51,317 bases of DNA, from positions 1 through 51,317 of IMG/VR virus record IMGVR_UViG_3300005563_001252. One strand, given 5' to 3'. How positions within the stretch are numbered: the stretch's first letter is position 1; each line of letters opens with the position of its first letter. Position numbers and translations under genes: made by a program. The notes below the pieces were generated by a model that searched no databases, was not told the origin of the DNA, and saw only the letters and a program-made list of their open reading frames with translations. This DNA comes from a virus. This document shows positions 1 through 51,317 of the stretch, piece after piece.

Positions 1-1558
<1,558 letters not shown>

Positions 1559-1587
<29 letters not shown>

Positions 1588-1759
1588 TACCATTGTGTGT
1601 CGTTGATGTTGCTGTGTTGGGTTGGTTGCCGGCCAGCCAGCTTTTCACGGCTTGGGCGGCAAGCAAGCGGATCAAGGGCCGCATGCTTGATGTGTTTTGA
1701 AGCATATCAGCTGCCACAAAGGGTGAGTCGGGTCGCCTTCCTTGTCCGCCTTTTCTCAT
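1559..1759 (-). CDS. Small protein coupled to the recombinase start
   Basis: This 66-aa protein has a ribosome site (AGGAGA) ahead of its ATG. The ATG overlaps the ThiF stop as ATGA, and the C terminus (NDLRTV) overlaps the start of the recombinase gene in another frame. A gene of the same layout, ending SDLRTL, precedes the second recombinase (39598-39765). The two share a short hydrophobic/helical stretch (RLLAAQAVKSWL versus LLRMLAEQVANEI). No family was recognised. Its position suggests a recombinase partner, such as a directionality factor, or a translational-coupling leader; both are inference. Confidence 0.6.
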
Positions 1760-2517
1760 GATGAGGTCTCCTGGGGGCCCTTCACTGCCATTGGCACCAT
1801 GCGGCCAGCCTTCAAATTCATAAATGCACCGTGCCAGTTCACCTGGCCATGACGAAACATTTCCCAGAGAAGCTGGAGCGCTGGCGTCACCACGGATTGG
1901 TTGATGAACAGCTCTTGCTTTTCCAATGCTTCGGCCAGGCCGCAACTCGGGGTGTCGTCTTCCGGGATCGCGACATTGATCAGCTCTGGAAGAATGTCAT
2001 ATGGATAGGGCAGGCGAACGTGCCCTGCAGGAGTGCGCTCGCCAGCGGTGATATGTGTTCTCGGCTGGCCGAGAATGACCTGGCCATCAGATGCTCGGTT
2101 GCCGAGGTCCATCACATAGTGAGGCTCTCGACTCCAGCTGTTGATCTGCTGATCAATCTCATGGCGCGCCGCTATGCTGTCTACGCATACGATCACCATG
2201 GCGGCATTCCCATGTCCAGAATAGCGATCAGGATAGGCCTTCCAGTTCAATCCGAAAAAAGTGTTGATGCGATGTGTCAGCACGATGGCCTTGGATTGTC
2301 CGACGTCGGCGCGCGTGAAAAGCTGGCGTGCCAGGTTGGCTTCGCTCACCGTGTCAGGGTCCCAACTGCGGACCATCAAGCCGGGATGCCCAAGCGCCTG
2401 CAGTGCATGGTCCAGCCTGGCCAGGCCAGTGAGCATCTGCGAGCCGTTTCCCCCGCAGCCGATCAGATCAATCTCTACCACCTTCTCCAACAGATGGGGA
2501 TGGGTGAAATGCGGCAT
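1756..2517 (-). CDS. PRTRC system ThiF family protein (E1-like)
   Basis: The product (253 aa) is a ThiF/E1-type adenylating enzyme, which in this superfamily activates the C terminus of a ubiquitin-like protein with ATP. Visible are the Gly-rich loop IGCGGNGSQ (residues 19-27), the NLARQLF motif (61-67), Lys76, the strand ending VDS around Asp113, and a late cysteine, Cys192 in TPSCGLAEAL, as candidate thioester residue. The start at 2517 follows GGAGGGTGAG, one base after the stop of protein A. It is the last of the six PRTRC genes and overlaps the following small gene by ATGA. The adenylation fold is secure; the identity of the partner is inferred from the neighbours. Confidence 0.9.
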   Translation of the reverse strand: MPHFTHPHLLEKVVEIDLIGCGGNGSQMLTGLARLDHALQALGHPGLMVRSWDPDTVSEANLARQLFTRADVGQSKAIVLTHRINTFFGLNWKAYPDRYSGHGNAAMVIVCVDSIAARHEIDQQINSWSREPHYVMDLGNRASDGQVILGQPRTHITAGERTPAGHVRLPYPYDILPELINVAIPEDDTPSCGLAEALEKQELFINQSVVTPALQLLWEMFRHGQVNWHGAFMNLKAGRMVPMAVKGPQETSS

Positions 2518-2518
2518 C

Positions 2519-3271
2519 TCACCCTCCAAACAGCTTTTCCGCTGGCACGGTGATAGGAGCATAGAGTCCCAGCATGCACAGGCGGAAGGATACGGTAGGA
2601 GAGTCGCTATCCAGGTTGCCGATGACCCCTGCAAACTTTACGCTGCCGGCGTCGTCCAGATTGTCCTGGTCGCTGAAGAATGCAGGCATCGTGCCGTGGC
2701 TATGGATATCGATCGCCAATGACTGGTGGGCCGGCAATGTGTCGGTGCGATAGCGGACCGAGCCAGGGGTGGCATCCTCGATTTGCAGTTGGACAGGCAC
2801 CAGCTGACCAACATCGCTGTCCCATGCGATGTGGCAGATATCCTCGTTGGGGAGTCTGCTCATGGCTTGTTTAGCGAAGGAGCGCATCAAATCAATGGCG
2901 CAACTGAGGCGGCCGAAGGATAGCTGGTTGCGGGGAGCGATCTCGCCGAACGGCATGGCCACGGTCCGTTGCTCGCTCAGGCGGACGATTGAGTGGAGCC
3001 AGGGGCGGCGGACCTCCAGATAGAGGCCGTCGCGCGCCAGCAGGAAACGGTGCTTGTTCTCTTCGATGGGAACGAACATGCCGTGTTGGGGGACCACCGC
3101 CACCGGTGCTGCCAAGAAGCTGGCTTGATCAAGCGACGCAGCTGGATCATCGCCGGCAGCAGCGATGGGGTAGAGCGAATGGAGAGAGCTAGCAGCCCGG
3201 CGGAGAATTGCAATCTCCTCGCTTGCGGTGTTGATCGTCTTCTGCAGGTTGTCAAAGGTAAGGGCGTTCAT
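2519..3271 (-). CDS. PRTRC system protein A (JAMM/JAB metalloprotease domain)
   Basis: This 250-aa protein carries a JAMM zinc-protease signature, His-x-His-x7-Ser-x2-Asp, near the C terminus (HSHGTMPAFFSDQD: His190, His192, Ser200, Asp203). JAMM proteins remove ubiquitin-like proteins or trim their precursors. The gene sits between the E2-like protein B (overlap ATGA) and ThiF (1-base gap), so the three should be made together. The predicted role is maturation or removal of the ubiquitin-like protein C. The N-terminal half has no motif I can name. Confidence 0.88.
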   Translation of the reverse strand: MNALTFDNLQKTINTASEEIAILRRAASSLHSLYPIAAAGDDPAASLDQASFLAAPVAVVPQHGMFVPIEENKHRFLLARDGLYLEVRRPWLHSIVRLSEQRTVAMPFGEIAPRNQLSFGRLSCAIDLMRSFAKQAMSRLPNEDICHIAWDSDVGQLVPVQLQIEDATPGSVRYRTDTLPAHQSLAIDIHSHGTMPAFFSDQDNLDDAGSVKFAGVIGNLDSDSPTVSFRLCMLGLYAPITVPAEKLFGG

Positions 3272-4026
3272 TTGATCAGTTCCTTAATTTTTTGAGCAAA
3301 ATTGGTTTTGCAGGGGACCAGCCATTTGGCCCAGTCCCATGGTGTGGCCGGGTTGTCCAGCAAGTGTTTCCACATCGGGATGGCGCCACCCTGGCAGCTG
3401 ACCAGGTCGGGATCATTCGGGTGGGTGAATCGGCTGCCATAGAAGGCGCGCTCGTAGTCCTTGATTGCCTCGGCGTCCATTGACCTCGGCATGGCCACGT
3501 TTCCGGTGCAGACCTCACCGGTCTTCCAGACGTTGAAATAGGGCGCTTTGTACAGCAGGGTTTCCGGCTGCGGACGTTCCTCACCTACGGTCGAGAACGC
3601 GTACAGACGGCCGGAACTCACAATAAAGATCACGCCTGGTTGTCTGATGGTTGCGCTCGCCTCTCCGATCACGTCATCTTGCGTTTTGAACCAAAGGTGA
3701 CGCTGCTGAGGAGGGCACCACCACGCGATCAAGCGAGGAGCCATATACAGCAGGTGTTCGGGGATGAAGCCTGAAAACGCGGCAGCCGCAGAGATCTTCT
3801 CTCCGAGTTGTGCGAGTACCTTTTTGCTGGGCGCGCTGCCCGGACCGAGCAATGGAACGTCCGGTGCGTCTTCGGCATAGATCACCTGGTGATTGCTGGC
3901 GTACACCGACCGACCGTCGCCTGATGAGTACAGAAGGAGGGCGCCAATCAGATCCATTTCCTTTGACTCCTCGGCCTCGACGATACCGAAGCTGGCCGCC
4001 TGGCTGCGCAGTTGAACTCTGCTCAT
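3268..4026 (-). CDS. PRTRC system protein B (E2-like fold)
   Basis: This 252-aa protein matches the PRTRC B family, which from memory is grouped with prokaryotic E2/UBC-like proteins (Prok-E2_D). Conserved-looking blocks are LIAWWCPPQQRHLWF (99-113), a hydrophobic strand GVIFIVSSGRLYAF (131-144), and YKAPYFNVWKTGEVCTGN (159-176). Cys173 in GEVCTGN is the best candidate for a thioester-forming cysteine. The gene overlaps both neighbours (F and A) by ATGA, indicating strict translational coupling. The family assignment is firm; the E2-like activity is inferred from fold classification and context. Confidence 0.87.
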   Translation of the reverse strand: MSRVQLRSQAASFGIVEAEESKEMDLIGALLLYSSGDGRSVYASNHQVIYAEDAPDVPLLGPGSAPSKKVLAQLGEKISAAAAFSGFIPEHLLYMAPRLIAWWCPPQQRHLWFKTQDDVIGEASATIRQPGVIFIVSSGRLYAFSTVGEERPQPETLLYKAPYFNVWKTGEVCTGNVAMPRSMDAEAIKDYERAFYGSRFTHPNDPDLVSCQGGAIPMWKHLLDNPATPWDWAKWLVPCKTNFAQKIKELIK

Positions 4027-5051
4027 GTGCGCGCCCCTATCAGAAGGATCAGTTCTTCTACCCGACGCGCCAGACCCAGCATTTCCTCCATGGCCGCGAG
4101 ACGCTTCTTCACGGAACGTACATCGAGTGACAGTTCGCTGGCGGTGACCATTTCTGTCGATTCCCCTTGCATGAACATGCTGAAGGCATCGTCGATAACG
4201 CGTGTCGTGGCATCGTCATCGCTCCAGGCCAGTGCCATCGTGGCGCTGATGGGGTCGACCAAGGCATCAATACGGCAAGCGCCGATGTCAGCGCGCCGAA
4301 CGAATTCAGGGCGCTGGCCCCATGCGCTAATACTGTCGCAGGCCGCAATAACTTCCCGAGTCAGCGAAGTCTCTGCGGCATGCAGCGCCTGCTTCCGCGA
4401 ACACACTCGCTTGGGCGTGACCAGCCAATCGGGAATATTCCTGAAGAAGTCGGCCCTCCTGAATACCTCGTAATCTGCAAGAAACTGCTCCACCGATGAG
4501 GCGCCACTCTCTTCGTACTCGAACGAGATATTGGCGAATGCAACTTCATCAGCCTCACCTTGCCAGTAGTGATACTGGGCCAACCCGAAGACGGTGTTGG
4601 GGCTGAGCGTATACGGCAGGTAGGCCAGCGCATCGTAGAGGAGGGCAAGCACCGTTTGACCGAGCCCGCGCCGCTCCTCCTCCAAGTGGCTGATTGCACG
4701 CTCCATCGTCAGCAGGGGGAATCGATCTTCGATGTCCAGGCAGAAAGCGGCGTCGGCTATGCTGCCGTAATGCCCGATGTCCCGAGTTGTCTGAATGGAC
4801 GGCTGCAGTCGGAAGAGACTAAGGCCGTGCGCATGTTCATTCCACCAGCGAGAGAGGGCCACCTTACAGAGTTCGGTCTCATCTCGCGCCGTCTGGAGGT
4901 CCGCCTCGTCGATCAGATCCGTCTGCAAGAGGCAAATAGCGAGATCGCGCGCAATCGGTCGTTCACCCGCACCGGCCGGCCAGATGGCGGTCGGGATTGC
5001 CGCGCTGAGTCGCGGCAAGATCCAAGGGGTAGTCCGAGCATCCAATTTCAT
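4023..5051 (-). CDS. PRTRC system protein F
   Basis: This 342-aa, largely helical protein fits the PRTRC F family by size, sequence character and fixed position between C and B. No catalytic motif is evident. Acidic and aromatic residues are frequent, and a helical segment ends the protein (SVKKRLAAMEEMLGLARRVE). The biochemical role is unknown; a scaffold or target-recognition part of the conjugation machinery would fit but is speculation. It overlaps protein C upstream and protein B downstream by four bases each. Confidence 0.8.
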   Translation of the reverse strand: MKLDARTTPWILPRLSAAIPTAIWPAGAGERPIARDLAICLLQTDLIDEADLQTARDETELCKVALSRWWNEHAHGLSLFRLQPSIQTTRDIGHYGSIADAAFCLDIEDRFPLLTMERAISHLEEERRGLGQTVLALLYDALAYLPYTLSPNTVFGLAQYHYWQGEADEVAFANISFEYEESGASSVEQFLADYEVFRRADFFRNIPDWLVTPKRVCSRKQALHAAETSLTREVIAACDSISAWGQRPEFVRRADIGACRIDALVDPISATMALAWSDDDATTRVIDDAFSMFMQGESTEMVTASELSLDVRSVKKRLAAMEEMLGLARRVEELILLIGART

Positions 5052-5437
5052 GGCAGCACCGACATGGAGTGGCTGCAGGGCGTGAATGCGTCGCCGCGTA
5101 GCGGCGCCCGGAGTACCTCCTGCAGCGCCAGCGCGATAGGGGTATTCGGTCGGGCAGAGGTGACCACAGAATTAGAAGTGGCACCGGCAAGCGTGCCTTT
5201 TTCTTGCAGGAGGCGCAGGGCTTTACGATTGTCGAGCCCCTTTGTGCCGACTGCGCGCCGGAATGTGTAGATCTGGCGATTGCCCGTCATTTCAGGCCCT
5301 TCGATGTCTGCATTGAGCAGCTCGGGATAGTGGTTCGCGTAGAACTCACGCACCTGGGTGAGCGAAAAGGATGAGCTCGGATCAGCCAGCTTGACGCTGC
5401 CGTACTTGAATTCGCGGATCAGTTCTTCGGTTTGCAT
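5048..5437 (-). CDS. PRTRC system protein C (prokaryotic ubiquitin-like) with a long C-terminal tail
   Basis: The first 67 residues match the PRTRC C family, which from memory overlaps the Prok_Ub ubiquitin-fold family. They show a strand (LIREFKYGSVKLADP), the segment LTQVREFYANHYPEL, and strands around IEGPEM and QIYTFRRAVGTKG. Gly67 of GTKG resembles the processed end of a ubiquitin-like modifier. Here 62 further residues follow (LDNRKALRLLQEKG to SVLP), and this tail reaches the ATGA overlap with F, so it is genuinely translated. The JAMM protein A could trim it. The start codon at 5437 lies 11 bases after the stop of E. Confidence 0.83.
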   Translation of the reverse strand: MQTEELIREFKYGSVKLADPSSSFSLTQVREFYANHYPELLNADIEGPEMTGNRQIYTFRRAVGTKGLDNRKALRLLQEKGTLAGATSNSVVTSARPNTPIALALQEVLRAPLRGDAFTPCSHSMSVLP

Positions 5438-5448
5438 GGTGATGGCTT

Positions 5449-6126
5449 TCAGAATTCGATGTCGGAGAAAGCCCCGCCGGACTGCGCAGCGGGAGTTGGG
5501 GTAGAAGCGGCTTTGCCAGCCTTGCTGTCGGACACTGGAGGCGGTTGATTGCTGGCAGGCGTGGTCTGCCAGTCCTTATCGAGCGCAGCTGCTGGAATGG
5601 TCTCGCTGGCACCTTTGGAGGTGGTCGCCGGCCCTGGGGAGGATGCTGCAGCGTCCCCGGTGTTGATCGCGGGGGCCGAGGTCTGGCTGGCCTGCTCTTG
5701 GGGTTTCGCCGCGCCATCAGCGTCTTGATGTTCTCCGGTGTGATCGGGCTTGGCCGCCGACGAAGGCTCGGGGCTCTTGTTTTGCTGTCTTCCGGTCTTG
5801 GGAGCGCCCTTCCCCGGCTTGCTTTCCTTGCCGCCAGCTTTGCTGCCGGTGCTGGTCGCCGCGCCGTCTTCCGCGTCCTCTTGTTCTGCTGCGGCGGCAA
5901 CTTGGTCCAGGAGGGAGCGGCGAGGTGCGCTCCACATCTGCATGGCTTGGGCGAAGTCGCGGTCGAGTTCGTCCGCGCTGGCCAGGAGCGAAAGCGGCCG
6001 CAGTGCCGGCGCGGTGTTCGGATCCTTGCTGACTGGAGTAATGTTGACACGCATGAGGTTGCCCTCGGGTGCGATGGAAATGAGGAGCGTCGATTTACTG
6101 GCGAGCTCCTGCAGGGCTTTGAACAT
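5449..6126 (-). CDS. PRTRC system protein E
   Basis: This 225-aa protein has an ordered N-terminal part of about 95 residues (MFKALQELASKSTLLISIAP, then SLLASADELDRDF) typical of the PRTRC E family. A low-complexity, Lys/Ala/Ser/Pro-rich region fills most of the rest and ends GGAFSDIEF. The ATG follows AAGGATTGAT. It is the first PRTRC gene in the transcript. The role is unknown; a disordered lysine-rich tail could be a conjugation target, but that is only a suggestion. Confidence 0.82.
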   Translation of the reverse strand: MFKALQELASKSTLLISIAPEGNLMRVNITPVSKDPNTAPALRPLSLLASADELDRDFAQAMQMWSAPRRSLLDQVAAAAEQEDAEDGAATSTGSKAGGKESKPGKGAPKTGRQQNKSPEPSSAAKPDHTGEHQDADGAAKPQEQASQTSAPAINTGDAAASSPGPATTSKGASETIPAAALDKDWQTTPASNQPPPVSDSKAGKAASTPTPAAQSGGAFSDIEF

Positions 6127-6156
6127 ATCAATCCTTTCGGTTTATGCGCGCCAGGT

Positions 6157-6657
6157 TTAGGCGGCGCGGTAGATGTAGCGGTGGCGCGTGCCGCGACGGT
6201 AGATGCGGTGCTCGTCGGCCATTTGTTCGAGCACAGGAGAAACCTTGGAAATTTGCATGCGGAGCGCATGCGCGACGGAGGCGCAGTCCATTTCGCCGCC
6301 GGCGCCGAGCAGGGCGGCGATGCGTCCTTGCAGCACCACATCGCCAAACATCGGCGCTTCAAACTTGGGGCCACGATGCGCAGCGCCAGCTGGAATAGCA
6401 GCATGGCGCCGTTGGTGCATACGACAGTCTTCCTCACTAGGGCTGCTGATCTGGTGCCCGATCACTGCCCCCTCGTGGAGGATGTAGTAGTTCGTATAGA
6501 GAGTGCCGCGCAGCGGGACGCGGCGGATCACGAATTCGCCAATGGCGAACGGGCGGAAGTCGCGCGGTGATGTCGGGTCATAGCGCTCGATGTCGCTATA
6601 TACGCTCAGGCTTGAGGCAGTGGCGGGCAAGTCGAAAAAGTATTCAGTCATGGTCAT
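6157..6657 (-). CDS. Hypothetical early protein with a winged-helix-like end
   Basis: This 166-aa protein is upstream of PRTRC E in the leftward operon. Its C-terminal part (VAHALRMQISKVSPVLEQMADEHRIYRRG, about 127-155) reads like a winged-helix DNA-binding unit with a basic end; the N-terminal part is aromatic-rich. I do not recognise the family. It is not one of the standard PRTRC proteins I know. It overlaps the preceding small gene by 14 bases, and a second in-frame ATG two codons in is possible. Confidence 0.65.
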   Translation of the reverse strand: MTMTEYFFDLPATASSLSVYSDIERYDPTSPRDFRPFAIGEFVIRRVPLRGTLYTNYYILHEGAVIGHQISSPSEEDCRMHQRRHAAIPAGAAHRGPKFEAPMFGDVVLQGRIAALLGAGGEMDCASVAHALRMQISKVSPVLEQMADEHRIYRRGTRHRYIYRAA

Positions 6658-6853
6658 TGGCTTGTGCCAGCTTTCTATCGTTGGCGCGCAGCTGCTGTAG
6701 GCGTGCTTCTTCTCGCCAGTTTTTGCGCGCGACTAGCCTGATCAGTGCCGCGAAGGGCGGCAGCTGCATGGCTTCTTCAAATGGTTGGGGTATGCGGCAT
6801 TCGCGGTGCGCGCGGCGGAGCTGTTCGTCCGGCCAGTCGGGCGCTCCGGACAT
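6644..6853 (-). CDS. Small early hypothetical protein
   Basis: This 69-aa charged protein (LRRAHRECRIPQPFEEAMQ, then a basic helix RKNWREEARLQQLRAND) has AAGGA six bases before its ATG. It begins two bases after the stop of the upstream gene and overlaps the downstream gene. Spacing and ribosome site support it as a real gene of the leftward operon. Function unknown. Confidence 0.6.
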   Translation of the reverse strand: MSGAPDWPDEQLRRAHRECRIPQPFEEAMQLPPFAALIRLVARKNWREEARLQQLRANDRKLAQANDHD

Positions 6854-6855
6854 GC

Positions 6856-7107
6856 TTAGTCCTTGGCGCAGGCGCGCTGCCTTGCGAGGGCGTGCCTATC
6901 GTCGTCAGGCCATGCCGCCGCGCAGAGTGCGTCAAGTTGCTCCTGAATGGGCGGCGTCAGCACAATTGCAGGTTCGTCGTCCGTAGCGACTGGCGGCCCA
7001 CCATCGGCGCCAGCAATCGCATAGGCAGCGAACAGAGCGGCGGCTGCAGCCGCGCCAGCGAGAAGATGCTTGATGCCCGCGAGCACAGCTTTAATGATGG
7101 TCATCAT
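6856..7107 (-). CDS. Small membrane-anchored early protein
   Basis: This 83-aa protein has one N-terminal hydrophobic segment (IIKAVLAGIKHLLAGAAAAAALF region, residues 4-30) followed by an acidic soluble tail with a few cysteines. It is probably inserted in the inner membrane with the tail exposed. It overlaps the upstream gene by ATGA. No family recognised. Confidence 0.6.
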   Translation of the reverse strand: MMTIIKAVLAGIKHLLAGAAAAAALFAAYAIAGADGGPPVATDDEPAIVLTPPIQEQLDALCAAAWPDDDRHALARQRACAKD

Positions 7108-7247
7108 GCCGGCCTCGCCTCAATTTTTTTGTAGGGCCAGAAGTCCAGGATGTGCTGTTCGATAGCGCCAGCGGCGCTGTCGGCGATGGTATGCATCCGA
7201 ATCGGAGTGCCGACGAAGGGAGTGACAATAAGTAGGAATGCCATCAT
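7104..7247 (-). CDS. 47-aa early micro-protein
   Basis: This short reading frame begins MMAFLLIVTPFVG and has a strong ribosome site (GGAGGAGCAGC before ATG). Its ATG overlaps the stop of the upstream gene as ATGA, and its stop overlaps the next start. The N terminus is hydrophobic. The exact overlaps on both sides make it credible despite its size. Function unknown. Confidence 0.58.
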   Translation of the reverse strand: MMAFLLIVTPFVGTPIRMHTIADSAAGAIEQHILDFWPYKKIEARPA

Positions 7248-7522
7248 GCTGCTCCTCCATCTGCCTGCTCGGCAGCTGAAACTTGGGCTATGACCTGACG
7301 TTCGAAGTTGATGTCTCTGCCTTGGAAGTGGTAGAGGGCAGGGGGCGTGCATGCCAGGAAACGTCGGATGATTTCGCGACCGATCGTCTCGGTGGTCTCG
7401 CAGGCTTCCTTGTCGCCAAAGGGCTTGCTCTGCGCCTGCGCGGCATGCCACAGAGCGGCGAGAAACTCATCGGTGTAGCTGTGGAGGTTTTCCCGGTCGA
7501 ACTCAAGCGTAATGGTCGTCAT
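7244..7522 (-). CDS. Hypothetical early protein (92 aa)
   Basis: This 92-aa acidic protein (MTTITLEFDRENLHSYTDEF) has mixed helical composition. It overlaps both neighbours in the leftward early operon by four bases. No motif or family recognised; phages often carry such small proteins between the left promoter and the recombination genes. Confidence 0.65.
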   Translation of the reverse strand: MTTITLEFDRENLHSYTDEFLAALWHAAQAQSKPFGDKEACETTETIGREIIRRFLACTPPALYHFQGRDINFERQVIAQVSAAEQADGGAA

Positions 7523-7842
7523 GCCTGGCCTCGCGAGGTCAGCTTTGCCTTGATATCGGCGTAGGAGATCGCACCCGTCACGCGAAAATTCGTGAGGGCG
7601 ATGGCGTTGGCAGGGATGCGCTGGCCGGGGCGCCAGTCATGAATGATTCGATCCTTTTTGAAATAGGCCAAGATTTCCTTGGCACGGCGGGTCTTGCCGC
7701 AGCCTTGTGGGCCATAGATAACGATGGCGCCGGCGGGTGCACTGGCCTTCGCATCGAAGCGCCGCTCCTCTAGGATGTGGCGAGCTTCGTTGCGGCCGCG
7801 CTGCGCGAGGAAGTTGAACTTGCCTTCGGAAATGTTTGCCAT
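7519..7842 (-). CDS. Small P-loop protein, first gene of the leftward operon
   Basis: This 107-aa protein has a Walker A motif GPQGCGKT (about 44-51) preceded by a hydrophobic strand (AIVIY) and followed by RRAKEILAYF. It is too small for a full AAA domain, so it is a minimal P-loop ATP-binding protein of unknown role. It is the first gene after the left promoter, about 26 bases from the expected transcript start. Confidence 0.75.
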   Translation of the reverse strand: MANISEGKFNFLAQRGRNEARHILEERRFDAKASAPAGAIVIYGPQGCGKTRRAKEILAYFKKDRIIHDWRPGQRIPANAIALTNFRVTGAISYADIKAKLTSRGQA

Positions 7843-7849
7843 TTTTCTC

Positions 7850-7916
7850 TCACGAATGGGTGTCGGTGAGAGAAACTATACGCGAATGGATAGATAAATC
7901 AATACGCAAATGAATA
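7850..7916 (-). promoter_or_regulatory. Left early promoter with repressor-operator repeats
   Basis: On the minus strand a -35 TTGATT (7897-7902) and a -10 TATAGT (7875-7880) are 16 bases apart, upstream of the gene at 7842. The operator-like sequence TATCCATTCGCGTATA (7877-7892, minus strand) covers the spacer and -10. A second copy (7902-7916) abuts the -35, and a weaker one is near 7850-7863. The same motif occurs at 8739-8753 and 8761-8776, flanking the repressor gene on its other side. This places the PRTRC-recombinase operon under repressor control, as for lambda pL. Confidence 0.75.
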
Positions 7917-7982
7917 ATTTATGGCGAAACGACGCTTCCCCCTTGATGCCGAGGGTAGGTAGACTGGATGTCTGGAATCAGC

Positions 7983-8696
7983 TCAGCGCTTGAGGAAATT
8001 GCGCTGAGCCTGGACGACTTCACCAATAAGGAGGCAGGTCTCTAAGGTGCATTCCTCGCGATGGTAGCGCTTTTGGTCGGGATTATCGGAGACTAGAAAC
8101 CACCGGCCAAAGTCCCTCACCAGGCGTTTTACAACAGCTTCCCCGCCGAAGTTCGCTGCAAAGATCTTGTTGTCCTTCGGGCTCACCGAGTCCGTATTGA
8201 TGATTACTGTGTCGCCATCGGAAAGTGTGTCTTCCATGCTGTCGCCGTGGACTCTTACGGCGATCAATTTCTCCATGATCAAACCATTCGCGTCCACCCA
8301 GCGCTGAGTTACGGCAACTGGCATGCCAAATTCGGTCTCGTCCAGTTCGGCCTGGAAGCCAGTGATGCCAGCTGAAACGTGCAATCTGACGAGTGGAATC
8401 TCAACAATGGACGGCTTGGGCGTTGCAGCGTCCTTGATGATAGACGCGGGATCACGGAGCTCAACCTTCTGCGCTCGTCCCATCTCGCCAATACCTTCAT
8501 TGAGCCAATTGAAACTGACGTTGCAGGCTGCGGCTAATCTACGGACCGTGCCAACTTCGGGCTGCCCCTTTCCGACGTTTTTCAGAATTCTATTAATCGT
8601 AGGCTGGGGCACGCCGGATGCTCGCGATAAGGCACTCTGCGACTCAAATCCAGCCGCAGTCATTGCTTCGTCAAGGCGGGAGGCAATATTACTCAT
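7983..8696 (-). CDS. Phage repressor, XRE helix-turn-helix with S24 peptidase domain
   Basis: This CI/LexA-type repressor (237 aa) has an N-terminal helix-turn-helix (SALSRASGVPQPTINRIL). The C-terminal S24 domain has the self-cleavage site Ala-Gly in HVSAGITG, catalytic Ser in VHGDSMED and Lys in AVVKRL. It should hold the lysogenic state and inactivate itself during the SOS response. The ATG at 8696 is preferred: an upstream in-frame ATG at 8744 would put the operator palindrome 8705-8720 inside the gene. A -10 TATATT lies just upstream of 8696, so the transcript may be nearly leaderless. Confidence 0.9.
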   Translation of the reverse strand: MSNIASRLDEAMTAAGFESQSALSRASGVPQPTINRILKNVGKGQPEVGTVRRLAAACNVSFNWLNEGIGEMGRAQKVELRDPASIIKDAATPKPSIVEIPLVRLHVSAGITGFQAELDETEFGMPVAVTQRWVDANGLIMEKLIAVRVHGDSMEDTLSDGDTVIINTDSVSPKDNKIFAANFGGEAVVKRLVRDFGRWFLVSDNPDQKRYHREECTLETCLLIGEVVQAQRNFLKR

Positions 8697-8704
8697 CGAG
8701 TCAA

Positions 8705-8780
8705 TATACGTGCGCGTATAGCAAGGGGGCAAATTTCTATTCATTCGGGTATTGAGTGGCTATCCATTCGTGTATAGAAT
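8705..8780. promoter_or_regulatory. Divergent immunity promoters and right operators
   Basis: Rightward: -35 TTGAGT (8752-8757) and -10 TAGAAT (8775-8780), 17 bases apart, drive the Cro-like gene, whose ATG is at 8786; that mRNA would be nearly leaderless. Operator-like copies are TATCCATTCGTGTATA (8761-8776) and TATTCATTCGGGTAT (8739-8753). A palindromic TATACGTGCGCGTATA (8705-8720) overlaps the leftward repressor promoter and may serve autoregulation. The match of the first copy to the left operator is 15 of 16 bases. Confidence 0.72.
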
Positions 8781-8785
8781 GAGGT

Positions 8786-9100
8786 ATGGACAAAAACATT
8801 GGCACCCTGATGCAGGAAATCCGCTCTGCCACCGGCTGGAGCGAACCTTCTTTGGCCCGCGAGATTGGCGTTTCCCAGCCGACCGTGCACCGGATTCTGA
8901 AAGGGCAGGCTGACTGTAAGGCGAGCACATTACGCGCCATTGAGGCGCTTCATGCGAGAACGGTGCTCCCGGAGGCCCCTGACGCTATGCACGAGCAGGT
9001 GCCAGCGCCTGCAGAGCCAGTCGAGTCAGGATCTGGCGTTCGGCGTCAATGCTTGGCCGACCAGTCGGAATTTGCAGTTTCTGCAGCATCATCACCATGA
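8786..9100 (+). CDS. Cro-like helix-turn-helix regulator
   Basis: This 104-aa protein has a helix-turn-helix (PSLAREIGVSQPTVHRILKG, about 22-41) in its first 60 residues. A low-complexity tail of doubtful importance follows and overlaps an opposite-strand gene. It is transcribed away from the repressor, from a promoter covered by the shared operator, which is the classical place of a Cro-type antagonist. GAGG lies almost against the ATG, consistent with a leaderless or near-leaderless start. Confidence 0.82.
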   Translation: MDKNIGTLMQEIRSATGWSEPSLAREIGVSQPTVHRILKGQADCKASTLRAIEALHARTVLPEAPDAMHEQVPAPAEPVESGSGVRRQCLADQSEFAVSAASSP

Positions 9101-9290
9101 CTGGTGCCAGGTCTTCGTCGTTGCTTACAAAGGCGGTAACCAAGGCTGCTATCACCTCTCCGGACGCTGCCCGCTGCGTGTTCATCACGTCAGCGAAGTG
9201 CCTCGATCGCTTCAGTAATTTCTCGAACAGCTTCTGCGCTTCATCGTGCTGGGCTTCTTCCCTCGATTGCATTTTTGTTCCCCGCGTCAT
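8985..9290 (-). CDS. Antisense small protein between Cro-like and CII-like genes
   Basis: On the minus strand, 101 residues beginning MTRGTKMQSREEAQHDEAQ have natural protein composition and good helices (KLFEKLLKRSRHFADVM, VIAALVTAFVSNDEDLAPVMV). The opposite plus-strand reading is Cys/Ser-rich nonsense. It overlaps the 3' tail of the Cro-like gene by 116 bases, head-on. A second start at 9272 is possible; neither start has a strong ribosome site. Family unknown. It may be a small lysogenic-phase protein, and its transcript could act as antisense RNA on the Cro-like message. Confidence 0.5.
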   Translation of the reverse strand: MTRGTKMQSREEAQHDEAQKLFEKLLKRSRHFADVMNTQRAASGEVIAALVTAFVSNDEDLAPVMVMMLQKLQIPTGRPSIDAERQILTRLALQALAPARA

Positions 9291-9356
9291 TGGTATGGCC
9301 CGCAGGTTAACAGCGGTCCTATTCCGTGGCGACGGTAAAAAAAGGAGATGTTTACC

Positions 9357-9881
9357 GTGACCCATCGTCATCTTGAAATGAATCAGCACGATGCCCTTTA
9401 CCGGATGGCACGCGCCTATCCCGGTGGCATCGAGGCGCTGGCGGCCCGTATGGGTAAGTCGCCTAACACTCTTCGCAACAAGCTGCGTCCTGAAATCGCT
9501 ACCCATGCAATGAGTTTCGAGGAGGTCAGCGAGGTTCTTGAGCTCTGCGAAGGGGCCAAGGTCAAAGATGCGCTCCAGCCGTTGCAGGCCTTTAACGCCC
9601 GCCACGGCATGGCGGCATTCCGCATGCCGGAGGTCAATGACCAGGATGATGAGCAATTGCTCGATACCGTCTATCGCGTCATGAAGGAGATCGGCCAGGT
9701 GGCCGAGACTGTCTCCGTTGCGCTGGAAGATGGGCGCATCACGGCGCAGGAACTGGATCTCATCGAGAAGAAGTTCGCCCAAGGCATCTCTGCCTTGGGT
9801 GAGTGGCGCGAGCGGGTGCGCCAGCGCGCGGAGCGTGATGGTGCGGTGCATCCGCAGAAGAAAGCGGCAAAGGGGCGCTGA
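9357..9881 (+). CDS. CII-family phage regulatory protein
   Basis: This 174-aa protein resembles the Phage_CP76/CII regulatory family: an N-terminal DNA-binding region (LYRMARAYPGGIEALAARMGKSPNTLRNKLRP) followed by a long helical part (LLDTVYRVMKEIGQVAETVSVALEDGRIT). The GTG at 9357 lies 9 bases after AGGAG. The in-frame ATG at 9348 directly abuts that site and is less likely. It probably controls the lysis-lysogeny choice. Confidence 0.8.
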   Translation: MTHRHLEMNQHDALYRMARAYPGGIEALAARMGKSPNTLRNKLRPEIATHAMSFEEVSEVLELCEGAKVKDALQPLQAFNARHGMAAFRMPEVNDQDDEQLLDTVYRVMKEIGQVAETVSVALEDGRITAQELDLIEKKFAQGISALGEWRERVRQRAERDGAVHPQKKAAKGR

Positions 9882-10108
9882 TGGTCAGCGATACCAGTTC
9901 GCTGGACTGGCAGCTGGACTGCCTGGCGCGACACATCCTCGACATGCCCACCAAAGCTGCTCGTATCGAGTTCCTGGAGCGCATGCGCGCGAACAGGGCA
10001 AAGGGGGCGGGTCCGGATGCAGCAGCCGATGCGGATAGGTTCGTGGACGATCTGCGCCGACGGATTTTGAGACAACACGAGCTGCGTAAGGCAGCGCGCA
10101 ACAATTAG
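9881..10108 (+). CDS. Small hypothetical phage protein
   Basis: This 75-aa protein (MVSDTSSLDWQLDCLARHIL) is helical and rich in Arg/Asp, with LRRRILRQHELRKAARNN at the end. Its ATG overlaps the CII stop by one base, so it is translationally coupled. Similar small proteins follow CII in related prophages, but no function is known to me. Confidence 0.72.
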   Translation: MVSDTSSLDWQLDCLARHILDMPTKAARIEFLERMRANRAKGAGPDAAADADRFVDDLRRRILRQHELRKAARNN

Positions 10109-10116
10109 GAGGAACT

Positions 10117-10305
10117 GTGATTCCAATGCAAAACGTTGAGGATGCTTTTACCCAATGCGAGACCGTCGCTGCTAGAGCCTTCCTGATTCTTAGCGAAGCG
10201 CGGCACCCAGCGACACAAAAATGCGCGTCATCGTCTCATCAGCAACTGGATTCAACCCACCTGTCTCCTGATGGGTCGCACGGTATTCCTCCAGATCAGA
10301 AATAA
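10117..10305 (+). CDS. Doubtful short peptide gene
   Basis: A strong AGGAGG (10107-10112) precedes GTG at 10117. The first 28 residues (MIPMQNVEDAFTQCETVAAR) look natural, but the rest is opposite the better-supported minus-strand gene 10190-10423 and has poor composition. It may be a remnant or a short regulatory peptide. Confidence 0.3.
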   Translation: MIPMQNVEDAFTQCETVAARAFLILSEARHPATQKCASSSHQQLDSTHLSPDGSHGIPPDQK

Positions 10306-10423
10306 GTTGCAAAGGGTCGATGCCTTGGCGGGAAAGGCAGCAGATCAACGCATTGAAAACTTGCGTGGTGCTCTCTGCAACAGCCCTTGCATCCTGGTCT
10401 TTGAGCATTTGGAAGGTGGCCAT
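10190..10423 (-). CDS. Small hypothetical protein on the opposite strand
   Basis: This 77-aa protein (MATFQMLKDQDARAVAESTT, then NALICCLSRQGIDPLQLISDLEEYRATHQ) has AAGGAG six bases before its ATG and natural composition. It faces away from the primase gene, whose start lies about 60 bases to the right, so the two probably have divergent promoters in 10424-10485. No family recognised. Confidence 0.65.
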   Translation of the reverse strand: MATFQMLKDQDARAVAESTTQVFNALICCLSRQGIDPLQLISDLEEYRATHQETGGLNPVADETMTRIFVSLGAALR

Positions 10424-10485
10424 GCGGTTCTCCTTTTGTTGTGGTTGAGACCCACATTATCCTTCATTACCTCAGGGGTGAGAGT

Positions 10486-12993
10486 TTGACAACGTTAGAT
10501 CAAGCGGTGCAGCAGATGCGCGCCGCAGGCCTTCCCGCCCTGCCGGATGGCCATCCACGCACGGACGGCCGAATCTGGCGGTTCGGTCCAGGGAAGAAGA
10601 GTTGGTATGTTCTGCACGAAGTCCGGCGAGCGAACGGCAGTTGGTCGGTGCATGGAGCCTACGGCACCTGGCAGGGCACCAACAATTATTCGACCAAAAT
10701 CGAGGCTGATTGGACCGGTGTGTCGGATGCTGAGCGAGCGGATTTGGAACGCCGCCAGCGCGAGAAGGATGCGCGGGAGCGTGACAAGCAGCAGGAGCGG
10801 GCAAAAAACGCTGCTAACCGTGCGCGGCAGCAGTGGGCAGAAGCCTCGGCCGCTGGCGAGTCGCTCTATGCGCTACGCAAGCAAATCACCACGCCGGGCC
10901 TAAAATTCATGGATGACGGTACGCTGCTGGTGCCGATGCTGAAGCACACAGCTGATGGGCTGGAGCTGGTCGGCCTGCAGAAGATCGCTGAAGATGGTTC
11001 CAAGGCCTTCAATAAAGGCATGGCCAAGGCCGGCGCATTCTGCCCGATTGGTAAGGCTGGCCCGGACGAGAAAATTTTGTTCTCTGCCGAAGGCTACGCA
11101 ACGGCGCGCACTATCCGCATGGCGCTCCAGGACACTGTGGCCGGATTTGTGACGTTCGACGCCGGGAATATCCTGCAGGTCTTGCTGGGCGTACGTGCTC
11201 GCTACCCTGATGCTCATATCCTCATTTGCGCGGATGATGACCATGCATTCGAGCCGCGCGTAGCCCGCGACCTGTCCCAGCAGTATGGCATCGAGGGCGT
11301 GGCCATCGACGGCCAGCAGCGTAGGCATCCGGGTAAGGATGGCGAATACTCCGTCACGGCCAGTTGGTGCGAGGGCATCGCTGGCCTCCGATTTATCGAG
11401 GTGCGCATCGTCGGCGAGGGATTCAGCCGAACCCTGCGATATGAGAACACCGGCCTGGTGAAAGCGCATGAAGCCGCGCAGGCGATCGGGAATGCCTCGG
11501 TGGTGGTGCCGGAGTTTGCGGAGCGAGGTGAGGACAAGTGGACCGATTGGAACGACCTGCATTGTGTCGAAGGCCTGGATGTCTGCGCGCAGCAGCTTTC
11601 TTCCGCGGTCTTGAAGGCCCTCACGCCGCCTATGGTCAAGGCCGCCCAGGCGGAGAAGGATCTTGCCGGCGAGATTGGAGCGCCGTCGGCGAATCCCGCT
11701 GGCGCTGAGAAGATTGTTCGCGCGGAGACGGCGCCTATGGAGGCGGAGCGCGAAAATTCCGAGTTGACGTGGGAGGCGCGGCTTGTTCGGAACGACAAAG
11801 GCCAGATTCTGCCGGTCCTGAGCAATGTGGTGGATGTGCTGCTCAATTCACCTGAGTGGGAAGGTGTGATTGTGTATGACGAATTCAGTGGCCAGGTTGT
11901 CAAAGCCAAGGTGCCGCCGTTTCCGCGCGGTGAGATCGGGGAGTGGACCGATAAGGACGATCTGCGCGCGACCCTTTGGATCCAGCGGAAGTATTCATTC
12001 CATCCTCGCGAGGATGTGGTGATGAAGGGTGTGCTGCTGGCCGCCGATGCACAGTCGCGGCATGTGGTGCGCGATTATCTTGATCCGCTTGTGTGGGACG
12101 GTACGGACCGCCTCTCCATGTGGATGATCGACTTCCTGGGGGCCGAGGATATGGAGTATGTGCGACGTGTATCGCGTAAGTTCATGATCGGGGCTGTGGC
12201 TCGAATTTATAGGCCGGGCTGCAAGATGGACAACGTACTGATCCTCGAGGGAACCCAGGGCCTCAAGAAATCTACCGCGCTCAAGACGTTAGCTGGCGAG
12301 TGGTTCACAGATGCGCCCCTTCGATTCGAGAATAAGGACACCTATTCGATCATGCGCGGGAAGTGGTTCATTGAGCTGGCCGAGCTGGACTCCTTCAACA
12401 AGGCTGACTCTGAGGCCGCGAAGCAGTTCTTTGGCCAATATGTTGACCGGTATCGAGATTTTTACGGCAAGCGAGCCAGCGACGTGCCGCGCCAGCAGGT
12501 TTTCGCGGGCAGTACCAACAAATACGTCTACCTGAAGGACGAAACCGGCAATCGTCGTTACTGGCCGGTTCGGGCCATAGAGATCAATCTTGATGGGCTT
12601 GCTGCTGCCAGGGATCAACTATGGGCAGAAGCCGTGGTAGCATTCCGGGCCGGTGAGCCGTATTGGGAAACACCCGATGATGTGCCGTTGTTCCGTGAGC
12701 AGCAAGAAGCGCGCTTCGTCAGCGATGCATACACCGAGGTGATTGCTGGTGGTCTGATCGGAAAGAAGCAAACCAGCGTCACCGACGTACTGCAGAATAT
12801 CCTCAAGCTGGATACCTCGAAGTGGACCATGCCCGAGCAACAGCGAGTCGGCCGCAGTTTGGGGCAGCTGGGGTGGGTGCGGAAAAAGGGCCCAGTCAAA
12901 GCAGGCCACCGAGAATGGATCTATGTGCGAGGTGAGCCTGAGGGAGCCTCCGAAGCTGATGCACATGAGGAGGCTGACGATGCTCCTATCTGA
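10486..12993 (+). CDS. Primase-helicase: TOPRIM region fused to VapE-type ATPase
   Basis: This large replication protein (835 aa from this start) has a TOPRIM-like region (ILFSAEGYATARTIR, then AHILICADDDHAFEP) and a C-terminal virulence-associated-E-type ATPase. The ATPase shows Walker A LEGTQGLKKST, an acidic Walker B-like FIELAELDSF, and the block VFAGSTNKYVYLKDETGNRR. It probably primes and unwinds phage DNA. TTG at 10486 lies seven bases after AGGGG; an upstream in-frame GTG at 10441 lacks a ribosome site. The repeat array directly downstream is a plausible origin for it. Confidence 0.88.
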   Translation: MTTLDQAVQQMRAAGLPALPDGHPRTDGRIWRFGPGKKSWYVLHEVRRANGSWSVHGAYGTWQGTNNYSTKIEADWTGVSDAERADLERRQREKDARERDKQQERAKNAANRARQQWAEASAAGESLYALRKQITTPGLKFMDDGTLLVPMLKHTADGLELVGLQKIAEDGSKAFNKGMAKAGAFCPIGKAGPDEKILFSAEGYATARTIRMALQDTVAGFVTFDAGNILQVLLGVRARYPDAHILICADDDHAFEPRVARDLSQQYGIEGVAIDGQQRRHPGKDGEYSVTASWCEGIAGLRFIEVRIVGEGFSRTLRYENTGLVKAHEAAQAIGNASVVVPEFAERGEDKWTDWNDLHCVEGLDVCAQQLSSAVLKALTPPMVKAAQAEKDLAGEIGAPSANPAGAEKIVRAETAPMEAERENSELTWEARLVRNDKGQILPVLSNVVDVLLNSPEWEGVIVYDEFSGQVVKAKVPPFPRGEIGEWTDKDDLRATLWIQRKYSFHPREDVVMKGVLLAADAQSRHVVRDYLDPLVWDGTDRLSMWMIDFLGAEDMEYVRRVSRKFMIGAVARIYRPGCKMDNVLILEGTQGLKKSTALKTLAGEWFTDAPLRFENKDTYSIMRGKWFIELAELDSFNKADSEAAKQFFGQYVDRYRDFYGKRASDVPRQQVFAGSTNKYVYLKDETGNRRYWPVRAIEINLDGLAAARDQLWAEAVVAFRAGEPYWETPDDVPLFREQQEARFVSDAYTEVIAGGLIGKKQTSVTDVLQNILKLDTSKWTMPEQQRVGRSLGQLGWVRKKGPVKAGHREWIYVRGEPEGASEADAHEEADDAPI

Positions 12994-13474
12994 TTCCATT
13001 ATGCAATCTTTTCGCTCTCTGTCCCAGTCTCCCGGTTCACTGGGACAAACCTGGGACAGGCCCATAAATGCTGGGCTGTCCCAGTCTTTTGATTCACTGG
13101 GACAAACCTGGGACAGGCCCGTAAATGCTGGGCTGTCCCAGTCTTTTGATTCACTGGGACAAACCTGGGACAGGCCCGTAAATGCTGGGCTGTCCCAGTC
13201 TTTCGATTCACTGGGACAAACCTGGGACAGTGTGCCCAAATCTGTCCCAGTGTCCCAGTCGGGGGCGATGACTGGGACAGCGGAAACCCGCATGCCGCTG
13301 CGGGTTGTCCCAGCTGTCCCAGTTGTCCCAGTGGTCTGCCTCGTGTGTGTGTGCGTGCGCACATGTGCGAGGGCGCGTGCCCGCGCGTATACGCGTGCGC
13401 GCGTCCCTTGCTTTTTCACTGGGACAACTGGGACAACTGGGACAGTAAGCAAGATGGGAGGTCGTCATGGCTGA
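12980..13474 (+). CDS. Possible 19-residue repeat protein lying over the iteron array
   Basis: AGGAGG (12968-12973) stands six bases before ATG at 12980, overlapping the primase end. The 164-aa frame has a 19-residue unit (SQSFDSLGQTWDRPVNAGL) nearly four times, because the DNA repeat is 57 bp. The rest (VVPAVPVVPVV, CVRTCARARARA) is low-complexity. The ribosome site argues for translation, and the repeat length divisible by three keeps the frame open. The simplest reading is a DNA element that happens to be open; the protein is uncertain. Confidence 0.35.
   Translation: MLLSDSIMQSFRSLSQSPGSLGQTWDRPINAGLSQSFDSLGQTWDRPVNAGLSQSFDSLGQTWDRPVNAGLSQSFDSLGQTWDSVPKSVPVSQSGAMTGTAETRMPLRVVPAVPVVPVVCLVCVCVRTCARARARAYTRARVPCFFTGTTGTTGTVSKMGGRHG
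13021..13445. repeat. Iteron array of TGGGACA/TGTCCCA; candidate replication origin
   Basis: By eye there are 12 copies of TGGGACA and 9 of its complement TGTCCCA. The left part is a 57-bp tandem repeat (units starting at 13021, 13078, 13135 and, partial, 13192), each carrying one TGTCCCA and two TGGGACA. Isolated copies in both orientations continue to three TGGGACA in a row at the right end (about 13418-13445). Between them, 13341-13405 is an alternating purine-pyrimidine tract (GTGTGTGTGTGCGTGCGC and similar). The place, right after a primase-helicase gene, fits an origin. Confidence 0.7.
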
Positions 13475-13913
13475 TGATCTCCGCAATTTCCATCAACCAG
13501 TGGAAACCCTGGCCGACGACTTAGACGGTAGTGATCCGGAGCTTTTCTCCCGGCTGCAAAACTGGCGAGAGTATCTTCGGGCCAGTGGCCGATCTGCTGG
13601 CGGCGATGGACCGGGATGGGTTGGCCACTACATCGCGCTTAGGAATACCGACCAGAATATCGGCGCCACGTCTCTTGCTCGTCTCGCTGGCCGGCGTGCA
13701 GACACGAAGGACGGTTGGCTGGTCGAGCGTGCAGTGGCTTCGTTGGGCAGTGAGCACGAGCGTGAGCTATTGCGGGCTTGGTATGTGTGGCGCTTGCCGC
13801 CATCTGTTATCCGCCGCCGCGCCCGTGTTCGCGGGCCCCATCTTCGTGAGGTCAGGTTGCGAGCTGAAAAAAATTTACAGCTGGCTCTTGTCAAACTGGA
13901 GGCGCGGGACTAA
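13467..13913 (+). CDS. Putative late-transcription regulator
   Basis: This 148-aa protein has GGGAGG before its ATG at 13467. The C-terminal half is basic and helical with a sigma-region-4-like look (ERELLRAWYVWRLPPSVIRR, then HLREVRLRAEKNLQLAL). In lambdoid layouts the last gene before the packaging block is often a Q-like or RinA/ArpU-like activator of late transcription. Here it is followed by a terminator and then by the HNH-terminase genes. The function is inferred from position and composition; no exact family is recognised. Confidence 0.6.
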   Translation: MADDLRNFHQPVETLADDLDGSDPELFSRLQNWREYLRASGRSAGGDGPGWVGHYIALRNTDQNIGATSLARLAGRRADTKDGWLVERAVASLGSEHERELLRAWYVWRLPPSVIRRRARVRGPHLREVRLRAEKNLQLALVKLEARD

Positions 13914-14001
13914 AGTTACATCCAACAAATTTACGTCGCCGCCGTTTTGCGTGCCTTGAAGTGTCTGCCCTGTGGCAGGCATTTTGGCGACCAGGTTAGA
14001 G

Positions 14002-14037
14002 AAAAAGCCCCGCCCAGAAATGGTTCGGGGCTTTTTT
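14002..14037. terminator. Bidirectional Rho-independent terminator
   Basis: AAAAAGCCCCG (14002-14012) pairs with CGGGGCTTTTTT (14026-14037) around a 13-base loop, giving T runs on both strands. It follows the regulator gene and closes the early rightward unit. Confidence 0.85.
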
Positions 14038-14170
14038 GCGTTCGCCTAATAGCCGTGATCCTAACTGAAATCATAAAGAAGCCTGGACTGAAAGTTGGAT
14101 GCTGACTTTCTCGTTTCGTGAGATATCATCAGATTGCAAGCGACGTGCTTGTTAATATGGGGAAACACGA

Positions 14171-14653
14171 ATGTCTAAGAATGTGATTAGCGCATCCAAA
14201 GGTTTAAAGGAAGTTGCAAAACTGAGGTCTCTTGCTTCGAAAATCCGGCAAGTGATTTTTGTTTCTCCTAAGCTTCCGCCGATTTCGGCGTCGGACCCAA
14301 TCCAGAGTCTCGTTTGCGAGAACGATAAGGATAGTGAAATTGGCTTTACCTTCGCTACGGCGATTGGCAAAGTTAGAGCTACGTTTTTTCTTGCACCTGC
14401 TGGCCAAGGATACGAGTTTGCGGGCGGCTTTCATTTTTTCCAGGTCGCCCCAGAAGGGTACCGGGATAATGTGCTGAATTACTCTTTCAGGTTTGACGTG
14501 GCTGGAAATATTAGCGCGGACCCTGAGTATAAATGGCCGCTGATAAGCTTGGAGAAAGACGATGATGACGCCAGAGATTTTCGAGAGCAAGTGCTAGGAG
14601 AGGTTGTTTTCCGAATGTTCGGCATGGTCCAAGCAACGTTCTCCAAACTATAG
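14171..14653 (+). CDS. Hypothetical cargo gene between two terminators
   Basis: This 160-aa protein (MSKNVISASKGLKEVAKLRS) is moderately acidic, with an aromatic central part (YEFAGGFHFFQVAPEG). GGGGA precedes the ATG. The gene is more AT-rich than its surroundings and is framed by terminators at 14002-14037 and 14679-14701, the pattern of an independently expressed moron. No family recognised. Confidence 0.65.
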   Translation: MSKNVISASKGLKEVAKLRSLASKIRQVIFVSPKLPPISASDPIQSLVCENDKDSEIGFTFATAIGKVRATFFLAPAGQGYEFAGGFHFFQVAPEGYRDNVLNYSFRFDVAGNISADPEYKWPLISLEKDDDDARDFREQVLGEVVFRMFGMVQATFSKL

Positions 14654-14678
14654 TTTTCCCTTTTTTACTTTGACTGCA

Positions 14679-14701
14679 CCCCGCGTTTGGCGGGGTTTTT
14701 T
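14679..14701 (+). terminator. Rho-independent terminator
   Basis: CCCCGC (14679-14684) and GCGGGG (14690-14695) form a GC stem followed by a run of T. It ends the transcript of the cargo gene at 14171. Confidence 0.82.
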
Positions 14702-14719
14702 ATTTCAGGCGGCGTGTCG

Positions 14720-15028
14720 ATGGTGGTTGAATATAAGCGCCTGTATGGAACCAAGCAATGGTTTCGCCTTCGTCATCATCAGCTTCAGAAGGAGCCGCTT
14801 TGCCGGTTCTGCTCCCAACAGAAGCGCGTGACCGCAGCGACCATCGTTGACCATGTTCAACCCCATCGAGGTGATGAACAAAAATTTTTCGACCCGGGCA
14901 ATCTGCAGTCGCTGTGTAAGTTATGCCACGACTCGGTGAAGCAGCAGCTGGAGAAGAGCGGTGTCATGCGCGGCTGCGACGAGTCTGGCTTGCCCTTGGA
15001 CCGCAACCATCACTGGAATCGAAAATGA
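14720..15028 (+). CDS. HNH endonuclease (packaging-associated)
   Basis: This 102-aa HNH nuclease has a zinc-binding pair CRFC and CKLC with the HNH core IVDHVQPHRGD and NLQSLCKLCHD. In HK97-type phages a small HNH protein encoded just before the terminase works with TerL in cleaving cos ends. ATG at 14720 (MVVEYKRLYG) is chosen because the family normally begins close to the tryptophan-containing KQWFRLR helix. Its stop overlaps the next gene by ATGA. Confidence 0.85.
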   Translation: MVVEYKRLYGTKQWFRLRHHQLQKEPLCRFCSQQKRVTAATIVDHVQPHRGDEQKFFDPGNLQSLCKLCHDSVKQQLEKSGVMRGCDESGLPLDRNHHWNRK

Positions 15029-15270
15029 ATTTCGTTGAGCACCCTAGCAACAATGCCCGCCTGGGCGCACCTGCTGACTGGGACCAAAGCCGTATCGCAT
15101 GCGACACCCTGCCGGTCACTCTTTCAGAAATCGAAGGGCAGCCGGTCGTGATCTCGTATTGGCAGCCGAGCGCAGAGGAGATGGCATTGCTCCTTGCTGG
15201 CAAGCCGGTTGGCCTGGTGATCTTCGGTGCCACGATGCCGCCCGTTGCGGTGGCGGTTGCGCAAGGCTAG
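15025..15270 (+). CDS. Small phage protein between HNH and terminase
   Basis: This 81-aa protein (MNFVEHPSNNARLGAPADWD) contains a ligand-binding-looking stretch (VVISYWQPSAEEMALLLAGK, then LVIFGATMPPVAV). It is coupled to the HNH gene by an ATGA overlap. Similar small proteins occur near packaging genes of proteobacterial phages; the function is unknown to me. Confidence 0.7.
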   Translation: MNFVEHPSNNARLGAPADWDQSRIACDTLPVTLSEIEGQPVVISYWQPSAEEMALLLAGKPVGLVIFGATMPPVAVAVAQG

Positions 15271-15479
15271 GTCAGGCGATCCGAGACCCGCTCCCAGTCT
15301 GGCTTTGCGGGCGGGCAAGGTCGAAAATTTCAAAATTGCAATAAAAGTTTCGTTTTTGCAACAAAGCGGGGCGGGGGCGGGTCGAAAGTTCACGCCGCCC
15401 TCCGTCCACACCGCTCGCCTCCCGTTTTTTTTCAGAGCGGGAAATATGGGAGGGGGGTATCTCGACATAGGAGGTCATC
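15271..15479. other. Non-coding stretch before terS; candidate cos region
   Basis: There is no convincing gene in these 209 bases. The stretch has an AT-rich part (AAAATTTCAAAATTGCAATA and TTGCAACAA) next to a G-rich part (GCGGGGCGGGGGCGGG) and ends in the terS ribosome site (AGGAGG). Lying between HNH and terS it is where HK97-type phages have cos, but no end sequence can be proved from this alone. Confidence 0.4.
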
Positions 15480-15995
15480 ATGGCTGGCAATTCCAACTCT
15501 GGCCGCAAGCCGATGCCAGCATCATTGCATCTGATTGGCGGCAATCGCAGTAAAAAAAGTGCGGCTGAACTGGCTGGCGCCGGCAGACCGGTGGTGGCGC
15601 CAGCTGCGCCACCCGAATGCCCGGAATTTCTTTCTGCCGATGCGCGTGAAGAATGGCAGCGCATCGTCGCAGACCTGCTCGTGATGGGGCTGCTGTCTCG
15701 CGTTGACCGGGCGGAACTGGCGGTGTATTGCCAGGCCTGGGGCGACTGGAAGCGCGCCCGCGAGAAGATCACCGAGCTCGGCGAGCAAGGTTTTTCCGAG
15801 ATGACGCCCAGTGGCTACAAGCAAATGTCCGTCTGGATGCAGATTTCGAACCGAGCCGAAGATCGCATGCGGACAGCAGGCGCTTCATTTGGCCTGAACC
15901 CATCGGCGCGCATGCGCCTGAACGTGAATGCTCCTCAAGGGGAGCTCTTCCCCAATGAGCCCAAGGAAACCGCGAGCAAGTTCTTCAGCGACTGA
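15480..15995 (+). CDS. terS: Terminase small subunit, P27 family
   Basis: The 171-aa P27-family small terminase recognises phage DNA and starts packaging. The N terminus GRKPMPASLHLIGGNRSKK, the helical middle (EEWQRIVADLLVMGLLSRVD, YCQAWGDWKRAREKI) and the C-terminal GLNPSARMRL are typical of the family. A strong AGGAGG precedes ATG 15480. The gene overlaps terL by 41 bases. Confidence 0.92.
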   Translation: MAGNSNSGRKPMPASLHLIGGNRSKKSAAELAGAGRPVVAPAAPPECPEFLSADAREEWQRIVADLLVMGLLSRVDRAELAVYCQAWGDWKRAREKITELGEQGFSEMTPSGYKQMSVWMQISNRAEDRMRTAGASFGLNPSARMRLNVNAPQGELFPNEPKETASKFFSD

Positions 15996-17691
15996 TCGAG
16001 CTACTGCCTACGCGCGTGCCGTTGTTAAAGGCACGCTGGTGGCAGGACCCGACGTACGCAATGCCTGCAAGAGGCACCTGCGGGACCTGAAGGAAGGGAA
16101 GAAGCGCGGACTGCGCTGGGATCTGGACGCGGCCAATCACGCAATCGCGTTCTTCGAGGAGGTGCTCTGCCTGAACGGTGGCGCTTTCGAGGGGAGTCCG
16201 TTCGTGTTGATCGGTTGGCAGTGCTTTGTGGTCGGTAGCTTGTTCGGCTGGAAAGGAGCGGACGGTCTGCGCCGCTTCCGGGTGGCTTACATCGAGACGG
16301 CCAAGGGCAGCGGCAAGTCGCCTCTGGCTGCTGGTGTCGGTCTCTACGGTTTGACCGCCGACCGCGAGCAGCGCGCCGAGGTGTACGCGGCGGCGACCAA
16401 GAAAGAACAGGCACAGATCCTGTTCCGTGACGCCATCGCGATGTATGAGCAATCGCCTCAGTTGGCGGCGCGCCTGGTGACCTCGGGTAGCAAGGGCAAG
16501 GAATTTAACCTCGCGTACCACGCCACCTCCAGCTTCTTTCGCACGATCAGCGCGGATGATGGGCAGTCCGGCCCGCGACCGCACATGGCCTTGATCGATG
16601 AAGTGCATGAGCACAAGTCGCCGCTGGTGATTGAGATGATGCGCGCTGGCACGAAGAGCCGGAAGCAGGCGCTGATCTTCATGATCACTAACTCCGGTAC
16701 CGACAAGCGGTCGGTCTGCTGGAGCTATCACGAATACGGCTGCAAGGTCGCAGCAGGAACGGAAGAGAACGATAGCCTCTTCGCCTTCATCTGTTCGCTC
16801 GATCCTAGTGACGATCCGTTCCAGGAGGAGAGCTGCTGGGAAAAGGCGAACCCTAGTCTATCGGTGGGTATTCCAGGTCTGAAGTACCTACGCGAGCAGG
16901 TGACTGACGCGCGCGGCATGCCCTCGAAGGAAGCCATTGTCCGCCGGCTGAATTTCTGCCAATGGACCGAGGCAGATAGTCCGTGGATCTCGGCGGACGT
17001 GTGGTTCGCTTGCCAGGAAGAAGAGAAGCTGCCCTTGGAGGCATTCTACGGGCGGGCCGGCGTGGCCGGCCTCGACCTGTCCAGCACACAAGACTTGACC
17101 GCGCTGGTACTGGCGCTGGACCCCACGCCGGAAGACCCTGTGACCCGGATCATTCCGTATTTCTGGCTGCCGGGTGATGGGCTGCACATGAAAGCCGAGA
17201 AGGACCGGGTTCCGTACCTGGTCTGGCGGGACGCAGGCTACCTCGAGGCGCTACCAGGCCGGGCAGTGGATCGCCTTGCGGTGCTCAACCGGGCGGCAGC
17301 GTTGACAGCGGCATTTGACCTGCGGGCAATCCATTGTGATCGCTGGCGCTTGGAAGACTTTCAGCATCTGATCAATCGAGAAGGGGTGGCATTGCCACCC
17401 CTTCTGCCATTTGGGCAGGGCTTCAAGGACATGGCGCCGGCCATCGACGAGTTTGAACGGATGCTGCTGGATAAGCGCCTGCGCCATGACGGCAATCCCG
17501 TGATGACCTGGTGCGCCGCCAACGCGGTGCTCCTGACCGATCCGGCGGGCAATCGGAAGATCGCGAAGGAGAGGGCGACGGGCCGCGTTGACGGCATGGT
17601 CGCGGCGGTCATGGCGGTCGGTGGGACCCTCGGCGAGCCCGAGGACTCCGGCGATCTGGACGACTTTTTGAAGAATCCGATCATTGCATGA
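15955..17691 (+). CDS. terL: Terminase large subunit
   Basis: The 578-aa packaging motor ATPase and nuclease has Walker A ETAKGSGKS (about 114-122), Walker B ALIDEVHEH and a motor-coupling region. A C-terminal RNase H-like nuclease shows GVAGLDLSSTQDLTALVL and, late, RVDGMVAAVMAVG. Length and order match HK97-type TerL. ATG 15955 follows AGGGGAGCTC; a start at 15928 would add nine residues without a better site. Coupled to the portal by an ATGA overlap. Confidence 0.94.
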   Translation: MSPRKPRASSSATDRATAYARAVVKGTLVAGPDVRNACKRHLRDLKEGKKRGLRWDLDAANHAIAFFEEVLCLNGGAFEGSPFVLIGWQCFVVGSLFGWKGADGLRRFRVAYIETAKGSGKSPLAAGVGLYGLTADREQRAEVYAAATKKEQAQILFRDAIAMYEQSPQLAARLVTSGSKGKEFNLAYHATSSFFRTISADDGQSGPRPHMALIDEVHEHKSPLVIEMMRAGTKSRKQALIFMITNSGTDKRSVCWSYHEYGCKVAAGTEENDSLFAFICSLDPSDDPFQEESCWEKANPSLSVGIPGLKYLREQVTDARGMPSKEAIVRRLNFCQWTEADSPWISADVWFACQEEEKLPLEAFYGRAGVAGLDLSSTQDLTALVLALDPTPEDPVTRIIPYFWLPGDGLHMKAEKDRVPYLVWRDAGYLEALPGRAVDRLAVLNRAAALTAAFDLRAIHCDRWRLEDFQHLINREGVALPPLLPFGQGFKDMAPAIDEFERMLLDKRLRHDGNPVMTWCAANAVLLTDPAGNRKIAKERATGRVDGMVAAVMAVGGTLGEPEDSGDLDDFLKNPIIA

Positions 17692-18992
17692 AAACAGATA
17701 AGCAAACATTGTCCCGGCGCGTGAAGTCTGCGGTGGTGGGGGCAGTCTCGGGCTGGCTTGGTCGAGAGATCCAGCTGACCGACGGCGAGTTCTGGCGTGG
17801 CTGGCTGGGAAACAACTTCTCGGGACAGCGGGTCACCGTGAACTCCACGCTGCAGCTCAGCACGGCAATGGCGTGTGTGCGCCTCTTGTCGGAGGTGATC
17901 TCGACGCTTCCCTTCGGCCTGTATGAGAAGGACAAGAATGGGACGCCGGTCGCCGCGAGCGAGCATCAGCTGTACTACCTGATCCACACGCAACCCAATG
18001 CGGATATGACGGCCTCCACGTTCTGGCAGGTCTTCATGGCCAGCTTGCTGTTGCATGGGGTGGCCAGAGTCGAGAAGCGGATGGCGGGGCAAACCATCAC
18101 CTCGCTGATTCCTCTGGTGCCGGAATGCATATCGCGCCGACGCATTGCGCCGGGCGTCTATGAGTGGCACTACAACGATCCGATCCTGGGAACCTCGCGT
18201 GTTATCGCTCCGGCCAATCAGTGGGAAGTGCCTGCCTTCACCTTGAACGGCGTCGACGGCCTGTCGCCGATTGCTTATGGCGCCAACGTGTTCGGCGCCG
18301 CGCTGGCGGCGGACAAGGCAAGCGCGGACACCTTCACAAACGGCCTCAAGTCTCCAGGGCTGGTGATGATGGACTCGGTGCTCAAGCCGGAGCAGCGAGA
18401 AGACATCCGGCAGCACGTCGACAAGGTCCAGAAGACTGGCAGCGTCATGGTGGTGGAGAAGGGAACTGGGTTCCAGCAGCTCAAGATGAACCCGCAGGAC
18501 GCTGAGTTGCTGTCGACGCGCAAATTCAACATCGAGGAGATCTGCCGCTGGTACCGGGTGGACCCATCCTTGGTCGGTCATGGCGGGAAGGACAGCAACT
18601 GGGGGACCGGCCTGGAAGAGAAGATGACCTGGCTGGTCACGCTGGCGATGCGGCCCTGGGCGGTCAAGGTGGAGCAGGCCATTCGAAAGGATCTGCTCCG
18701 ACCGGAAGAGAAGCGCCGCTACTACGCGGAGATCGCACTTGAAGGTCTGTTGCGCGGCGATAGCAAGGCGCGGTCAGCCTTCTACAGCCAGATGGTGCAG
18801 AACGGGATCATGACCCGCGACGAATGCCGGCGCCTGGAGAACCTGCCGGTCCATGGCGGCCAGGCCGACGTCCTGACTGTGCAATCGAATCTACTGCCTA
18901 TCGACCAGCTGGGCCTGGGTACCGATGGCGCTACCCAAGTTCGCCAGGCGCTCACCGCCTGGCTTTCACAAGACAAGGTGACAGAAGAATGA
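17688..18992 (+). CDS. Portal protein, HK97 family
   Basis: The 434-aa portal forms the ring through which DNA enters the head. The family signature region is visible: LQLSTAMACVRLLSEVISTLP, HQLYYLIHTQPNADMTASTFW and IEEICRWYRVDPSLVGHGG. The gene overlaps terL and the protease gene by four bases each. Confidence 0.94.
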   Translation: MKTDKQTLSRRVKSAVVGAVSGWLGREIQLTDGEFWRGWLGNNFSGQRVTVNSTLQLSTAMACVRLLSEVISTLPFGLYEKDKNGTPVAASEHQLYYLIHTQPNADMTASTFWQVFMASLLLHGVARVEKRMAGQTITSLIPLVPECISRRRIAPGVYEWHYNDPILGTSRVIAPANQWEVPAFTLNGVDGLSPIAYGANVFGAALAADKASADTFTNGLKSPGLVMMDSVLKPEQREDIRQHVDKVQKTGSVMVVEKGTGFQQLKMNPQDAELLSTRKFNIEEICRWYRVDPSLVGHGGKDSNWGTGLEEKMTWLVTLAMRPWAVKVEQAIRKDLLRPEEKRRYYAEIALEGLLRGDSKARSAFYSQMVQNGIMTRDECRRLENLPVHGGQADVLTVQSNLLPIDQLGLGTDGATQVRQALTAWLSQDKVTEE

Positions 18993-19657
18993 GCTTCAAG
19001 ACTATGGCGCGCAAGCGCGTTCCCTTCGTCGCTGACGAAGTGAAGGACGATGGGACCTTTACAGGCTATGCCTCCATCTTCGGTAATGTGGATCTCGGCC
19101 GCGACATCGTGATGCCGGGCGCCTTCACCAAGAGCCTGGCCCGCCTGAAAGCCTCGGGCGATCCGCTGCCGCTGCTGTGGCAGCACGACGAAACGCAGCC
19201 TATCGGCGGGTATGACGAACTGGAAGAGGATGAGCGCGGCCTGCGCGTGAAGGGCTTCCTGCTCAAGGACGATATCCCGCTGGCGGCGCAGGCGCATTCG
19301 CTCATGAAGCGACGCATCGTCAAGGGCCTATCCATCGGCTATTACGTCCTGGCGGACAGCTGGAACGAGAAGGAGCGCACCCGAGCACTGACAGAGCTCG
19401 ATCTCCTGGAGGTGAGTGCGGTCACCTTCCCTATGAACACCGAGGCATTGATCGACAGCGTGAAGTCCCGCCTGCATGGCGGGAAGCTGCCGAGCCTCCC
19501 CGAATTCGAGGGCATCTTGCGTGAGGCAGGGTTCTCGAAGAGTCAGGCCACGATTATCGCCAGTCGCGGCCTGAAGACCCTGCTTGACCGGAGTGAGTCC
19601 GGTGGCAACGACGGCGGCATTCTGGCTTCGCTGCAAGCCTTCAATATCAATCCATGA
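18989..19657 (+). CDS. HK97-type prohead protease
   Basis: The 222-aa U35-type serine protease matures the capsid. Recognisable blocks are FTGYASIFGNVDLGRDIV, PLPLLWQHDETQPIGG (catalytic His) and IVKGLSIGYYV (catalytic Ser), then LLEVSAVTFPMN. ATG 18989 overlaps the portal stop as ATGA. It lies directly before the capsid gene, its substrate. Confidence 0.93.
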   Translation: MSFKTMARKRVPFVADEVKDDGTFTGYASIFGNVDLGRDIVMPGAFTKSLARLKASGDPLPLLWQHDETQPIGGYDELEEDERGLRVKGFLLKDDIPLAAQAHSLMKRRIVKGLSIGYYVLADSWNEKERTRALTELDLLEVSAVTFPMNTEALIDSVKSRLHGGKLPSLPEFEGILREAGFSKSQATIIASRGLKTLLDRSESGGNDGGILASLQAFNINP

Positions 19658-19665
19658 GGAAAACT

Positions 19666-20961
19666 ATGAATCAAGTTCGCGCAATCTACGCGGCGATCTC
19701 CAAGAAGATGGCCGCAGCAATCACCTACACCGGCGAGTTCCTGCACGCCTATCTGTTCATCTACATGGTACGTACCGGCGGCATCCTGTTCGAAGGCGAC
19801 CCTGAGCCGATCATGAAGGAGCTCAAGCGTATCGGTGACCAGGTCAAGGAAGTCGGCGAGAAGGCGCTGAAGGAAGCCGAGAAGGCCGGCCAGGTGTCGG
19901 AAGATACGAAGAAAGCCGCCGACCAGTTGCTGGTCAAGCAGGGCGAGCTGCAGGCCCGTCTGCAGGAAGTCGAGCAGAAGCTCGACAAGCACGCCGCTGG
20001 CCCTGCATCGGTCGAATTCAAGTCCATCGGCGGCCAGGTGGTCGAGTCCGACGAACTGAAGGAATACGTCAAGGAAGGCAACTTCAAGAAAAGCATCACC
20101 GTCCAGGTGAAGGCCGTTACCAGCGCCGCCAACAGTGCCGGCGCCGGCGTGGCTCCGGATCGCCTGCCCGGTATCGTGACCCTGCCGCAGCAGCGGCTCA
20201 CGGTGCGTGACCTGCTTTCTCCTGGTCGCACCTCGTCGAACCTGGTGCAGTACATCAAGGAAACCGGCTTCGTGAACAATGCCGCGACGGTGGCCGAAAC
20301 CGCCAAGAAGCCCGAGTCGAACATCACGATGACCGAGGCGCAATCGGTGGTGGCCAAGATCGCGCACTTCATCAAGGCCTCCTCGGAAATCATGTCCGAC
20401 TTCCCGGCTCTCCAGTCGATCATCGATACGCGCCTGCGCTATGGCCTGGCGCTGATCGAGGAAGCGCAGTTGCTGAAGGGCTCGGGCGTGGGTAACAACC
20501 TCAACGGCATCTATACCCAGGCCAGCCAGTACGCGGCGCCCATTGCGATCAACAATACCACCCGCATCGATGTCCTGCGTCTGGCACTGCTCCAGGCCGA
20601 GCTGGCGGAATACCCGTCCACCGGCATCGTGCTGAATCCGGCGGACTGGACCGCCATCGAGCTGCAGAAAGACACCACGGGGGCCTACATCTTCGCCAAT
20701 CCGCAGTCCACGGCACAGCCGGGTCTGTGGGGCCGGCCAGTGGTCACGACCAAGTCCATGACCGTCGACGAATTCTTGGTCGGTGCTTTCAAGATGGGCG
20801 CGCAGATCTTCGATCGCGAGCAGGCCAGCGTCACTATCGCGAGCCAGAACGAAGACGACTTCGTGAAGAACCTGGTCACGATCCTGGCTGAAGAGCGTCT
20901 GGCCCTGGCCGACTATCGCCCGGAAGCCTTCGTCAAGGGCGACCTGACCCCGGCCGCCTGA
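19666..20961 (+). CDS. Major capsid protein, HK97 fold
   Basis: The 431-aa protein has an N-terminal delta-like coiled-coil region (IMKELKRIGDQVKEVGEKAL to about residue 115), expected to be removed by the protease. The HK97 capsid domain follows (PGIVTLPQQRLTVRDLLSPG, IKETGFVNNAATVAE, LKGSGVGNNLNGIYTQ). Before the coiled coil is an unusual hydrophobic stretch of about 40 residues (ITYTGEFLHAYLFIYMVRTG). ATG 19666 follows GAGGAAAACT. Confidence 0.93.
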   Translation: MNQVRAIYAAISKKMAAAITYTGEFLHAYLFIYMVRTGGILFEGDPEPIMKELKRIGDQVKEVGEKALKEAEKAGQVSEDTKKAADQLLVKQGELQARLQEVEQKLDKHAAGPASVEFKSIGGQVVESDELKEYVKEGNFKKSITVQVKAVTSAANSAGAGVAPDRLPGIVTLPQQRLTVRDLLSPGRTSSNLVQYIKETGFVNNAATVAETAKKPESNITMTEAQSVVAKIAHFIKASSEIMSDFPALQSIIDTRLRYGLALIEEAQLLKGSGVGNNLNGIYTQASQYAAPIAINNTTRIDVLRLALLQAELAEYPSTGIVLNPADWTAIELQKDTTGAYIFANPQSTAQPGLWGRPVVTTKSMTVDEFLVGAFKMGAQIFDREQASVTIASQNEDDFVKNLVTILAEERLALADYRPEAFVKGDLTPAA

Positions 20962-21023
20962 TCTGACCTCGGATAGTTGAGCAATGCAATACCGGCGCCC
21001 TTGTGGTGCCGGCACTGGAGAAC

Positions 21024-21431
21024 ATGATGAACGTGAAGATTGTTGCACGGCAGTCGCTGATACATGGCCGACTGAACCTTCGTAAAGGCGAAGTCGCGGA
21101 AGTTTACGATGCGGTCGCCCAGGATCTGATCCGGGCGTCGCTAGCGGAAGCTGTCAAGGTGGAGCAGCCGGTGGCCCCTGCGAGTAAGGCCAGTGCGAGT
21201 GCCCCGAAGGCCACTCGTACCAAGAAGGAAGCACCTCCGGCGGGAAGCACTGCAGTGCAGACGTCTGCACTGGTGGCAGATGGAGGCAGTAACGCTCCGC
21301 TCACCTCTCCTGCTGCAGAGGGCGAGGTCGATGGAGCGCCAGGTTCTGCTCCGGATAGCGGAGCTCCGAGCGGCCAAGTTGAGGAGGCCAGCTCGGGTGG
21401 GCAGGAGCCCGCGGGCGTCGGGGAGGAATGA
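21024..21431 (+). CDS. Hypothetical head protein with low-complexity tail
   Basis: This 135-aa protein (MMNVKIVARQSLIHGRLNLR) has a short ordered N-terminal domain (about 45 residues) and an Ala/Pro/Ser/Glu-rich tail. Small proteins of this kind lie between capsid and connector genes in related phages and may decorate or stabilise heads. GGAG lies five bases before the ATG at 21024. The perfect palindrome at 21253-21272 is inside its tail region. Confidence 0.65.
   Translation: MMNVKIVARQSLIHGRLNLRKGEVAEVYDAVAQDLIRASLAEAVKVEQPVAPASKASASAPKATRTKKEAPPAGSTAVQTSALVADGGSNAPLTSPAAEGEVDGAPGSAPDSGAPSGQVEEASSGGQEPAGVGEE
21253..21272. repeat. Perfect 20-bp palindrome containing TGCAGACGTCTGCA
   Basis: CAGTG-CAGACGTCTG-CACTG reads the same on both strands. 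Its 14-base centre recurs exactly at 28087-28100 and 34294-34307 and with one change at 36212-36225. It lies in the low-complexity part of the head-protein gene. Confidence 0.8.
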
Positions 21432-21434
21432 TCG

Positions 21435-21779
21435 ATGTCGCTCGTTTCCTTGGATGTGGCCAAGCTGCACCTGAAAGTGGATGAAGTCGACGAGGATTCG
21501 AGTATCTCGATCTACCTGGGAGCGGCGGAGCAATCCGCCGTTCAGTTTCTCAATCGTCAGGTATTCGAGACTGACGCGTTGATGCAGGCAGCCCTCACGG
21601 CAGGGACGGCTGGCGAATCTCCGATGGTCGTGAATGACGCCATCAAGGCCGCCATCCTGCTGATCCTCGGCCACCTGTACGAGCACCGCTCGGACGTCGT
21701 GGAGGTGCGAGATATCTACGAGCTTCCGCGCGGGTCCTTGTTTCTGCTGCAGCCATTTCGTAAGTGCATGGGGGTGTGA
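21435..21779 (+). CDS. Head-tail connector, gp6-like
   Basis: The 114-aa HK97 gp6-like connector begins SLDVAKLHLKVDEVDEDSSI and is followed by an all-helical body (IYLGAAEQSAVQFLNRQVF, AIKAAILLILGHLYEHR). It forms the ring between portal and tail. Its stop overlaps the next start by one base. Confidence 0.88.
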   Translation: MSLVSLDVAKLHLKVDEVDEDSSISIYLGAAEQSAVQFLNRQVFETDALMQAALTAGTAGESPMVVNDAIKAAILLILGHLYEHRSDVVEVRDIYELPRGSLFLLQPFRKCMGV

Positions 21780-22120
21780 TGCAGCTGACAGAGCCAACAG
21801 CAGGCGAGCTGGACCGACGTGTCGAGATCCGCCGCCGCACAGATTTGCCATATCTCGACAGCGAGGTGCGGCCAGACCTGACAGACCAGCGGAAGCGCTG
21901 GGCAAAGATTGAACCTGTGGGTGCGGCGACCTACGCTGCGAGCGTTCAGACCGAAGCGAAGGTAACGCATCGGGTCTATCTCCGTCACATCGACGGGATC
22001 ACCATCGATAACGAGGTGGTTCACGGCACGACGGTGTATCGGGTTAGGCGTTCGATGTCGATGAATGGGGCGAAGCGCTTCACGATGCTGGAAGTAGAGG
22101 AGTTGGGCGATGGCCAATGA
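21779..22120 (+). CDS. Head-tail adaptor (phage head-tail joining protein)
   Basis: The 113-aa protein has the head-tail joining pattern: GELDRRVEIRRRTD at the start, a tryptophan (KRWAKIEPVG), and strands ending YRVRRSMSMNGAKRFTMLEV. It sits in the usual order after the gp6-like connector. The ATG 21779 overlaps the upstream stop. Confidence 0.86.
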   Translation: MQLTEPTAGELDRRVEIRRRTDLPYLDSEVRPDLTDQRKRWAKIEPVGAATYAASVQTEAKVTHRVYLRHIDGITIDNEVVHGTTVYRVRRSMSMNGAKRFTMLEVEELGDGQ

Positions 22121-22550
22121 TGCGGCAGTGTATCTCCACGTCGACGGCTTCGATGGCTTCGACAAGTCGATTGACTTCGACAAGAAGCAGATCAGGCGGG
22201 CGATGACCTTGACGGGGCGTCTCATGCAGAAGGGCGCTCAGAAGCGGGTGAACAGCTCGGCCCGTTCGCAACCGGGCCAGTATCCGGGGCGCCGCAAGGG
22301 CATCTTGCGCAAGTCGATCAAGTTCAAGGTTTCCCGGTCTGGCTTCCTGGTGCGTATCGCGCCGCAGAAGATCACGGGCATGGAGCGGTTCTATCCCGCC
22401 TTCCTGAATTATGGCGTGAAGCGGAAGAAGTCAGGGTCGCTCAGAGTGCAGCCGCGCGGAAACTACATGGTGGACGAGCTGGCCGACCGCAACTCCGAAA
22501 TTCAGAACATTCTTGCGAGCGCTTTTGGTAAGGCGCTCGTCATTCGATAG
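22110..22550 (+). CDS. HK97 gp10-type tail-completion protein
   Basis: This 146-aa basic protein has the gp10-like pattern (KQIRRAMTLTGRLMQKGAQ, then PGRRKGILRKSIKFKV and FYPAFLNYGVKRKK). It acts at the head-tail junction or in tail completion. It overlaps the adaptor gene by 11 bases. Confidence 0.82.
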   Translation: MANDAAVYLHVDGFDGFDKSIDFDKKQIRRAMTLTGRLMQKGAQKRVNSSARSQPGQYPGRRKGILRKSIKFKVSRSGFLVRIAPQKITGMERFYPAFLNYGVKRKKSGSLRVQPRGNYMVDELADRNSEIQNILASAFGKALVIR

Positions 22551-22557
22551 GACCCCT

Positions 22558-23148
22558 ATGAAACTCACCCCAATCGTTACGGCGATGCGTGATCGTTGCC
22601 TCTTCTTCGAGCGCCGGGTGTTCGGCGGCATTGACTGGGATGTCCTGGAAGAGGCCGGCAAGTTGCAAGCACCGAGTGCCTACGTGATCGTCGGCGACGA
22701 CGATCCCGAGCCGAACAAATTCCAGAGCGTCAGTGCCCAGGATGTGAAAGACCAGTTTGAGGTCGTGGTGGTGCTGGAAGCGCCGGACCAGAAGTCGCTG
22801 ACCCGGATTGACCAGGTGCACGACGTACGTGCGCTGCTGGTCTTGGCGCTCGTCGGCTGGGAGCCAGCGCCAGAGTATGACCCTATCGAGTACGAGGGCG
22901 GCCAGCTGGTGCTGATCAATCGCCATCGCTTGGTGTACCGGTTCTCCTTCTCAGCCGGTTGGGCGTTGGGTCGTACGCAAGCATCTGATCCTCCCGAGAC
23001 GTTCGAGGAATGGAGGAAGGACAACTTCCCGCCTCTGGAAGGAATCACGATTAACCTCGACGCGATCTCTCCGATGGTGGACAAGAACATTAAACCAACC
23101 GGCCCGGATGGGCGAATCGAAACCATCATGAAAAAGGACTTCACATGA
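22558..23148 (+). CDS. Tail terminator-type protein
   Basis: The 196-aa protein begins MKLTPIVTAMRDRCLFFERR, with strands AYVIVGDDDP and FEVVVVLEAPD. By position (after gp10, before the Mu-like sheath) and these features it is a tail terminator of the Mu gp37-like type that ends tail polymerisation. The ATG at 22558 follows the upstream stop by seven bases. Its end overlaps the next gene by ATGA. Confidence 0.72.
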   Translation: MKLTPIVTAMRDRCLFFERRVFGGIDWDVLEEAGKLQAPSAYVIVGDDDPEPNKFQSVSAQDVKDQFEVVVVLEAPDQKSLTRIDQVHDVRALLVLALVGWEPAPEYDPIEYEGGQLVLINRHRLVYRFSFSAGWALGRTQASDPPETFEEWRKDNFPPLEGITINLDAISPMVDKNIKPTGPDGRIETIMKKDFT

Positions 23149-23333
23149 ACACTGAACGCACCATCACTGTGAAGCCGTGCGCCGGCCGGATTGTTCCGGA
23201 CCCGGCGCGCGGCGACGACTTGCCGGCAGATGGCCGGAGCGTACCGCGCAATACCTACTGGCTGCGCGCCCTGAATGCCGGCGACGTTGAAGTCGTGGAG
23301 CCGGCCGCCAAGAAAACCGCTGCGAAAGGCTAA
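23145..23333 (+). CDS. DUF2635-type small tail protein
   Basis: This 62-aa protein (TITVKPCAGRIVPDPARGDD, then VPRNTYWLRALNAGDVEVVE) matches DUF2635, a short protein encoded before the sheath in Mu-like tail clusters. Role unknown. Confidence 0.82.
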   Translation: MNTERTITVKPCAGRIVPDPARGDDLPADGRSVPRNTYWLRALNAGDVEVVEPAAKKTAAKG

Positions 23334-23339
23334 TGAACC

Positions 23340-24830
23340 ATGACCGTTCCGTTCAATACCACCCCGGCAGACGCCCGAGTCCCACTCTTCTATGGCGAAG
23401 TCGACAACAGCATGGCGAACAGTGCGACCACCACGCTGCGCCGCCTGTTCATCGCCCAGGTGAACGATGACCAAGTGATCGACAGCAAGCTGCAGATCCT
23501 GACCCGCGCAAGTGACGCCGCTGCGCTGGGCGGCACCGGCTCGATGCTGGCGGCCATGTACAACCGTTGGCGCAAGACTGATCCCGCCGGTGAGCTGTGG
23601 GTAGTGCCTGTGAAGTTGGACACAGGTGTTCAGGCGACCGGGACCGTCACCATAACTGGTGTGGCCACCGAAGCCGGCCTGATCAACCTGTACGTCGGTG
23701 CCACTCGTGTGCGCGCAGTGGTGGCCGTGGGGCAGACCGCAAACGATACGGCGGCGGCGGTCGCGGCGGCAGTGAACGCCTCTACCGTTCTTCCCGTCAC
23801 GGCGACCGTCGCCGCTGGCGTTGTCACGCTGAAGGCACGTTGGAAGGGCGACACGGGTAACGATATTCGCCTGGCGATCAATGCCAAGGGCGCCGAGTCG
23901 AACGAGAAGACACCGGCTGGCGTAGCCGTTGCGCTTTCGAATCCGTCGGGGGGCGTTGGTGCACCCGATCTCGCGTCAGTCCTGGCGCTGGTGGGCGACG
24001 AGGAGTTCGAGTTCATCTGCCATCCGTACTCCGATGCAACCAGCCTGGATGATCTGCGCGAGTGGATGAACGATACCTCCGGGCGCTGGTCCTTCGCGCA
24101 GCAGCTGTGGGGCCACGTCTACACGGCGCGGCGCGGCACAATGGGTGAGCTGGTGGCCGCTGGTCGCGCACGCAATGACCAGCACATGACGATTGCCGGC
24201 TTTGAGCCGACGGCTCCTGATCCCATCTGGGAGAAGGCCGCAGGCTACGCTGCTCGCCAAGCGGTGTTTTTGTCGATCGATCCCGCCCGCCCGACGCAGA
24301 CCGGGGAGATCGTAGGAGATACGCCGGCACCAGCTGGTCAGCGATTCGTGTGGCAGGAGCGTCAATCGCTGCTGTCCAATGGTATTGCTACGCAGACCTA
24401 CTCAGGTGGTGCAACCCGTGTGGAGCGCGCGATCACGACCTACCAGAAGAACGCGTACGGCCAGGCCGACGATTCGTACCTGGACAGCGAGACGATGCAC
24501 ACCACGGGCTACGTGATGCGTTTTTTGAAATCGATCATCACCAGCAAGTATGGTCGCCACAAGTTGGCCGACGACGGCACGCGCTTCGGCGCCGGCGATG
24601 CTCTGGTGACGCCGCTGAGTATTCGTGCGGAGCTGATCACGGCTTATCAGGAGCTGGAGCGTCGCGGCATCGTGGAGAACTCCGAGCTGTTCGCGAAGTA
24701 CCTGATCGTCGAGCGTGCGGCTGACAACCCGAATCGGCTCAACGTGCTGTTCCCGCCTGACTACGTGAACCAGCTGCGCGTCTTTGCGCTGTTGAACCAG
24801 TTCCGCTTGCAATACGCGGAAACTGCATAA
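23340..24830 (+). CDS. Contractile tail sheath (Mu gpL-like)
   Basis: The 496-aa sheath protein has a Mu gpL-like N terminus (VPFNTTPADARVPLFYGEVD), an inserted Thr/Ala/Val-rich beta domain (about 100-200) and a conserved C terminus (VLFPPDYVNQLRVFALLNQF). It forms the contractile outer tube and defines the phage as a myovirus. Confidence 0.94.
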   Translation: MTVPFNTTPADARVPLFYGEVDNSMANSATTTLRRLFIAQVNDDQVIDSKLQILTRASDAAALGGTGSMLAAMYNRWRKTDPAGELWVVPVKLDTGVQATGTVTITGVATEAGLINLYVGATRVRAVVAVGQTANDTAAAVAAAVNASTVLPVTATVAAGVVTLKARWKGDTGNDIRLAINAKGAESNEKTPAGVAVALSNPSGGVGAPDLASVLALVGDEEFEFICHPYSDATSLDDLREWMNDTSGRWSFAQQLWGHVYTARRGTMGELVAAGRARNDQHMTIAGFEPTAPDPIWEKAAGYAARQAVFLSIDPARPTQTGEIVGDTPAPAGQRFVWQERQSLLSNGIATQTYSGGATRVERAITTYQKNAYGQADDSYLDSETMHTTGYVMRFLKSIITSKYGRHKLADDGTRFGAGDALVTPLSIRAELITAYQELERRGIVENSELFAKYLIVERAADNPNRLNVLFPPDYVNQLRVFALLNQFRLQYAETA

Positions 24831-24850
24831 GTCAAAGCATCGTCAACCTC

Positions 24851-24881
24851 GCGGCCCGGCTCTCCCGGGCCGCATCTTTTT
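24851..24881 (+). terminator. Rho-independent terminator between sheath and tube
   Basis: GCGGCCCGG and CCGGGCCGC form a nine-pair stem with a tight loop, followed by ATCTTTTT. Terminators after abundant structural genes set stoichiometry or allow partial read-through. Confidence 0.85.
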
Positions 24882-24892
24882 AGGGGTCTCTA

Positions 24893-25240
24893 ATGGGACA
24901 AAAAACTGCAGGTACTTGCTACGTCAAGGCAGATGGCACTCAGCTGACGATTACCGGCGGGTGCGAGGCACCGTTGATGCCGGTCAAGCGCGAGACGATC
25001 ACGCCCGGCTTCTTCAAGGAAGAGGACATGGTTCCTTACGTGAAGGTCGATGCGGTGCATACGCCTGACTTCCCGCTGGACAAGCTGATCAACGGCACCG
25101 ACATGACGATCACCGTCGAATTCAAGAACGGCAAGGTCTACGTCCTGGCCGGTGCCTACCTGGTGGGTGAACCGTCGAGTGCAGGGGATGACGGCAAGGT
25201 TGCCCTCGAATTCAACGGTATCAAGGGGACCTGGCAATGA
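24893..25240 (+). CDS. Tail tube protein (Mu gpM-like)
   Basis: The 115-aa tube protein (GTCYVKADGTQLTITGGCEA, then VDAVHTPDFPLDKLINGTDM) has the pattern of Mu-like tail tube subunits, and it follows the sheath. The stop overlaps the next start by ATGA. Confidence 0.9.
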   Translation: MGQKTAGTCYVKADGTQLTITGGCEAPLMPVKRETITPGFFKEEDMVPYVKVDAVHTPDFPLDKLINGTDMTITVEFKNGKVYVLAGAYLVGEPSSAGDDGKVALEFNGIKGTWQ

Positions 25241-25761
25241 AGCTCAGCAAGCCGATTCAGGCGCACGGCGCCGAGGTCACCGAGGTCGTGTTGCGCGCGC
25301 CGACCGGCGCGGACATTCGCTTGCTCAAAGCACTCCCGTTCTGGCTGACCGAGGACGAGGTGATTGACATCAACACGAACGTCGCGGCCAAGTACGTTGC
25401 ACACCTGGCGAGTATCCCGCCATCTTCTGTCGATAAGCTCTCCGGGCCTGACCTCAACCAGCTGTTCTGGGAGGTGGTCAACATCTTCAGTCCGGTGGAC
25501 GGGCTCGCGGAAGACGTCGTACTGCGTGAGCCGACCGGGGCGGATATTCGTGCTGTTCGCGCGATGCCGTACTGGGTAGCAGAAGAAGGGAAGTTCTCGG
25601 TGAACACGGCTGCAGCGATGGCATACATCGAGCGGCTCGGGGGGCTTTCCTCTAATGAGGTCGACGAGCTGCCGCCGGCGGCTCTTGGCCGACTCTTCTG
25701 GCAGGTGGTCGGTTTTTTCAATCGTGGGGAATCGCAGAATCAGGCGAGTTCCTCAACCTAG
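25237..25761 (+). CDS. Tail assembly chaperone, short form, with internal duplication
   Basis: The 174-aa Mu gp41-like chaperone consists of two similar halves: VVLRAPTGADIRLLKALPFW to DLNQLFWEVVNIF and VVLREPTGADIRAVRAMPYW to ALGRLFWQVVGFF. Family members usually have one such unit. Near its end the frame contains TTTTTTC (25713-25719), where part of the ribosomes should slip to the -1 frame. Located just before the tape measure gene, as in most tailed phages. Confidence 0.88.
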   Translation: MKLSKPIQAHGAEVTEVVLRAPTGADIRLLKALPFWLTEDEVIDINTNVAAKYVAHLASIPPSSVDKLSGPDLNQLFWEVVNIFSPVDGLAEDVVLREPTGADIRAVRAMPYWVAEEGKFSVNTAAAMAYIERLGGLSSNEVDELPPAALGRLFWQVVGFFNRGESQNQASSST

Positions 25762-25895
25762 TCTACGACTGCGCCGAGTTTTGGCGCATCGATCCGGAAA
25801 TCGAGTTGATGCGACCGATATCGCTGGTGATGGAACACCACGCCGAGGCGTGGCGCATCGTCCAGATCCGACGACGAGAGGCGGAAAATGGCTGA
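25237..25895 (+). CDS. Tail assembly chaperone, -1 frameshift product
   Basis: The 0 frame reads GGT TTT TTC; slipping by -1 at T-TTT-TTC (25713-25719) continues as QSWGIAESGEFLNLVYDCAEF and ends EAENG at 25895. The -1 extension has protein-like composition (FWRIDPEIELMRPISLVMEH) and covers the otherwise gene-free gap before the tape measure gene, overlapping its start. The fusion is about 219 aa. A programmed frameshift at this position is a conserved feature of tail-chaperone genes in dsDNA phages. Confidence 0.83.
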
Positions 25896-27672
25896 TAAGT
25901 TTCAACTCAAGGCGCTCATCACAGGCGTCGACAAGCTATCCCCGATGCTGGCTGGCATCCGCAAGAACGTCGCCAATCTGCGTAAGGGGCTGAAGTCCAG
26001 CAGCCTGGGAGAGAAGATCTCCTTCGGCGAGCTGGTGCAGGGTGGGGCGGTCGCTCTACCGATCATTGCAGCGACGAAGGCTGCAATCGACTTTGAATCG
26101 GCAATGGCTGATGTGAAGAAGGTCGTCAACTTCGACACGCCTCAGCAGTTCAAGGACATGAGCAAGGACGTGCTTGATCTGTCCAAGCGGCTCCCGATGG
26201 CAGCAAAGGACATTGCTGCCATCGTGGCGGCGGGTGGGCAGGCGGGGTTCAAACGGGACGAGCTCGGACGCTTTGCTGAAGACGCGGTCAAGATGGGCGT
26301 CGCCTTTGACCAGTCAGCGGCGGAAGCCGGCGAGATGATGGCCAAGTGGCGTACCTCATTCAAGTTGTCCCAGGACGAGGTCGTCGCACTCTCGGACAAG
26401 ATCAATTATCTGGGTAACACGGGGCCGGCCAAGGCCAAGCAGATCTCGGCCATCGTCACCCGGATTGGCCCGCTGGCAGAGGTGGCGGGCCTGGCGTCTG
26501 GTCAGATCGCTGCGATGGGTGCAACGCTTGCTGGCGTGGGCATTCAGGAGGACGTCGCCGCAACGGGGATGAAGAACTTCTTCCTGACCCTGACCGCCGG
26601 CGCCTCGGCCACCAAGCAGCAAAAGGAAACCTTCAAGGCATTGCGGCTGGATGCGAAGGCATTGGCCGTCGATATGCAGAAAGATGCGCAAGGCACCTTG
26701 CTGCGTGTGCTGACGGCGGTAAGCAAGGTCGACAAGTCGAAGCAGGCCTCGGTGCTGCAGCAGCTGTTTGGGCGCGAATCTATCGAAGCGATTGCTCCGA
26801 TGCTGACCAATCTCGGCCTGCTGCGGGATAACTTGCAGAAGGTGGGCGAGGTGACGCAATACGCTGGCTCGATGAATCAGGAGTATGCGGCGCGCGCCGC
26901 AACGACCGCCAACAACATACAGCTCTTCAGTAATCGGGTGGTCGGCCTGGCCGTCAACGTTGGCAATGTGCTGCTGCCTCCGCTCAACTCCTTCCTCGGC
27001 CTTGTTGGCCCGATGGCCGACGGGATAGCCGGGCTGGCAGCAGCTAACCCATGGCTCGTCAAGGGGTTGATCGGCGCTGCTGTCGGCTTTGGCGCCCTGA
27101 GATTGGCTGTGTTGGGGGCAACGGTCGCGACGAAGTTGTTCCTGGCTGTCACCAATCTGACTCCGGTTGGCATTGCCATCCGTCTACTTGCCCTCGCAGC
27201 AGGATTCGTGATCGCGAACTGGCGATCAATTGGACCCTTCTTCAGTGCGTTGTGGGACGGAATCGGGACGGTGTTCCGTGCAGGCTGGGAGATATTGAAG
27301 ACCCTGTTCTCCTTCACTCCGCTCGGATTCATTATCAAGAACTGGGAGCCGATTGTGGCGTGGTTCCGCGACATGTGGGCGCGGATTAAGCCTTACGTGC
27401 AGCCGCTAATTGACGGGTTCAATTGGGTCACCGGCAGCAGTGACAAGCTGTCGAGCGCAGCTGCCAGTGTGGAAGGAAAACGCCTTCCACAGGCCGGGCA
27501 ATGGAGTCAGCAGGTTCTGGCTGGCGCTGGTGGCCAGAACCTCAAGGGGGACATGGTCGTTCGCTTCGAGAACGCCCCCGCAGGCATGCGGGTTGATCCT
27601 GGTCAGAGCAATCAGCCCGGCCTGGCTATTTCGTCGAAGGTCGGGTATCGAACCCTGGGAGCAAACAATTGA
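25888..27672 (+). CDS. Tail tape measure protein
   Basis: The 594-aa protein sets tail length. It has the phage tape-measure domain (FESAMADVKKVVNFDTPQQF, LPMAAKDIAAIVAAGGQAGF) and hydrophobic segments at about 365-455 (GLIGAAVGFGALRLAVLGAT, IRLLALAAGFVIANW). The repeated GIGTVFRAGWEILKT-like motifs are typical of Mu-like tails. Its stop overlaps the next start. Confidence 0.92.
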   Translation: MADKFQLKALITGVDKLSPMLAGIRKNVANLRKGLKSSSLGEKISFGELVQGGAVALPIIAATKAAIDFESAMADVKKVVNFDTPQQFKDMSKDVLDLSKRLPMAAKDIAAIVAAGGQAGFKRDELGRFAEDAVKMGVAFDQSAAEAGEMMAKWRTSFKLSQDEVVALSDKINYLGNTGPAKAKQISAIVTRIGPLAEVAGLASGQIAAMGATLAGVGIQEDVAATGMKNFFLTLTAGASATKQQKETFKALRLDAKALAVDMQKDAQGTLLRVLTAVSKVDKSKQASVLQQLFGRESIEAIAPMLTNLGLLRDNLQKVGEVTQYAGSMNQEYAARAATTANNIQLFSNRVVGLAVNVGNVLLPPLNSFLGLVGPMADGIAGLAAANPWLVKGLIGAAVGFGALRLAVLGATVATKLFLAVTNLTPVGIAIRLLALAAGFVIANWRSIGPFFSALWDGIGTVFRAGWEILKTLFSFTPLGFIIKNWEPIVAWFRDMWARIKPYVQPLIDGFNWVTGSSDKLSSAAASVEGKRLPQAGQWSQQVLAGAGGQNLKGDMVVRFENAPAGMRVDPGQSNQPGLAISSKVGYRTLGANN

Positions 27673-28913
27673 GCGGACAGAGCGAGTGGCGTAAGCGATT
27701 GCAGCCGGCGTCGTTTCGTGGCGTTCCCTTTGAGGTGGACGACGAATCGACCCCGGTGGGGCGTGATGTGGTGGTGCACGAGTATTCGAAGAAGGATGTG
27801 AGCCTGGTCGAGGACATGGGGCGTAAGACGCGGGTCTATCGCTTCTCTGCATACGTCATTGGAACGGACTGCCTGTCGAAGCGCGATGCGCTATTAAAGG
27901 AGCTGGATAAGCGTGGCAGTGGCGAGTTGGTCCATCCGTGGTACGGACGCTTGAAAGTGACGCCGAGCAGTGATTGCTCGGTCTCACACAGCCGTCGAGA
28001 CGGCGGAATGGTTCGCTTCGAGCTCTCGTTTATTGATAGCGGTGCACTGGAGTTCCCTTCGTCAACTCCCAATACTGCAAAGCAAGTGCAGACGTCTGCA
28101 GAGAACGTTCGGTCTTCGGCGACTGATCGGTTCAAGGCGGCCTTGGAGAAGGTGAATATGGCCAAGGTCAAGGTCAACTCTATCGCTTCCAGTATTTCCT
28201 CGATCTACAGCACAGTGGACAGCTACATGAGACCGCTAACGCAGCTGTTCGGATCGACCACCGGGTTGTTGAATACCGTGATGAATGCGCCAGCCAATCT
28301 GTCCGGCATGGTGTTCAGCACCTTCGGGGATCTGAATCGCTCCTTCAGCAGCTTCACCGGCTCGAACTCGGCCGCGAGCAGTAGCGCAGCGGCGATTACC
28401 ACTTTGGCCTCCGCCCCCGTTCCAAGCGGGCAGGACGCCCGGCAACTGCACACAGCAGTGATCGGCCTTCTGCAGGATGCCGCAGTGTATGACGCGCTGC
28501 TGGCCGGAGCGGAGATTCCGATTGTCTCCGCGCCTGGTGCGCCGGCCAGCGTACCGGATCTGTCGTCGCAGGTTGCCGCGCCGGTTGCAGTGGCTGAGGT
28601 TCCGGTCGCGGCGGATGTCGTACTTGCTCGAGATGCGCTGGGCGAGGCGATCCATGCAGTAGCGCTGTCGGCCTCTCTTGCGCATGGCCAGACGCTTGGT
28701 GACGCACGCCACGCATGGCGAGCTCATATGTCGCAGGTTGCGCGTGGAGGGCTGCGAATCCGCTCCTATACGCCGGCGGTGACGACGCCGGCTGTCGTGC
28801 TGGCCTATAGGCTGTACCAAGACGCTGGAAGGGCCAAGGAGATAGCGAGCAGGAACCAGCTAAGGCACCCCGGCTTCGTGCCGGCGATTGAGCTTCAGGT
28901 TGCGAGAAAGTAG
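27669..28913 (+). CDS. DNA circularisation / baseplate protein (Mu gpN-like)
   Basis: This 414-aa protein begins with the DNA-circularisation N-terminal domain (RLQPASFRGVPFEVDDESTP, HEYSKKDVSLVEDMGRKTRV), which in Mu gpN is part of the baseplate hub. A TTG start overlaps the tape-measure stop as TTGA. The middle is Ala/Ser-rich. A palindromic TGCAGACGTCTGCA is at 28087-28100 within the gene. Confidence 0.88.
   Translation: MSGQSEWRKRLQPASFRGVPFEVDDESTPVGRDVVVHEYSKKDVSLVEDMGRKTRVYRFSAYVIGTDCLSKRDALLKELDKRGSGELVHPWYGRLKVTPSSDCSVSHSRRDGGMVRFELSFIDSGALEFPSSTPNTAKQVQTSAENVRSSATDRFKAALEKVNMAKVKVNSIASSISSIYSTVDSYMRPLTQLFGSTTGLLNTVMNAPANLSGMVFSTFGDLNRSFSSFTGSNSAASSSAAAITTLASAPVPSGQDARQLHTAVIGLLQDAAVYDALLAGAEIPIVSAPGAPASVPDLSSQVAAPVAVAEVPVAADVVLARDALGEAIHAVALSASLAHGQTLGDARHAWRAHMSQVARGGLRIRSYTPAVTTPAVVLAYRLYQDAGRAKEIASRNQLRHPGFVPAIELQVARK
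28087..28100. repeat. Palindrome TGCAGACGTCTGCA, copy 2
   Basis: Exact copy of the 14-base palindrome at the centre of 21253-21272, here inside the gpN-like gene. Confidence 0.8.
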
Positions 28914-30044
28914 ATGGAAGACGATAACGAACTAGTGACACTCACCGTAAATGGGCAGGACTTCGCCGGATGGAAGAGTGTTGAAATTGGGGCAGGTGTG
29001 GAGCGGCAGGCTCGGGACTTCTCTCTTGGAGTCACTTGGAGGTGGCCTGGTAGCGAATCCTTCGATACCAAGATCAAGCAAGGTGACCGCTGCGAGGTTC
29101 GTATCGGAAACGATTTAGTCCTGACAGGCTGGGTGTTTGCGACTCCGATTCGTCATGACCGGAAGCAGATCGAATTGAAGATCTCCGGCCGTTCGCTGAC
29201 CGCGGACCTTGTCGATGCCTGTCCGGCGGATAAGCCGGGCCAGTGGCGCAACCAGACGATTGAGAAGGTGCTGCGGTCGCTGATCGCTCCATATCCGAAC
29301 GTGCTGGTCGTGAATGAAGGCCGTGATTCGACCGTCGTTAAGGACCACACGGTCAAGCCTGGTGAAACCGTCTTTGAGTCCATCGACCGACTGCTCACGA
29401 TTTCTCGCCTGTTTTCTACTGACGATGGCCAGGGCCGTCTTGTCATGGCCCGGCCGGGCAGTGCTGGCCGGGCCCATGATGCGTTGGAGATTGGCGAGCG
29501 CGGAAATATTCTCTCCTGCGATGCCCCGCTCGACTTCTCGAAGGTGTTTTCGGAATATGTCTGCAAGGGGCAGCATGCGGCCGACGATGATGACGAGGCC
29601 GATGCTTCGGGCGCCGAGGTCGTGGCGAGCAATGTCGATGACCGGATAGGCAGGTACCGTCGCCTGGTCATTAACGAGAGCGGCCAGGTAACGAAGGACC
29701 TGGCGCAGTGGCGGGCCGATTGGGAGCGCGAGCATCGGATATCAAAGGCGCTTGAGCTCACCTACAAGGTACAGGGCTGGCGCCAGTCGAACGGCGCTCT
29801 GTGGGTGCCCAACCAGACGGTGCGCGTGCGTGATCCCTTGGTTGGTCTTGATCGGGATATGTTGATCGCCGAGCTCACTTACCAAGAGGATCGAAGCAGC
29901 GGGCGGATTTGCACGATGAAGGTGGCTCCGCCTGACGGCTTCGAGCCTGAGCCGAATGACAAGCGCAAGCGCATGAAGCTGAAGAAGTCAAAATCAAAGG
30001 ATGGCTTCGAATACCTATTGCCGTCGGACTGGGAGAAGAACTGA
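28914..30044 (+). CDS. Baseplate hub (Mu gpP-like)
   Basis: The 376-aa hub protein has the gpP/late-control-D-type pattern: VTLTVNGQDFAGWKSVEIGA, LVLTGWVFATPIRHDRKQIE and LKISGRSLTADLVDACP. It forms the central hub below the tail tube. The C terminus is basic (KRKRMKLKKSKSK). It starts right after the gpN-like stop and overlaps the next gene by one base. Confidence 0.9.
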   Translation: MEDDNELVTLTVNGQDFAGWKSVEIGAGVERQARDFSLGVTWRWPGSESFDTKIKQGDRCEVRIGNDLVLTGWVFATPIRHDRKQIELKISGRSLTADLVDACPADKPGQWRNQTIEKVLRSLIAPYPNVLVVNEGRDSTVVKDHTVKPGETVFESIDRLLTISRLFSTDDGQGRLVMARPGSAGRAHDALEIGERGNILSCDAPLDFSKVFSEYVCKGQHAADDDDEADASGAEVVASNVDDRIGRYRRLVINESGQVTKDLAQWRADWEREHRISKALELTYKVQGWRQSNGALWVPNQTVRVRDPLVGLDRDMLIAELTYQEDRSSGRICTMKVAPPDGFEPEPNDKRKRMKLKKSKSKDGFEYLLPSDWEKN

Positions 30045-30577
30045 TGGGACTCAATACGATGCTCGCCAGATGCACGCTAGTGCTATCCAAGGCCAGTGCC
30101 AAGATTCAGCGACTGCAGGTACGTCTCCTGGCCGGCGAGACGAAGGACAACATCGAGATGCTGGAGCAGTATGGGTTTACCTCGATTCCGATGGCTGGAG
30201 CTAGCGGCCTGGCGCTGTTTATGGGTGGCGACCGATCCAGCGGGGTAGTGCTGGCCGTTGGTGACAAGCGTTATCGGCTCACGGATCTCAATCCTGGTGA
30301 AGTCGCGATCTATAACCACGAAGGCGCGAAGGTGGTGATCAAGGAGGGAAGGATTGTTGAGGTCGAGTGCGATGAATATCGCGTCACCACCAAGCGCTAC
30401 CTTGTGCAGGCTGAGGAGACTATCTCGTTGAAGGCCGGTGGCCTGGCAATCGAGGCTGAGCAGGCAACCTCCAGCGCCGCACTGGAAGCGCCGGACATGA
30501 TCATTGCCGGGCTGAGCCACAAGGGACATCGTCACAAGGAACACGACGGCCCGTATGTGGGAGGTCCCGAGGCATGA
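30044..30577 (+). CDS. Baseplate assembly protein V / Mu gp45-like spike
   Basis: The 177-aa protein matches the Mu gp45 family: an OB-like N-terminal part (ETKDNIEMLEQYGFTSIPMA, GGDRSSGVVLAVGDKRYRLT), then repetitive short strands and a His-rich end (LSHKGHRHKEHDG). The spike punctures the outer membrane; the His-rich end may bind a metal. Confidence 0.9.
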   Translation: MGLNTMLARCTLVLSKASAKIQRLQVRLLAGETKDNIEMLEQYGFTSIPMAGASGLALFMGGDRSSGVVLAVGDKRYRLTDLNPGEVAIYNHEGAKVVIKEGRIVEVECDEYRVTTKRYLVQAEETISLKAGGLAIEAEQATSSAALEAPDMIIAGLSHKGHRHKEHDGPYVGGPEA

Positions 30578-30978
30578 ATGAGCTGACGGATGAGCAGCGG
30601 CGAGCGTTGTACCGGCGCGCAATTTTTATCAGCCTCTTCTCTTGGCGTCGCGCGGAGGACGGTGATCTCCCTGGTGAAGAAGACCAGCGAGGGTGGTGGG
30701 GCGATAGTTTTCCTTCGTTCGCGAATGACCTGACCGGTTCGCGCTTGTACCTGCTTCAGCGCCGCACGATCACGCAGCAGACCCTCCGAGACGCGAAGGA
30801 CTATGCCGATGAGGCATTGCAGTGGCTGGTGGACGACGGGCACGCTGCGCAGGTTTCGGTGACGGTCGAGCGCAATGCCAGGGAGGCTGTTCGCATGCTG
30901 GTGGAGGTCGATCTGCTGGCCGACGATCCGCTGGTGCTTGAAATTGACGATGTATGGAGGGTAATCAATGCCGTTTGA
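30574..30978 (+). CDS. Baseplate protein (Mu gp46-like)
   Basis: The 134-aa protein resembles Mu gp46/gpW-like baseplate wedge proteins (LYRRAIFISLFSWRRAEDGD, RGWWGDSF, TLRDAKDYADEALQWLVDDG). It overlaps both neighbours and has the standard Mu-like order. Confidence 0.87.
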   Translation: MNELTDEQRRALYRRAIFISLFSWRRAEDGDLPGEEDQRGWWGDSFPSFANDLTGSRLYLLQRRTITQQTLRDAKDYADEALQWLVDDGHAAQVSVTVERNAREAVRMLVEVDLLADDPLVLEIDDVWRVINAV

Positions 30979-32017
30979 CATTCCAACCTTGCCGGTTCTG
31001 ATCGGACGGACACGCGCAGATCTGGCGCCGGCAAGTAATAGCGGCGCGCTTCGCCGCGCCGACGCTGAGGTGCTTGCTCGTGCCCATGGCGCGGCGGCCG
31101 CCGGACTTTACGACCATCAGGACTGGATCTCCAAGCAGATCCTGCCAGATACCTGCGACGATGACGTCCTGCTACGGCATGCGCGCTTGAAGCTGCGATC
31201 TGGTCGGCGCGAGGCCACGGCGGCGGCGGGGCGCGCGACATTTGTCGGGCAGGCCGGAGCAGTAGTCGAGGCTGGTTCGCTCTATCAGACCGAGGATGGG
31301 CGGCGTGTAAGCGTGACTGCTGACACAGAGATCGCGGGTGAGACGAGCGTGCCGATCCGGTCGGTTGACCTTGGCCAAGTCGGCAATCTTGCTCCAGGGA
31401 CGGGGTTGACGGCGGTGTCGCCCGTGCTGGGCGTCAGTGATGCGGCAGTTGTTGATGCCAATGGGGTGACTGGTGGAACCGACCAGGAGACGATTGAGCA
31501 GCTGCGTGCACGGGTGATTCGCGCTTGGCGCAACGTGCCTCACGCAGGTAACGAAGATGATTACGTCGACTGGGCCCTTGAGGTGCCAGGCGTCACGCGA
31601 GCTTGGTGCCGGCGCAACTGGACGGGTCCAGGGACGGTGGCAGTTTTCGTGATGCGTGACGGTGACGAAAATCCCTTCCCGAGTGCGGCCGACCTACAAG
31701 CGGTCTACGACCATATCGAGGCGTCCAGGCCTCTGCAGGCCGAGCTCATCGTTCTAGCGCCTGCTCCCAAGCGGCTCAACTTCCAGATCCGCGCCGAGCC
31801 GGACACGCCAGCTGTCCGTCGCGCGATTGATGCTGCGCTACGAGATCTGGTCTTCGCGGAGGCCGAGCTGGGGGAAATGTTGCTTCGCTCGCACATGACC
31901 CAAGCGATCAGTGGTGCGCCAGGGGAAAACGATCACGAGCTGATCTCGCCGGCGGGTAACGTCGTTCCTCTCAAGAATGAGTTGATTGTCTTCGGAGATC
32001 CTATCCAATGGCTATGA
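30968..32017 (+). CDS. Baseplate J-like protein (Mu gp47)
   Basis: The 349-aa protein matches baseplate J/gp47 (PFDIPTLPVLIGRTRADL, RIGNL-type segment VGNLAPGTGLTAVSP, GTDQETIEQLRARVIRAWRN, EVPGVTRAWCRRNW). It is a wedge component of the baseplate. It overlaps the next gene by 10 bases. Confidence 0.92.
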   Translation: MPFDIPTLPVLIGRTRADLAPASNSGALRRADAEVLARAHGAAAAGLYDHQDWISKQILPDTCDDDVLLRHARLKLRSGRREATAAAGRATFVGQAGAVVEAGSLYQTEDGRRVSVTADTEIAGETSVPIRSVDLGQVGNLAPGTGLTAVSPVLGVSDAAVVDANGVTGGTDQETIEQLRARVIRAWRNVPHAGNEDDYVDWALEVPGVTRAWCRRNWTGPGTVAVFVMRDGDENPFPSAADLQAVYDHIEASRPLQAELIVLAPAPKRLNFQIRAEPDTPAVRRAIDAALRDLVFAEAELGEMLLRSHMTQAISGAPGENDHELISPAGNVVPLKNELIVFGDPIQWL

Positions 32018-32601
32018 ACGTTGATGCGTATGTCGACCAGCTGCGGCAATTGCTTCCGCCGGGGCCAGCGTGGGACCCAGAGTTTGCGCCAGAGATCGAC
32101 AAGACGTTGCAAGGGATCGCTCCTGAGCTGGCCAGGATCGACGCCAGAGGCGACGTGCTGCTGACTGAAATGGACCCGACATCTGTCCGCGAGATGCTGA
32201 CGGACTACGAGCGGGTCATGGCGTTGCCGGACGAGTGCCTGGGGGAATCCCCCAGCTTTGACGTCCGACGCTCGGCGGTCGTGCAGCGCTATTCCGCAGT
32301 CGGAGGCAATACGCCTGCCTACTTCGAGGCGTTGGCCAGGGCTATGGGCTATCCGGACGCAAAGGTCTTGGAGTGGCATGCGCCGCGCTTCCGGCGAGCT
32401 CGTTTCGGGCGAGCTCGTTTTGGCACATGGAAGACGCAGTTTATCTGGACTCTGCGGCTTGGAGCGCCGCGTGCGGGTGGGCGGCGCTTCGGTGCAACGC
32501 TGTTTGGTGAGCGCTTCGGCGCCAACCCGAATGCAAGTGTGGAATGCATTGTGCGCCGGTGGGCGCCGGCGCACCTCCTCGTGATCTTCGAATACCAATA
32601 A
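32008..32601 (+). CDS. Baseplate wedge protein (Mu gp48 / DUF2313-like)
   Basis: The 197-aa protein begins VDAYVDQLRQLLPPGPAWDP, the classic gp48/YmfQ signature, and contains CLGESPSFDVRRSAVVQRYS. The C-terminal part has a short duplicated unit (RRARFGRARFG) from a 15-base direct repeat near 32395-32425. It connects baseplate and tail fibre. Confidence 0.9.
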   Translation: MAMNVDAYVDQLRQLLPPGPAWDPEFAPEIDKTLQGIAPELARIDARGDVLLTEMDPTSVREMLTDYERVMALPDECLGESPSFDVRRSAVVQRYSAVGGNTPAYFEALARAMGYPDAKVLEWHAPRFRRARFGRARFGTWKTQFIWTLRLGAPRAGGRRFGATLFGERFGANPNASVECIVRRWAPAHLLVIFEYQ

Positions 32602-32612
32602 CAGGACTGAAT

Positions 32613-33746
32613 ATGGATTATCCGAAAAGTGTCCCAGGCGTCGGCTTGGTAGATGGAAAATTTGTTGACGAGAACGAACAGACAGGGCAGCAGGGCTCGC
32701 TGATTCCGGCGGCATGGGGTACTGCAGTTACAGATGAAATTCTGAATGTTCAGGCCGAAGCTGCAATTCAACCTAACGAGGGCAAAGTTAATCAGCTCGT
32801 GAGCGCGATACGAGCGATTGCTGAGAAGAGGGGGATGCTCTCTGCCGTGGCCAGCGGTACCGCGAACGCCATCACGGCGACGCTTGATAGCGAGTTTTCT
32901 CAGCTCGCCAACGCTCAGTCGTTTTCCATTATCTCGAAGTTCGCCAACACTGCGGCGGTCACGGTGGCGCTCACTCTTGGTGCTACAGAGATAGCGGCGT
33001 TGCCTGTTGTGAGGGGCAATAATTTGCCTTTGTCGGGCGGAGATATTCCTGCGCCTGGCTACCCCATGCGTTTATGCTACAGCGCGGGCTTTGGGGCTCT
33101 GATCTTGCTCAATCCCGCGACCGGATCAGGGAGCGGGGGGTTGTTTGCCTCGTCACTCACTACTGTCAATTCATCTGGATCGCTGTTACCTAATATGGTG
33201 GGCGGGACGGTTGTGGTGAGTGCAGGTGCAAGCAATACGCAGACTCTGCCTTCCGCCGCGGCCGTCGGAGTCGGGCGGCGTATTGAGCTCTTGAACATAG
33301 GCGCGGGCGCCGCCACAGTGGCTCGGACAGGCGCAGATGGAATCGTCACCGGAAGCGCATCCGTCAACAGCGTGCTGTTGGGCACCGGAGACTCTCTTAC
33401 GCTGGAGAGCAATGGGGTGAGCACTTGGTACGCTGTAGGCGGCTCTGCGCAACTGAAGTCGGCGGCCGCCTTCCGCTCGCTGTTGTCCGGTAACGGCTAT
33501 GCGCAGCTTCCCAGCGGCATCATCATCCAGGCCGGGGCGGCATCCGTCACCGCTGGATCTTATACAGACGTCACTTTCCCCATCGCCTTCCCGACTGCTT
33601 GTATGTCGGTAATTGCCAACCCAGGCTTGGCAGGATCGGCGCAGTCTCAATACTCCGGCGCCGGTAACGTGACTTTGACAGGCTTTCAAATTGCAATGAA
33701 CCAAGGCACCGGCGTGACGAATCGCTGGTTCGCAATGGGCTACTAA
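32613..33746 (+). CDS. Tail fibre protein
   Basis: This 377-aa receptor-binding fibre begins [20 protein letters not shown], as in short fibres of Mu-like and P2-like phages, and contains [20 protein letters not shown]. The rest is Ser/Gly/Ala/Thr-rich beta structure (about 130-377). The ATG 32613 follows the gp48-like stop by 11 bases. The adjacent chaperone gene supports the role. Confidence 0.87.
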
Positions 33747-33757
33747 TAGGAGGGTAC

Positions 33758-34255
33758 GTGTTTTATTCCCCATCGACGAAAGGCTTCTACGATGAAGCGA
33801 TCCATGGCGTACGTAAATTGCTGATTCTCGATCAGAACTGGTCTGGCGAGGAGGGTGCTGAAGAGCGTAACACTCTCATCGACAATCCTGCTTGCCTGAT
33901 TCCTGTGGATGCGATCGATATTTCCGAAGAAGAATATCTGGCTCTGTTGGCGGGTCAGTCTGCCGGAAAAGTGATCGTTCCCGGGGCGGGCGGAGCGCCC
34001 GTGCTGGCCGAACCAGCACCTCCCACGCCGGAGCAAAAGGTTGCAGCAACGCTGGCTGATGTCGACGTTTTGTTGGGGGAGGCAACAAAGAAAATTGCGC
34101 CTTTGCAGGACGCTGTCGATCTTGAGATCGCCACGCCCGATGAGAAGGCCGCACTGGCCGCTTGGAAACGCTATCGCGTCTTATTGAGCCGCGTTACTCA
34201 GCAAGCCGGCTATCCGGATGTAATCGAATGGCCGGCGCGGCCAGTTGCGAGTTGA
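33758..34255 (+). CDS. Tail fibre assembly chaperone (Tfa-like)
   Basis: The 165-aa protein begins [17 protein letters not shown] and ends WPARPVAS, typical of fibre chaperones. It has [16 protein letters not shown] and the C-terminal [23 protein letters not shown] at 33758 follows AGGAGGGTAC. It folds and attaches the fibre encoded just upstream. Confidence 0.87.
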
Positions 34256-34265
34256 TGGATTGAGC

Positions 34266-34294
34266 AAGGCTCGCGAATGCGGGCCTTTCTTTTT
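34266..34294 (+). terminator. Terminator at end of tail operon
   Basis: AAGGCTCGC and GCGGGCCTT pair (one mismatch-type G-T) around a GAAT loop, followed by TCTTTTT. A copy of the TGCAGACGTCTGCA palindrome follows immediately. Confidence 0.75.
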
Positions 34295-34307
34295 GCAGAC
34301 GTCTGCA
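34294..34307. repeat. Palindrome TGCAGACGTCTGCA, copy 3
   Basis: Exact 14-base copy lying directly after the tail-operon terminator and before the holin gene. Confidence 0.8.
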
Positions 34308-34339
34308 CACCGCTTTGGCGGTTTTATCAGGGGATATGA

Positions 34340-34744
34340 ATGCCAGAACCAACAACAGGGGCGGTGATCGGCGCCGGATCGGGGGCGTTTGCCGTCGGCA
34401 CCATCACCATTACAGGGTCATTCCTGGGACTGCAGTACGAGATGCTGCTGGCGGGGTTGGCCGGGGGTATGGCCATGCTCTCCAATCTACCGCCGGTGTC
34501 TCGCCCTCGCGCCGTCATGATCCTGATCACCAGCGCGCTCATGGGCGGCTACGTCGGTCCGATGCTGCATGCGTGGACTATTCAGTCCGACGTTTTCGCC
34601 TGGTCCAGCAAGTATTCGGAGGCTACCCGGCTCTTTAGCGGCTTCGTGATCGGGGCGAGTTCCCAGACGGTCATCCCGCTGGGGCTGGGCTGGGTTCGGA
34701 CCAAATTCGGAGGGGGTAACATCAACCAGGAGTCACCCAAATGA
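34340..34744 (+). CDS. Putative holin
   Basis: This 134-aa protein has three hydrophobic segments (about 5-35, 50-75 and 95-115: GLQYEMLLAGLAGGMAMLSN, VMILITSALMGGYVGPML, FSGFVIGASSQTVIPLGLGW). As the first gene of the lysis cluster it is the likely holin or a related membrane protein. Its stop overlaps the next ATG by four bases. Confidence 0.75.
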   Translation: MPEPTTGAVIGAGSGAFAVGTITITGSFLGLQYEMLLAGLAGGMAMLSNLPPVSRPRAVMILITSALMGGYVGPMLHAWTIQSDVFAWSSKYSEATRLFSGFVIGASSQTVIPLGLGWVRTKFGGGNINQESPK

Positions 34745-35040
34745 TCAAGTCTCTTCTCTCCACAGACTATCTGCTGGCGGTCAATCTCGCCGCCAGCCTG
34801 GTGCTGTTCCTTCATTGCGCCTTTGCGCTCAATCGCATGGATCATCGCAGTAACCATGTCGTGCGCGCCTGGTACGTGATCACCGGGCTGGGAAGCTTCG
34901 GCGTCCTGGTCGGGCCATTGTACGGATACCTTCATCCCCAGCCAATGGAGGTCATCTCAAACATCGGCGTCACTGGCCTCATGGCGGGCGGCTGGCTGTA
35001 TCGCAATCGCCGTGCCACCGATAAAAGGGGACCAGAATGA
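34741..35040 (+). CDS. Second small membrane protein of the lysis cluster
   Basis: This 99-aa protein has three hydrophobic segments (LLAVNLAASLVLFLHCAFAL, WYVITGLGSFGVLVGPLYGY and NIGVTGLMAGGWLY). It is either a second holin or an antiholin-type partner. It overlaps the upstream gene and the endolysin by four bases each. Confidence 0.72.
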   Translation: MIKSLLSTDYLLAVNLAASLVLFLHCAFALNRMDHRSNHVVRAWYVITGLGSFGVLVGPLYGYLHPQPMEVISNIGVTGLMAGGWLYRNRRATDKRGPE

Positions 35041-35612
35041 ACCTCACACTCCAGCAGCTCCAGCTCATCATGCCCGCCGCCACGCGGGCATCGTTGTTTC
35101 TGGAGCCTCTCAATGCGGCCATGCAGGAGTTCGGGATCGATACCCGACTGCGCATGGCCGGGTTCCTATCCCAGCTCGCCCATGAGTCGGGGCAGTTTCG
35201 TTTCATGGAGGAGCTGGCCAGCGGCGCCGCCTATGACAACCGCGCCGACCTGGGCAACACCAATCCGGAGGCGATCCGCATCGCGGCCGCCCACGGCAGC
35301 ACGCCGGGCCGCTTCTGGAAAGGCCATGGCCCGATCCAGATCACCGGCTACCTCAACCACCTGGCCGCCATGATGGCACTGGAGCTGGATTGCGTGGAGC
35401 AGCCACGCCTGCTGTGCGAGCCGGTCCACGGCTGCCGCGCTGCCGGCTGGTTCTGGAAGGTCAACAGCCTGGCCAGGTGGGCGGACGCAGGCGACATCGA
35501 TGGCGTGAGCGATGTGGTCAATCGGGGAAAGAAAACGGCCGCCATAGGCGACTCGAACGGCTTTGCTGAGCGCAAGGCCTTCTATGACCGCGCCCTGAAG
35601 GTGATCCCATGA
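35037..35612 (+). CDS. Endolysin, glycoside hydrolase family 19
   Basis: The 191-aa GH19 (chitinase-like) endolysin cleaves peptidoglycan. Family blocks are RMAGFLSQLAHESGQFRFME (catalytic Glu in HES), GRFWKGHGPIQITGYLNHLA and VSDVVNRGKKTAAIGDSNGF. There is no signal peptide, so export should depend on the holin. Confidence 0.92.
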   Translation: MNLTLQQLQLIMPAATRASLFLEPLNAAMQEFGIDTRLRMAGFLSQLAHESGQFRFMEELASGAAYDNRADLGNTNPEAIRIAAAHGSTPGRFWKGHGPIQITGYLNHLAAMMALELDCVEQPRLLCEPVHGCRAAGWFWKVNSLARWADAGDIDGVSDVVNRGKKTAAIGDSNGFAERKAFYDRALKVIP

Positions 35613-36124
35613 ACCGGCTTCAGACCATAGCGATAGCCGCGGGCTCTGTCGTGCTGGCCCTCTGCCTGGGGCTTATCGCTGGCTTCCTATGGGGTGGCCA
35701 CCACCAGGCGCAGATCGATGAGGGCAGGGCGGCAAAGGTCAGCGAGGACCATGCCCTCGCCCTGGCCGGCGCCACGGAGCGATACCGGGAGGCCGAGCGC
35801 AATGGCCAGCGCGCCTTCGCCAACATCGAGGCCACCCGTCAACAGGAGAAAGAGAATGCAACGAAGCAAATTGAAGTTCTGCGCGGTCAGCTGCGCACTG
35901 GTGCTGAGCGGCTGTCAGTCGCCATCGACGCGGCTAGCGCAGCCGCCGCTGCCGCAACTGCCGGCGCTGGGGATCGAGAAGCGCGAGCCAACCTTCTGCC
36001 AGAGGCTGCTGAGCGAATTCTCGATTTCGCCCGAGAAGGCGGCGACATCGTGCGGGATCTTAATGCCTGCGTCGACAAGTACCACCACGCAGAGCAAATG
36101 ATGCAAGAAGCAGGAAAGCAGTAA
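35609..36124 (+). CDS. Rz-like i-spanin
   Basis: This 171-aa protein has one N-terminal membrane segment (AGSVVLALCLGLIAGFLWGG, about 11-30), then a long charged helical periplasmic part (TERYREAERNGQRAFANIEA). This is the inner-membrane spanin that fuses membranes at lysis with the nested lipoprotein. It overlaps the endolysin by ATGA. Confidence 0.88.
   Translation: MNRLQTIAIAAGSVVLALCLGLIAGFLWGGHHQAQIDEGRAAKVSEDHALALAGATERYREAERNGQRAFANIEATRQQEKENATKQIEVLRGQLRTGAERLSVAIDAASAAAAAATAGAGDREARANLLPEAAERILDFAREGGDIVRDLNACVDKYHHAEQMMQEAGKQ
35856..36101 (+). CDS. Rz1-like o-spanin lipoprotein nested inside Rz
   Basis: An 81-aa reading frame lies wholly within Rz in another frame: MQRSKLKFCAVSCALVLSGC with the lipobox LSGC (Cys20), then Pro-rich LAQPPLPQLP. 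AGGAG precedes the ATG by 8 bases. Nested Rz1 lipoproteins are the standard arrangement, so this is a confident call although the frame is hidden inside another gene. Confidence 0.87.
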   Translation: MQRSKLKFCAVSCALVLSGCQSPSTRLAQPPLPQLPALGIEKREPTFCQRLLSEFSISPEKAATSCGILMPASTSTTTQSK

Positions 36125-36203
36125 GGCGGCACGCCGAGGGGAGCTGCTGATTTACAGCTGGGATCGGGAGGAAGAGCCAGCCGGGCTGTTCTGATCGGAT
36201 GAG

Positions 36204-36238
36204 AAGGAGTGTGCAGACGCCTGCACGTTCCTTTTTTT
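36204..36238 (+). terminator. Terminator after the lysis genes, built on the palindrome
   Basis: Positions 36204-36216 pair with 36221-36233 (13 pairs, two G-T) around a four-base loop, followed by T7. The stem contains TGCAGACGCCTGCA (36212-36225), a one-base variant of the phage's recurrent palindrome. Confidence 0.82.
36212..36225. repeat. Palindrome variant TGCAGACGCCTGCA, copy 4
   Basis: One-base variant of the 14-base palindrome found at 21256-21269, 28087-28100 and 34294-34307. Here it forms the upper stem and loop of the terminator after the lysis genes. Confidence 0.7.
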
Positions 36239-36246
36239 GCGTAAAA

Positions 36247-36267
36247 TACTGTACAAATATACAGTTA
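36247..36267 (+). promoter_or_regulatory. LexA (SOS) box
   Basis: TACTGTACAAATATACAGTTA fits CTGT-N8-ACAG, the LexA box of E. coli and most beta/gamma-proteobacteria, with AT-rich centre. It lies 11 bases before the gene at 36278 and upstream of the SRAP gene, so both may be DNA-damage induced. Confidence 0.83.
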
Positions 36268-36277
36268 CCGTAAATCA

Positions 36278-36748
36278 ATGAGCCGCACTGTCGACCAAAC
36301 GAAGCCGCACCCCAATGCGGATGATTTGAACCTGCCGCCCGCCAATGGCCCAGGCCATGGCGCGGGAGCAATGGGGCGACCGCCTCGGCGAGGTGTTCTG
36401 GTAACCGTCAGGTGCCTCAAGCGGCAGGGGGTATCTCTTTCGGTGGCGGAGCGCCGGCAGGCTCCCGTGATTGTGGGCGAGCTGAAGCTCCGACGCGTGC
36501 ATGAACCGGACGTCGAACATAGCTCCGTGGCCGAGATCCTCGATTTCAACGATGGGCTCAGCAGTCACCTACGCTATTTCCCGTCGCGCCTCTTGGTGCT
36601 GCTGAATCCGGAAATTCTCTGGTTAGACGAGCGGGGAATGGTCGTCTATGGCATTGAGCGAACCGGTGGCGAGGCCGGGCCATCCGTCTCCCACTGGCAA
36701 ACCTGGCAGGTCGCGTTCGGCAAGGTAGATCCAGGGCCACCATTCTGA
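36278..36748 (+). CDS. Hypothetical protein under a LexA box
   Basis: This 156-aa protein has a disordered Pro/Gly-rich N terminus (about 1-38) and a folded remainder (GVLVTVRCLKRQGVSLSVAE, LRYFPSRLLVLLNPEILWLD, MVVYGIERTG, HWQTWQVAFGKV). I do not recognise the family. The SOS box immediately before it and the SRAP gene after it suggest a role in the DNA-damage response. Confidence 0.68.
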   Translation: MSRTVDQTKPHPNADDLNLPPANGPGHGAGAMGRPPRRGVLVTVRCLKRQGVSLSVAERRQAPVIVGELKLRRVHEPDVEHSSVAEILDFNDGLSSHLRYFPSRLLVLLNPEILWLDERGMVVYGIERTGGEAGPSVSHWQTWQVAFGKVDPGPPF

Positions 36749-36867
36749 TTGCTGAGTGCTGCCGAGCTTGCGGTAGCGCAGCAATTTATCATACTGTGAT
36801 GCACAGCAATATCCGCAGGAGTGCCGACAATGACCAAGCCAAGTGGCCAGAACAGAGGAGTGCGCTG

Positions 36868-37515
36868 ATGTGCGTCAACTATAAGCCGACCGATGGTGAG
36901 ATGTTAGAGGCGCTGAGCGGACTCTCTACCGCTGGCTTACCTCCTTGGAAAGACCAGACATGGCAGGATTACGCCGCACCGATCATCTTGTCGCGGGACG
37001 GTGGAGGGCCCGCCCTGGCCGTCGCTTCATACGGCATGATCCCGAAAGATAAAATGCCGCCCGATATCCGTATGACCACTTTGAATGCGCGAGCGGAGAC
37101 CATTGGAGAGAAGCGAAGCTATGCCGGCGCCTGGCGAGCCGCGCAGACCTGTCTTGTGCCGGCCATGGCCTTCTATGAGCCTAACTGGGAGTCAGGCAAG
37201 GCTGAGCGTTGGGAAATAGGAATGGCTGATGGCTCGCCCTTCTACATAGCCGGCCTTTGGCGTGCATGGGACGACGGCAGCCGGCTCTCCTTCACTCAAA
37301 TAACGGTCAATGCGGATGAGCATCCGTTAATGCGTCATTTTCATAAGCCAACTGAGGAGAAGCGTAGCTTGGTGATCATCCCCCGTGATCAAGCCGAAGA
37401 CTGGCTAGAGGTCGGCGATCCTGAGATAGCTCGGGCCTACCTCCAGCTTTATCCTGCCGAATTGATGGCAGCATCCCCGGCAGTACATGGCTACGGGCGC
37501 AAGAGTTCGGCGTAA
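36868..37515 (+). CDS. SRAP / YedK-family abasic-site DNA-crosslinking protein
   Basis: This 215-aa SOS-response-associated peptidase-type protein (HMCES/YedK) forms a covalent link with abasic sites in single-stranded DNA. Cys2, exposed after removal of Met1, is present (MCVNYKPTD). NARAET (Asn73), AFYEP (Glu104) and the His-containing block HPLMRHFHKP (152-161) supply the other expected residues. ATG 36868 is fixed by the need for Cys2. SRAP genes are common phage cargo and may protect replicating DNA. Confidence 0.9.
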   Translation: MCVNYKPTDGEMLEALSGLSTAGLPPWKDQTWQDYAAPIILSRDGGGPALAVASYGMIPKDKMPPDIRMTTLNARAETIGEKRSYAGAWRAAQTCLVPAMAFYEPNWESGKAERWEIGMADGSPFYIAGLWRAWDDGSRLSFTQITVNADEHPLMRHFHKPTEEKRSLVIIPRDQAEDWLEVGDPEIARAYLQLYPAELMAASPAVHGYGRKSSA

Positions 37516-37582
37516 CATCTCACGTGGCATCAAAGATTTGGGCTTATTTAGAGGGGCCGGGAATGCAACATTTGGGGGAAAT

Positions 37583-38047
37583 ATGGAAACTAGAGATGAT
37601 TGGGCTCTTGCTATAGGTGACGCCCTATTGGCATTCGGCGATATTGAACTCCTTGTGGTGGAAGGTATCCACAAGCTCTCTCCGCGGCCGTGTTCGAAGA
37701 AGTCGGTTTGGGAACGCAATCTTGCGCGTCGAGTTGATGATCTGTCTACAATAGCGGCGAAAATCGGTGGTGCCTCGGCAACTGACGTGCGCACCCTGTT
37801 GGCTCAAGTCAAAAAGTTGGCTAAAACCAGGAACCTCATCGCTCATAACCCGCTTCGTCTTGAGGTTTATTACTCAGAAATATCTGATAATTTCTGGTTC
37901 GAAATGGTCATTTCATCCCCCCTCCAGAAAGCCAACCACCTGAAATTGTCGGAAGTACGCAGCCTTGCAGATCTTAGTAGAGCAACTGCCGTCTCCCTTG
38001 CTGATGCACTGGAGAAACTTTCTTTGTGGAAGCTTTTTGCTACTTAA
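37583..38047 (+). CDS. HEPN-like protein at the right end of element 1
   Basis: The product is 154 aa. The segment KTRNLIAHNPLRLEV contains Arg83-Asn84-x3-His88, the R-x4-6-H signature of HEPN domains, many of which are RNases in toxin-antitoxin or abortive-infection systems. A helical N-terminal half fits (WALAIGDALLAFGDIELLVV). GGGGGAAAT precedes ATG 37583; an upstream ATG at 37487 is less likely. It is the last gene before the att core, the usual place for superinfection-exclusion cargo, and it overlaps the recombinase end by eight bases, tail to tail. RNase activity is not shown. Confidence 0.62.
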   Translation: METRDDWALAIGDALLAFGDIELLVVEGIHKLSPRPCSKKSVWERNLARRVDDLSTIAAKIGGASATDVRTLLAQVKKLAKTRNLIAHNPLRLEVYYSEISDNFWFEMVISSPLQKANHLKLSEVRSLADLSRATAVSLADALEKLSLWKLFAT

Positions 38048-39626
38048 TTCTGAAGGGTAGATAACGCACAAATCCTGCCCCCGCAACCAGTTTTAGAGAC
38101 ATGCCGCTAGAAGCTAGTAATAGTTTCTCAGCGGCATTGTTGTATTCAGCGTAGATATCCTCGCCTTCGGCGACGACATCGATTTTCCCATAGAGCTCGG
38201 CCACCAAAATGCGCGCCTGCTGCACGTCAGCGGCCAGGGCGCTTTCCAGGTTGGCCATAGTCTTCTTGATCCTTTCCCCGATTTCTCCTGCAGACGGCCC
38301 GTCACTGCCGGCCCTTGGCTTGCTCGCCGCCAGTTGGCCGCGCTCGGCCTCGGCCGCACGCAGCCGATCCGCCAGCGCCTGAGAGGCACCGATACTGGCG
38401 ATCGCATCTACCAGCCGCTGAATTTCTCCGTCCAGCTCCTTGCGCCGGCCCGCCGCCGCTGCGCCGTCGGCCGCACTGCTGCGCTGACGCTCGGCGATGA
38501 TGGCCTGCACCTGGCGCCGCAACTGTTCCTGCGCGGCAGGCGACAGCAGCTCATCGCGCAAGGTCTCCAGCAGGTTCTTGTCCGCTGTCTCCCGCTTGAA
38601 GTGGATCCCCTTGCAGACCGTTGGCCCGCGATCCTTTCTGTTGGCGCAGCCGTACAGCCGGGAATTGATAGCCACGATGGCCCCGCCACAATACGGGCAG
38701 GCCATCAGGCCGCCAAATAAGGTCCGTACCGGCGCGCCCTGTTTGCGGCCAGGCAGCCGGCCATCGAGCCGCTTGCGCACGGTCTGCCACAGCTCATCAT
38801 CAACGATGCGCAGCTCGGGCACCTCGATTTCCCGCCACTCCTCGCGCGGCCGGTTTACCCGCTGCCGCTTGCCGGTGTCCGGATCCTTCACCCACTGGGA
38901 GCGGTTCCATATATACAGACCCTGATACAGGCAGTTGTTGAGGATGCCGCTGCCCTTGTTGGGCGAGCCGTAGATGGCTGATACCACCCAGGTGCTGGCG
39001 CGCGGGGAGGGGACTTTACGGGCGTTGAGCTCATGGGCGATGCGCTGCACGCTCCAGCCTTCGGCGTAGCGTGCGAAGATCCAGCGCACCCAGCCGGCCT
39101 GAACATCGTTGACCTGGTACTTGCTGCCGAGGTGGTCGCGCACGATGTCATAGCCGTAGGACTTGCCGCCAGCGGCATAGCCGCGTTCGACCTGGCCGGC
39201 CTGGCCACGATGCGTCTTGTGCCGCAGATCATCGAGGAACATCTCATTGATCAGCCCGCGCACGCCCCGCATGATCTTGCGACCACCCATGCGGCTGTCG
39301 TAGCTGTCGGCCACGCCGATGATGACGATGCCGCGGTGCTCCAGGCGGCGCACCAGTTGCTCTTGCTCCACCTGGTCACGCGACAGACGGTCCAGGCCTT
39401 CCACGATCAGCACGTCGAAACGACCGTTGAACGCATCCATGAGCAGCCGCGCGCCGCCAGCACGCCGGGCTACCGGCGTGGAGCCGGATACCCCGTCGTC
39501 ACTGTAGCGCTGGGCCACTTCAAGCTCTTCACGCTCGGCGCGCCGGGTGCAGATGGTGAATTGATCCTCGATGGAGGCCTCGCGCTGCTTGTCGGTGCTA
39601 TAGCGTGCGTAGATCGCTGCTTTCAT
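38040..39626 (-). CDS. Large serine recombinase (integrase) of element 2
   Basis: The 528-aa product is of the same kind as the recombinase at 1-1587, and by eye more than half of the residues are identical in the first 300. MKAAIYARYSTDKQ carries the catalytic Ser10; EGLDRLSRDQVEQEQ, YGYDI, GSGILNN and a zinc ribbon (CPYCGG) follow. The tail VAGAGFVRYLPFRIK uses element-1 DNA after the core, not tRNA sequence, so this protein's C terminus was changed by the neighbouring element. ATG 39626 is preferred to an upstream Arg-rich extension. It overlaps the small gene 39598-39765. Confidence 0.93.
   Translation of the reverse strand: MKAAIYARYSTDKQREASIEDQFTICTRRAEREELEVAQRYSDDGVSGSTPVARRAGGARLLMDAFNGRFDVLIVEGLDRLSRDQVEQEQLVRRLEHRGIVIIGVADSYDSRMGGRKIMRGVRGLINEMFLDDLRHKTHRGQAGQVERGYAAGGKSYGYDIVRDHLGSKYQVNDVQAGWVRWIFARYAEGWSVQRIAHELNARKVPSPRASTWVVSAIYGSPNKGSGILNNCLYQGLYIWNRSQWVKDPDTGKRQRVNRPREEWREIEVPELRIVDDELWQTVRKRLDGRLPGRKQGAPVRTLFGGLMACPYCGGAIVAINSRLYGCANRKDRGPTVCKGIHFKRETADKNLLETLRDELLSPAAQEQLRRQVQAIIAERQRSSAADGAAAAGRRKELDGEIQRLVDAIASIGASQALADRLRAAEAERGQLAASKPRAGSDGPSAGEIGERIKKTMANLESALAADVQQARILVAELYGKIDVVAEGEDIYAEYNNAAEKLLLASSGMSLKLVAGAGFVRYLPFRIK
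38069..38089. repeat. Attachment-site core, second copy (element 1 / element 2 junction)
   Basis: Exact 21-base repeat of the tRNA-fMet 3' end at 24-44, without the rest of the tRNA. It ends element 1 and begins element 2. It also encodes VAGAGF near the C terminus of the second recombinase. Confidence 0.88.
38101..38137. repeat. Inverted repeat beside the second att core
   Basis: Positions 38101-38108 pair with 38130-38137, then (after one bulged base at 38129) 38109-38116 pair with 38121-38128 around a four-base loop. It starts 11 bases after the core, as the hairpin at 54-87 starts 9 bases after its core. The sequences differ but the shape is the same, both in the 3' coding end of a recombinase. 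Confidence 0.55.
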
Positions 39627-39765
39627 GGTGCTCAATATAGATTGCTGTTTCGGGATCATCGGTGCCGCTCTGCGGCGGCGCCTGTTGCTGAATTTCATTT
39701 GCTACCTGCTCGGCCAGCATCCGAAGAAGCTGGCCCCAGGCAGCAGGACTTTTTATCGCGAGCAT
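39598..39765 (-). CDS. 55-aa protein coupled to the second recombinase
   Basis: The product, MLAIKSPAAWGQLLRMLAEQ and so on, ends SSDLRTL, the last codons overlapping the recombinase start in another frame. AGGAGAG precedes the ATG, 12 bases after the PAPS-reductase-like stop. The layout matches the 66-aa gene before the first recombinase, and the two share a similar Leu/Ala-rich helix. Possible recombination accessory factor; unproved. Confidence 0.58.
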   Translation of the reverse strand: MLAIKSPAAWGQLLRMLAEQVANEIQQQAPPQSGTDDPETAIYIEHHESSDLRTL

Positions 39766-39777
39766 GAATTCTCTCTC

Positions 39778-40755
39778 CTATTCGCACAGTCCATATGCTG
39801 ATGAACATGCAAAAGGCTCATCCAGGTCCGCCAGCAATGAAAACTGCCGCCCCCCGCGCGAGGTCTTCGACCACTGGACGACGCTCTCAATCGTCGACGC
39901 TTGCCCAGCATGACCTTGCGTCCCTTTGTGGAAAAAGGACACCGGTGACCGAGGCCGACACACCTGAGAAACCAGCTTCTCCCAGGCCGCGATACGCTCT
40001 ATGTGCTCAGGGAACCGGCGCGCGATCTGCGCCAGCTCGCCCTTGCTGCAATTTATGCACGGCATGCAGCCAACTCGGTTCATACCCTGCTTGTAGAGTG
40101 GATTCGGTTCTATGCCTGCGGCACTATGAGCCTCAAATACGTCAGCGACGTTCCATCTCAAGATCGGCCGATAGACCGCCATACCGCCGCCCAGCAGCTC
40201 GTAGTGTGGCAGCCAGCGGCGCGCCTCCGACTCATCTGCGCGGACGCCTTGCCAAGATTCAACGTGCCATCCTTCTTCGACCAGATCAAGCTGAAACTCG
40301 GTAATCGGATCACGCTTCAGATACTGCGTGCAAAACTGGCGCTTGCGAGAGGGAAAGCCACCTTTAAGCATGCAAAGATCCAGGAACGGATTTCCAGTTG
40401 GGACCAGCAATTCCAACGCCAGCGCTGCGGTCTCGGGTGTCCAGGCGTACATGAACTTGCGCTTTCCGTAGACGGCTGATTCCGGTTCGCCGGCGGCGAT
40501 CCTGGCCAAATTGGCGCGCTTGGTGGCGAACTCATCGGAGAAATCGGCCTTCACGACGTCCACGGTGATATCCAGCGCCTGTGGCAGATAGTCAAGGGCG
40601 TAAGCGTAGGTCGCCTCATGCTCGTTCCCGGTATCGGCGAAGACGAAGCGGCAAGCTTCGCGGCCGTGGAGCTCGATGGCCGTCAGGGCGGTGGCGGTGC
40701 TGTCCTTCCCTCCCGATAGGCTCACCACATGCAGCTTTGACGCGGTCCCGCTCAT
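39778..40755 (-). CDS. PAPS-reductase / ATP-pyrophosphatase-family protein
   Basis: The 325-aa product has the PP-loop motif SLSGGKDST (about 12-20) and ADTGNEHEATYAYALDYL. Further Cys-containing parts are LCMLKGGFPSRKRQFCTQYL and GCMPCINCSKGE, which could bind a metal cluster. Phage members of this family sit in early operons and do not act in sulfate assimilation; a role in DNA or tRNA sulfur modification or anti-restriction is possible but not established. The ATG overlaps the upstream gene by four bases. Confidence 0.85.
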   Translation of the reverse strand: MSGTASKLHVVSLSGGKDSTATALTAIELHGREACRFVFADTGNEHEATYAYALDYLPQALDITVDVVKADFSDEFATKRANLARIAAGEPESAVYGKRKFMYAWTPETAALALELLVPTGNPFLDLCMLKGGFPSRKRQFCTQYLKRDPITEFQLDLVEEGWHVESWQGVRADESEARRWLPHYELLGGGMAVYRPILRWNVADVFEAHSAAGIEPNPLYKQGMNRVGCMPCINCSKGELAQIARRFPEHIERIAAWEKLVSQVCRPRSPVSFFHKGTQGHAGQASTIESVVQWSKTSRGGRQFSLLADLDEPFACSSAYGLCE

Positions 40756-41144
40756 GTCCGGCCCGCTGCTCGAAGTTGATCGGCCAGGGTGCCGCTGTAA
40801 TCCGTGAGGCACAGGCGGCGAGCGTCATTGCCGGCTGAAGCCAGGCGACGGGCTGCACCGCTGTTGTCACTGCTGATGATGTCAGCCAACGGGACGCCAT
40901 AGAATTGGCCGGTCAGTTCGTTGTCCAGTTCTACCCAAGCGAAGCGCTGGCCATTGCCAACGTGGTGCCGAATGGTCGCGACGAACCCGGTCAACACACC
41001 ATCGTCGGGCGTACTGAACGTGATGCGGTCCAGGGGGCGCGGCGGCTCCATGACGAAATCACGCTGTTTCGGCAGCTTAGCGAAGTACTTAGCGATATAG
41101 CGTTCGGTGTGATCAGACAAGGTGGGATTGGTGATTGCGTTCAT
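40752..41144 (-). CDS. Hypothetical protein of the element-2 operon
   Basis: This 130-aa protein (MNAITNPTLSDHTERYIAKY) has a beta-rich part (GVLTGFVATIRHHVGN, FAWVELDNELTGQFYGVPLA). GGAGAAGAAGCA precedes ATG 41144, which overlaps the stop of the 48-aa gene. No family recognised. Confidence 0.65.
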   Translation of the reverse strand: MNAITNPTLSDHTERYIAKYFAKLPKQRDFVMEPPRPLDRITFSTPDDGVLTGFVATIRHHVGNGQRFAWVELDNELTGQFYGVPLADIISSDNSGAARRLASAGNDARRLCLTDYSGTLADQLRAAGRT

Positions 41145-41287
41145 TGCTTCTTCTCCAGAGTGGCCGTAACAGAACACACGCCAAAACGATCGACGGCAGC
41201 GGCGATCACGTCGCAGCTATGGGCTGCGATGGCGGTGTAGGAATGGCGTGCGCTGGCAGTGCGCACGACGACACGAAACGCGGTCAT
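41141..41287 (-). CDS. 48-aa small protein
   Basis: This short gene encodes MTAFRVVVRTASARHSYTAI and ends ATLEKKQ. Its ATG overlaps the gpA-like stop as ATGA, and its stop overlaps the next start in the same way. The exact coupling supports it. Function unknown. Confidence 0.6.
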   Translation of the reverse strand: MTAFRVVVRTASARHSYTAIAAHSCDVIAAAVDRFGVCSVTATLEKKQ

Positions 41288-43350
41288 GGGGCGTTTCCTT
41301 TCGTTGGGTTGGGATCAATCGGAAGTTCGCTGACATCGAGCCGGCCGCCGCGCCAGTCCGCGACCTGGCGCGGCGTTCCATGGCGCGGGGAGCTGTCCGG
41401 CACAGGCGCCATGCGCGGCCATGGGCATGCCTTGATCGCGTCCCAGCCGGCGAGCGCACGGCGCTGCTCGTCGGTCGTCATGTCAGGCGCTGGCCACGCC
41501 GGCCTGTCGTCAACTACCGGCCGTGGCCAGGGGCATGCGCCCAGGGCGAGCCAGGCATGATCGATCTGCGCGGCCTGGTCGGGCTTGAACATGACCGGCG
41601 CTGGCGCGGCCTTCGGTTCGAAGGACACATCGGTCGCAAAGTCAGGACCGGCGGGCTGCGTACAGTTATTTACACGAGTCCAAGGGAACCCCAACCCAGC
41701 CGATGCGCGGGCCTCTGTGCCTTGAATAGGGGTCCATGTGTGGCGGACGGACTTGAAAACCACCCCTGCCATCTGGCGGCATTGCACTCCATAAGGCATG
41801 ACCCGTTCGCGCTCTTCATAGCGACCGGCGACAGTCTTGGTCTCCTTGGCCAGCGTGACCATGAGGTCGTCGCGCTTGACCAGAGCACCACCTTGAGCGC
41901 GCAGGTAGCTCGCCCAACATGCGCGCTTTTCGCCTTCGATCTTCTGCACCGCATCCCAGGCGGCGGCCATGGCCGGCGGGGCTTCTTGCACCATGTCTGC
42001 CGGCACGCGGCGTAGCTCGCGCCAGATGCTGACGGGAGCTCCGCCCCATTGCTGGAATTGTCGAATTCCCCAACGAGCGGCCCAGGCCTCGACACGGGCA
42101 GACGGCGTCAGCTCATAGTCTCCCGCCGTGTCGGTGGTGACCACATAGCCTTCCTTGGTCTTGTGGTCGGCAACTCCATCAATGTTCTTGGCCACGTACT
42201 TGGCGATATAGCCGGCTGCACTACCTTTGGTCCAATCGATGCGCTTTACGTCCAGGCGGCGCTTGAACGAGCCGGGCTCGCCACGATCCATGCGCCAGGC
42301 GTAGCGCTTCATAACGCGGATGGCCCGGCTTGCCACGTCCTTGACGTGCGGCGTGGTATATCCCGGCAGCGCGCGAACAAACACCAGCATGTGCCAGTGG
42401 GGGCATCCATCGTGATGGGGCTCGGCAATCCGGAACCCGTAGAGACCAATGCCGCGCCTGGCCAGCGCCGAGCGTGCCAGCGCAGTGACCTTGCCCAGGT
42501 ACTTGTTTGCCGTGCGCGGATCTGACCCGTCGTATTTCGGATTGGGCTTGCCGCTATGCAGTGTGCGATGGAAGCGCGAAGGACATGACCAGGTGAGAAA
42601 CAGCCCGGCATCACCGCAGTCTCTTGCAATCATCTCGAAGCCATTGATGCGCAGCATCAGTTCGCCACGGCGAATGGCCTTATTGGCGGTGGTCTTCTCG
42701 GCCAGCTCGGCAATGCTGAATTCCTGGCCGGCCTCGTTGCGCACCATGGTGGCTTCCAGCGCTGCGGCGTTGCGCTTGTTCTGCGCCATGCGCGCCAGCA
42801 CCGCATCGTTGCTGGCATAGGGTTCGCCGTGGTAATGGACATAGCCCAGGCGGATATTGCCCCCCTCGAATGCCCGGCCGACTACCTTGCGCAGTTGCCT
42901 GCGCCACCAGCGCGGGTCGACCACGCGCGCAATGATGGCGCGCAGGTCATCGTCATCCACTTCCGGCACGTCAATGCCGTAGTCGCTGCATTCCTGTTCG
43001 ATGATGTCTCGTGCGTGCGTATCCGAGATTGCTTTCCACAGCATCTTCTTGACGTTGTCGGCGGCCCGTTCGGCAGTGGCGCAGATATCCGCATCGTCTT
43101 GCGAAAGATCGATGCCAGCCGGAACGTACTTGTCCGCGAACTCACGCACGAAGTCCACGGCGACCGGCTCAAAGATACGCCGCCAGTGCCAAACGGACAT
43201 CAGCTCTAATGCCTCACTGACCACGCGGCCCCGCCATTTCAGCGGGATGCGCTTCAGCTCTTGTGCGAATTGCGGTGACTCGGTGAAAGCCTTATGCTGC
43301 CGGCGCGTCTTCGCATCGACTTTTCTAGACTGCATTGAGGACTCGCTCAT
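41284..43350 (-). CDS. P2 gpA-type replication initiator (HUH endonuclease)
   Basis: This rolling-circle initiator (688 aa) nicks the phage origin and joins to its 5' end. The HUH motif is in PHHDGCPHWHMLVFV (His318, His320), and the tyrosine motif GYIAKYVAKN carries Tyr381 and Tyr385, the pair used by P2 gpA-like enzymes. A long N-terminal helical part is typical. ATG 43350 overlaps the end of the upstream gene. It identifies element 2 as P2-like. The nick site, usually inside the A gene in P2, was not located. Confidence 0.92.
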   Translation of the reverse strand: MSESSMQSRKVDAKTRRQHKAFTESPQFAQELKRIPLKWRGRVVSEALELMSVWHWRRIFEPVAVDFVREFADKYVPAGIDLSQDDADICATAERAADNVKKMLWKAISDTHARDIIEQECSDYGIDVPEVDDDDLRAIIARVVDPRWWRRQLRKVVGRAFEGGNIRLGYVHYHGEPYASNDAVLARMAQNKRNAAALEATMVRNEAGQEFSIAELAEKTTANKAIRRGELMLRINGFEMIARDCGDAGLFLTWSCPSRFHRTLHSGKPNPKYDGSDPRTANKYLGKVTALARSALARRGIGLYGFRIAEPHHDGCPHWHMLVFVRALPGYTTPHVKDVASRAIRVMKRYAWRMDRGEPGSFKRRLDVKRIDWTKGSAAGYIAKYVAKNIDGVADHKTKEGYVVTTDTAGDYELTPSARVEAWAARWGIRQFQQWGGAPVSIWRELRRVPADMVQEAPPAMAAAWDAVQKIEGEKRACWASYLRAQGGALVKRDDLMVTLAKETKTVAGRYEERERVMPYGVQCRQMAGVVFKSVRHTWTPIQGTEARASAGLGFPWTRVNNCTQPAGPDFATDVSFEPKAAPAPVMFKPDQAAQIDHAWLALGACPWPRPVVDDRPAWPAPDMTTDEQRRALAGWDAIKACPWPRMAPVPDSSPRHGTPRQVADWRGGRLDVSELPIDPNPTKGNAP

Positions 43351-43678
43351 AGGTGGTAATTGCGCGCAGCACCGCATGACGCATGGCCAGGCGTTCGGCT
43401 TCCGTAAAAGAGTGGATTGGAGATTCCCAGCGGTCAGGCGACAGCCCAGCAAGCGCGAGGATGTGGCGGCGCACCGGTTTGGCGGTGGCCGCCCAGGAAT
43501 AGGCCACCGCTGTTTGATGATTGGGCCGCTGGCGTTTGCTCAGCATGGCCAACGCTTTCTGAAGTTCAGCGTTCGCCGCTTCGTCACCGGGCGGCGTTGG
43601 CGCCTGCGCAGCGCGCTCGCGCAGCAACTCGGTCACAGGGCGGAAGGAGGCATGGTCCTTGATACGTGCGCAGCGCAT
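43325..43678 (-). CDS. Hypothetical protein upstream of gpA
   Basis: This 117-aa helical, basic protein (MRCARIKDHASFRPVTELLR, then LQKALAMLSKRQRPNHQTAV) overlaps the gpA start by 26 bases. No family recognised. Confidence 0.65.
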   Translation of the reverse strand: MRCARIKDHASFRPVTELLRERAAQAPTPPGDEAANAELQKALAMLSKRQRPNHQTAVAYSWAATAKPVRRHILALAGLSPDRWESPIHSFTEAERLAMRHAVLRAITTYERVLNAV

Positions 43679-43680
43679 GA

Positions 43681-43767
43681 TCAGCCTTTCACCAGGCCAA
43701 GAGCGGACAAGAGTGCCGGCGCGAGTAACACCAAGCCAGCGAGGCAATAGGAAAGCACTGCGCGCAT
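43681..43767 (-). CDS. 28-aa membrane micro-peptide
   Basis: The product is almost entirely one transmembrane helix (LSYCLAGLVLLAPALLSALG). GGGGGAG is placed for ATG 43767, which overlaps the stop of the upstream gene by one base; the stop is two bases before the next start. Such tiny membrane peptides are common in phage early operons. Confidence 0.5.
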   Translation of the reverse strand: MRAVLSYCLAGLVLLAPALLSALGLVKG

Positions 43768-43973
43768 CACCACTCCCCCAGCAGGCCGCCCAGCATGTTC
43801 AGGCGCAAAGCAAGGCTCTTGCCGATGGCCTGCTTTCCTTCCCAAATCACATCCCATTCGGTACCAGCGAGAGAGCGACGAACTAGCAGCCGCTGGGCGC
43901 AACGGTAGCGGACCATGTCTTCAGCAAAGTGCTGCCGGACGGTAACCGAGAAGTTGATATTCGCAGTGGTCAT
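43767..43973 (-). CDS. Hypothetical protein (68 aa)
   Basis: This 68-aa protein (MTTANINFSVTVRQHFAEDM, then WDVIWEGKQAIGKSLALRL) lies in the leftward operon, upstream of the micro-peptide and coupled to it. No family recognised. Confidence 0.6.
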   Translation of the reverse strand: MTTANINFSVTVRQHFAEDMVRYRCAQRLLVRRSLAGTEWDVIWEGKQAIGKSLALRLNMLGGLLGEW

Positions 43974-43998
43974 GATTTTTCAGGGTGAGCGAATCCCA

Positions 43999-44018
43999 CG
44001 TGCGCCAAAAGGCGCACG
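43999..44018. other. Perfect hairpin in the Ogr-downstream gap
   Basis: CGTGCGCC and GGCGCACG form an eight-pair stem with an AAAA loop (minus strand TTTT). There is no T run after it in the leftward direction. It may be an RNA processing or attenuation structure between Ogr and the replication operon. Confidence 0.5.
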
Positions 44019-44052
44019 GCAGGCTTTGATTTATCGGGAGTAGTGCGGCCGC

Positions 44053-44313
44053 TTAAACGGTCGCGAGGTCTAGCGTCAACTGGTTCTTTGCAGCCAGAAA
44101 TGCACGCGAGGAAATTGGAATGCGGACTTCTGGATTCGGCATGGCTGACATCGACACCGTGCGCGAGACTTCAAGCGTTGCCACGAAGGTATGGCCGCAT
44201 TCGACGTTCTGGCACTGGTACGTGATTTCTTTCATCATTGACGACATGGTGCGGCTTTTGGCTGCTCTCACGCGATTTTGACAGTGTGGGCATGGAATGC
44301 TGATTACGCGCAT
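44053..44313 (-). CDS. ogr: Ogr/Delta-type zinc finger activator
   Basis: The 86-aa protein is a P2 Ogr-like late-gene activator: CPHC (8-11) and a second cysteine pair (CQNVEC) spaced as in the Ogr zinc finger, with ITYQCQNVECGHTFVATLEV between. It would activate late promoters of a P2-like phage, implying that structural genes lie outside the window or in a helper. Confidence 0.9.
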   Translation of the reverse strand: MRVISIPCPHCQNRVRAAKSRTMSSMMKEITYQCQNVECGHTFVATLEVSRTVSMSAMPNPEVRIPISSRAFLAAKNQLTLDLATV

Positions 44314-44501
44314 GGCTTCTTCCCCTCAACGGCATAGAGCACTCTTGCCTTGCCGGTAACACGCTTGGCACCTTCACGAACCGCTGCGGAAAAAACGAAT
44401 TCGGCGGCGTCTTCGATTGTCTCGAATCCCTCGCACTCCATCAGTATTTTCAGTGCTTCAATGAGTGCAGGGCTTACCAGCGTCAGTTCGATATCAGGCA
44501 T
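44304..44501 (-). CDS. Hypothetical protein (65 aa)
   Basis: This 65-aa acidic protein (MPDIELTLVSPALIEALKIL) has two helices. It overlaps the Ogr gene start and the upstream gene. No family recognised. Confidence 0.6.
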   Translation of the reverse strand: MPDIELTLVSPALIEALKILMECEGFETIEDAAEFVFSAAVREGAKRVTGKARVLYAVEGKKPCA

Positions 44502-44736
44502 TTTGAGGCACTAAAAAGTGGCTCTTGAGCGCCTTGGTTTGCATGTTTTGATTGATTACTATGGGCACATCACGAGCAACAACGAACTCAACGGCCATAT
44601 GCAGCATCATGTCGTGGGCCAAGGTCGCCAAGTTTTCACCCTGCAGCTGTGCGAGCGACTTCATAAAAGCGTAGTTGTCGGCGTTGCAGCGGATCACGAT
44701 TCGGTGATCGCGGATGTGGCGTGGATCGTCGTACAT
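44494..44736 (-). CDS. Hypothetical protein (80 aa)
   Basis: This 80-aa protein (HRIVIRCNADNYAFMKSLAQ, then LATLAHDMMLHMAVEFVVA) has a strand-helix-helix order that could be ribbon-helix-helix-like. It overlaps the next gene by eight bases. No firm family. Confidence 0.58.
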   Translation of the reverse strand: MYDDPRHIRDHRIVIRCNADNYAFMKSLAQLQGENLATLAHDMMLHMAVEFVVARDVPIVINQNMQTKALKSHFLVPQNA

Positions 44737-44751
44737 GGATTCCCCCCCTGG

Positions 44752-44952
44752 TCAGGCGCTTGCGGATTGAAGTTCTTTTTCGTAAGCCGCCAATCCGCGA
44801 AGAAACATCACGCGGATGAATGCGGCACGGGTGCGATGATCTTGCCGGGCGAGAACTTGTGCTTTCTCGATTTCCTCGGCGGTAAGGCGGAGCGTGATAG
44901 GCAGGGATGTAGCGTCCCCTGCACTCGCTTGGGCGGTGTTGTGAGTGCTCAT
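44752..44952 (-). CDS. Probable ribbon-helix-helix regulator
   Basis: This 66-aa protein has SLPITLRLTAEEIEKAQVLA and RAAFIRVMFLRGLAAYEKEL, the strand-helix-helix pattern of small Arc/CopG-type DNA-binding proteins. It is divergent from the XRE repressor at 45029, so it is a Cox- or Cro-like candidate for the lytic side. Confidence 0.62.
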   Translation of the reverse strand: MSTHNTAQASAGDATSLPITLRLTAEEIEKAQVLARQDHRTRAAFIRVMFLRGLAAYEKELQSASA

Positions 44953-45028
44953 GGGTTAATATTTGTATACGTCACTTAGCAATGACGGAAATATAGTCCG
45001 ATAAATCGTACCAGTCAACAAAATTAAG
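44953..45028. promoter_or_regulatory. Divergent regulatory region of element 2
   Basis: This is an AT-rich 76-bp gap between the leftward operon and the rightward repressor gene. An inverted repeat CGTCA-N8-TGACG (44970-44987) sits at its centre and is a candidate operator. Exact promoters are not clear. Confidence 0.5.
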
Positions 45029-45469
45029 ATGGAAATTTCACCCTTTGGGGAGCGCCTCAAGAACGAACGAAAGCGACTCGGCTTTTCGCAGGAGGCCTTT
45101 GCGGCAGTCGGGGGCGTCAGAAAACAGGCTCAAATTTCCTATGAGCAAGGAAAAACTCTGCCGGATATCGGTTTTATGGCCGCCGTCTCGAAAATCGGGG
45201 TAGACGTTTCATACGTGATATTTGGCGTCCAAACTGCGGACTCGTTGACCGCGGACGAACAGCAGATTCTTGAGGGATATAGGCAGCTGGACATCGTTGG
45301 TAAAGCCCGCGTTTTCGGCGTCATCGAAGGTGCGGCACCTGCAGAAGCTGGCCGAAAAAATGCCACTCAAATTACCGCTGGCGGCAGTATCGGTCAGCAC
45401 ATAACAGGCGATATCTATGGGACGCTTCAAGGTCCCGTCATGGGTAACAAAATCGTAAAGAAGAAGTAA
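45029..45469 (+). CDS. XRE-family repressor of element 2
   Basis: This 146-aa protein has an N-terminal helix-turn-helix (FGERLKNERKRLGFSQEAFA, then GGVRKQAQISYEQGKTLPDI) and a C-terminal part ending KIVKKK with GGSIGQHITGDIYGTLQG. It is transcribed away from the replication operon and lacks an S24 cleavage domain, as P2 C does. It probably keeps element 2 silent. Confidence 0.85.
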   Translation: MEISPFGERLKNERKRLGFSQEAFAAVGGVRKQAQISYEQGKTLPDIGFMAAVSKIGVDVSYVIFGVQTADSLTADEQQILEGYRQLDIVGKARVFGVIEGAAPAEAGRKNATQITAGGSIGQHITGDIYGTLQGPVMGNKIVKKK

Positions 45470-45593
45470 GGAAGATCGGAGCAGGGTGTCCGTATTCCGT
45501 TTGTTTGCGCGCGATCTTGGAAATTGCGCTTGTGTCAGTGAGCCGTGATGCGTGATAGGGAGTAACGCACATGGCGTAACCAGTAGGTTTTCA

Positions 45594-45956
45594 ATGTCAG
45601 AAAGAATAGAAGCACGGGGCGATATTGGGCAGGTTATTGATGGCAACGTTAATGAGGCACCACGATTCAATAATGTGGTCAACCTGAACTTGAACGAGGC
45701 CAAGAAGGAAGTGCAGAGAATTACCGAATACCAGCGGAAAAGAATCAATATGCTGGTGAAGGAGTGGGCAGCGATATGCGGTGACGAAGAGATTGAAATC
45801 TACAAGATCTTCATCGCGGATTTTGGAATCCGATATTTCCGCGAGCTGCCTATCGAGCACTACATGACAGTGAAAAAGACGCTAGAGGAATGGATTGCAG
45901 CAGGTGTTGCAAAGCTACCCATGCTGTCCAAGAGAAGAGTCACGCGCCAAAGTTGA
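45594..45956 (+). CDS. Hypothetical protein, possibly ORF6C-type
   Basis: The 120-aa product begins MSERIEARGDIGQVIDGNVN. The C-terminal half (VQRITEYQRKRINMLVKEWA, IYKIFIADFGIRYFRELPIE) resembles the C-terminal ORF6C domain found in some phage antirepressors. The ATG at 45594 is chosen over 45552. Its GIGQV/GDI-like start recalls the end of the XRE protein (GGSIGQHITGDI). The 124-base gap before it has no other gene. Confidence 0.55.
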   Translation: MSERIEARGDIGQVIDGNVNEAPRFNNVVNLNLNEAKKEVQRITEYQRKRINMLVKEWAAICGDEEIEIYKIFIADFGIRYFRELPIEHYMTVKKTLEEWIAAGVAKLPMLSKRRVTRQS

Positions 45957-46045
45957 TTAAGTTGCTCAGAAATGCTGGGTAGTGTTTCGAGCCCAGATCG
46001 ATAGGGGAATCTGATATTCATCTCATTTTCTGCCTGTGGCTTCCT

Positions 46046-46771
46046 TCAAAAGCCTGTGAAACGGGGAAGCAAGTCCTGATCAACCAATCGAATTTCAATG
46101 GCATTAGCGCTCTTGATGTGTTCTGGATTCTCATCAGAAAACGGCTCTTTAGTGACGCTCACAATGATCGTGCCGATTTGCGTGTCTTTGCCCGCTTCGT
46201 ACTTATTTTTCACTGGAATCAGTGCGCGGGCTTCTGGCACTTGCTGTGCGGTCACGACTTTAGGCAAGTAGAGCATCCAGCCGACACCGGGACGATCCTG
46301 GAAAATTTTATGTTCCGCGTAGCCATTGCTTTGTACTGAAACATATTGAGGAGCCCAGATAGCAACACTTTGCGCGACCACATTGGCAACCAGATTCCAG
46401 TCAGCGGAGAACGACTGCGGGCGCCCGACAAACGTTACTAGGCTCAAGTGCGGATCTGGGCGTGCCATGATTCTAAGTGACGCGGCCGCATGTCCTTCCT
46501 TTCCATTCCAGATCGAGATAATCCTCGGATCAATCTCGTCTTTGAGACGATTTTCAAGCACCGCAAGGGCTGATGGTGTGGCCGTGTTGCTGGCATACAC
46601 GTCATATAGCAGTGCTGAATCACGAGTGTCACCGGTGAGCAGCCATTGATGGAGTGATGGCGATAGCTTCTCAAGCTCGACGGTTAGAAGACGCAGTTCT
46701 TCAACAAGAGCGCTGACTGAAAGGTCACCCGCGTGGTGCAGTGACATCGAAATTTCGTAGGCGTGTTTCAT
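46046..46771 (-). CDS. Imm52-type immunity protein, copy 3
   Basis: The 241-aa protein shares with the other two copies the blocks GVGWMLYLPKVVTAQQVPEA and NAIEIRLVDQDLLPRF. It would neutralise the Tox-REase-5 toxin (TsiT-like) in producing cells. It is last in the cassette, separated by 95 bases from copy 2. Its C-terminal third is close to copy 1; the N-terminal half is more diverged, as expected for immunity to varied toxins. Confidence 0.83.
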   Translation of the reverse strand: MKHAYEISMSLHHAGDLSVSALVEELRLLTVELEKLSPSLHQWLLTGDTRDSALLYDVYASNTATPSALAVLENRLKDEIDPRIISIWNGKEGHAAASLRIMARPDPHLSLVTFVGRPQSFSADWNLVANVVAQSVAIWAPQYVSVQSNGYAEHKIFQDRPGVGWMLYLPKVVTAQQVPEARALIPVKNKYEAGKDTQIGTIIVSVTKEPFSDENPEHIKSANAIEIRLVDQDLLPRFTGF

Positions 46772-46866
46772 GGCCGGGCGACCGTTGCGATAGGCAATTT
46801 CGCGGCTGCGAATATATTGAAAAAGTATCGATGGCTGTTCGACCGCATAGAATACCAGCGGAGTTG

Positions 46867-47586
46867 CTACTCACCGTAGCGAGGTAGCATGTCTTTGTCT
46901 ACCAGCCGTATTTCAATCGCAGTAGCAATCTTGATTTGCTCTTCGTTTTTGACCGAAAACGGTTCATCTTTGATACTCACTACGAAGGTTCCCCGTTGCT
47001 CTCCATTCTTGTCGGTCACCGCTATCATTTCCTGTGCTTCAGGGACGTCTGATGTCGTGATCTTACGAGGTAGATAGAGCATCCAGCCTACGCCTGGTCT
47101 GTCCTTGAAAACTTTGTGGATTGCATCGTAGCGCGGTTCACTGACAGAGATAAAAGGCGGGTGATAGAGGTCAAGCAACTTGGTGGCAACTTGGATGACA
47201 TTCGCCTTATCCAGCAAAGGCGCAACGCCCGTGGAGCTGATTTCGAACGTGCAACTTGCTGGCGAATCAGCCGGGAACAGAATATTTGAAATGCCAGCAG
47301 AGCCGGCGCGCCTCTTTCCATTCCAGACCGCCATTGAGCGCATATCTTTATCGTCATTGTGCCGGTCATTTTCTTTCGCGATCGCCACGGCTGCGGGAGA
47401 AGGCCCATTAGAATCGAATGCGCAATTTCGGAGAGCGTCATCGGGGTTTTCGGCCGTCGGATACCAATCGGTAAGCGGAATTCCTATTCCGTCCAAAATA
47501 ACTGCGGCTTGCCATAATTGGCCAAGTTGCGTTTTGACGTCGGGAAGCGAGGGATAGATCGAGCGATATGAAAATGAAATGTCCAT
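46867..47586 (-). CDS. Imm52-type immunity protein, copy 2
   Basis: The 239-aa paralogue has GVGWMLYLPRKITTSDVPEA and ATAIEIRLVDKDMLPRY. It is the most different of the three in its N-terminal half (MDISFSYRSIYPSLPDVKTQ). It probably protects against a different toxin variant. Confidence 0.83.
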   Translation of the reverse strand: MDISFSYRSIYPSLPDVKTQLGQLWQAAVILDGIGIPLTDWYPTAENPDDALRNCAFDSNGPSPAAVAIAKENDRHNDDKDMRSMAVWNGKRRAGSAGISNILFPADSPASCTFEISSTGVAPLLDKANVIQVATKLLDLYHPPFISVSEPRYDAIHKVFKDRPGVGWMLYLPRKITTSDVPEAQEMIAVTDKNGEQRGTFVVSIKDEPFSVKNEEQIKIATAIEIRLVDKDMLPRYGE

Positions 47587-47724
47587 GATTCACCAAGGAG
47601 TCCATTCGGTCTCTCAGCGTGAGCGGGGGTGCCGGAGCGCTCTGGTCGTTGCCCTCCAAGCGGGGTTCGGATCTACTCCTCGCGATCGCCAATCCAAACG
47701 CTCTAAGACGAGCTATGACCACCT

Positions 47725-48477
47725 TCACAAGTCTGCAAAGCGGGGGAGCAAGTCCTGATCAACCAAGCGGATCTCGATGGCATTAGCGCTCTTGACGTGT
47801 TCTGGGTTCTCGTCGGAAAACGGCTCGTCGGTGACGCTCACCACTATCGTGCCGATTTGCATGCCTTTGCCTTTTTCGTCCTGGCCCATGACAGGCAGAA
47901 GTGCGCGGGCCTCGGGAACTTGTTGAGCGGTCAGTACCTGCGGGAGGTAGAGCATCCAGCCGACACCGGGACGATCTTTGAATACGGCGTCGTAGTACGT
48001 CGTTTCTACCACTCCATATATCGGCGCAAAGACGCTTACTGCTGCACTAAGAGCCTCCCCCACCTGACTCCAACCTCCAAGCCGCATCTGCTCTCTGGGT
48101 GATCTGATAGACAGCTTGAAGCTGCTTGCTACACCGTCCTGACGGCCGAACATGCAGGTGATCGATGCTCCTTTCGCACGATCCTCTTGCCCGTTCCACA
48201 AGGTCAGGCTCTTGACCACATCGTTCTTCTTCGACTGCTCACGCAACACAGCGAGCGCAGATGTGGTTGCCCCGTTTACATCGAACACCGAGTATAGGTA
48301 GGAGGTGTCGCGGACGCCGGTTGCGATCAGCCACTCTGTGTCTTGAAGTAGAGGGTCGAACTTCGCTACAAGCTTTAAAAAAGCTTGTATCCGTTGCAGG
48401 TGGATTTCAAACGATGTTCCTTCTGTGCCGCTGATCTTAAAACGGACTTCAAGCTGATGGTTCAGATGTGGATTCAT
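47725..48477 (-). CDS. Imm52-type immunity protein, copy 1 (cognate)
   Basis: The 250-aa protein starts MNPHLNHQLEVRF; its ATG overlaps the toxin stop by ATGA, so it is made together with the toxin and is the likely cognate immunity protein. It shares GVGWMLYLPQVLTAQQVPEA and LVDQDLLPRFADL with the other copies. It matches the place of tsiT in the P. aeruginosa cluster. Confidence 0.86.
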   Translation of the reverse strand: MNPHLNHQLEVRFKISGTEGTSFEIHLQRIQAFLKLVAKFDPLLQDTEWLIATGVRDTSYLYSVFDVNGATTSALAVLREQSKKNDVVKSLTLWNGQEDRAKGASITCMFGRQDGVASSFKLSIRSPREQMRLGGWSQVGEALSAAVSVFAPIYGVVETTYYDAVFKDRPGVGWMLYLPQVLTAQQVPEARALLPVMGQDEKGKGMQIGTIVVSVTDEPFSDENPEHVKSANAIEIRLVDQDLLPRFADL

Positions 48478-49079
48478 GGCTGGAATACGACCTGGATTTG
48501 AGGGGCGGCGGCTTGCAAAACCCGCTGCATGTATCGGTAGGAGACAGGTTCTTGGAAATACCACCAAAGTTGCACGGGAGGCTTGGGAACTGCCTTGCCG
48601 TTCTGAGTTACGGCCGCCTCTGTCATTTCGACAAAGATGCGCTCCTGAAAGTCGTACTTGAACTCGCGCCACTCATTGAAGAATTGGTCGTACCCCGCTT
48701 TGGCGTCTTGGAGGCGGCACTCGGCCGACACGAAACCATCGAACCGCGTGCCAGCGAAGGCCCATTCCATGATGAACGTCGGCCCGTTTGGCATCCCTGT
48801 AATCTTCGCCTGATAGTCAACCCACGATTTGCGCACGGTGAAGTTGCGTTGGAATGGTACGCCTTTGTCTGGGGGGCAGTCTTTGCACTTCGTTCGCTCT
48901 TTTGTCGTCGCCTCGGCGCGCGCGATAGGCGCGGACTTTGCCTGTTCAGCTTCTTCCTGGCGCTTGCTTGCGCGCTCCCTCGCTGCCTCGCCCGCCGCGC
49001 CGACGGCGACCACACCGAGTGCAGCCAGGATACGGGCGCCTACGCCCTCAATCAGCGGTACGGCCAATGCCCCCATCAA
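48474..49079 (-). CDS. Tox-REase-5 T6SS effector (TseT-like)
   Basis: The 201-aa toxin has an N-terminal hydrophobic helix region (about 5-31), a charged linker and a restriction-endonuclease-fold toxin domain from residue 65. That domain shows CKDCPPDKG, then EWAFAGTRFDGF (Asp114) and LQDAKAGYDQF (Asp125, Lys127), a PD-(D/E)xK-type site. It is the nuclease carried by the PAAR spike into target cells. The start overlaps the co-chaperone gene by ATGA. Size and order match TseT of P. aeruginosa. Confidence 0.88.
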   Translation of the reverse strand: MMGALAVPLIEGVGARILAALGVVAVGAAGEAARERASKRQEEAEQAKSAPIARAEATTKERTKCKDCPPDKGVPFQRNFTVRKSWVDYQAKITGMPNGPTFIMEWAFAGTRFDGFVSAECRLQDAKAGYDQFFNEWREFKYDFQERIFVEMTEAAVTQNGKAVPKPPVQLWWYFQEPVSYRYMQRVLQAAAPQIQVVFQP

Positions 49080-49423
49080 CGATCTCCCTTAAGCATATGT
49101 TTGATGACGGCATCGAGGTCATCGAGCCGTTGTTCAGGCGTTGCCCCGGGCTTACGCAGGTAATGATCGACTAGCGGGTCATCGTGGATGTGCGGAGCGT
49201 CTGCAGACAGATACATCAGGCGCACAATGTGCGGCGTGCTGGTGAAACCTATCCGGGCGGCGTAGTCGTAGGCATCCTGCATGCGTGCTAGCACTACCTC
49301 GCGACCGGGCTGCTCCTGCATATCGGGCCGGTTGGCTAAGAACTGATCACACACGGCTGCAACAAACTGGCGGGCTTCACCTTGTTGTAAAGTCTGCCAC
49401 TGCGCGTCAGTGAGCTTCAGCAT
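49076..49423 (-). CDS. T6SS co-chaperone (co-TecT-like)
   Basis: The 115-aa helical protein (MLKLTDAQWQTLQQGEARQF) contains QPGREVVLARMQDAYDYAAR and IGFTSTPHIVRLMYLSADAP. In the P. aeruginosa PAAR4 cluster a protein of this size and place (co-TecT) forms a complex with the DUF4123 chaperone. GGGAGGCAAC precedes ATG 49423. It overlaps the chaperone gene by 17 bases. Confidence 0.78.
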   Translation of the reverse strand: MLKLTDAQWQTLQQGEARQFVAAVCDQFLANRPDMQEQPGREVVLARMQDAYDYAARIGFTSTPHIVRLMYLSADAPHIHDDPLVDHYLRKPGATPEQRLDDLDAVIKHMLKGDR

Positions 49424-49910
49424 GTTGCCTCCCGATCCAAACGCGTCTTCCTTCATGCAGCAGGTGCCACTCATGGATATGACCAAAGAGCTCTTCACGC
49501 TGCGAAGCGTCGAGCGTGCGTGCCAGATTGACCAACACGCGAGGGTCCCAAAAGCGAAGCAAAGCGCTGCGGCCATCCGGGAGAATCACGTCCAACCTCA
49601 GTTGCAGCAGTTGCCCAAGGCCTTCCAGATCTTGCGGCGCGATAAGCCACGTGAGTGACGGCGCATTGCGTTCGAGCGTGGATAGCTCGGCCATGGTTGC
49701 CTCGTCTGCTATGGCCATATCCACCAGCCAAGGCCCGGCGTGGGACAGCGCCGCGTCTCGGGTCTGCGCAAACAGGGGGAACAGACCACTACTTGGGTGC
49801 AATCGCTTACAGAGCTGAGCTTGATACTGTACGCCATCTACGAGTGCATATAGTCGTAGCGCGGGCATGGTGTCGCGTAGTTCTTCCAACCTTGACTGCA
49901 CGTCGAGCAT
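49407..49910 (-). CDS. DUF4123 T6SS effector chaperone (TecT-like)
   Basis: The 167-aa protein has the DUF4123 pattern: LRLYALVDGVQYQAQ at the start, AGPWLVDMAI, APSLTWLIAPQDLEGLGQLL and RSALLRFWDPRVLVNLARTL. Such chaperones load effectors onto the PAAR/VgrG tip. ATG 49910 is six bases after GGGAG and two bases after the PAAR stop. Confidence 0.88.
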   Translation of the reverse strand: MLDVQSRLEELRDTMPALRLYALVDGVQYQAQLCKRLHPSSGLFPLFAQTRDAALSHAGPWLVDMAIADEATMAELSTLERNAPSLTWLIAPQDLEGLGQLLQLRLDVILPDGRSALLRFWDPRVLVNLARTLDASQREELFGHIHEWHLLHEGRRVWIGRQHAEAH

Positions 49911-49912
49911 TC

Positions 49913-50329
49913 TCACTCCCGGATAACGATTGGGCTACCGAAGTGAGCGGCTTTACGCAGGCAATCCAAGCAGATACCGGATTCCGTCGAAGCCGCGACA
50001 TGGGATGCCGTACCTAGGGCATCAGCTTTAGCGTCCGCTGCAGGATCGCCGATCATTGATTCGTCCGACCACGTTGTTGTTGCCTGCGCGGACATCAAGC
50101 GGGCTCCGCACTCCGTGGTGTCCAAGTGGCGGGCATAGCCGCGTCCTTGGCCGTCCACCATGTCAGATGCGCAAGAGTTGATCGCAAACACTCCTTTGCA
50201 TTTGGGGCACACGACCATGTCTCCGACCCGGGCCATGTACTTCCCGTGGATGCTGCTGGTGAGGTCCGCGCTAATGACCGTGCCGCCGTGACTGGTCTTA
50301 TCTCCAAGGGTGATGAAGTGACGGATCAT
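49913..50329 (-). CDS. PAAR-domain T6SS spike protein
   Basis: The 138-aa PAAR tip protein begins MIRHFITLGDKTSHGGTVIS, contains ARVGDMVVCPKCKGVFAI and RHLDTTECGARLMSAQ, and has a C-terminal extension with further cysteines (GICLDCLRKA). It forms the tip of the T6SS spike and carries the effector. As first gene of the cassette, it probably has its promoter in 50330-50810. Confidence 0.9.
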   Translation of the reverse strand: MIRHFITLGDKTSHGGTVISADLTSSIHGKYMARVGDMVVCPKCKGVFAINSCASDMVDGQGRGYARHLDTTECGARLMSAQATTTWSDESMIGDPAADAKADALGTASHVAASTESGICLDCLRKAAHFGSPIVIRE

Positions 50330-50810
50330 GATTTCCTCGCCAGGTTACAGCGGTGCGCTGTTGTGCTCGCTTTGACGAAAGGCAACAGAATTTGTTCCCA
50401 GGATGCGGGAAATTCGCTCTGCGGGCTCCTGTGAGCTCCTAGGTGGGTTGCGAAGGGGGGGGGGTAAGAAAGTTGCTAAATTGCAATTATGTTTGCGTTT
50501 TTAGCTCAGCGCGCGCGGTTGCCCCCACCCCGCGCCTGCCCGCTACATGGGTCGGTTTTGACTCAAATTTGCGTTAGGCGGAGGAGCCCGCCAAGCCTGA
50601 CCACGTGACCCGTCCGACGGAGATCCAATCTGACGCATTTTGACGCATCTATCGGACTTTTTATCCAAGGGTGGGAAAGGCATGTAATGCCTAGTGCTTC
50701 GGAGAAAAGTATTTTCAAAATGACATCTTTTCGCGACAGCAACAAGCAAATGAGTAAGGAATCGGAGATAATCGTCCGCTGAATTTTTGCTAAGTAACAA
50801 TGGGACTAAT
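50330..50810. other. 481-bp non-coding region between PAAR and methyltransferase genes
   Basis: I see no convincing gene. The region has a run of G (50455-50462 and neighbours), a stretch GCGCGCGGTTGCCCCCACCC at about 50509, and an AT-rich right part that should hold the methyltransferase promoter and, leftward, the cassette promoter. It lies where an element boundary or insertion scar could be, but no repeat marks it. Confidence 0.5.
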
Positions 50811-51317
50811 ATGACCAAACCTCACCTCGAAACGAAACTCCGTGTCTTGGATACCTTTGCAGGTGCTGGCGGGTTTAGTTTGGGATTTGAGATGGCTGGC
50901 TGTGATGTAGTTGGTGCTGTCGAAATAGACGGTTGGGCAACTGACACGTTCAAACATAATCATCCCAGCGCAGTAGTGATGAAAGCAGATATATCGGCGG
51001 TGTCCGATGAGGAATTCATTTCCATGTTTGGAGAGCTTTCTCCCAACATCGTTGTAGGCGGCCCTCCCTGCCAAGGTTTCTCAATAGCCAATCGAAATTC
51101 TGGAGATCCTAAAGACCCTAGAAATTCACTATTCAAAGAGTTCGTTCGTATCGGTCGACTGTTTTCACCCACATTCATGGTTATGGAAAATGTTCCTAAC
51201 CTTCTTGCCGCAAAAACGAGTGAAGGCAGGCCTGTAATTGAGATCATTTCCGACTCCCTAAGGGAGTTGGGCTACCACGTTTACTCTAAGGTATTGCAGG
51301 CTGTTGATTTGCATTGA
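50811..51317 (+). pseudogene. C5-cytosine DNA methyltransferase, truncated at a stop
   Basis: The 168 residues contain motif I (DTFAGAGGFSLGFEMAG), motif IV with the catalytic Cys87 (VVGGPPCQGFSIANRN) and motif VI (MVMENVPNLL). Then, where families read a (D/F)YGVPQ-like motif and continue with motif VIII, the target-recognition domain and motifs IX-X, the frame stops: VLQAVDLH. C5 enzymes are normally over 300 aa, so this is a broken gene, possibly by a frameshift near 51303-51317. The window ends at the stop, so a continuing frame cannot be checked. Confidence 0.75.

Follow-up and report, generated by a model that had tools for sequence, protein, structure and literature searches.

The phage-plasmids N15 and P1 carry a phage-borne ParB with centromere sites, which in N15 are dispersed, and both are extrachromosomal and carry ParA/SopA. 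The binding sites of Noc (NBS) are dispersed as well. Noc acts in cell division on the host chromosome and recognizes TATTTCCCGGGAAATA, and the known parS sequence is TGTTTCACGTGAAACA (both as given in PMC7383237). Burkholderiales parS sites are described as 16-bp palindromes with a central CG (PMC5450999), and KorB of RK2, which is paired with KorA, is a ParB-family clamp that acts from a 16-bp operator (OB) in long-range gene control (PMC11790492). Finally, orphan ParB-like proteins are reportedly widespread on prophages and for the most part uncharacterized (PMC12704722), and the excerpted text of that paper names no binding sites for them.

Here we describe a repeated palindrome in the window, that is, the whole stretch of 51,317 nucleotides of the IMG/VR virus record IMGVR_UViG_3300005563_001252. 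Our main reading, to which we give a probability of about 0.88, is that the palindrome is a candidate parS-type loading site for a ParA-less phage ParB clamp and that the window is a mosaic that has kept the sites. Like chromosomal ParB-parS (Spo0J), the phage system combines ParB_N, HTH_ParB, and CTP-binding motifs with a 16-bp palindromic site with a central ACGT. Unlike chromosomal ParABS, it lacks ParA and the ParA-binding motif, its ParB has a long extra C-terminal part, and its sites are scattered, with halves GTGCAG instead of TGTTTC. A ParB-family clamp and a 16-bp site are also found in KorB-OB, but the RK2 site differs from that of the phages. Noc resembles the phage ParB as a relative without the ParA-binding motif, recovered in both PDB and fold matches, but differs from it in replicon, function, and site. 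In contrast to N15 and P1, the ParB phages studied here show no ParA, and at least one of them, VarioGold, integrates. They fall in the same broad class as the prophage orphan ParB-like proteins (ParB fold, no ParA-binding motif), and one large group of these gains a candidate DNA site here. Within the excerpted text of the open-access PMC literature, no description of these phage sites was recognized, and the word itself was met only in unrelated DNA-structure work.

The repeated palindrome in the window

A preliminary description had reported three exact copies of the 14-mer TGCAGACGTCTGCA (21256-21269, 28087-28100, and 34294-34307), the first extended to 20 bp, and a one-base variant at 36212-36225. 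All were confirmed, the variant reading TGCAGACGCCTGCA. The full repeat unit is the 16-bp palindrome GTGCAGACGTCTGCAC, which the four sites match with 0, 1, 1, and 1 mismatches (Table 1). That the word exceeds chance expectation was borne out by shuffled and random windows. With three mismatches allowed, there were 8 matches in the window versus a mean of 3.17 (a count of 8 or more was reached in 1 of 100 dinucleotide shuffles), and with one mismatch or fewer to the 16-mer there were 4 versus none in 60 first-order random windows; the control word read backward had no match in the window. A palindrome of ca. 16 bp with a central CG (ACGT), repeated in the replicon, is of parS-type form as far as sequence goes.

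TABLE 1 Positions of parS-like sites and other features in the window
Feature	Position	Strand	Remarks
Serine recombinase	1..1593	-	By sequence; adjoins PRTRC-like cassette
PRTRC-like cassette	1756..6126	-	ThiF/E1, JAB, E2-D, alpha-hel2, prokaryotic ubiquitin, weak PRTRC_E
VapE-type replication protein	10441..12993	+	Pfam PF05272; common to many ParB phages
Terminase large subunit	15928..17691	+	tblastn to annotated BgVeeders33; landmark for site positions
Major capsid protein	19654..20961	+	After portal and protease; similar to relatives' capsid genes; landmark
parS-like site 1	21255..21270	.	Exact GTGCAGACGTCTGCAC, 20-bp palindrome 21253-21272; within ORF 21003-21431
Baseplate hub/DNA circulation protein (Mu gpN type)	27669..28913	+	PHROG 184, E 1.3e-95; contains site 2
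parS-like site 2	28086..28101	.	One mismatch, outermost base; within gpN/DNA-circulation tail gene
parS-like site 3	34293..34308	.	One mismatch, outermost base; intergenic, tail-fibre-assembly gene/holin gene
Holin (PHROG 198), small membrane-type ORF, lysozyme (PHROG 181)	34340..35612	+	Downstream of site 3
parS-like site 4	36211..36226	.	One mismatch near center; 3' of Rz gene, ahead of ORF 36278-36748

Both in-gene sites, at 21256 and 28087, encode V-Q-T-S-A. The former lies ca. 300 bp past the major capsid gene, and relatives have a site at the equal spot, +5.3 kb from TerL. At the latter, the 16-mer is nearly invariant across 7 aligned phages despite diverging flanks, and the place of site 4 is occupied by an exact copy in the relative G039 (its position 1842).

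The earlier placement of two sites at terminators and two within genes was roughly right, with two in genes, 36212 followed by a T-run, and 34294 just after another T-run. The idea of a mobile terminator-type unit did not survive comparison. A hairpin followed by a T-run is indeed seen at window site 36212 and at VarioGold site 5756, but among related records a T-run stood beside 6 of 233 sites (≤1 mismatch) versus 302 of 10400 random positions, which is no enrichment, and the flanks do not move together with the site. As a class, the sites are not intrinsic terminators, which have a T-run after the hairpin, and a terminator or mobile hairpin unit has next to no probability.

Association of the site with a phage ParB

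The word was followed in 33 bacterial genomes and 50 viral records, hand-picked among the 80 loci listed for each set and chosen for holding it, with Betaproteobacterial genomes favored. The preliminary description had proposed a count in the host chromosome, where a word common throughout would indicate a host repeat. In the 33 bacterial genomes (word-holding genomes among the matches listed, which may not include the window's host), each genome had 1 to 10 copies, most of them grouped within stretches of prophage size, and none of the reversed control word; such low, mostly clustered counts rule out a host repeat. These clusters were assigned to prophages by size and phage-type ParB, not by phage-gene annotation, and the phage-type ParB was absent from 15 of the 33 word-holding genomes among the matches listed. 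The comparison of regions covered 13 regions of 12 genomes with sites and ParB on one contig, leaving out sites on other contigs. The word is a feature of a family of temperate phages.

Of the 50 word-bearing viral records taken from the matches listed, 37 have a gene for one common ParB/Spo0J-family protein (16 of the 18 records analyzed in full and 21 of the other 32). The 13 without it include 7 under 25 kb and G074, which stops at the gene adjoining parB; ParB is also absent from the longer site-bearing records G044, G078, and G079 and from the 217-kb record G043, with one site. The palindrome had been proposed to bind a phage or host regulator, and the phage alternative comes close, since the word goes with a phage DNA-binding protein of the ParB family.

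The protein has ca. 600 to 950 residues and consists of ParB_N (PF02195) and HTH_ParB (PF17762), both above the Pfam cut-off, and an extended C-terminal region bearing a four-cysteine motif. The ParB motifs G[EA]RRxRA and EN.[QH]R were present in 151 and 160 of 163 sequences, respectively. Matches in the PDB were Spo0J, ParB, Noc, and KorB, and AlphaFold/Foldseek predicted a ParB-type fold over about the first 235 residues, with matches including CTP/CDP-bound ParB. The predicted N-terminal CTPase fold and the HTH_ParB domain together place it in the ParB/Spo0J family. No ParA was found in the 69 ParB records (PF13614 and PF01656, both positive in 14 of 14 control genomes), and none of the 163 phage ParBs had the ParA-binding motif as it appears in the excerpted text of PMC12704722. 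With cognate ParA and ParA-binding motif both absent from these searches, the phage system would fall outside ParABS.

Among 68 distinct new parB loci, none from the discovery set, 63 had a site outside the gene at ≤2 mismatches and 58 at ≤1; in-gene sites were omitted from the 63/68 count because a peptide pattern covering the ADVCT motif had served in part to find the loci. The reversed word gave a single match in 1.18 Mb. An unguided count of perfect 16-bp palindromes in 80 parB loci ranked the word first (50 loci; runner-up, 4). In 80 loci with more distantly related ParBs, GTGCACACGTGTGCAC (15) and GTGCAGACGTCTGCAC (13) took the first two ranks. No sites were found in nine named relatives without this ParB. 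There were exceptions: 2 of 50 full ParB records had no site at ≤1 mismatch, and 24 of 163 parB loci had none outside the gene within the stretch examined. At those 24 loci no alternative palindrome stood out, and GTGCAGAC halves were still at the top (9 of 24).

Site and protein also vary together. A G/C variant at site position 6 tracks the ParB tree, with 7 changes versus a shuffled mean of 22.3 and minimum of 17 (300 shuffles; a G or C label was assignable at 96 of 163 loci). Single HTH residues were rejected as the cause of site type: the best G/C-separating columns were mostly outside the HTH and followed clades, and HTH residues dividing G- from C-site ParBs were indistinguishable from plain descent. 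The in-gene parB site spans codons A-D-V-C-T, in which Ala is GCA in 84 of 95 genes versus 17% elsewhere in parB, and GCAGACGTCTGC is present in 41 of 95 parB genes versus 4% expected (the 68 of 163 loci without the A-D-V-C-T peptide were not counted).

Site layout and possible function

The ParB carriers are temperate tailed phages, mostly of Betaproteobacteria, usually with 3 to 8 sites over a 35- to 45-kb genome and a median gap of 7.3 kb. Fixed places for a site are the parB gene itself, the region ahead of the terminase, the stretch past the capsid gene, the tail genes, and the neighborhood of the lysis genes, and unlike phages have sites at like positions. Gaps are more even than random (mean rank of 0.27, with 34 of 40 records below 0.5, the records not being independent across relatives). 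Many sites lie within coding sequence, and no promoters were tied to any site. VarioGold, a prophage inducible with mitomycin, has six sites and encodes both an integrase and a ParB with the accession UYD72083.1.

True partition with a borrowed host ParA, in a plasmid or replicating stage, would agree with a circular 36.9-kb Comamonas record, filed as a plasmid, in which phage genes occur together with ParB and 5 sites (≤1 mismatch). We consider it unlikely, as ParA is absent from 69 of 69 records and the ParA-binding motif from 163 of 163 ParBs, several records have integrases, and the sites are dispersed, not clustered; VarioGold, an inducible integrated prophage, has no need of plasmid partition. 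Repressors of mycobacteriophages are known to have dispersed sites, and the word could be a dispersed operator or stoperator for another protein accompanying ParB (e.g., a CII/CP76 or YdaS-type regulator), the CP76 family being present in 18 of 20 compared records, window included. However, BgVeeders33 has a CP76-family gene and neither ParB nor site, the annotations of Serratia OS31 and P. aeruginosa U5 include CII-like genes although both lack this ParB family and the site, and the parS form of the site and the codon-constrained copy in parB make such an operator improbable. Marginally less credible still are sites for replication, packaging, or modular recombination, with ParB incidental: one recurrent spot is directly before HNH/terminase, where cos would be expected, and several sites are at module borders, but sites also recur in the middle of genes (parB, terminase, and tail genes), and they associate with ParB and its tree.

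If the palindrome is, as we prefer, a parS-type site for the phage ParB, the ParB dimer would bind it via the HTH, and the CTP-bound protein would close as a ring and slide off the site; the spacing of ca. 7 kb would bring much of the phage DNA within reach of the clamps. The most likely role, at about even odds, would be an action on phage genome expression or organization, by analogy with KorB and VirB, and not plasmid partition. More tentatively, and with the odds leaning slightly against it, one may think of a "clamp chromatin," in which the orphan ParB CTPase would coat the phage genome from evenly scattered parS sites, silencing or unsilencing late genes, shielding DNA, or compacting it before packaging, a genome-wide layer in many unlike temperate phages for which PRTRC cassettes could substitute. 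Since the candidate site is conserved and removable by synonymous changes, also in the cultured VarioGold, the role of the ParA-less phage ParB is directly testable.

Probable mosaic structure of the window

The window has no ParB_N domain (PF02195, 0 matches) and no member of the phage ParB family (0 matches). Its PRTRC-cassette arm shares 97.8% identity with G134 across 7.8 kb, and the close relative G140 has parB in the corresponding arm, beside a similar recombinase. The window phage is very probably a mosaic, with a late arm from the ParB-phage family that kept its four sites and a PRTRC cassette that replaced the parB arm; given this replacement, the sites would be relics or would answer to ParB supplied in trans. 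The ParB reading would account for the puzzling repeated word, and the window would be a case of a phage arm swap in which the protein gene is gone and its sites are kept. Near its parB, G140 has a stretch 88% identical to the serine recombinase of the window.

The palindrome in the window and in other genomes
The preliminary description had reported a recurrent palindrome in this 51.3-kb virus record, and the word TGCAGACGTCTGCA was indeed found at the positions claimed, in three exact copies and one with a single mismatch. Counting up to one mismatch, there were 4 sites in the window versus none in 60 first-order random windows. Alignment over relatives delimited a conserved unit of 16 bp, GTGCAGACGTCTGCAC, with the bases further out weakly conserved. 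The sites lie in the late arm (the capsid, tail, and lysis side) at +5.3, +12.2, +18.4, and +20.3 kb from the terminase, which are the usual places in this family.

Bacterial genomes were scanned with a 15-mer and viral contigs with a 14-mer, and 33 genomes and 50 viral records were chosen among the matches listed. The former held 1 to 10 copies each, with most listed copies inside prophage-sized stretches; a 5.2-Mb Herbaspirillum genome had six copies inside 29 kb and none elsewhere. The viral records held 1 to 7 copies. The reversed word (same letters read backwards) was absent from all 33 genomes and all 50 records. Across 53 records (2.01 Mb), with position 6 permitted as G or C, 155, 82, and 32 sites were counted at zero, one, and two mismatches, versus 0, 1, and 27 for this control.

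Association of the sites with ParB
An all-ORF comparison covered 18 site-rich records, the window, and BgVeeders33, a Burkholderia phage that has no site; a ParB/Spo0J-family protein was present in 16 of the site-rich records and absent from both BgVeeders33 and the window. ParB was found in 37 of the 50 chosen viral records holding the word, and a phage-type ParB (E below 1e-80) in 18 of the 33 bacterial genomes, separate from a weaker match that is presumably the chromosomal ParB. Where sites and ParB were compared on a single contig (12 genomes, 13 regions), every listed site on the ParB contig was within 37 kb of ParB. A Bacteroidota MAG (G027) carried three copies on one contig (C39), which may reflect contamination or another host range; no phage-type ParB was found for it.

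A reverse search seeded with ParB, from which 80 of 479 relatives were kept, recovered the word at all 80 parB loci with up to two mismatches, at 77 with up to one, and at 50 exactly. Leaving out discovery records, duplicates, and in-parB sites, 63 of 68 loci had a site outside the gene, and the same count for a more distant ParB set gave 59 of 76. At up to one mismatch, 48 of 50 full ParB records had a site. None of nine named relatives without this ParB had any; the annotations of three list different, shorter ParB-like proteins, which the family profile did not match at E 1e-5. ParB was missing from some site-bearing records. Three longer viral records (G044, G078, and G079) keep the palindrome and have no ParB; much of the window's backbone is also present in G079, at 64 to 89% identity.

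ParB as candidate binder and its possible role
Several comparative observations make ParB the likely binder of the sites. The word ranked first among perfect 16-bp palindromes at parB loci in a count blind to it, and the site variant tracks the ParB tree, distant ParBs being paired with the symmetric variant GTGCACACGTGTGCAC, also found in Acidovorax phage Aval. The in-parB site overlies an A-D-V-C-T cysteine motif in which codons are strongly biased. The form of the word is parS-like: the chromosomal site TGTTTCACGTGAAACA (PMC7383237) has equal length and an identical central ACGT, and Burkholderiales parS sites are described as 16-bp palindromes with a central CG (PMC5450999). The protein has ParB_N and HTH_ParB domains, and ParB, Noc, and KorB structures match approximately the first third of a 706-residue model (mean pLDDT, 77.7); no PDB match was seen for the long C-terminal part. 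Four cysteines, possibly a metal site, are invariant among these ParBs, and their region coincides with the stretch encoding the in-gene site.

Ordinary partition by ParB and its sites is unlikely because ParA is missing in the ParB phages, the ParA-binding motif is missing from their ParBs, and one of them, VarioGold, is an integrated prophage with an integrase, inducible by mitomycin. KorB clamps are described as acting on promoters at distances of up to 1.5 kb (PMC11790492) and VirB as a CTP-using activator of the ParB type (PMC10676424), and we therefore favor a regulatory or organizing clamp as the inferred role. Dissimilar phages place sites at similar distances from the terminase; the gap between sites (median, 7.3 kb) is somewhat more even than chance, and a site lies inside parB in 23 of 32 genomes having both landmarks.

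Mosaic structure and other genes of the window phage
Over the first 7.8 kb of the window, the early arm matches viral record G134 at 97.8% identity. This arm carries a PRTRC-like cassette; the corresponding arm of a close relative carries parB. That relative, G140, is 86% identical to the window in the terminase-capsid stretch, and a recombinase stretch close to its parB shares 88% identity with that of the window. The window therefore looks, from these alignments, like the product of an arm swap that removed parB. Whole-record site counts were 2, 2, 2, and 0 for the PRTRC-arm relatives G134 to G137, and five each for G138 and G140, relatives in the late arm that carry ParB. Among relatives, the gpN site is conserved despite diverging flanks, and the site downstream of the capsid gene and the one upstream of the holin persist in flanks that align poorly. 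According to plasmid annotations, a ParB-family protein is among the members of PRTRC systems found elsewhere.

Locations of recurrent sites, of the ParB cysteines, and of other genes in the window
Feature	Location (strand)	Content or setting
Recurrent site place	+5 to +6 kb from terminase	after capsid gene
Other recurrent site places	about -8 kb; -1 to -2 kb; +12 kb; +19 to +20 kb from terminase	
Phage ParB with four invariant cysteines	L267 (parB locus) 3397-5517 (-)	residues 259, 262, 282, 287; also in relatives
PRTRC-like cassette	window 1756-6126 (-)	early arm; ThiF, JAB with DUF2016, E2-D, alpha-hel2, prokaryotic ubiquitin, weak PRTRC_E
SRAP (SOS-response associated peptidase) gene	window 36796-37515 (+)	adjoins lysis cassette
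Putative second element	window 38040-51317	serine integrase, PAPS-reductase-like gene, phage GPA replication protein (PF05840), Ogr/Delta zinc-finger gene (PF04606)
Tandem and short proteins	window 46046-47586 (-) and 49913-50329 (-)	two related 240-residue proteins in tandem, one short protein

The SRAP gene is also present in G039 (89% identical), G100, and G101. Next to the phage there appears to be a second element, whose integrase, PAPS-reductase-like, PF05840, and PF04606 genes suggest a P2-like element or remnant. The short protein, a putative PAAR repeat protein, perhaps forms a secretion effector and immunity locus with the tandem proteins.
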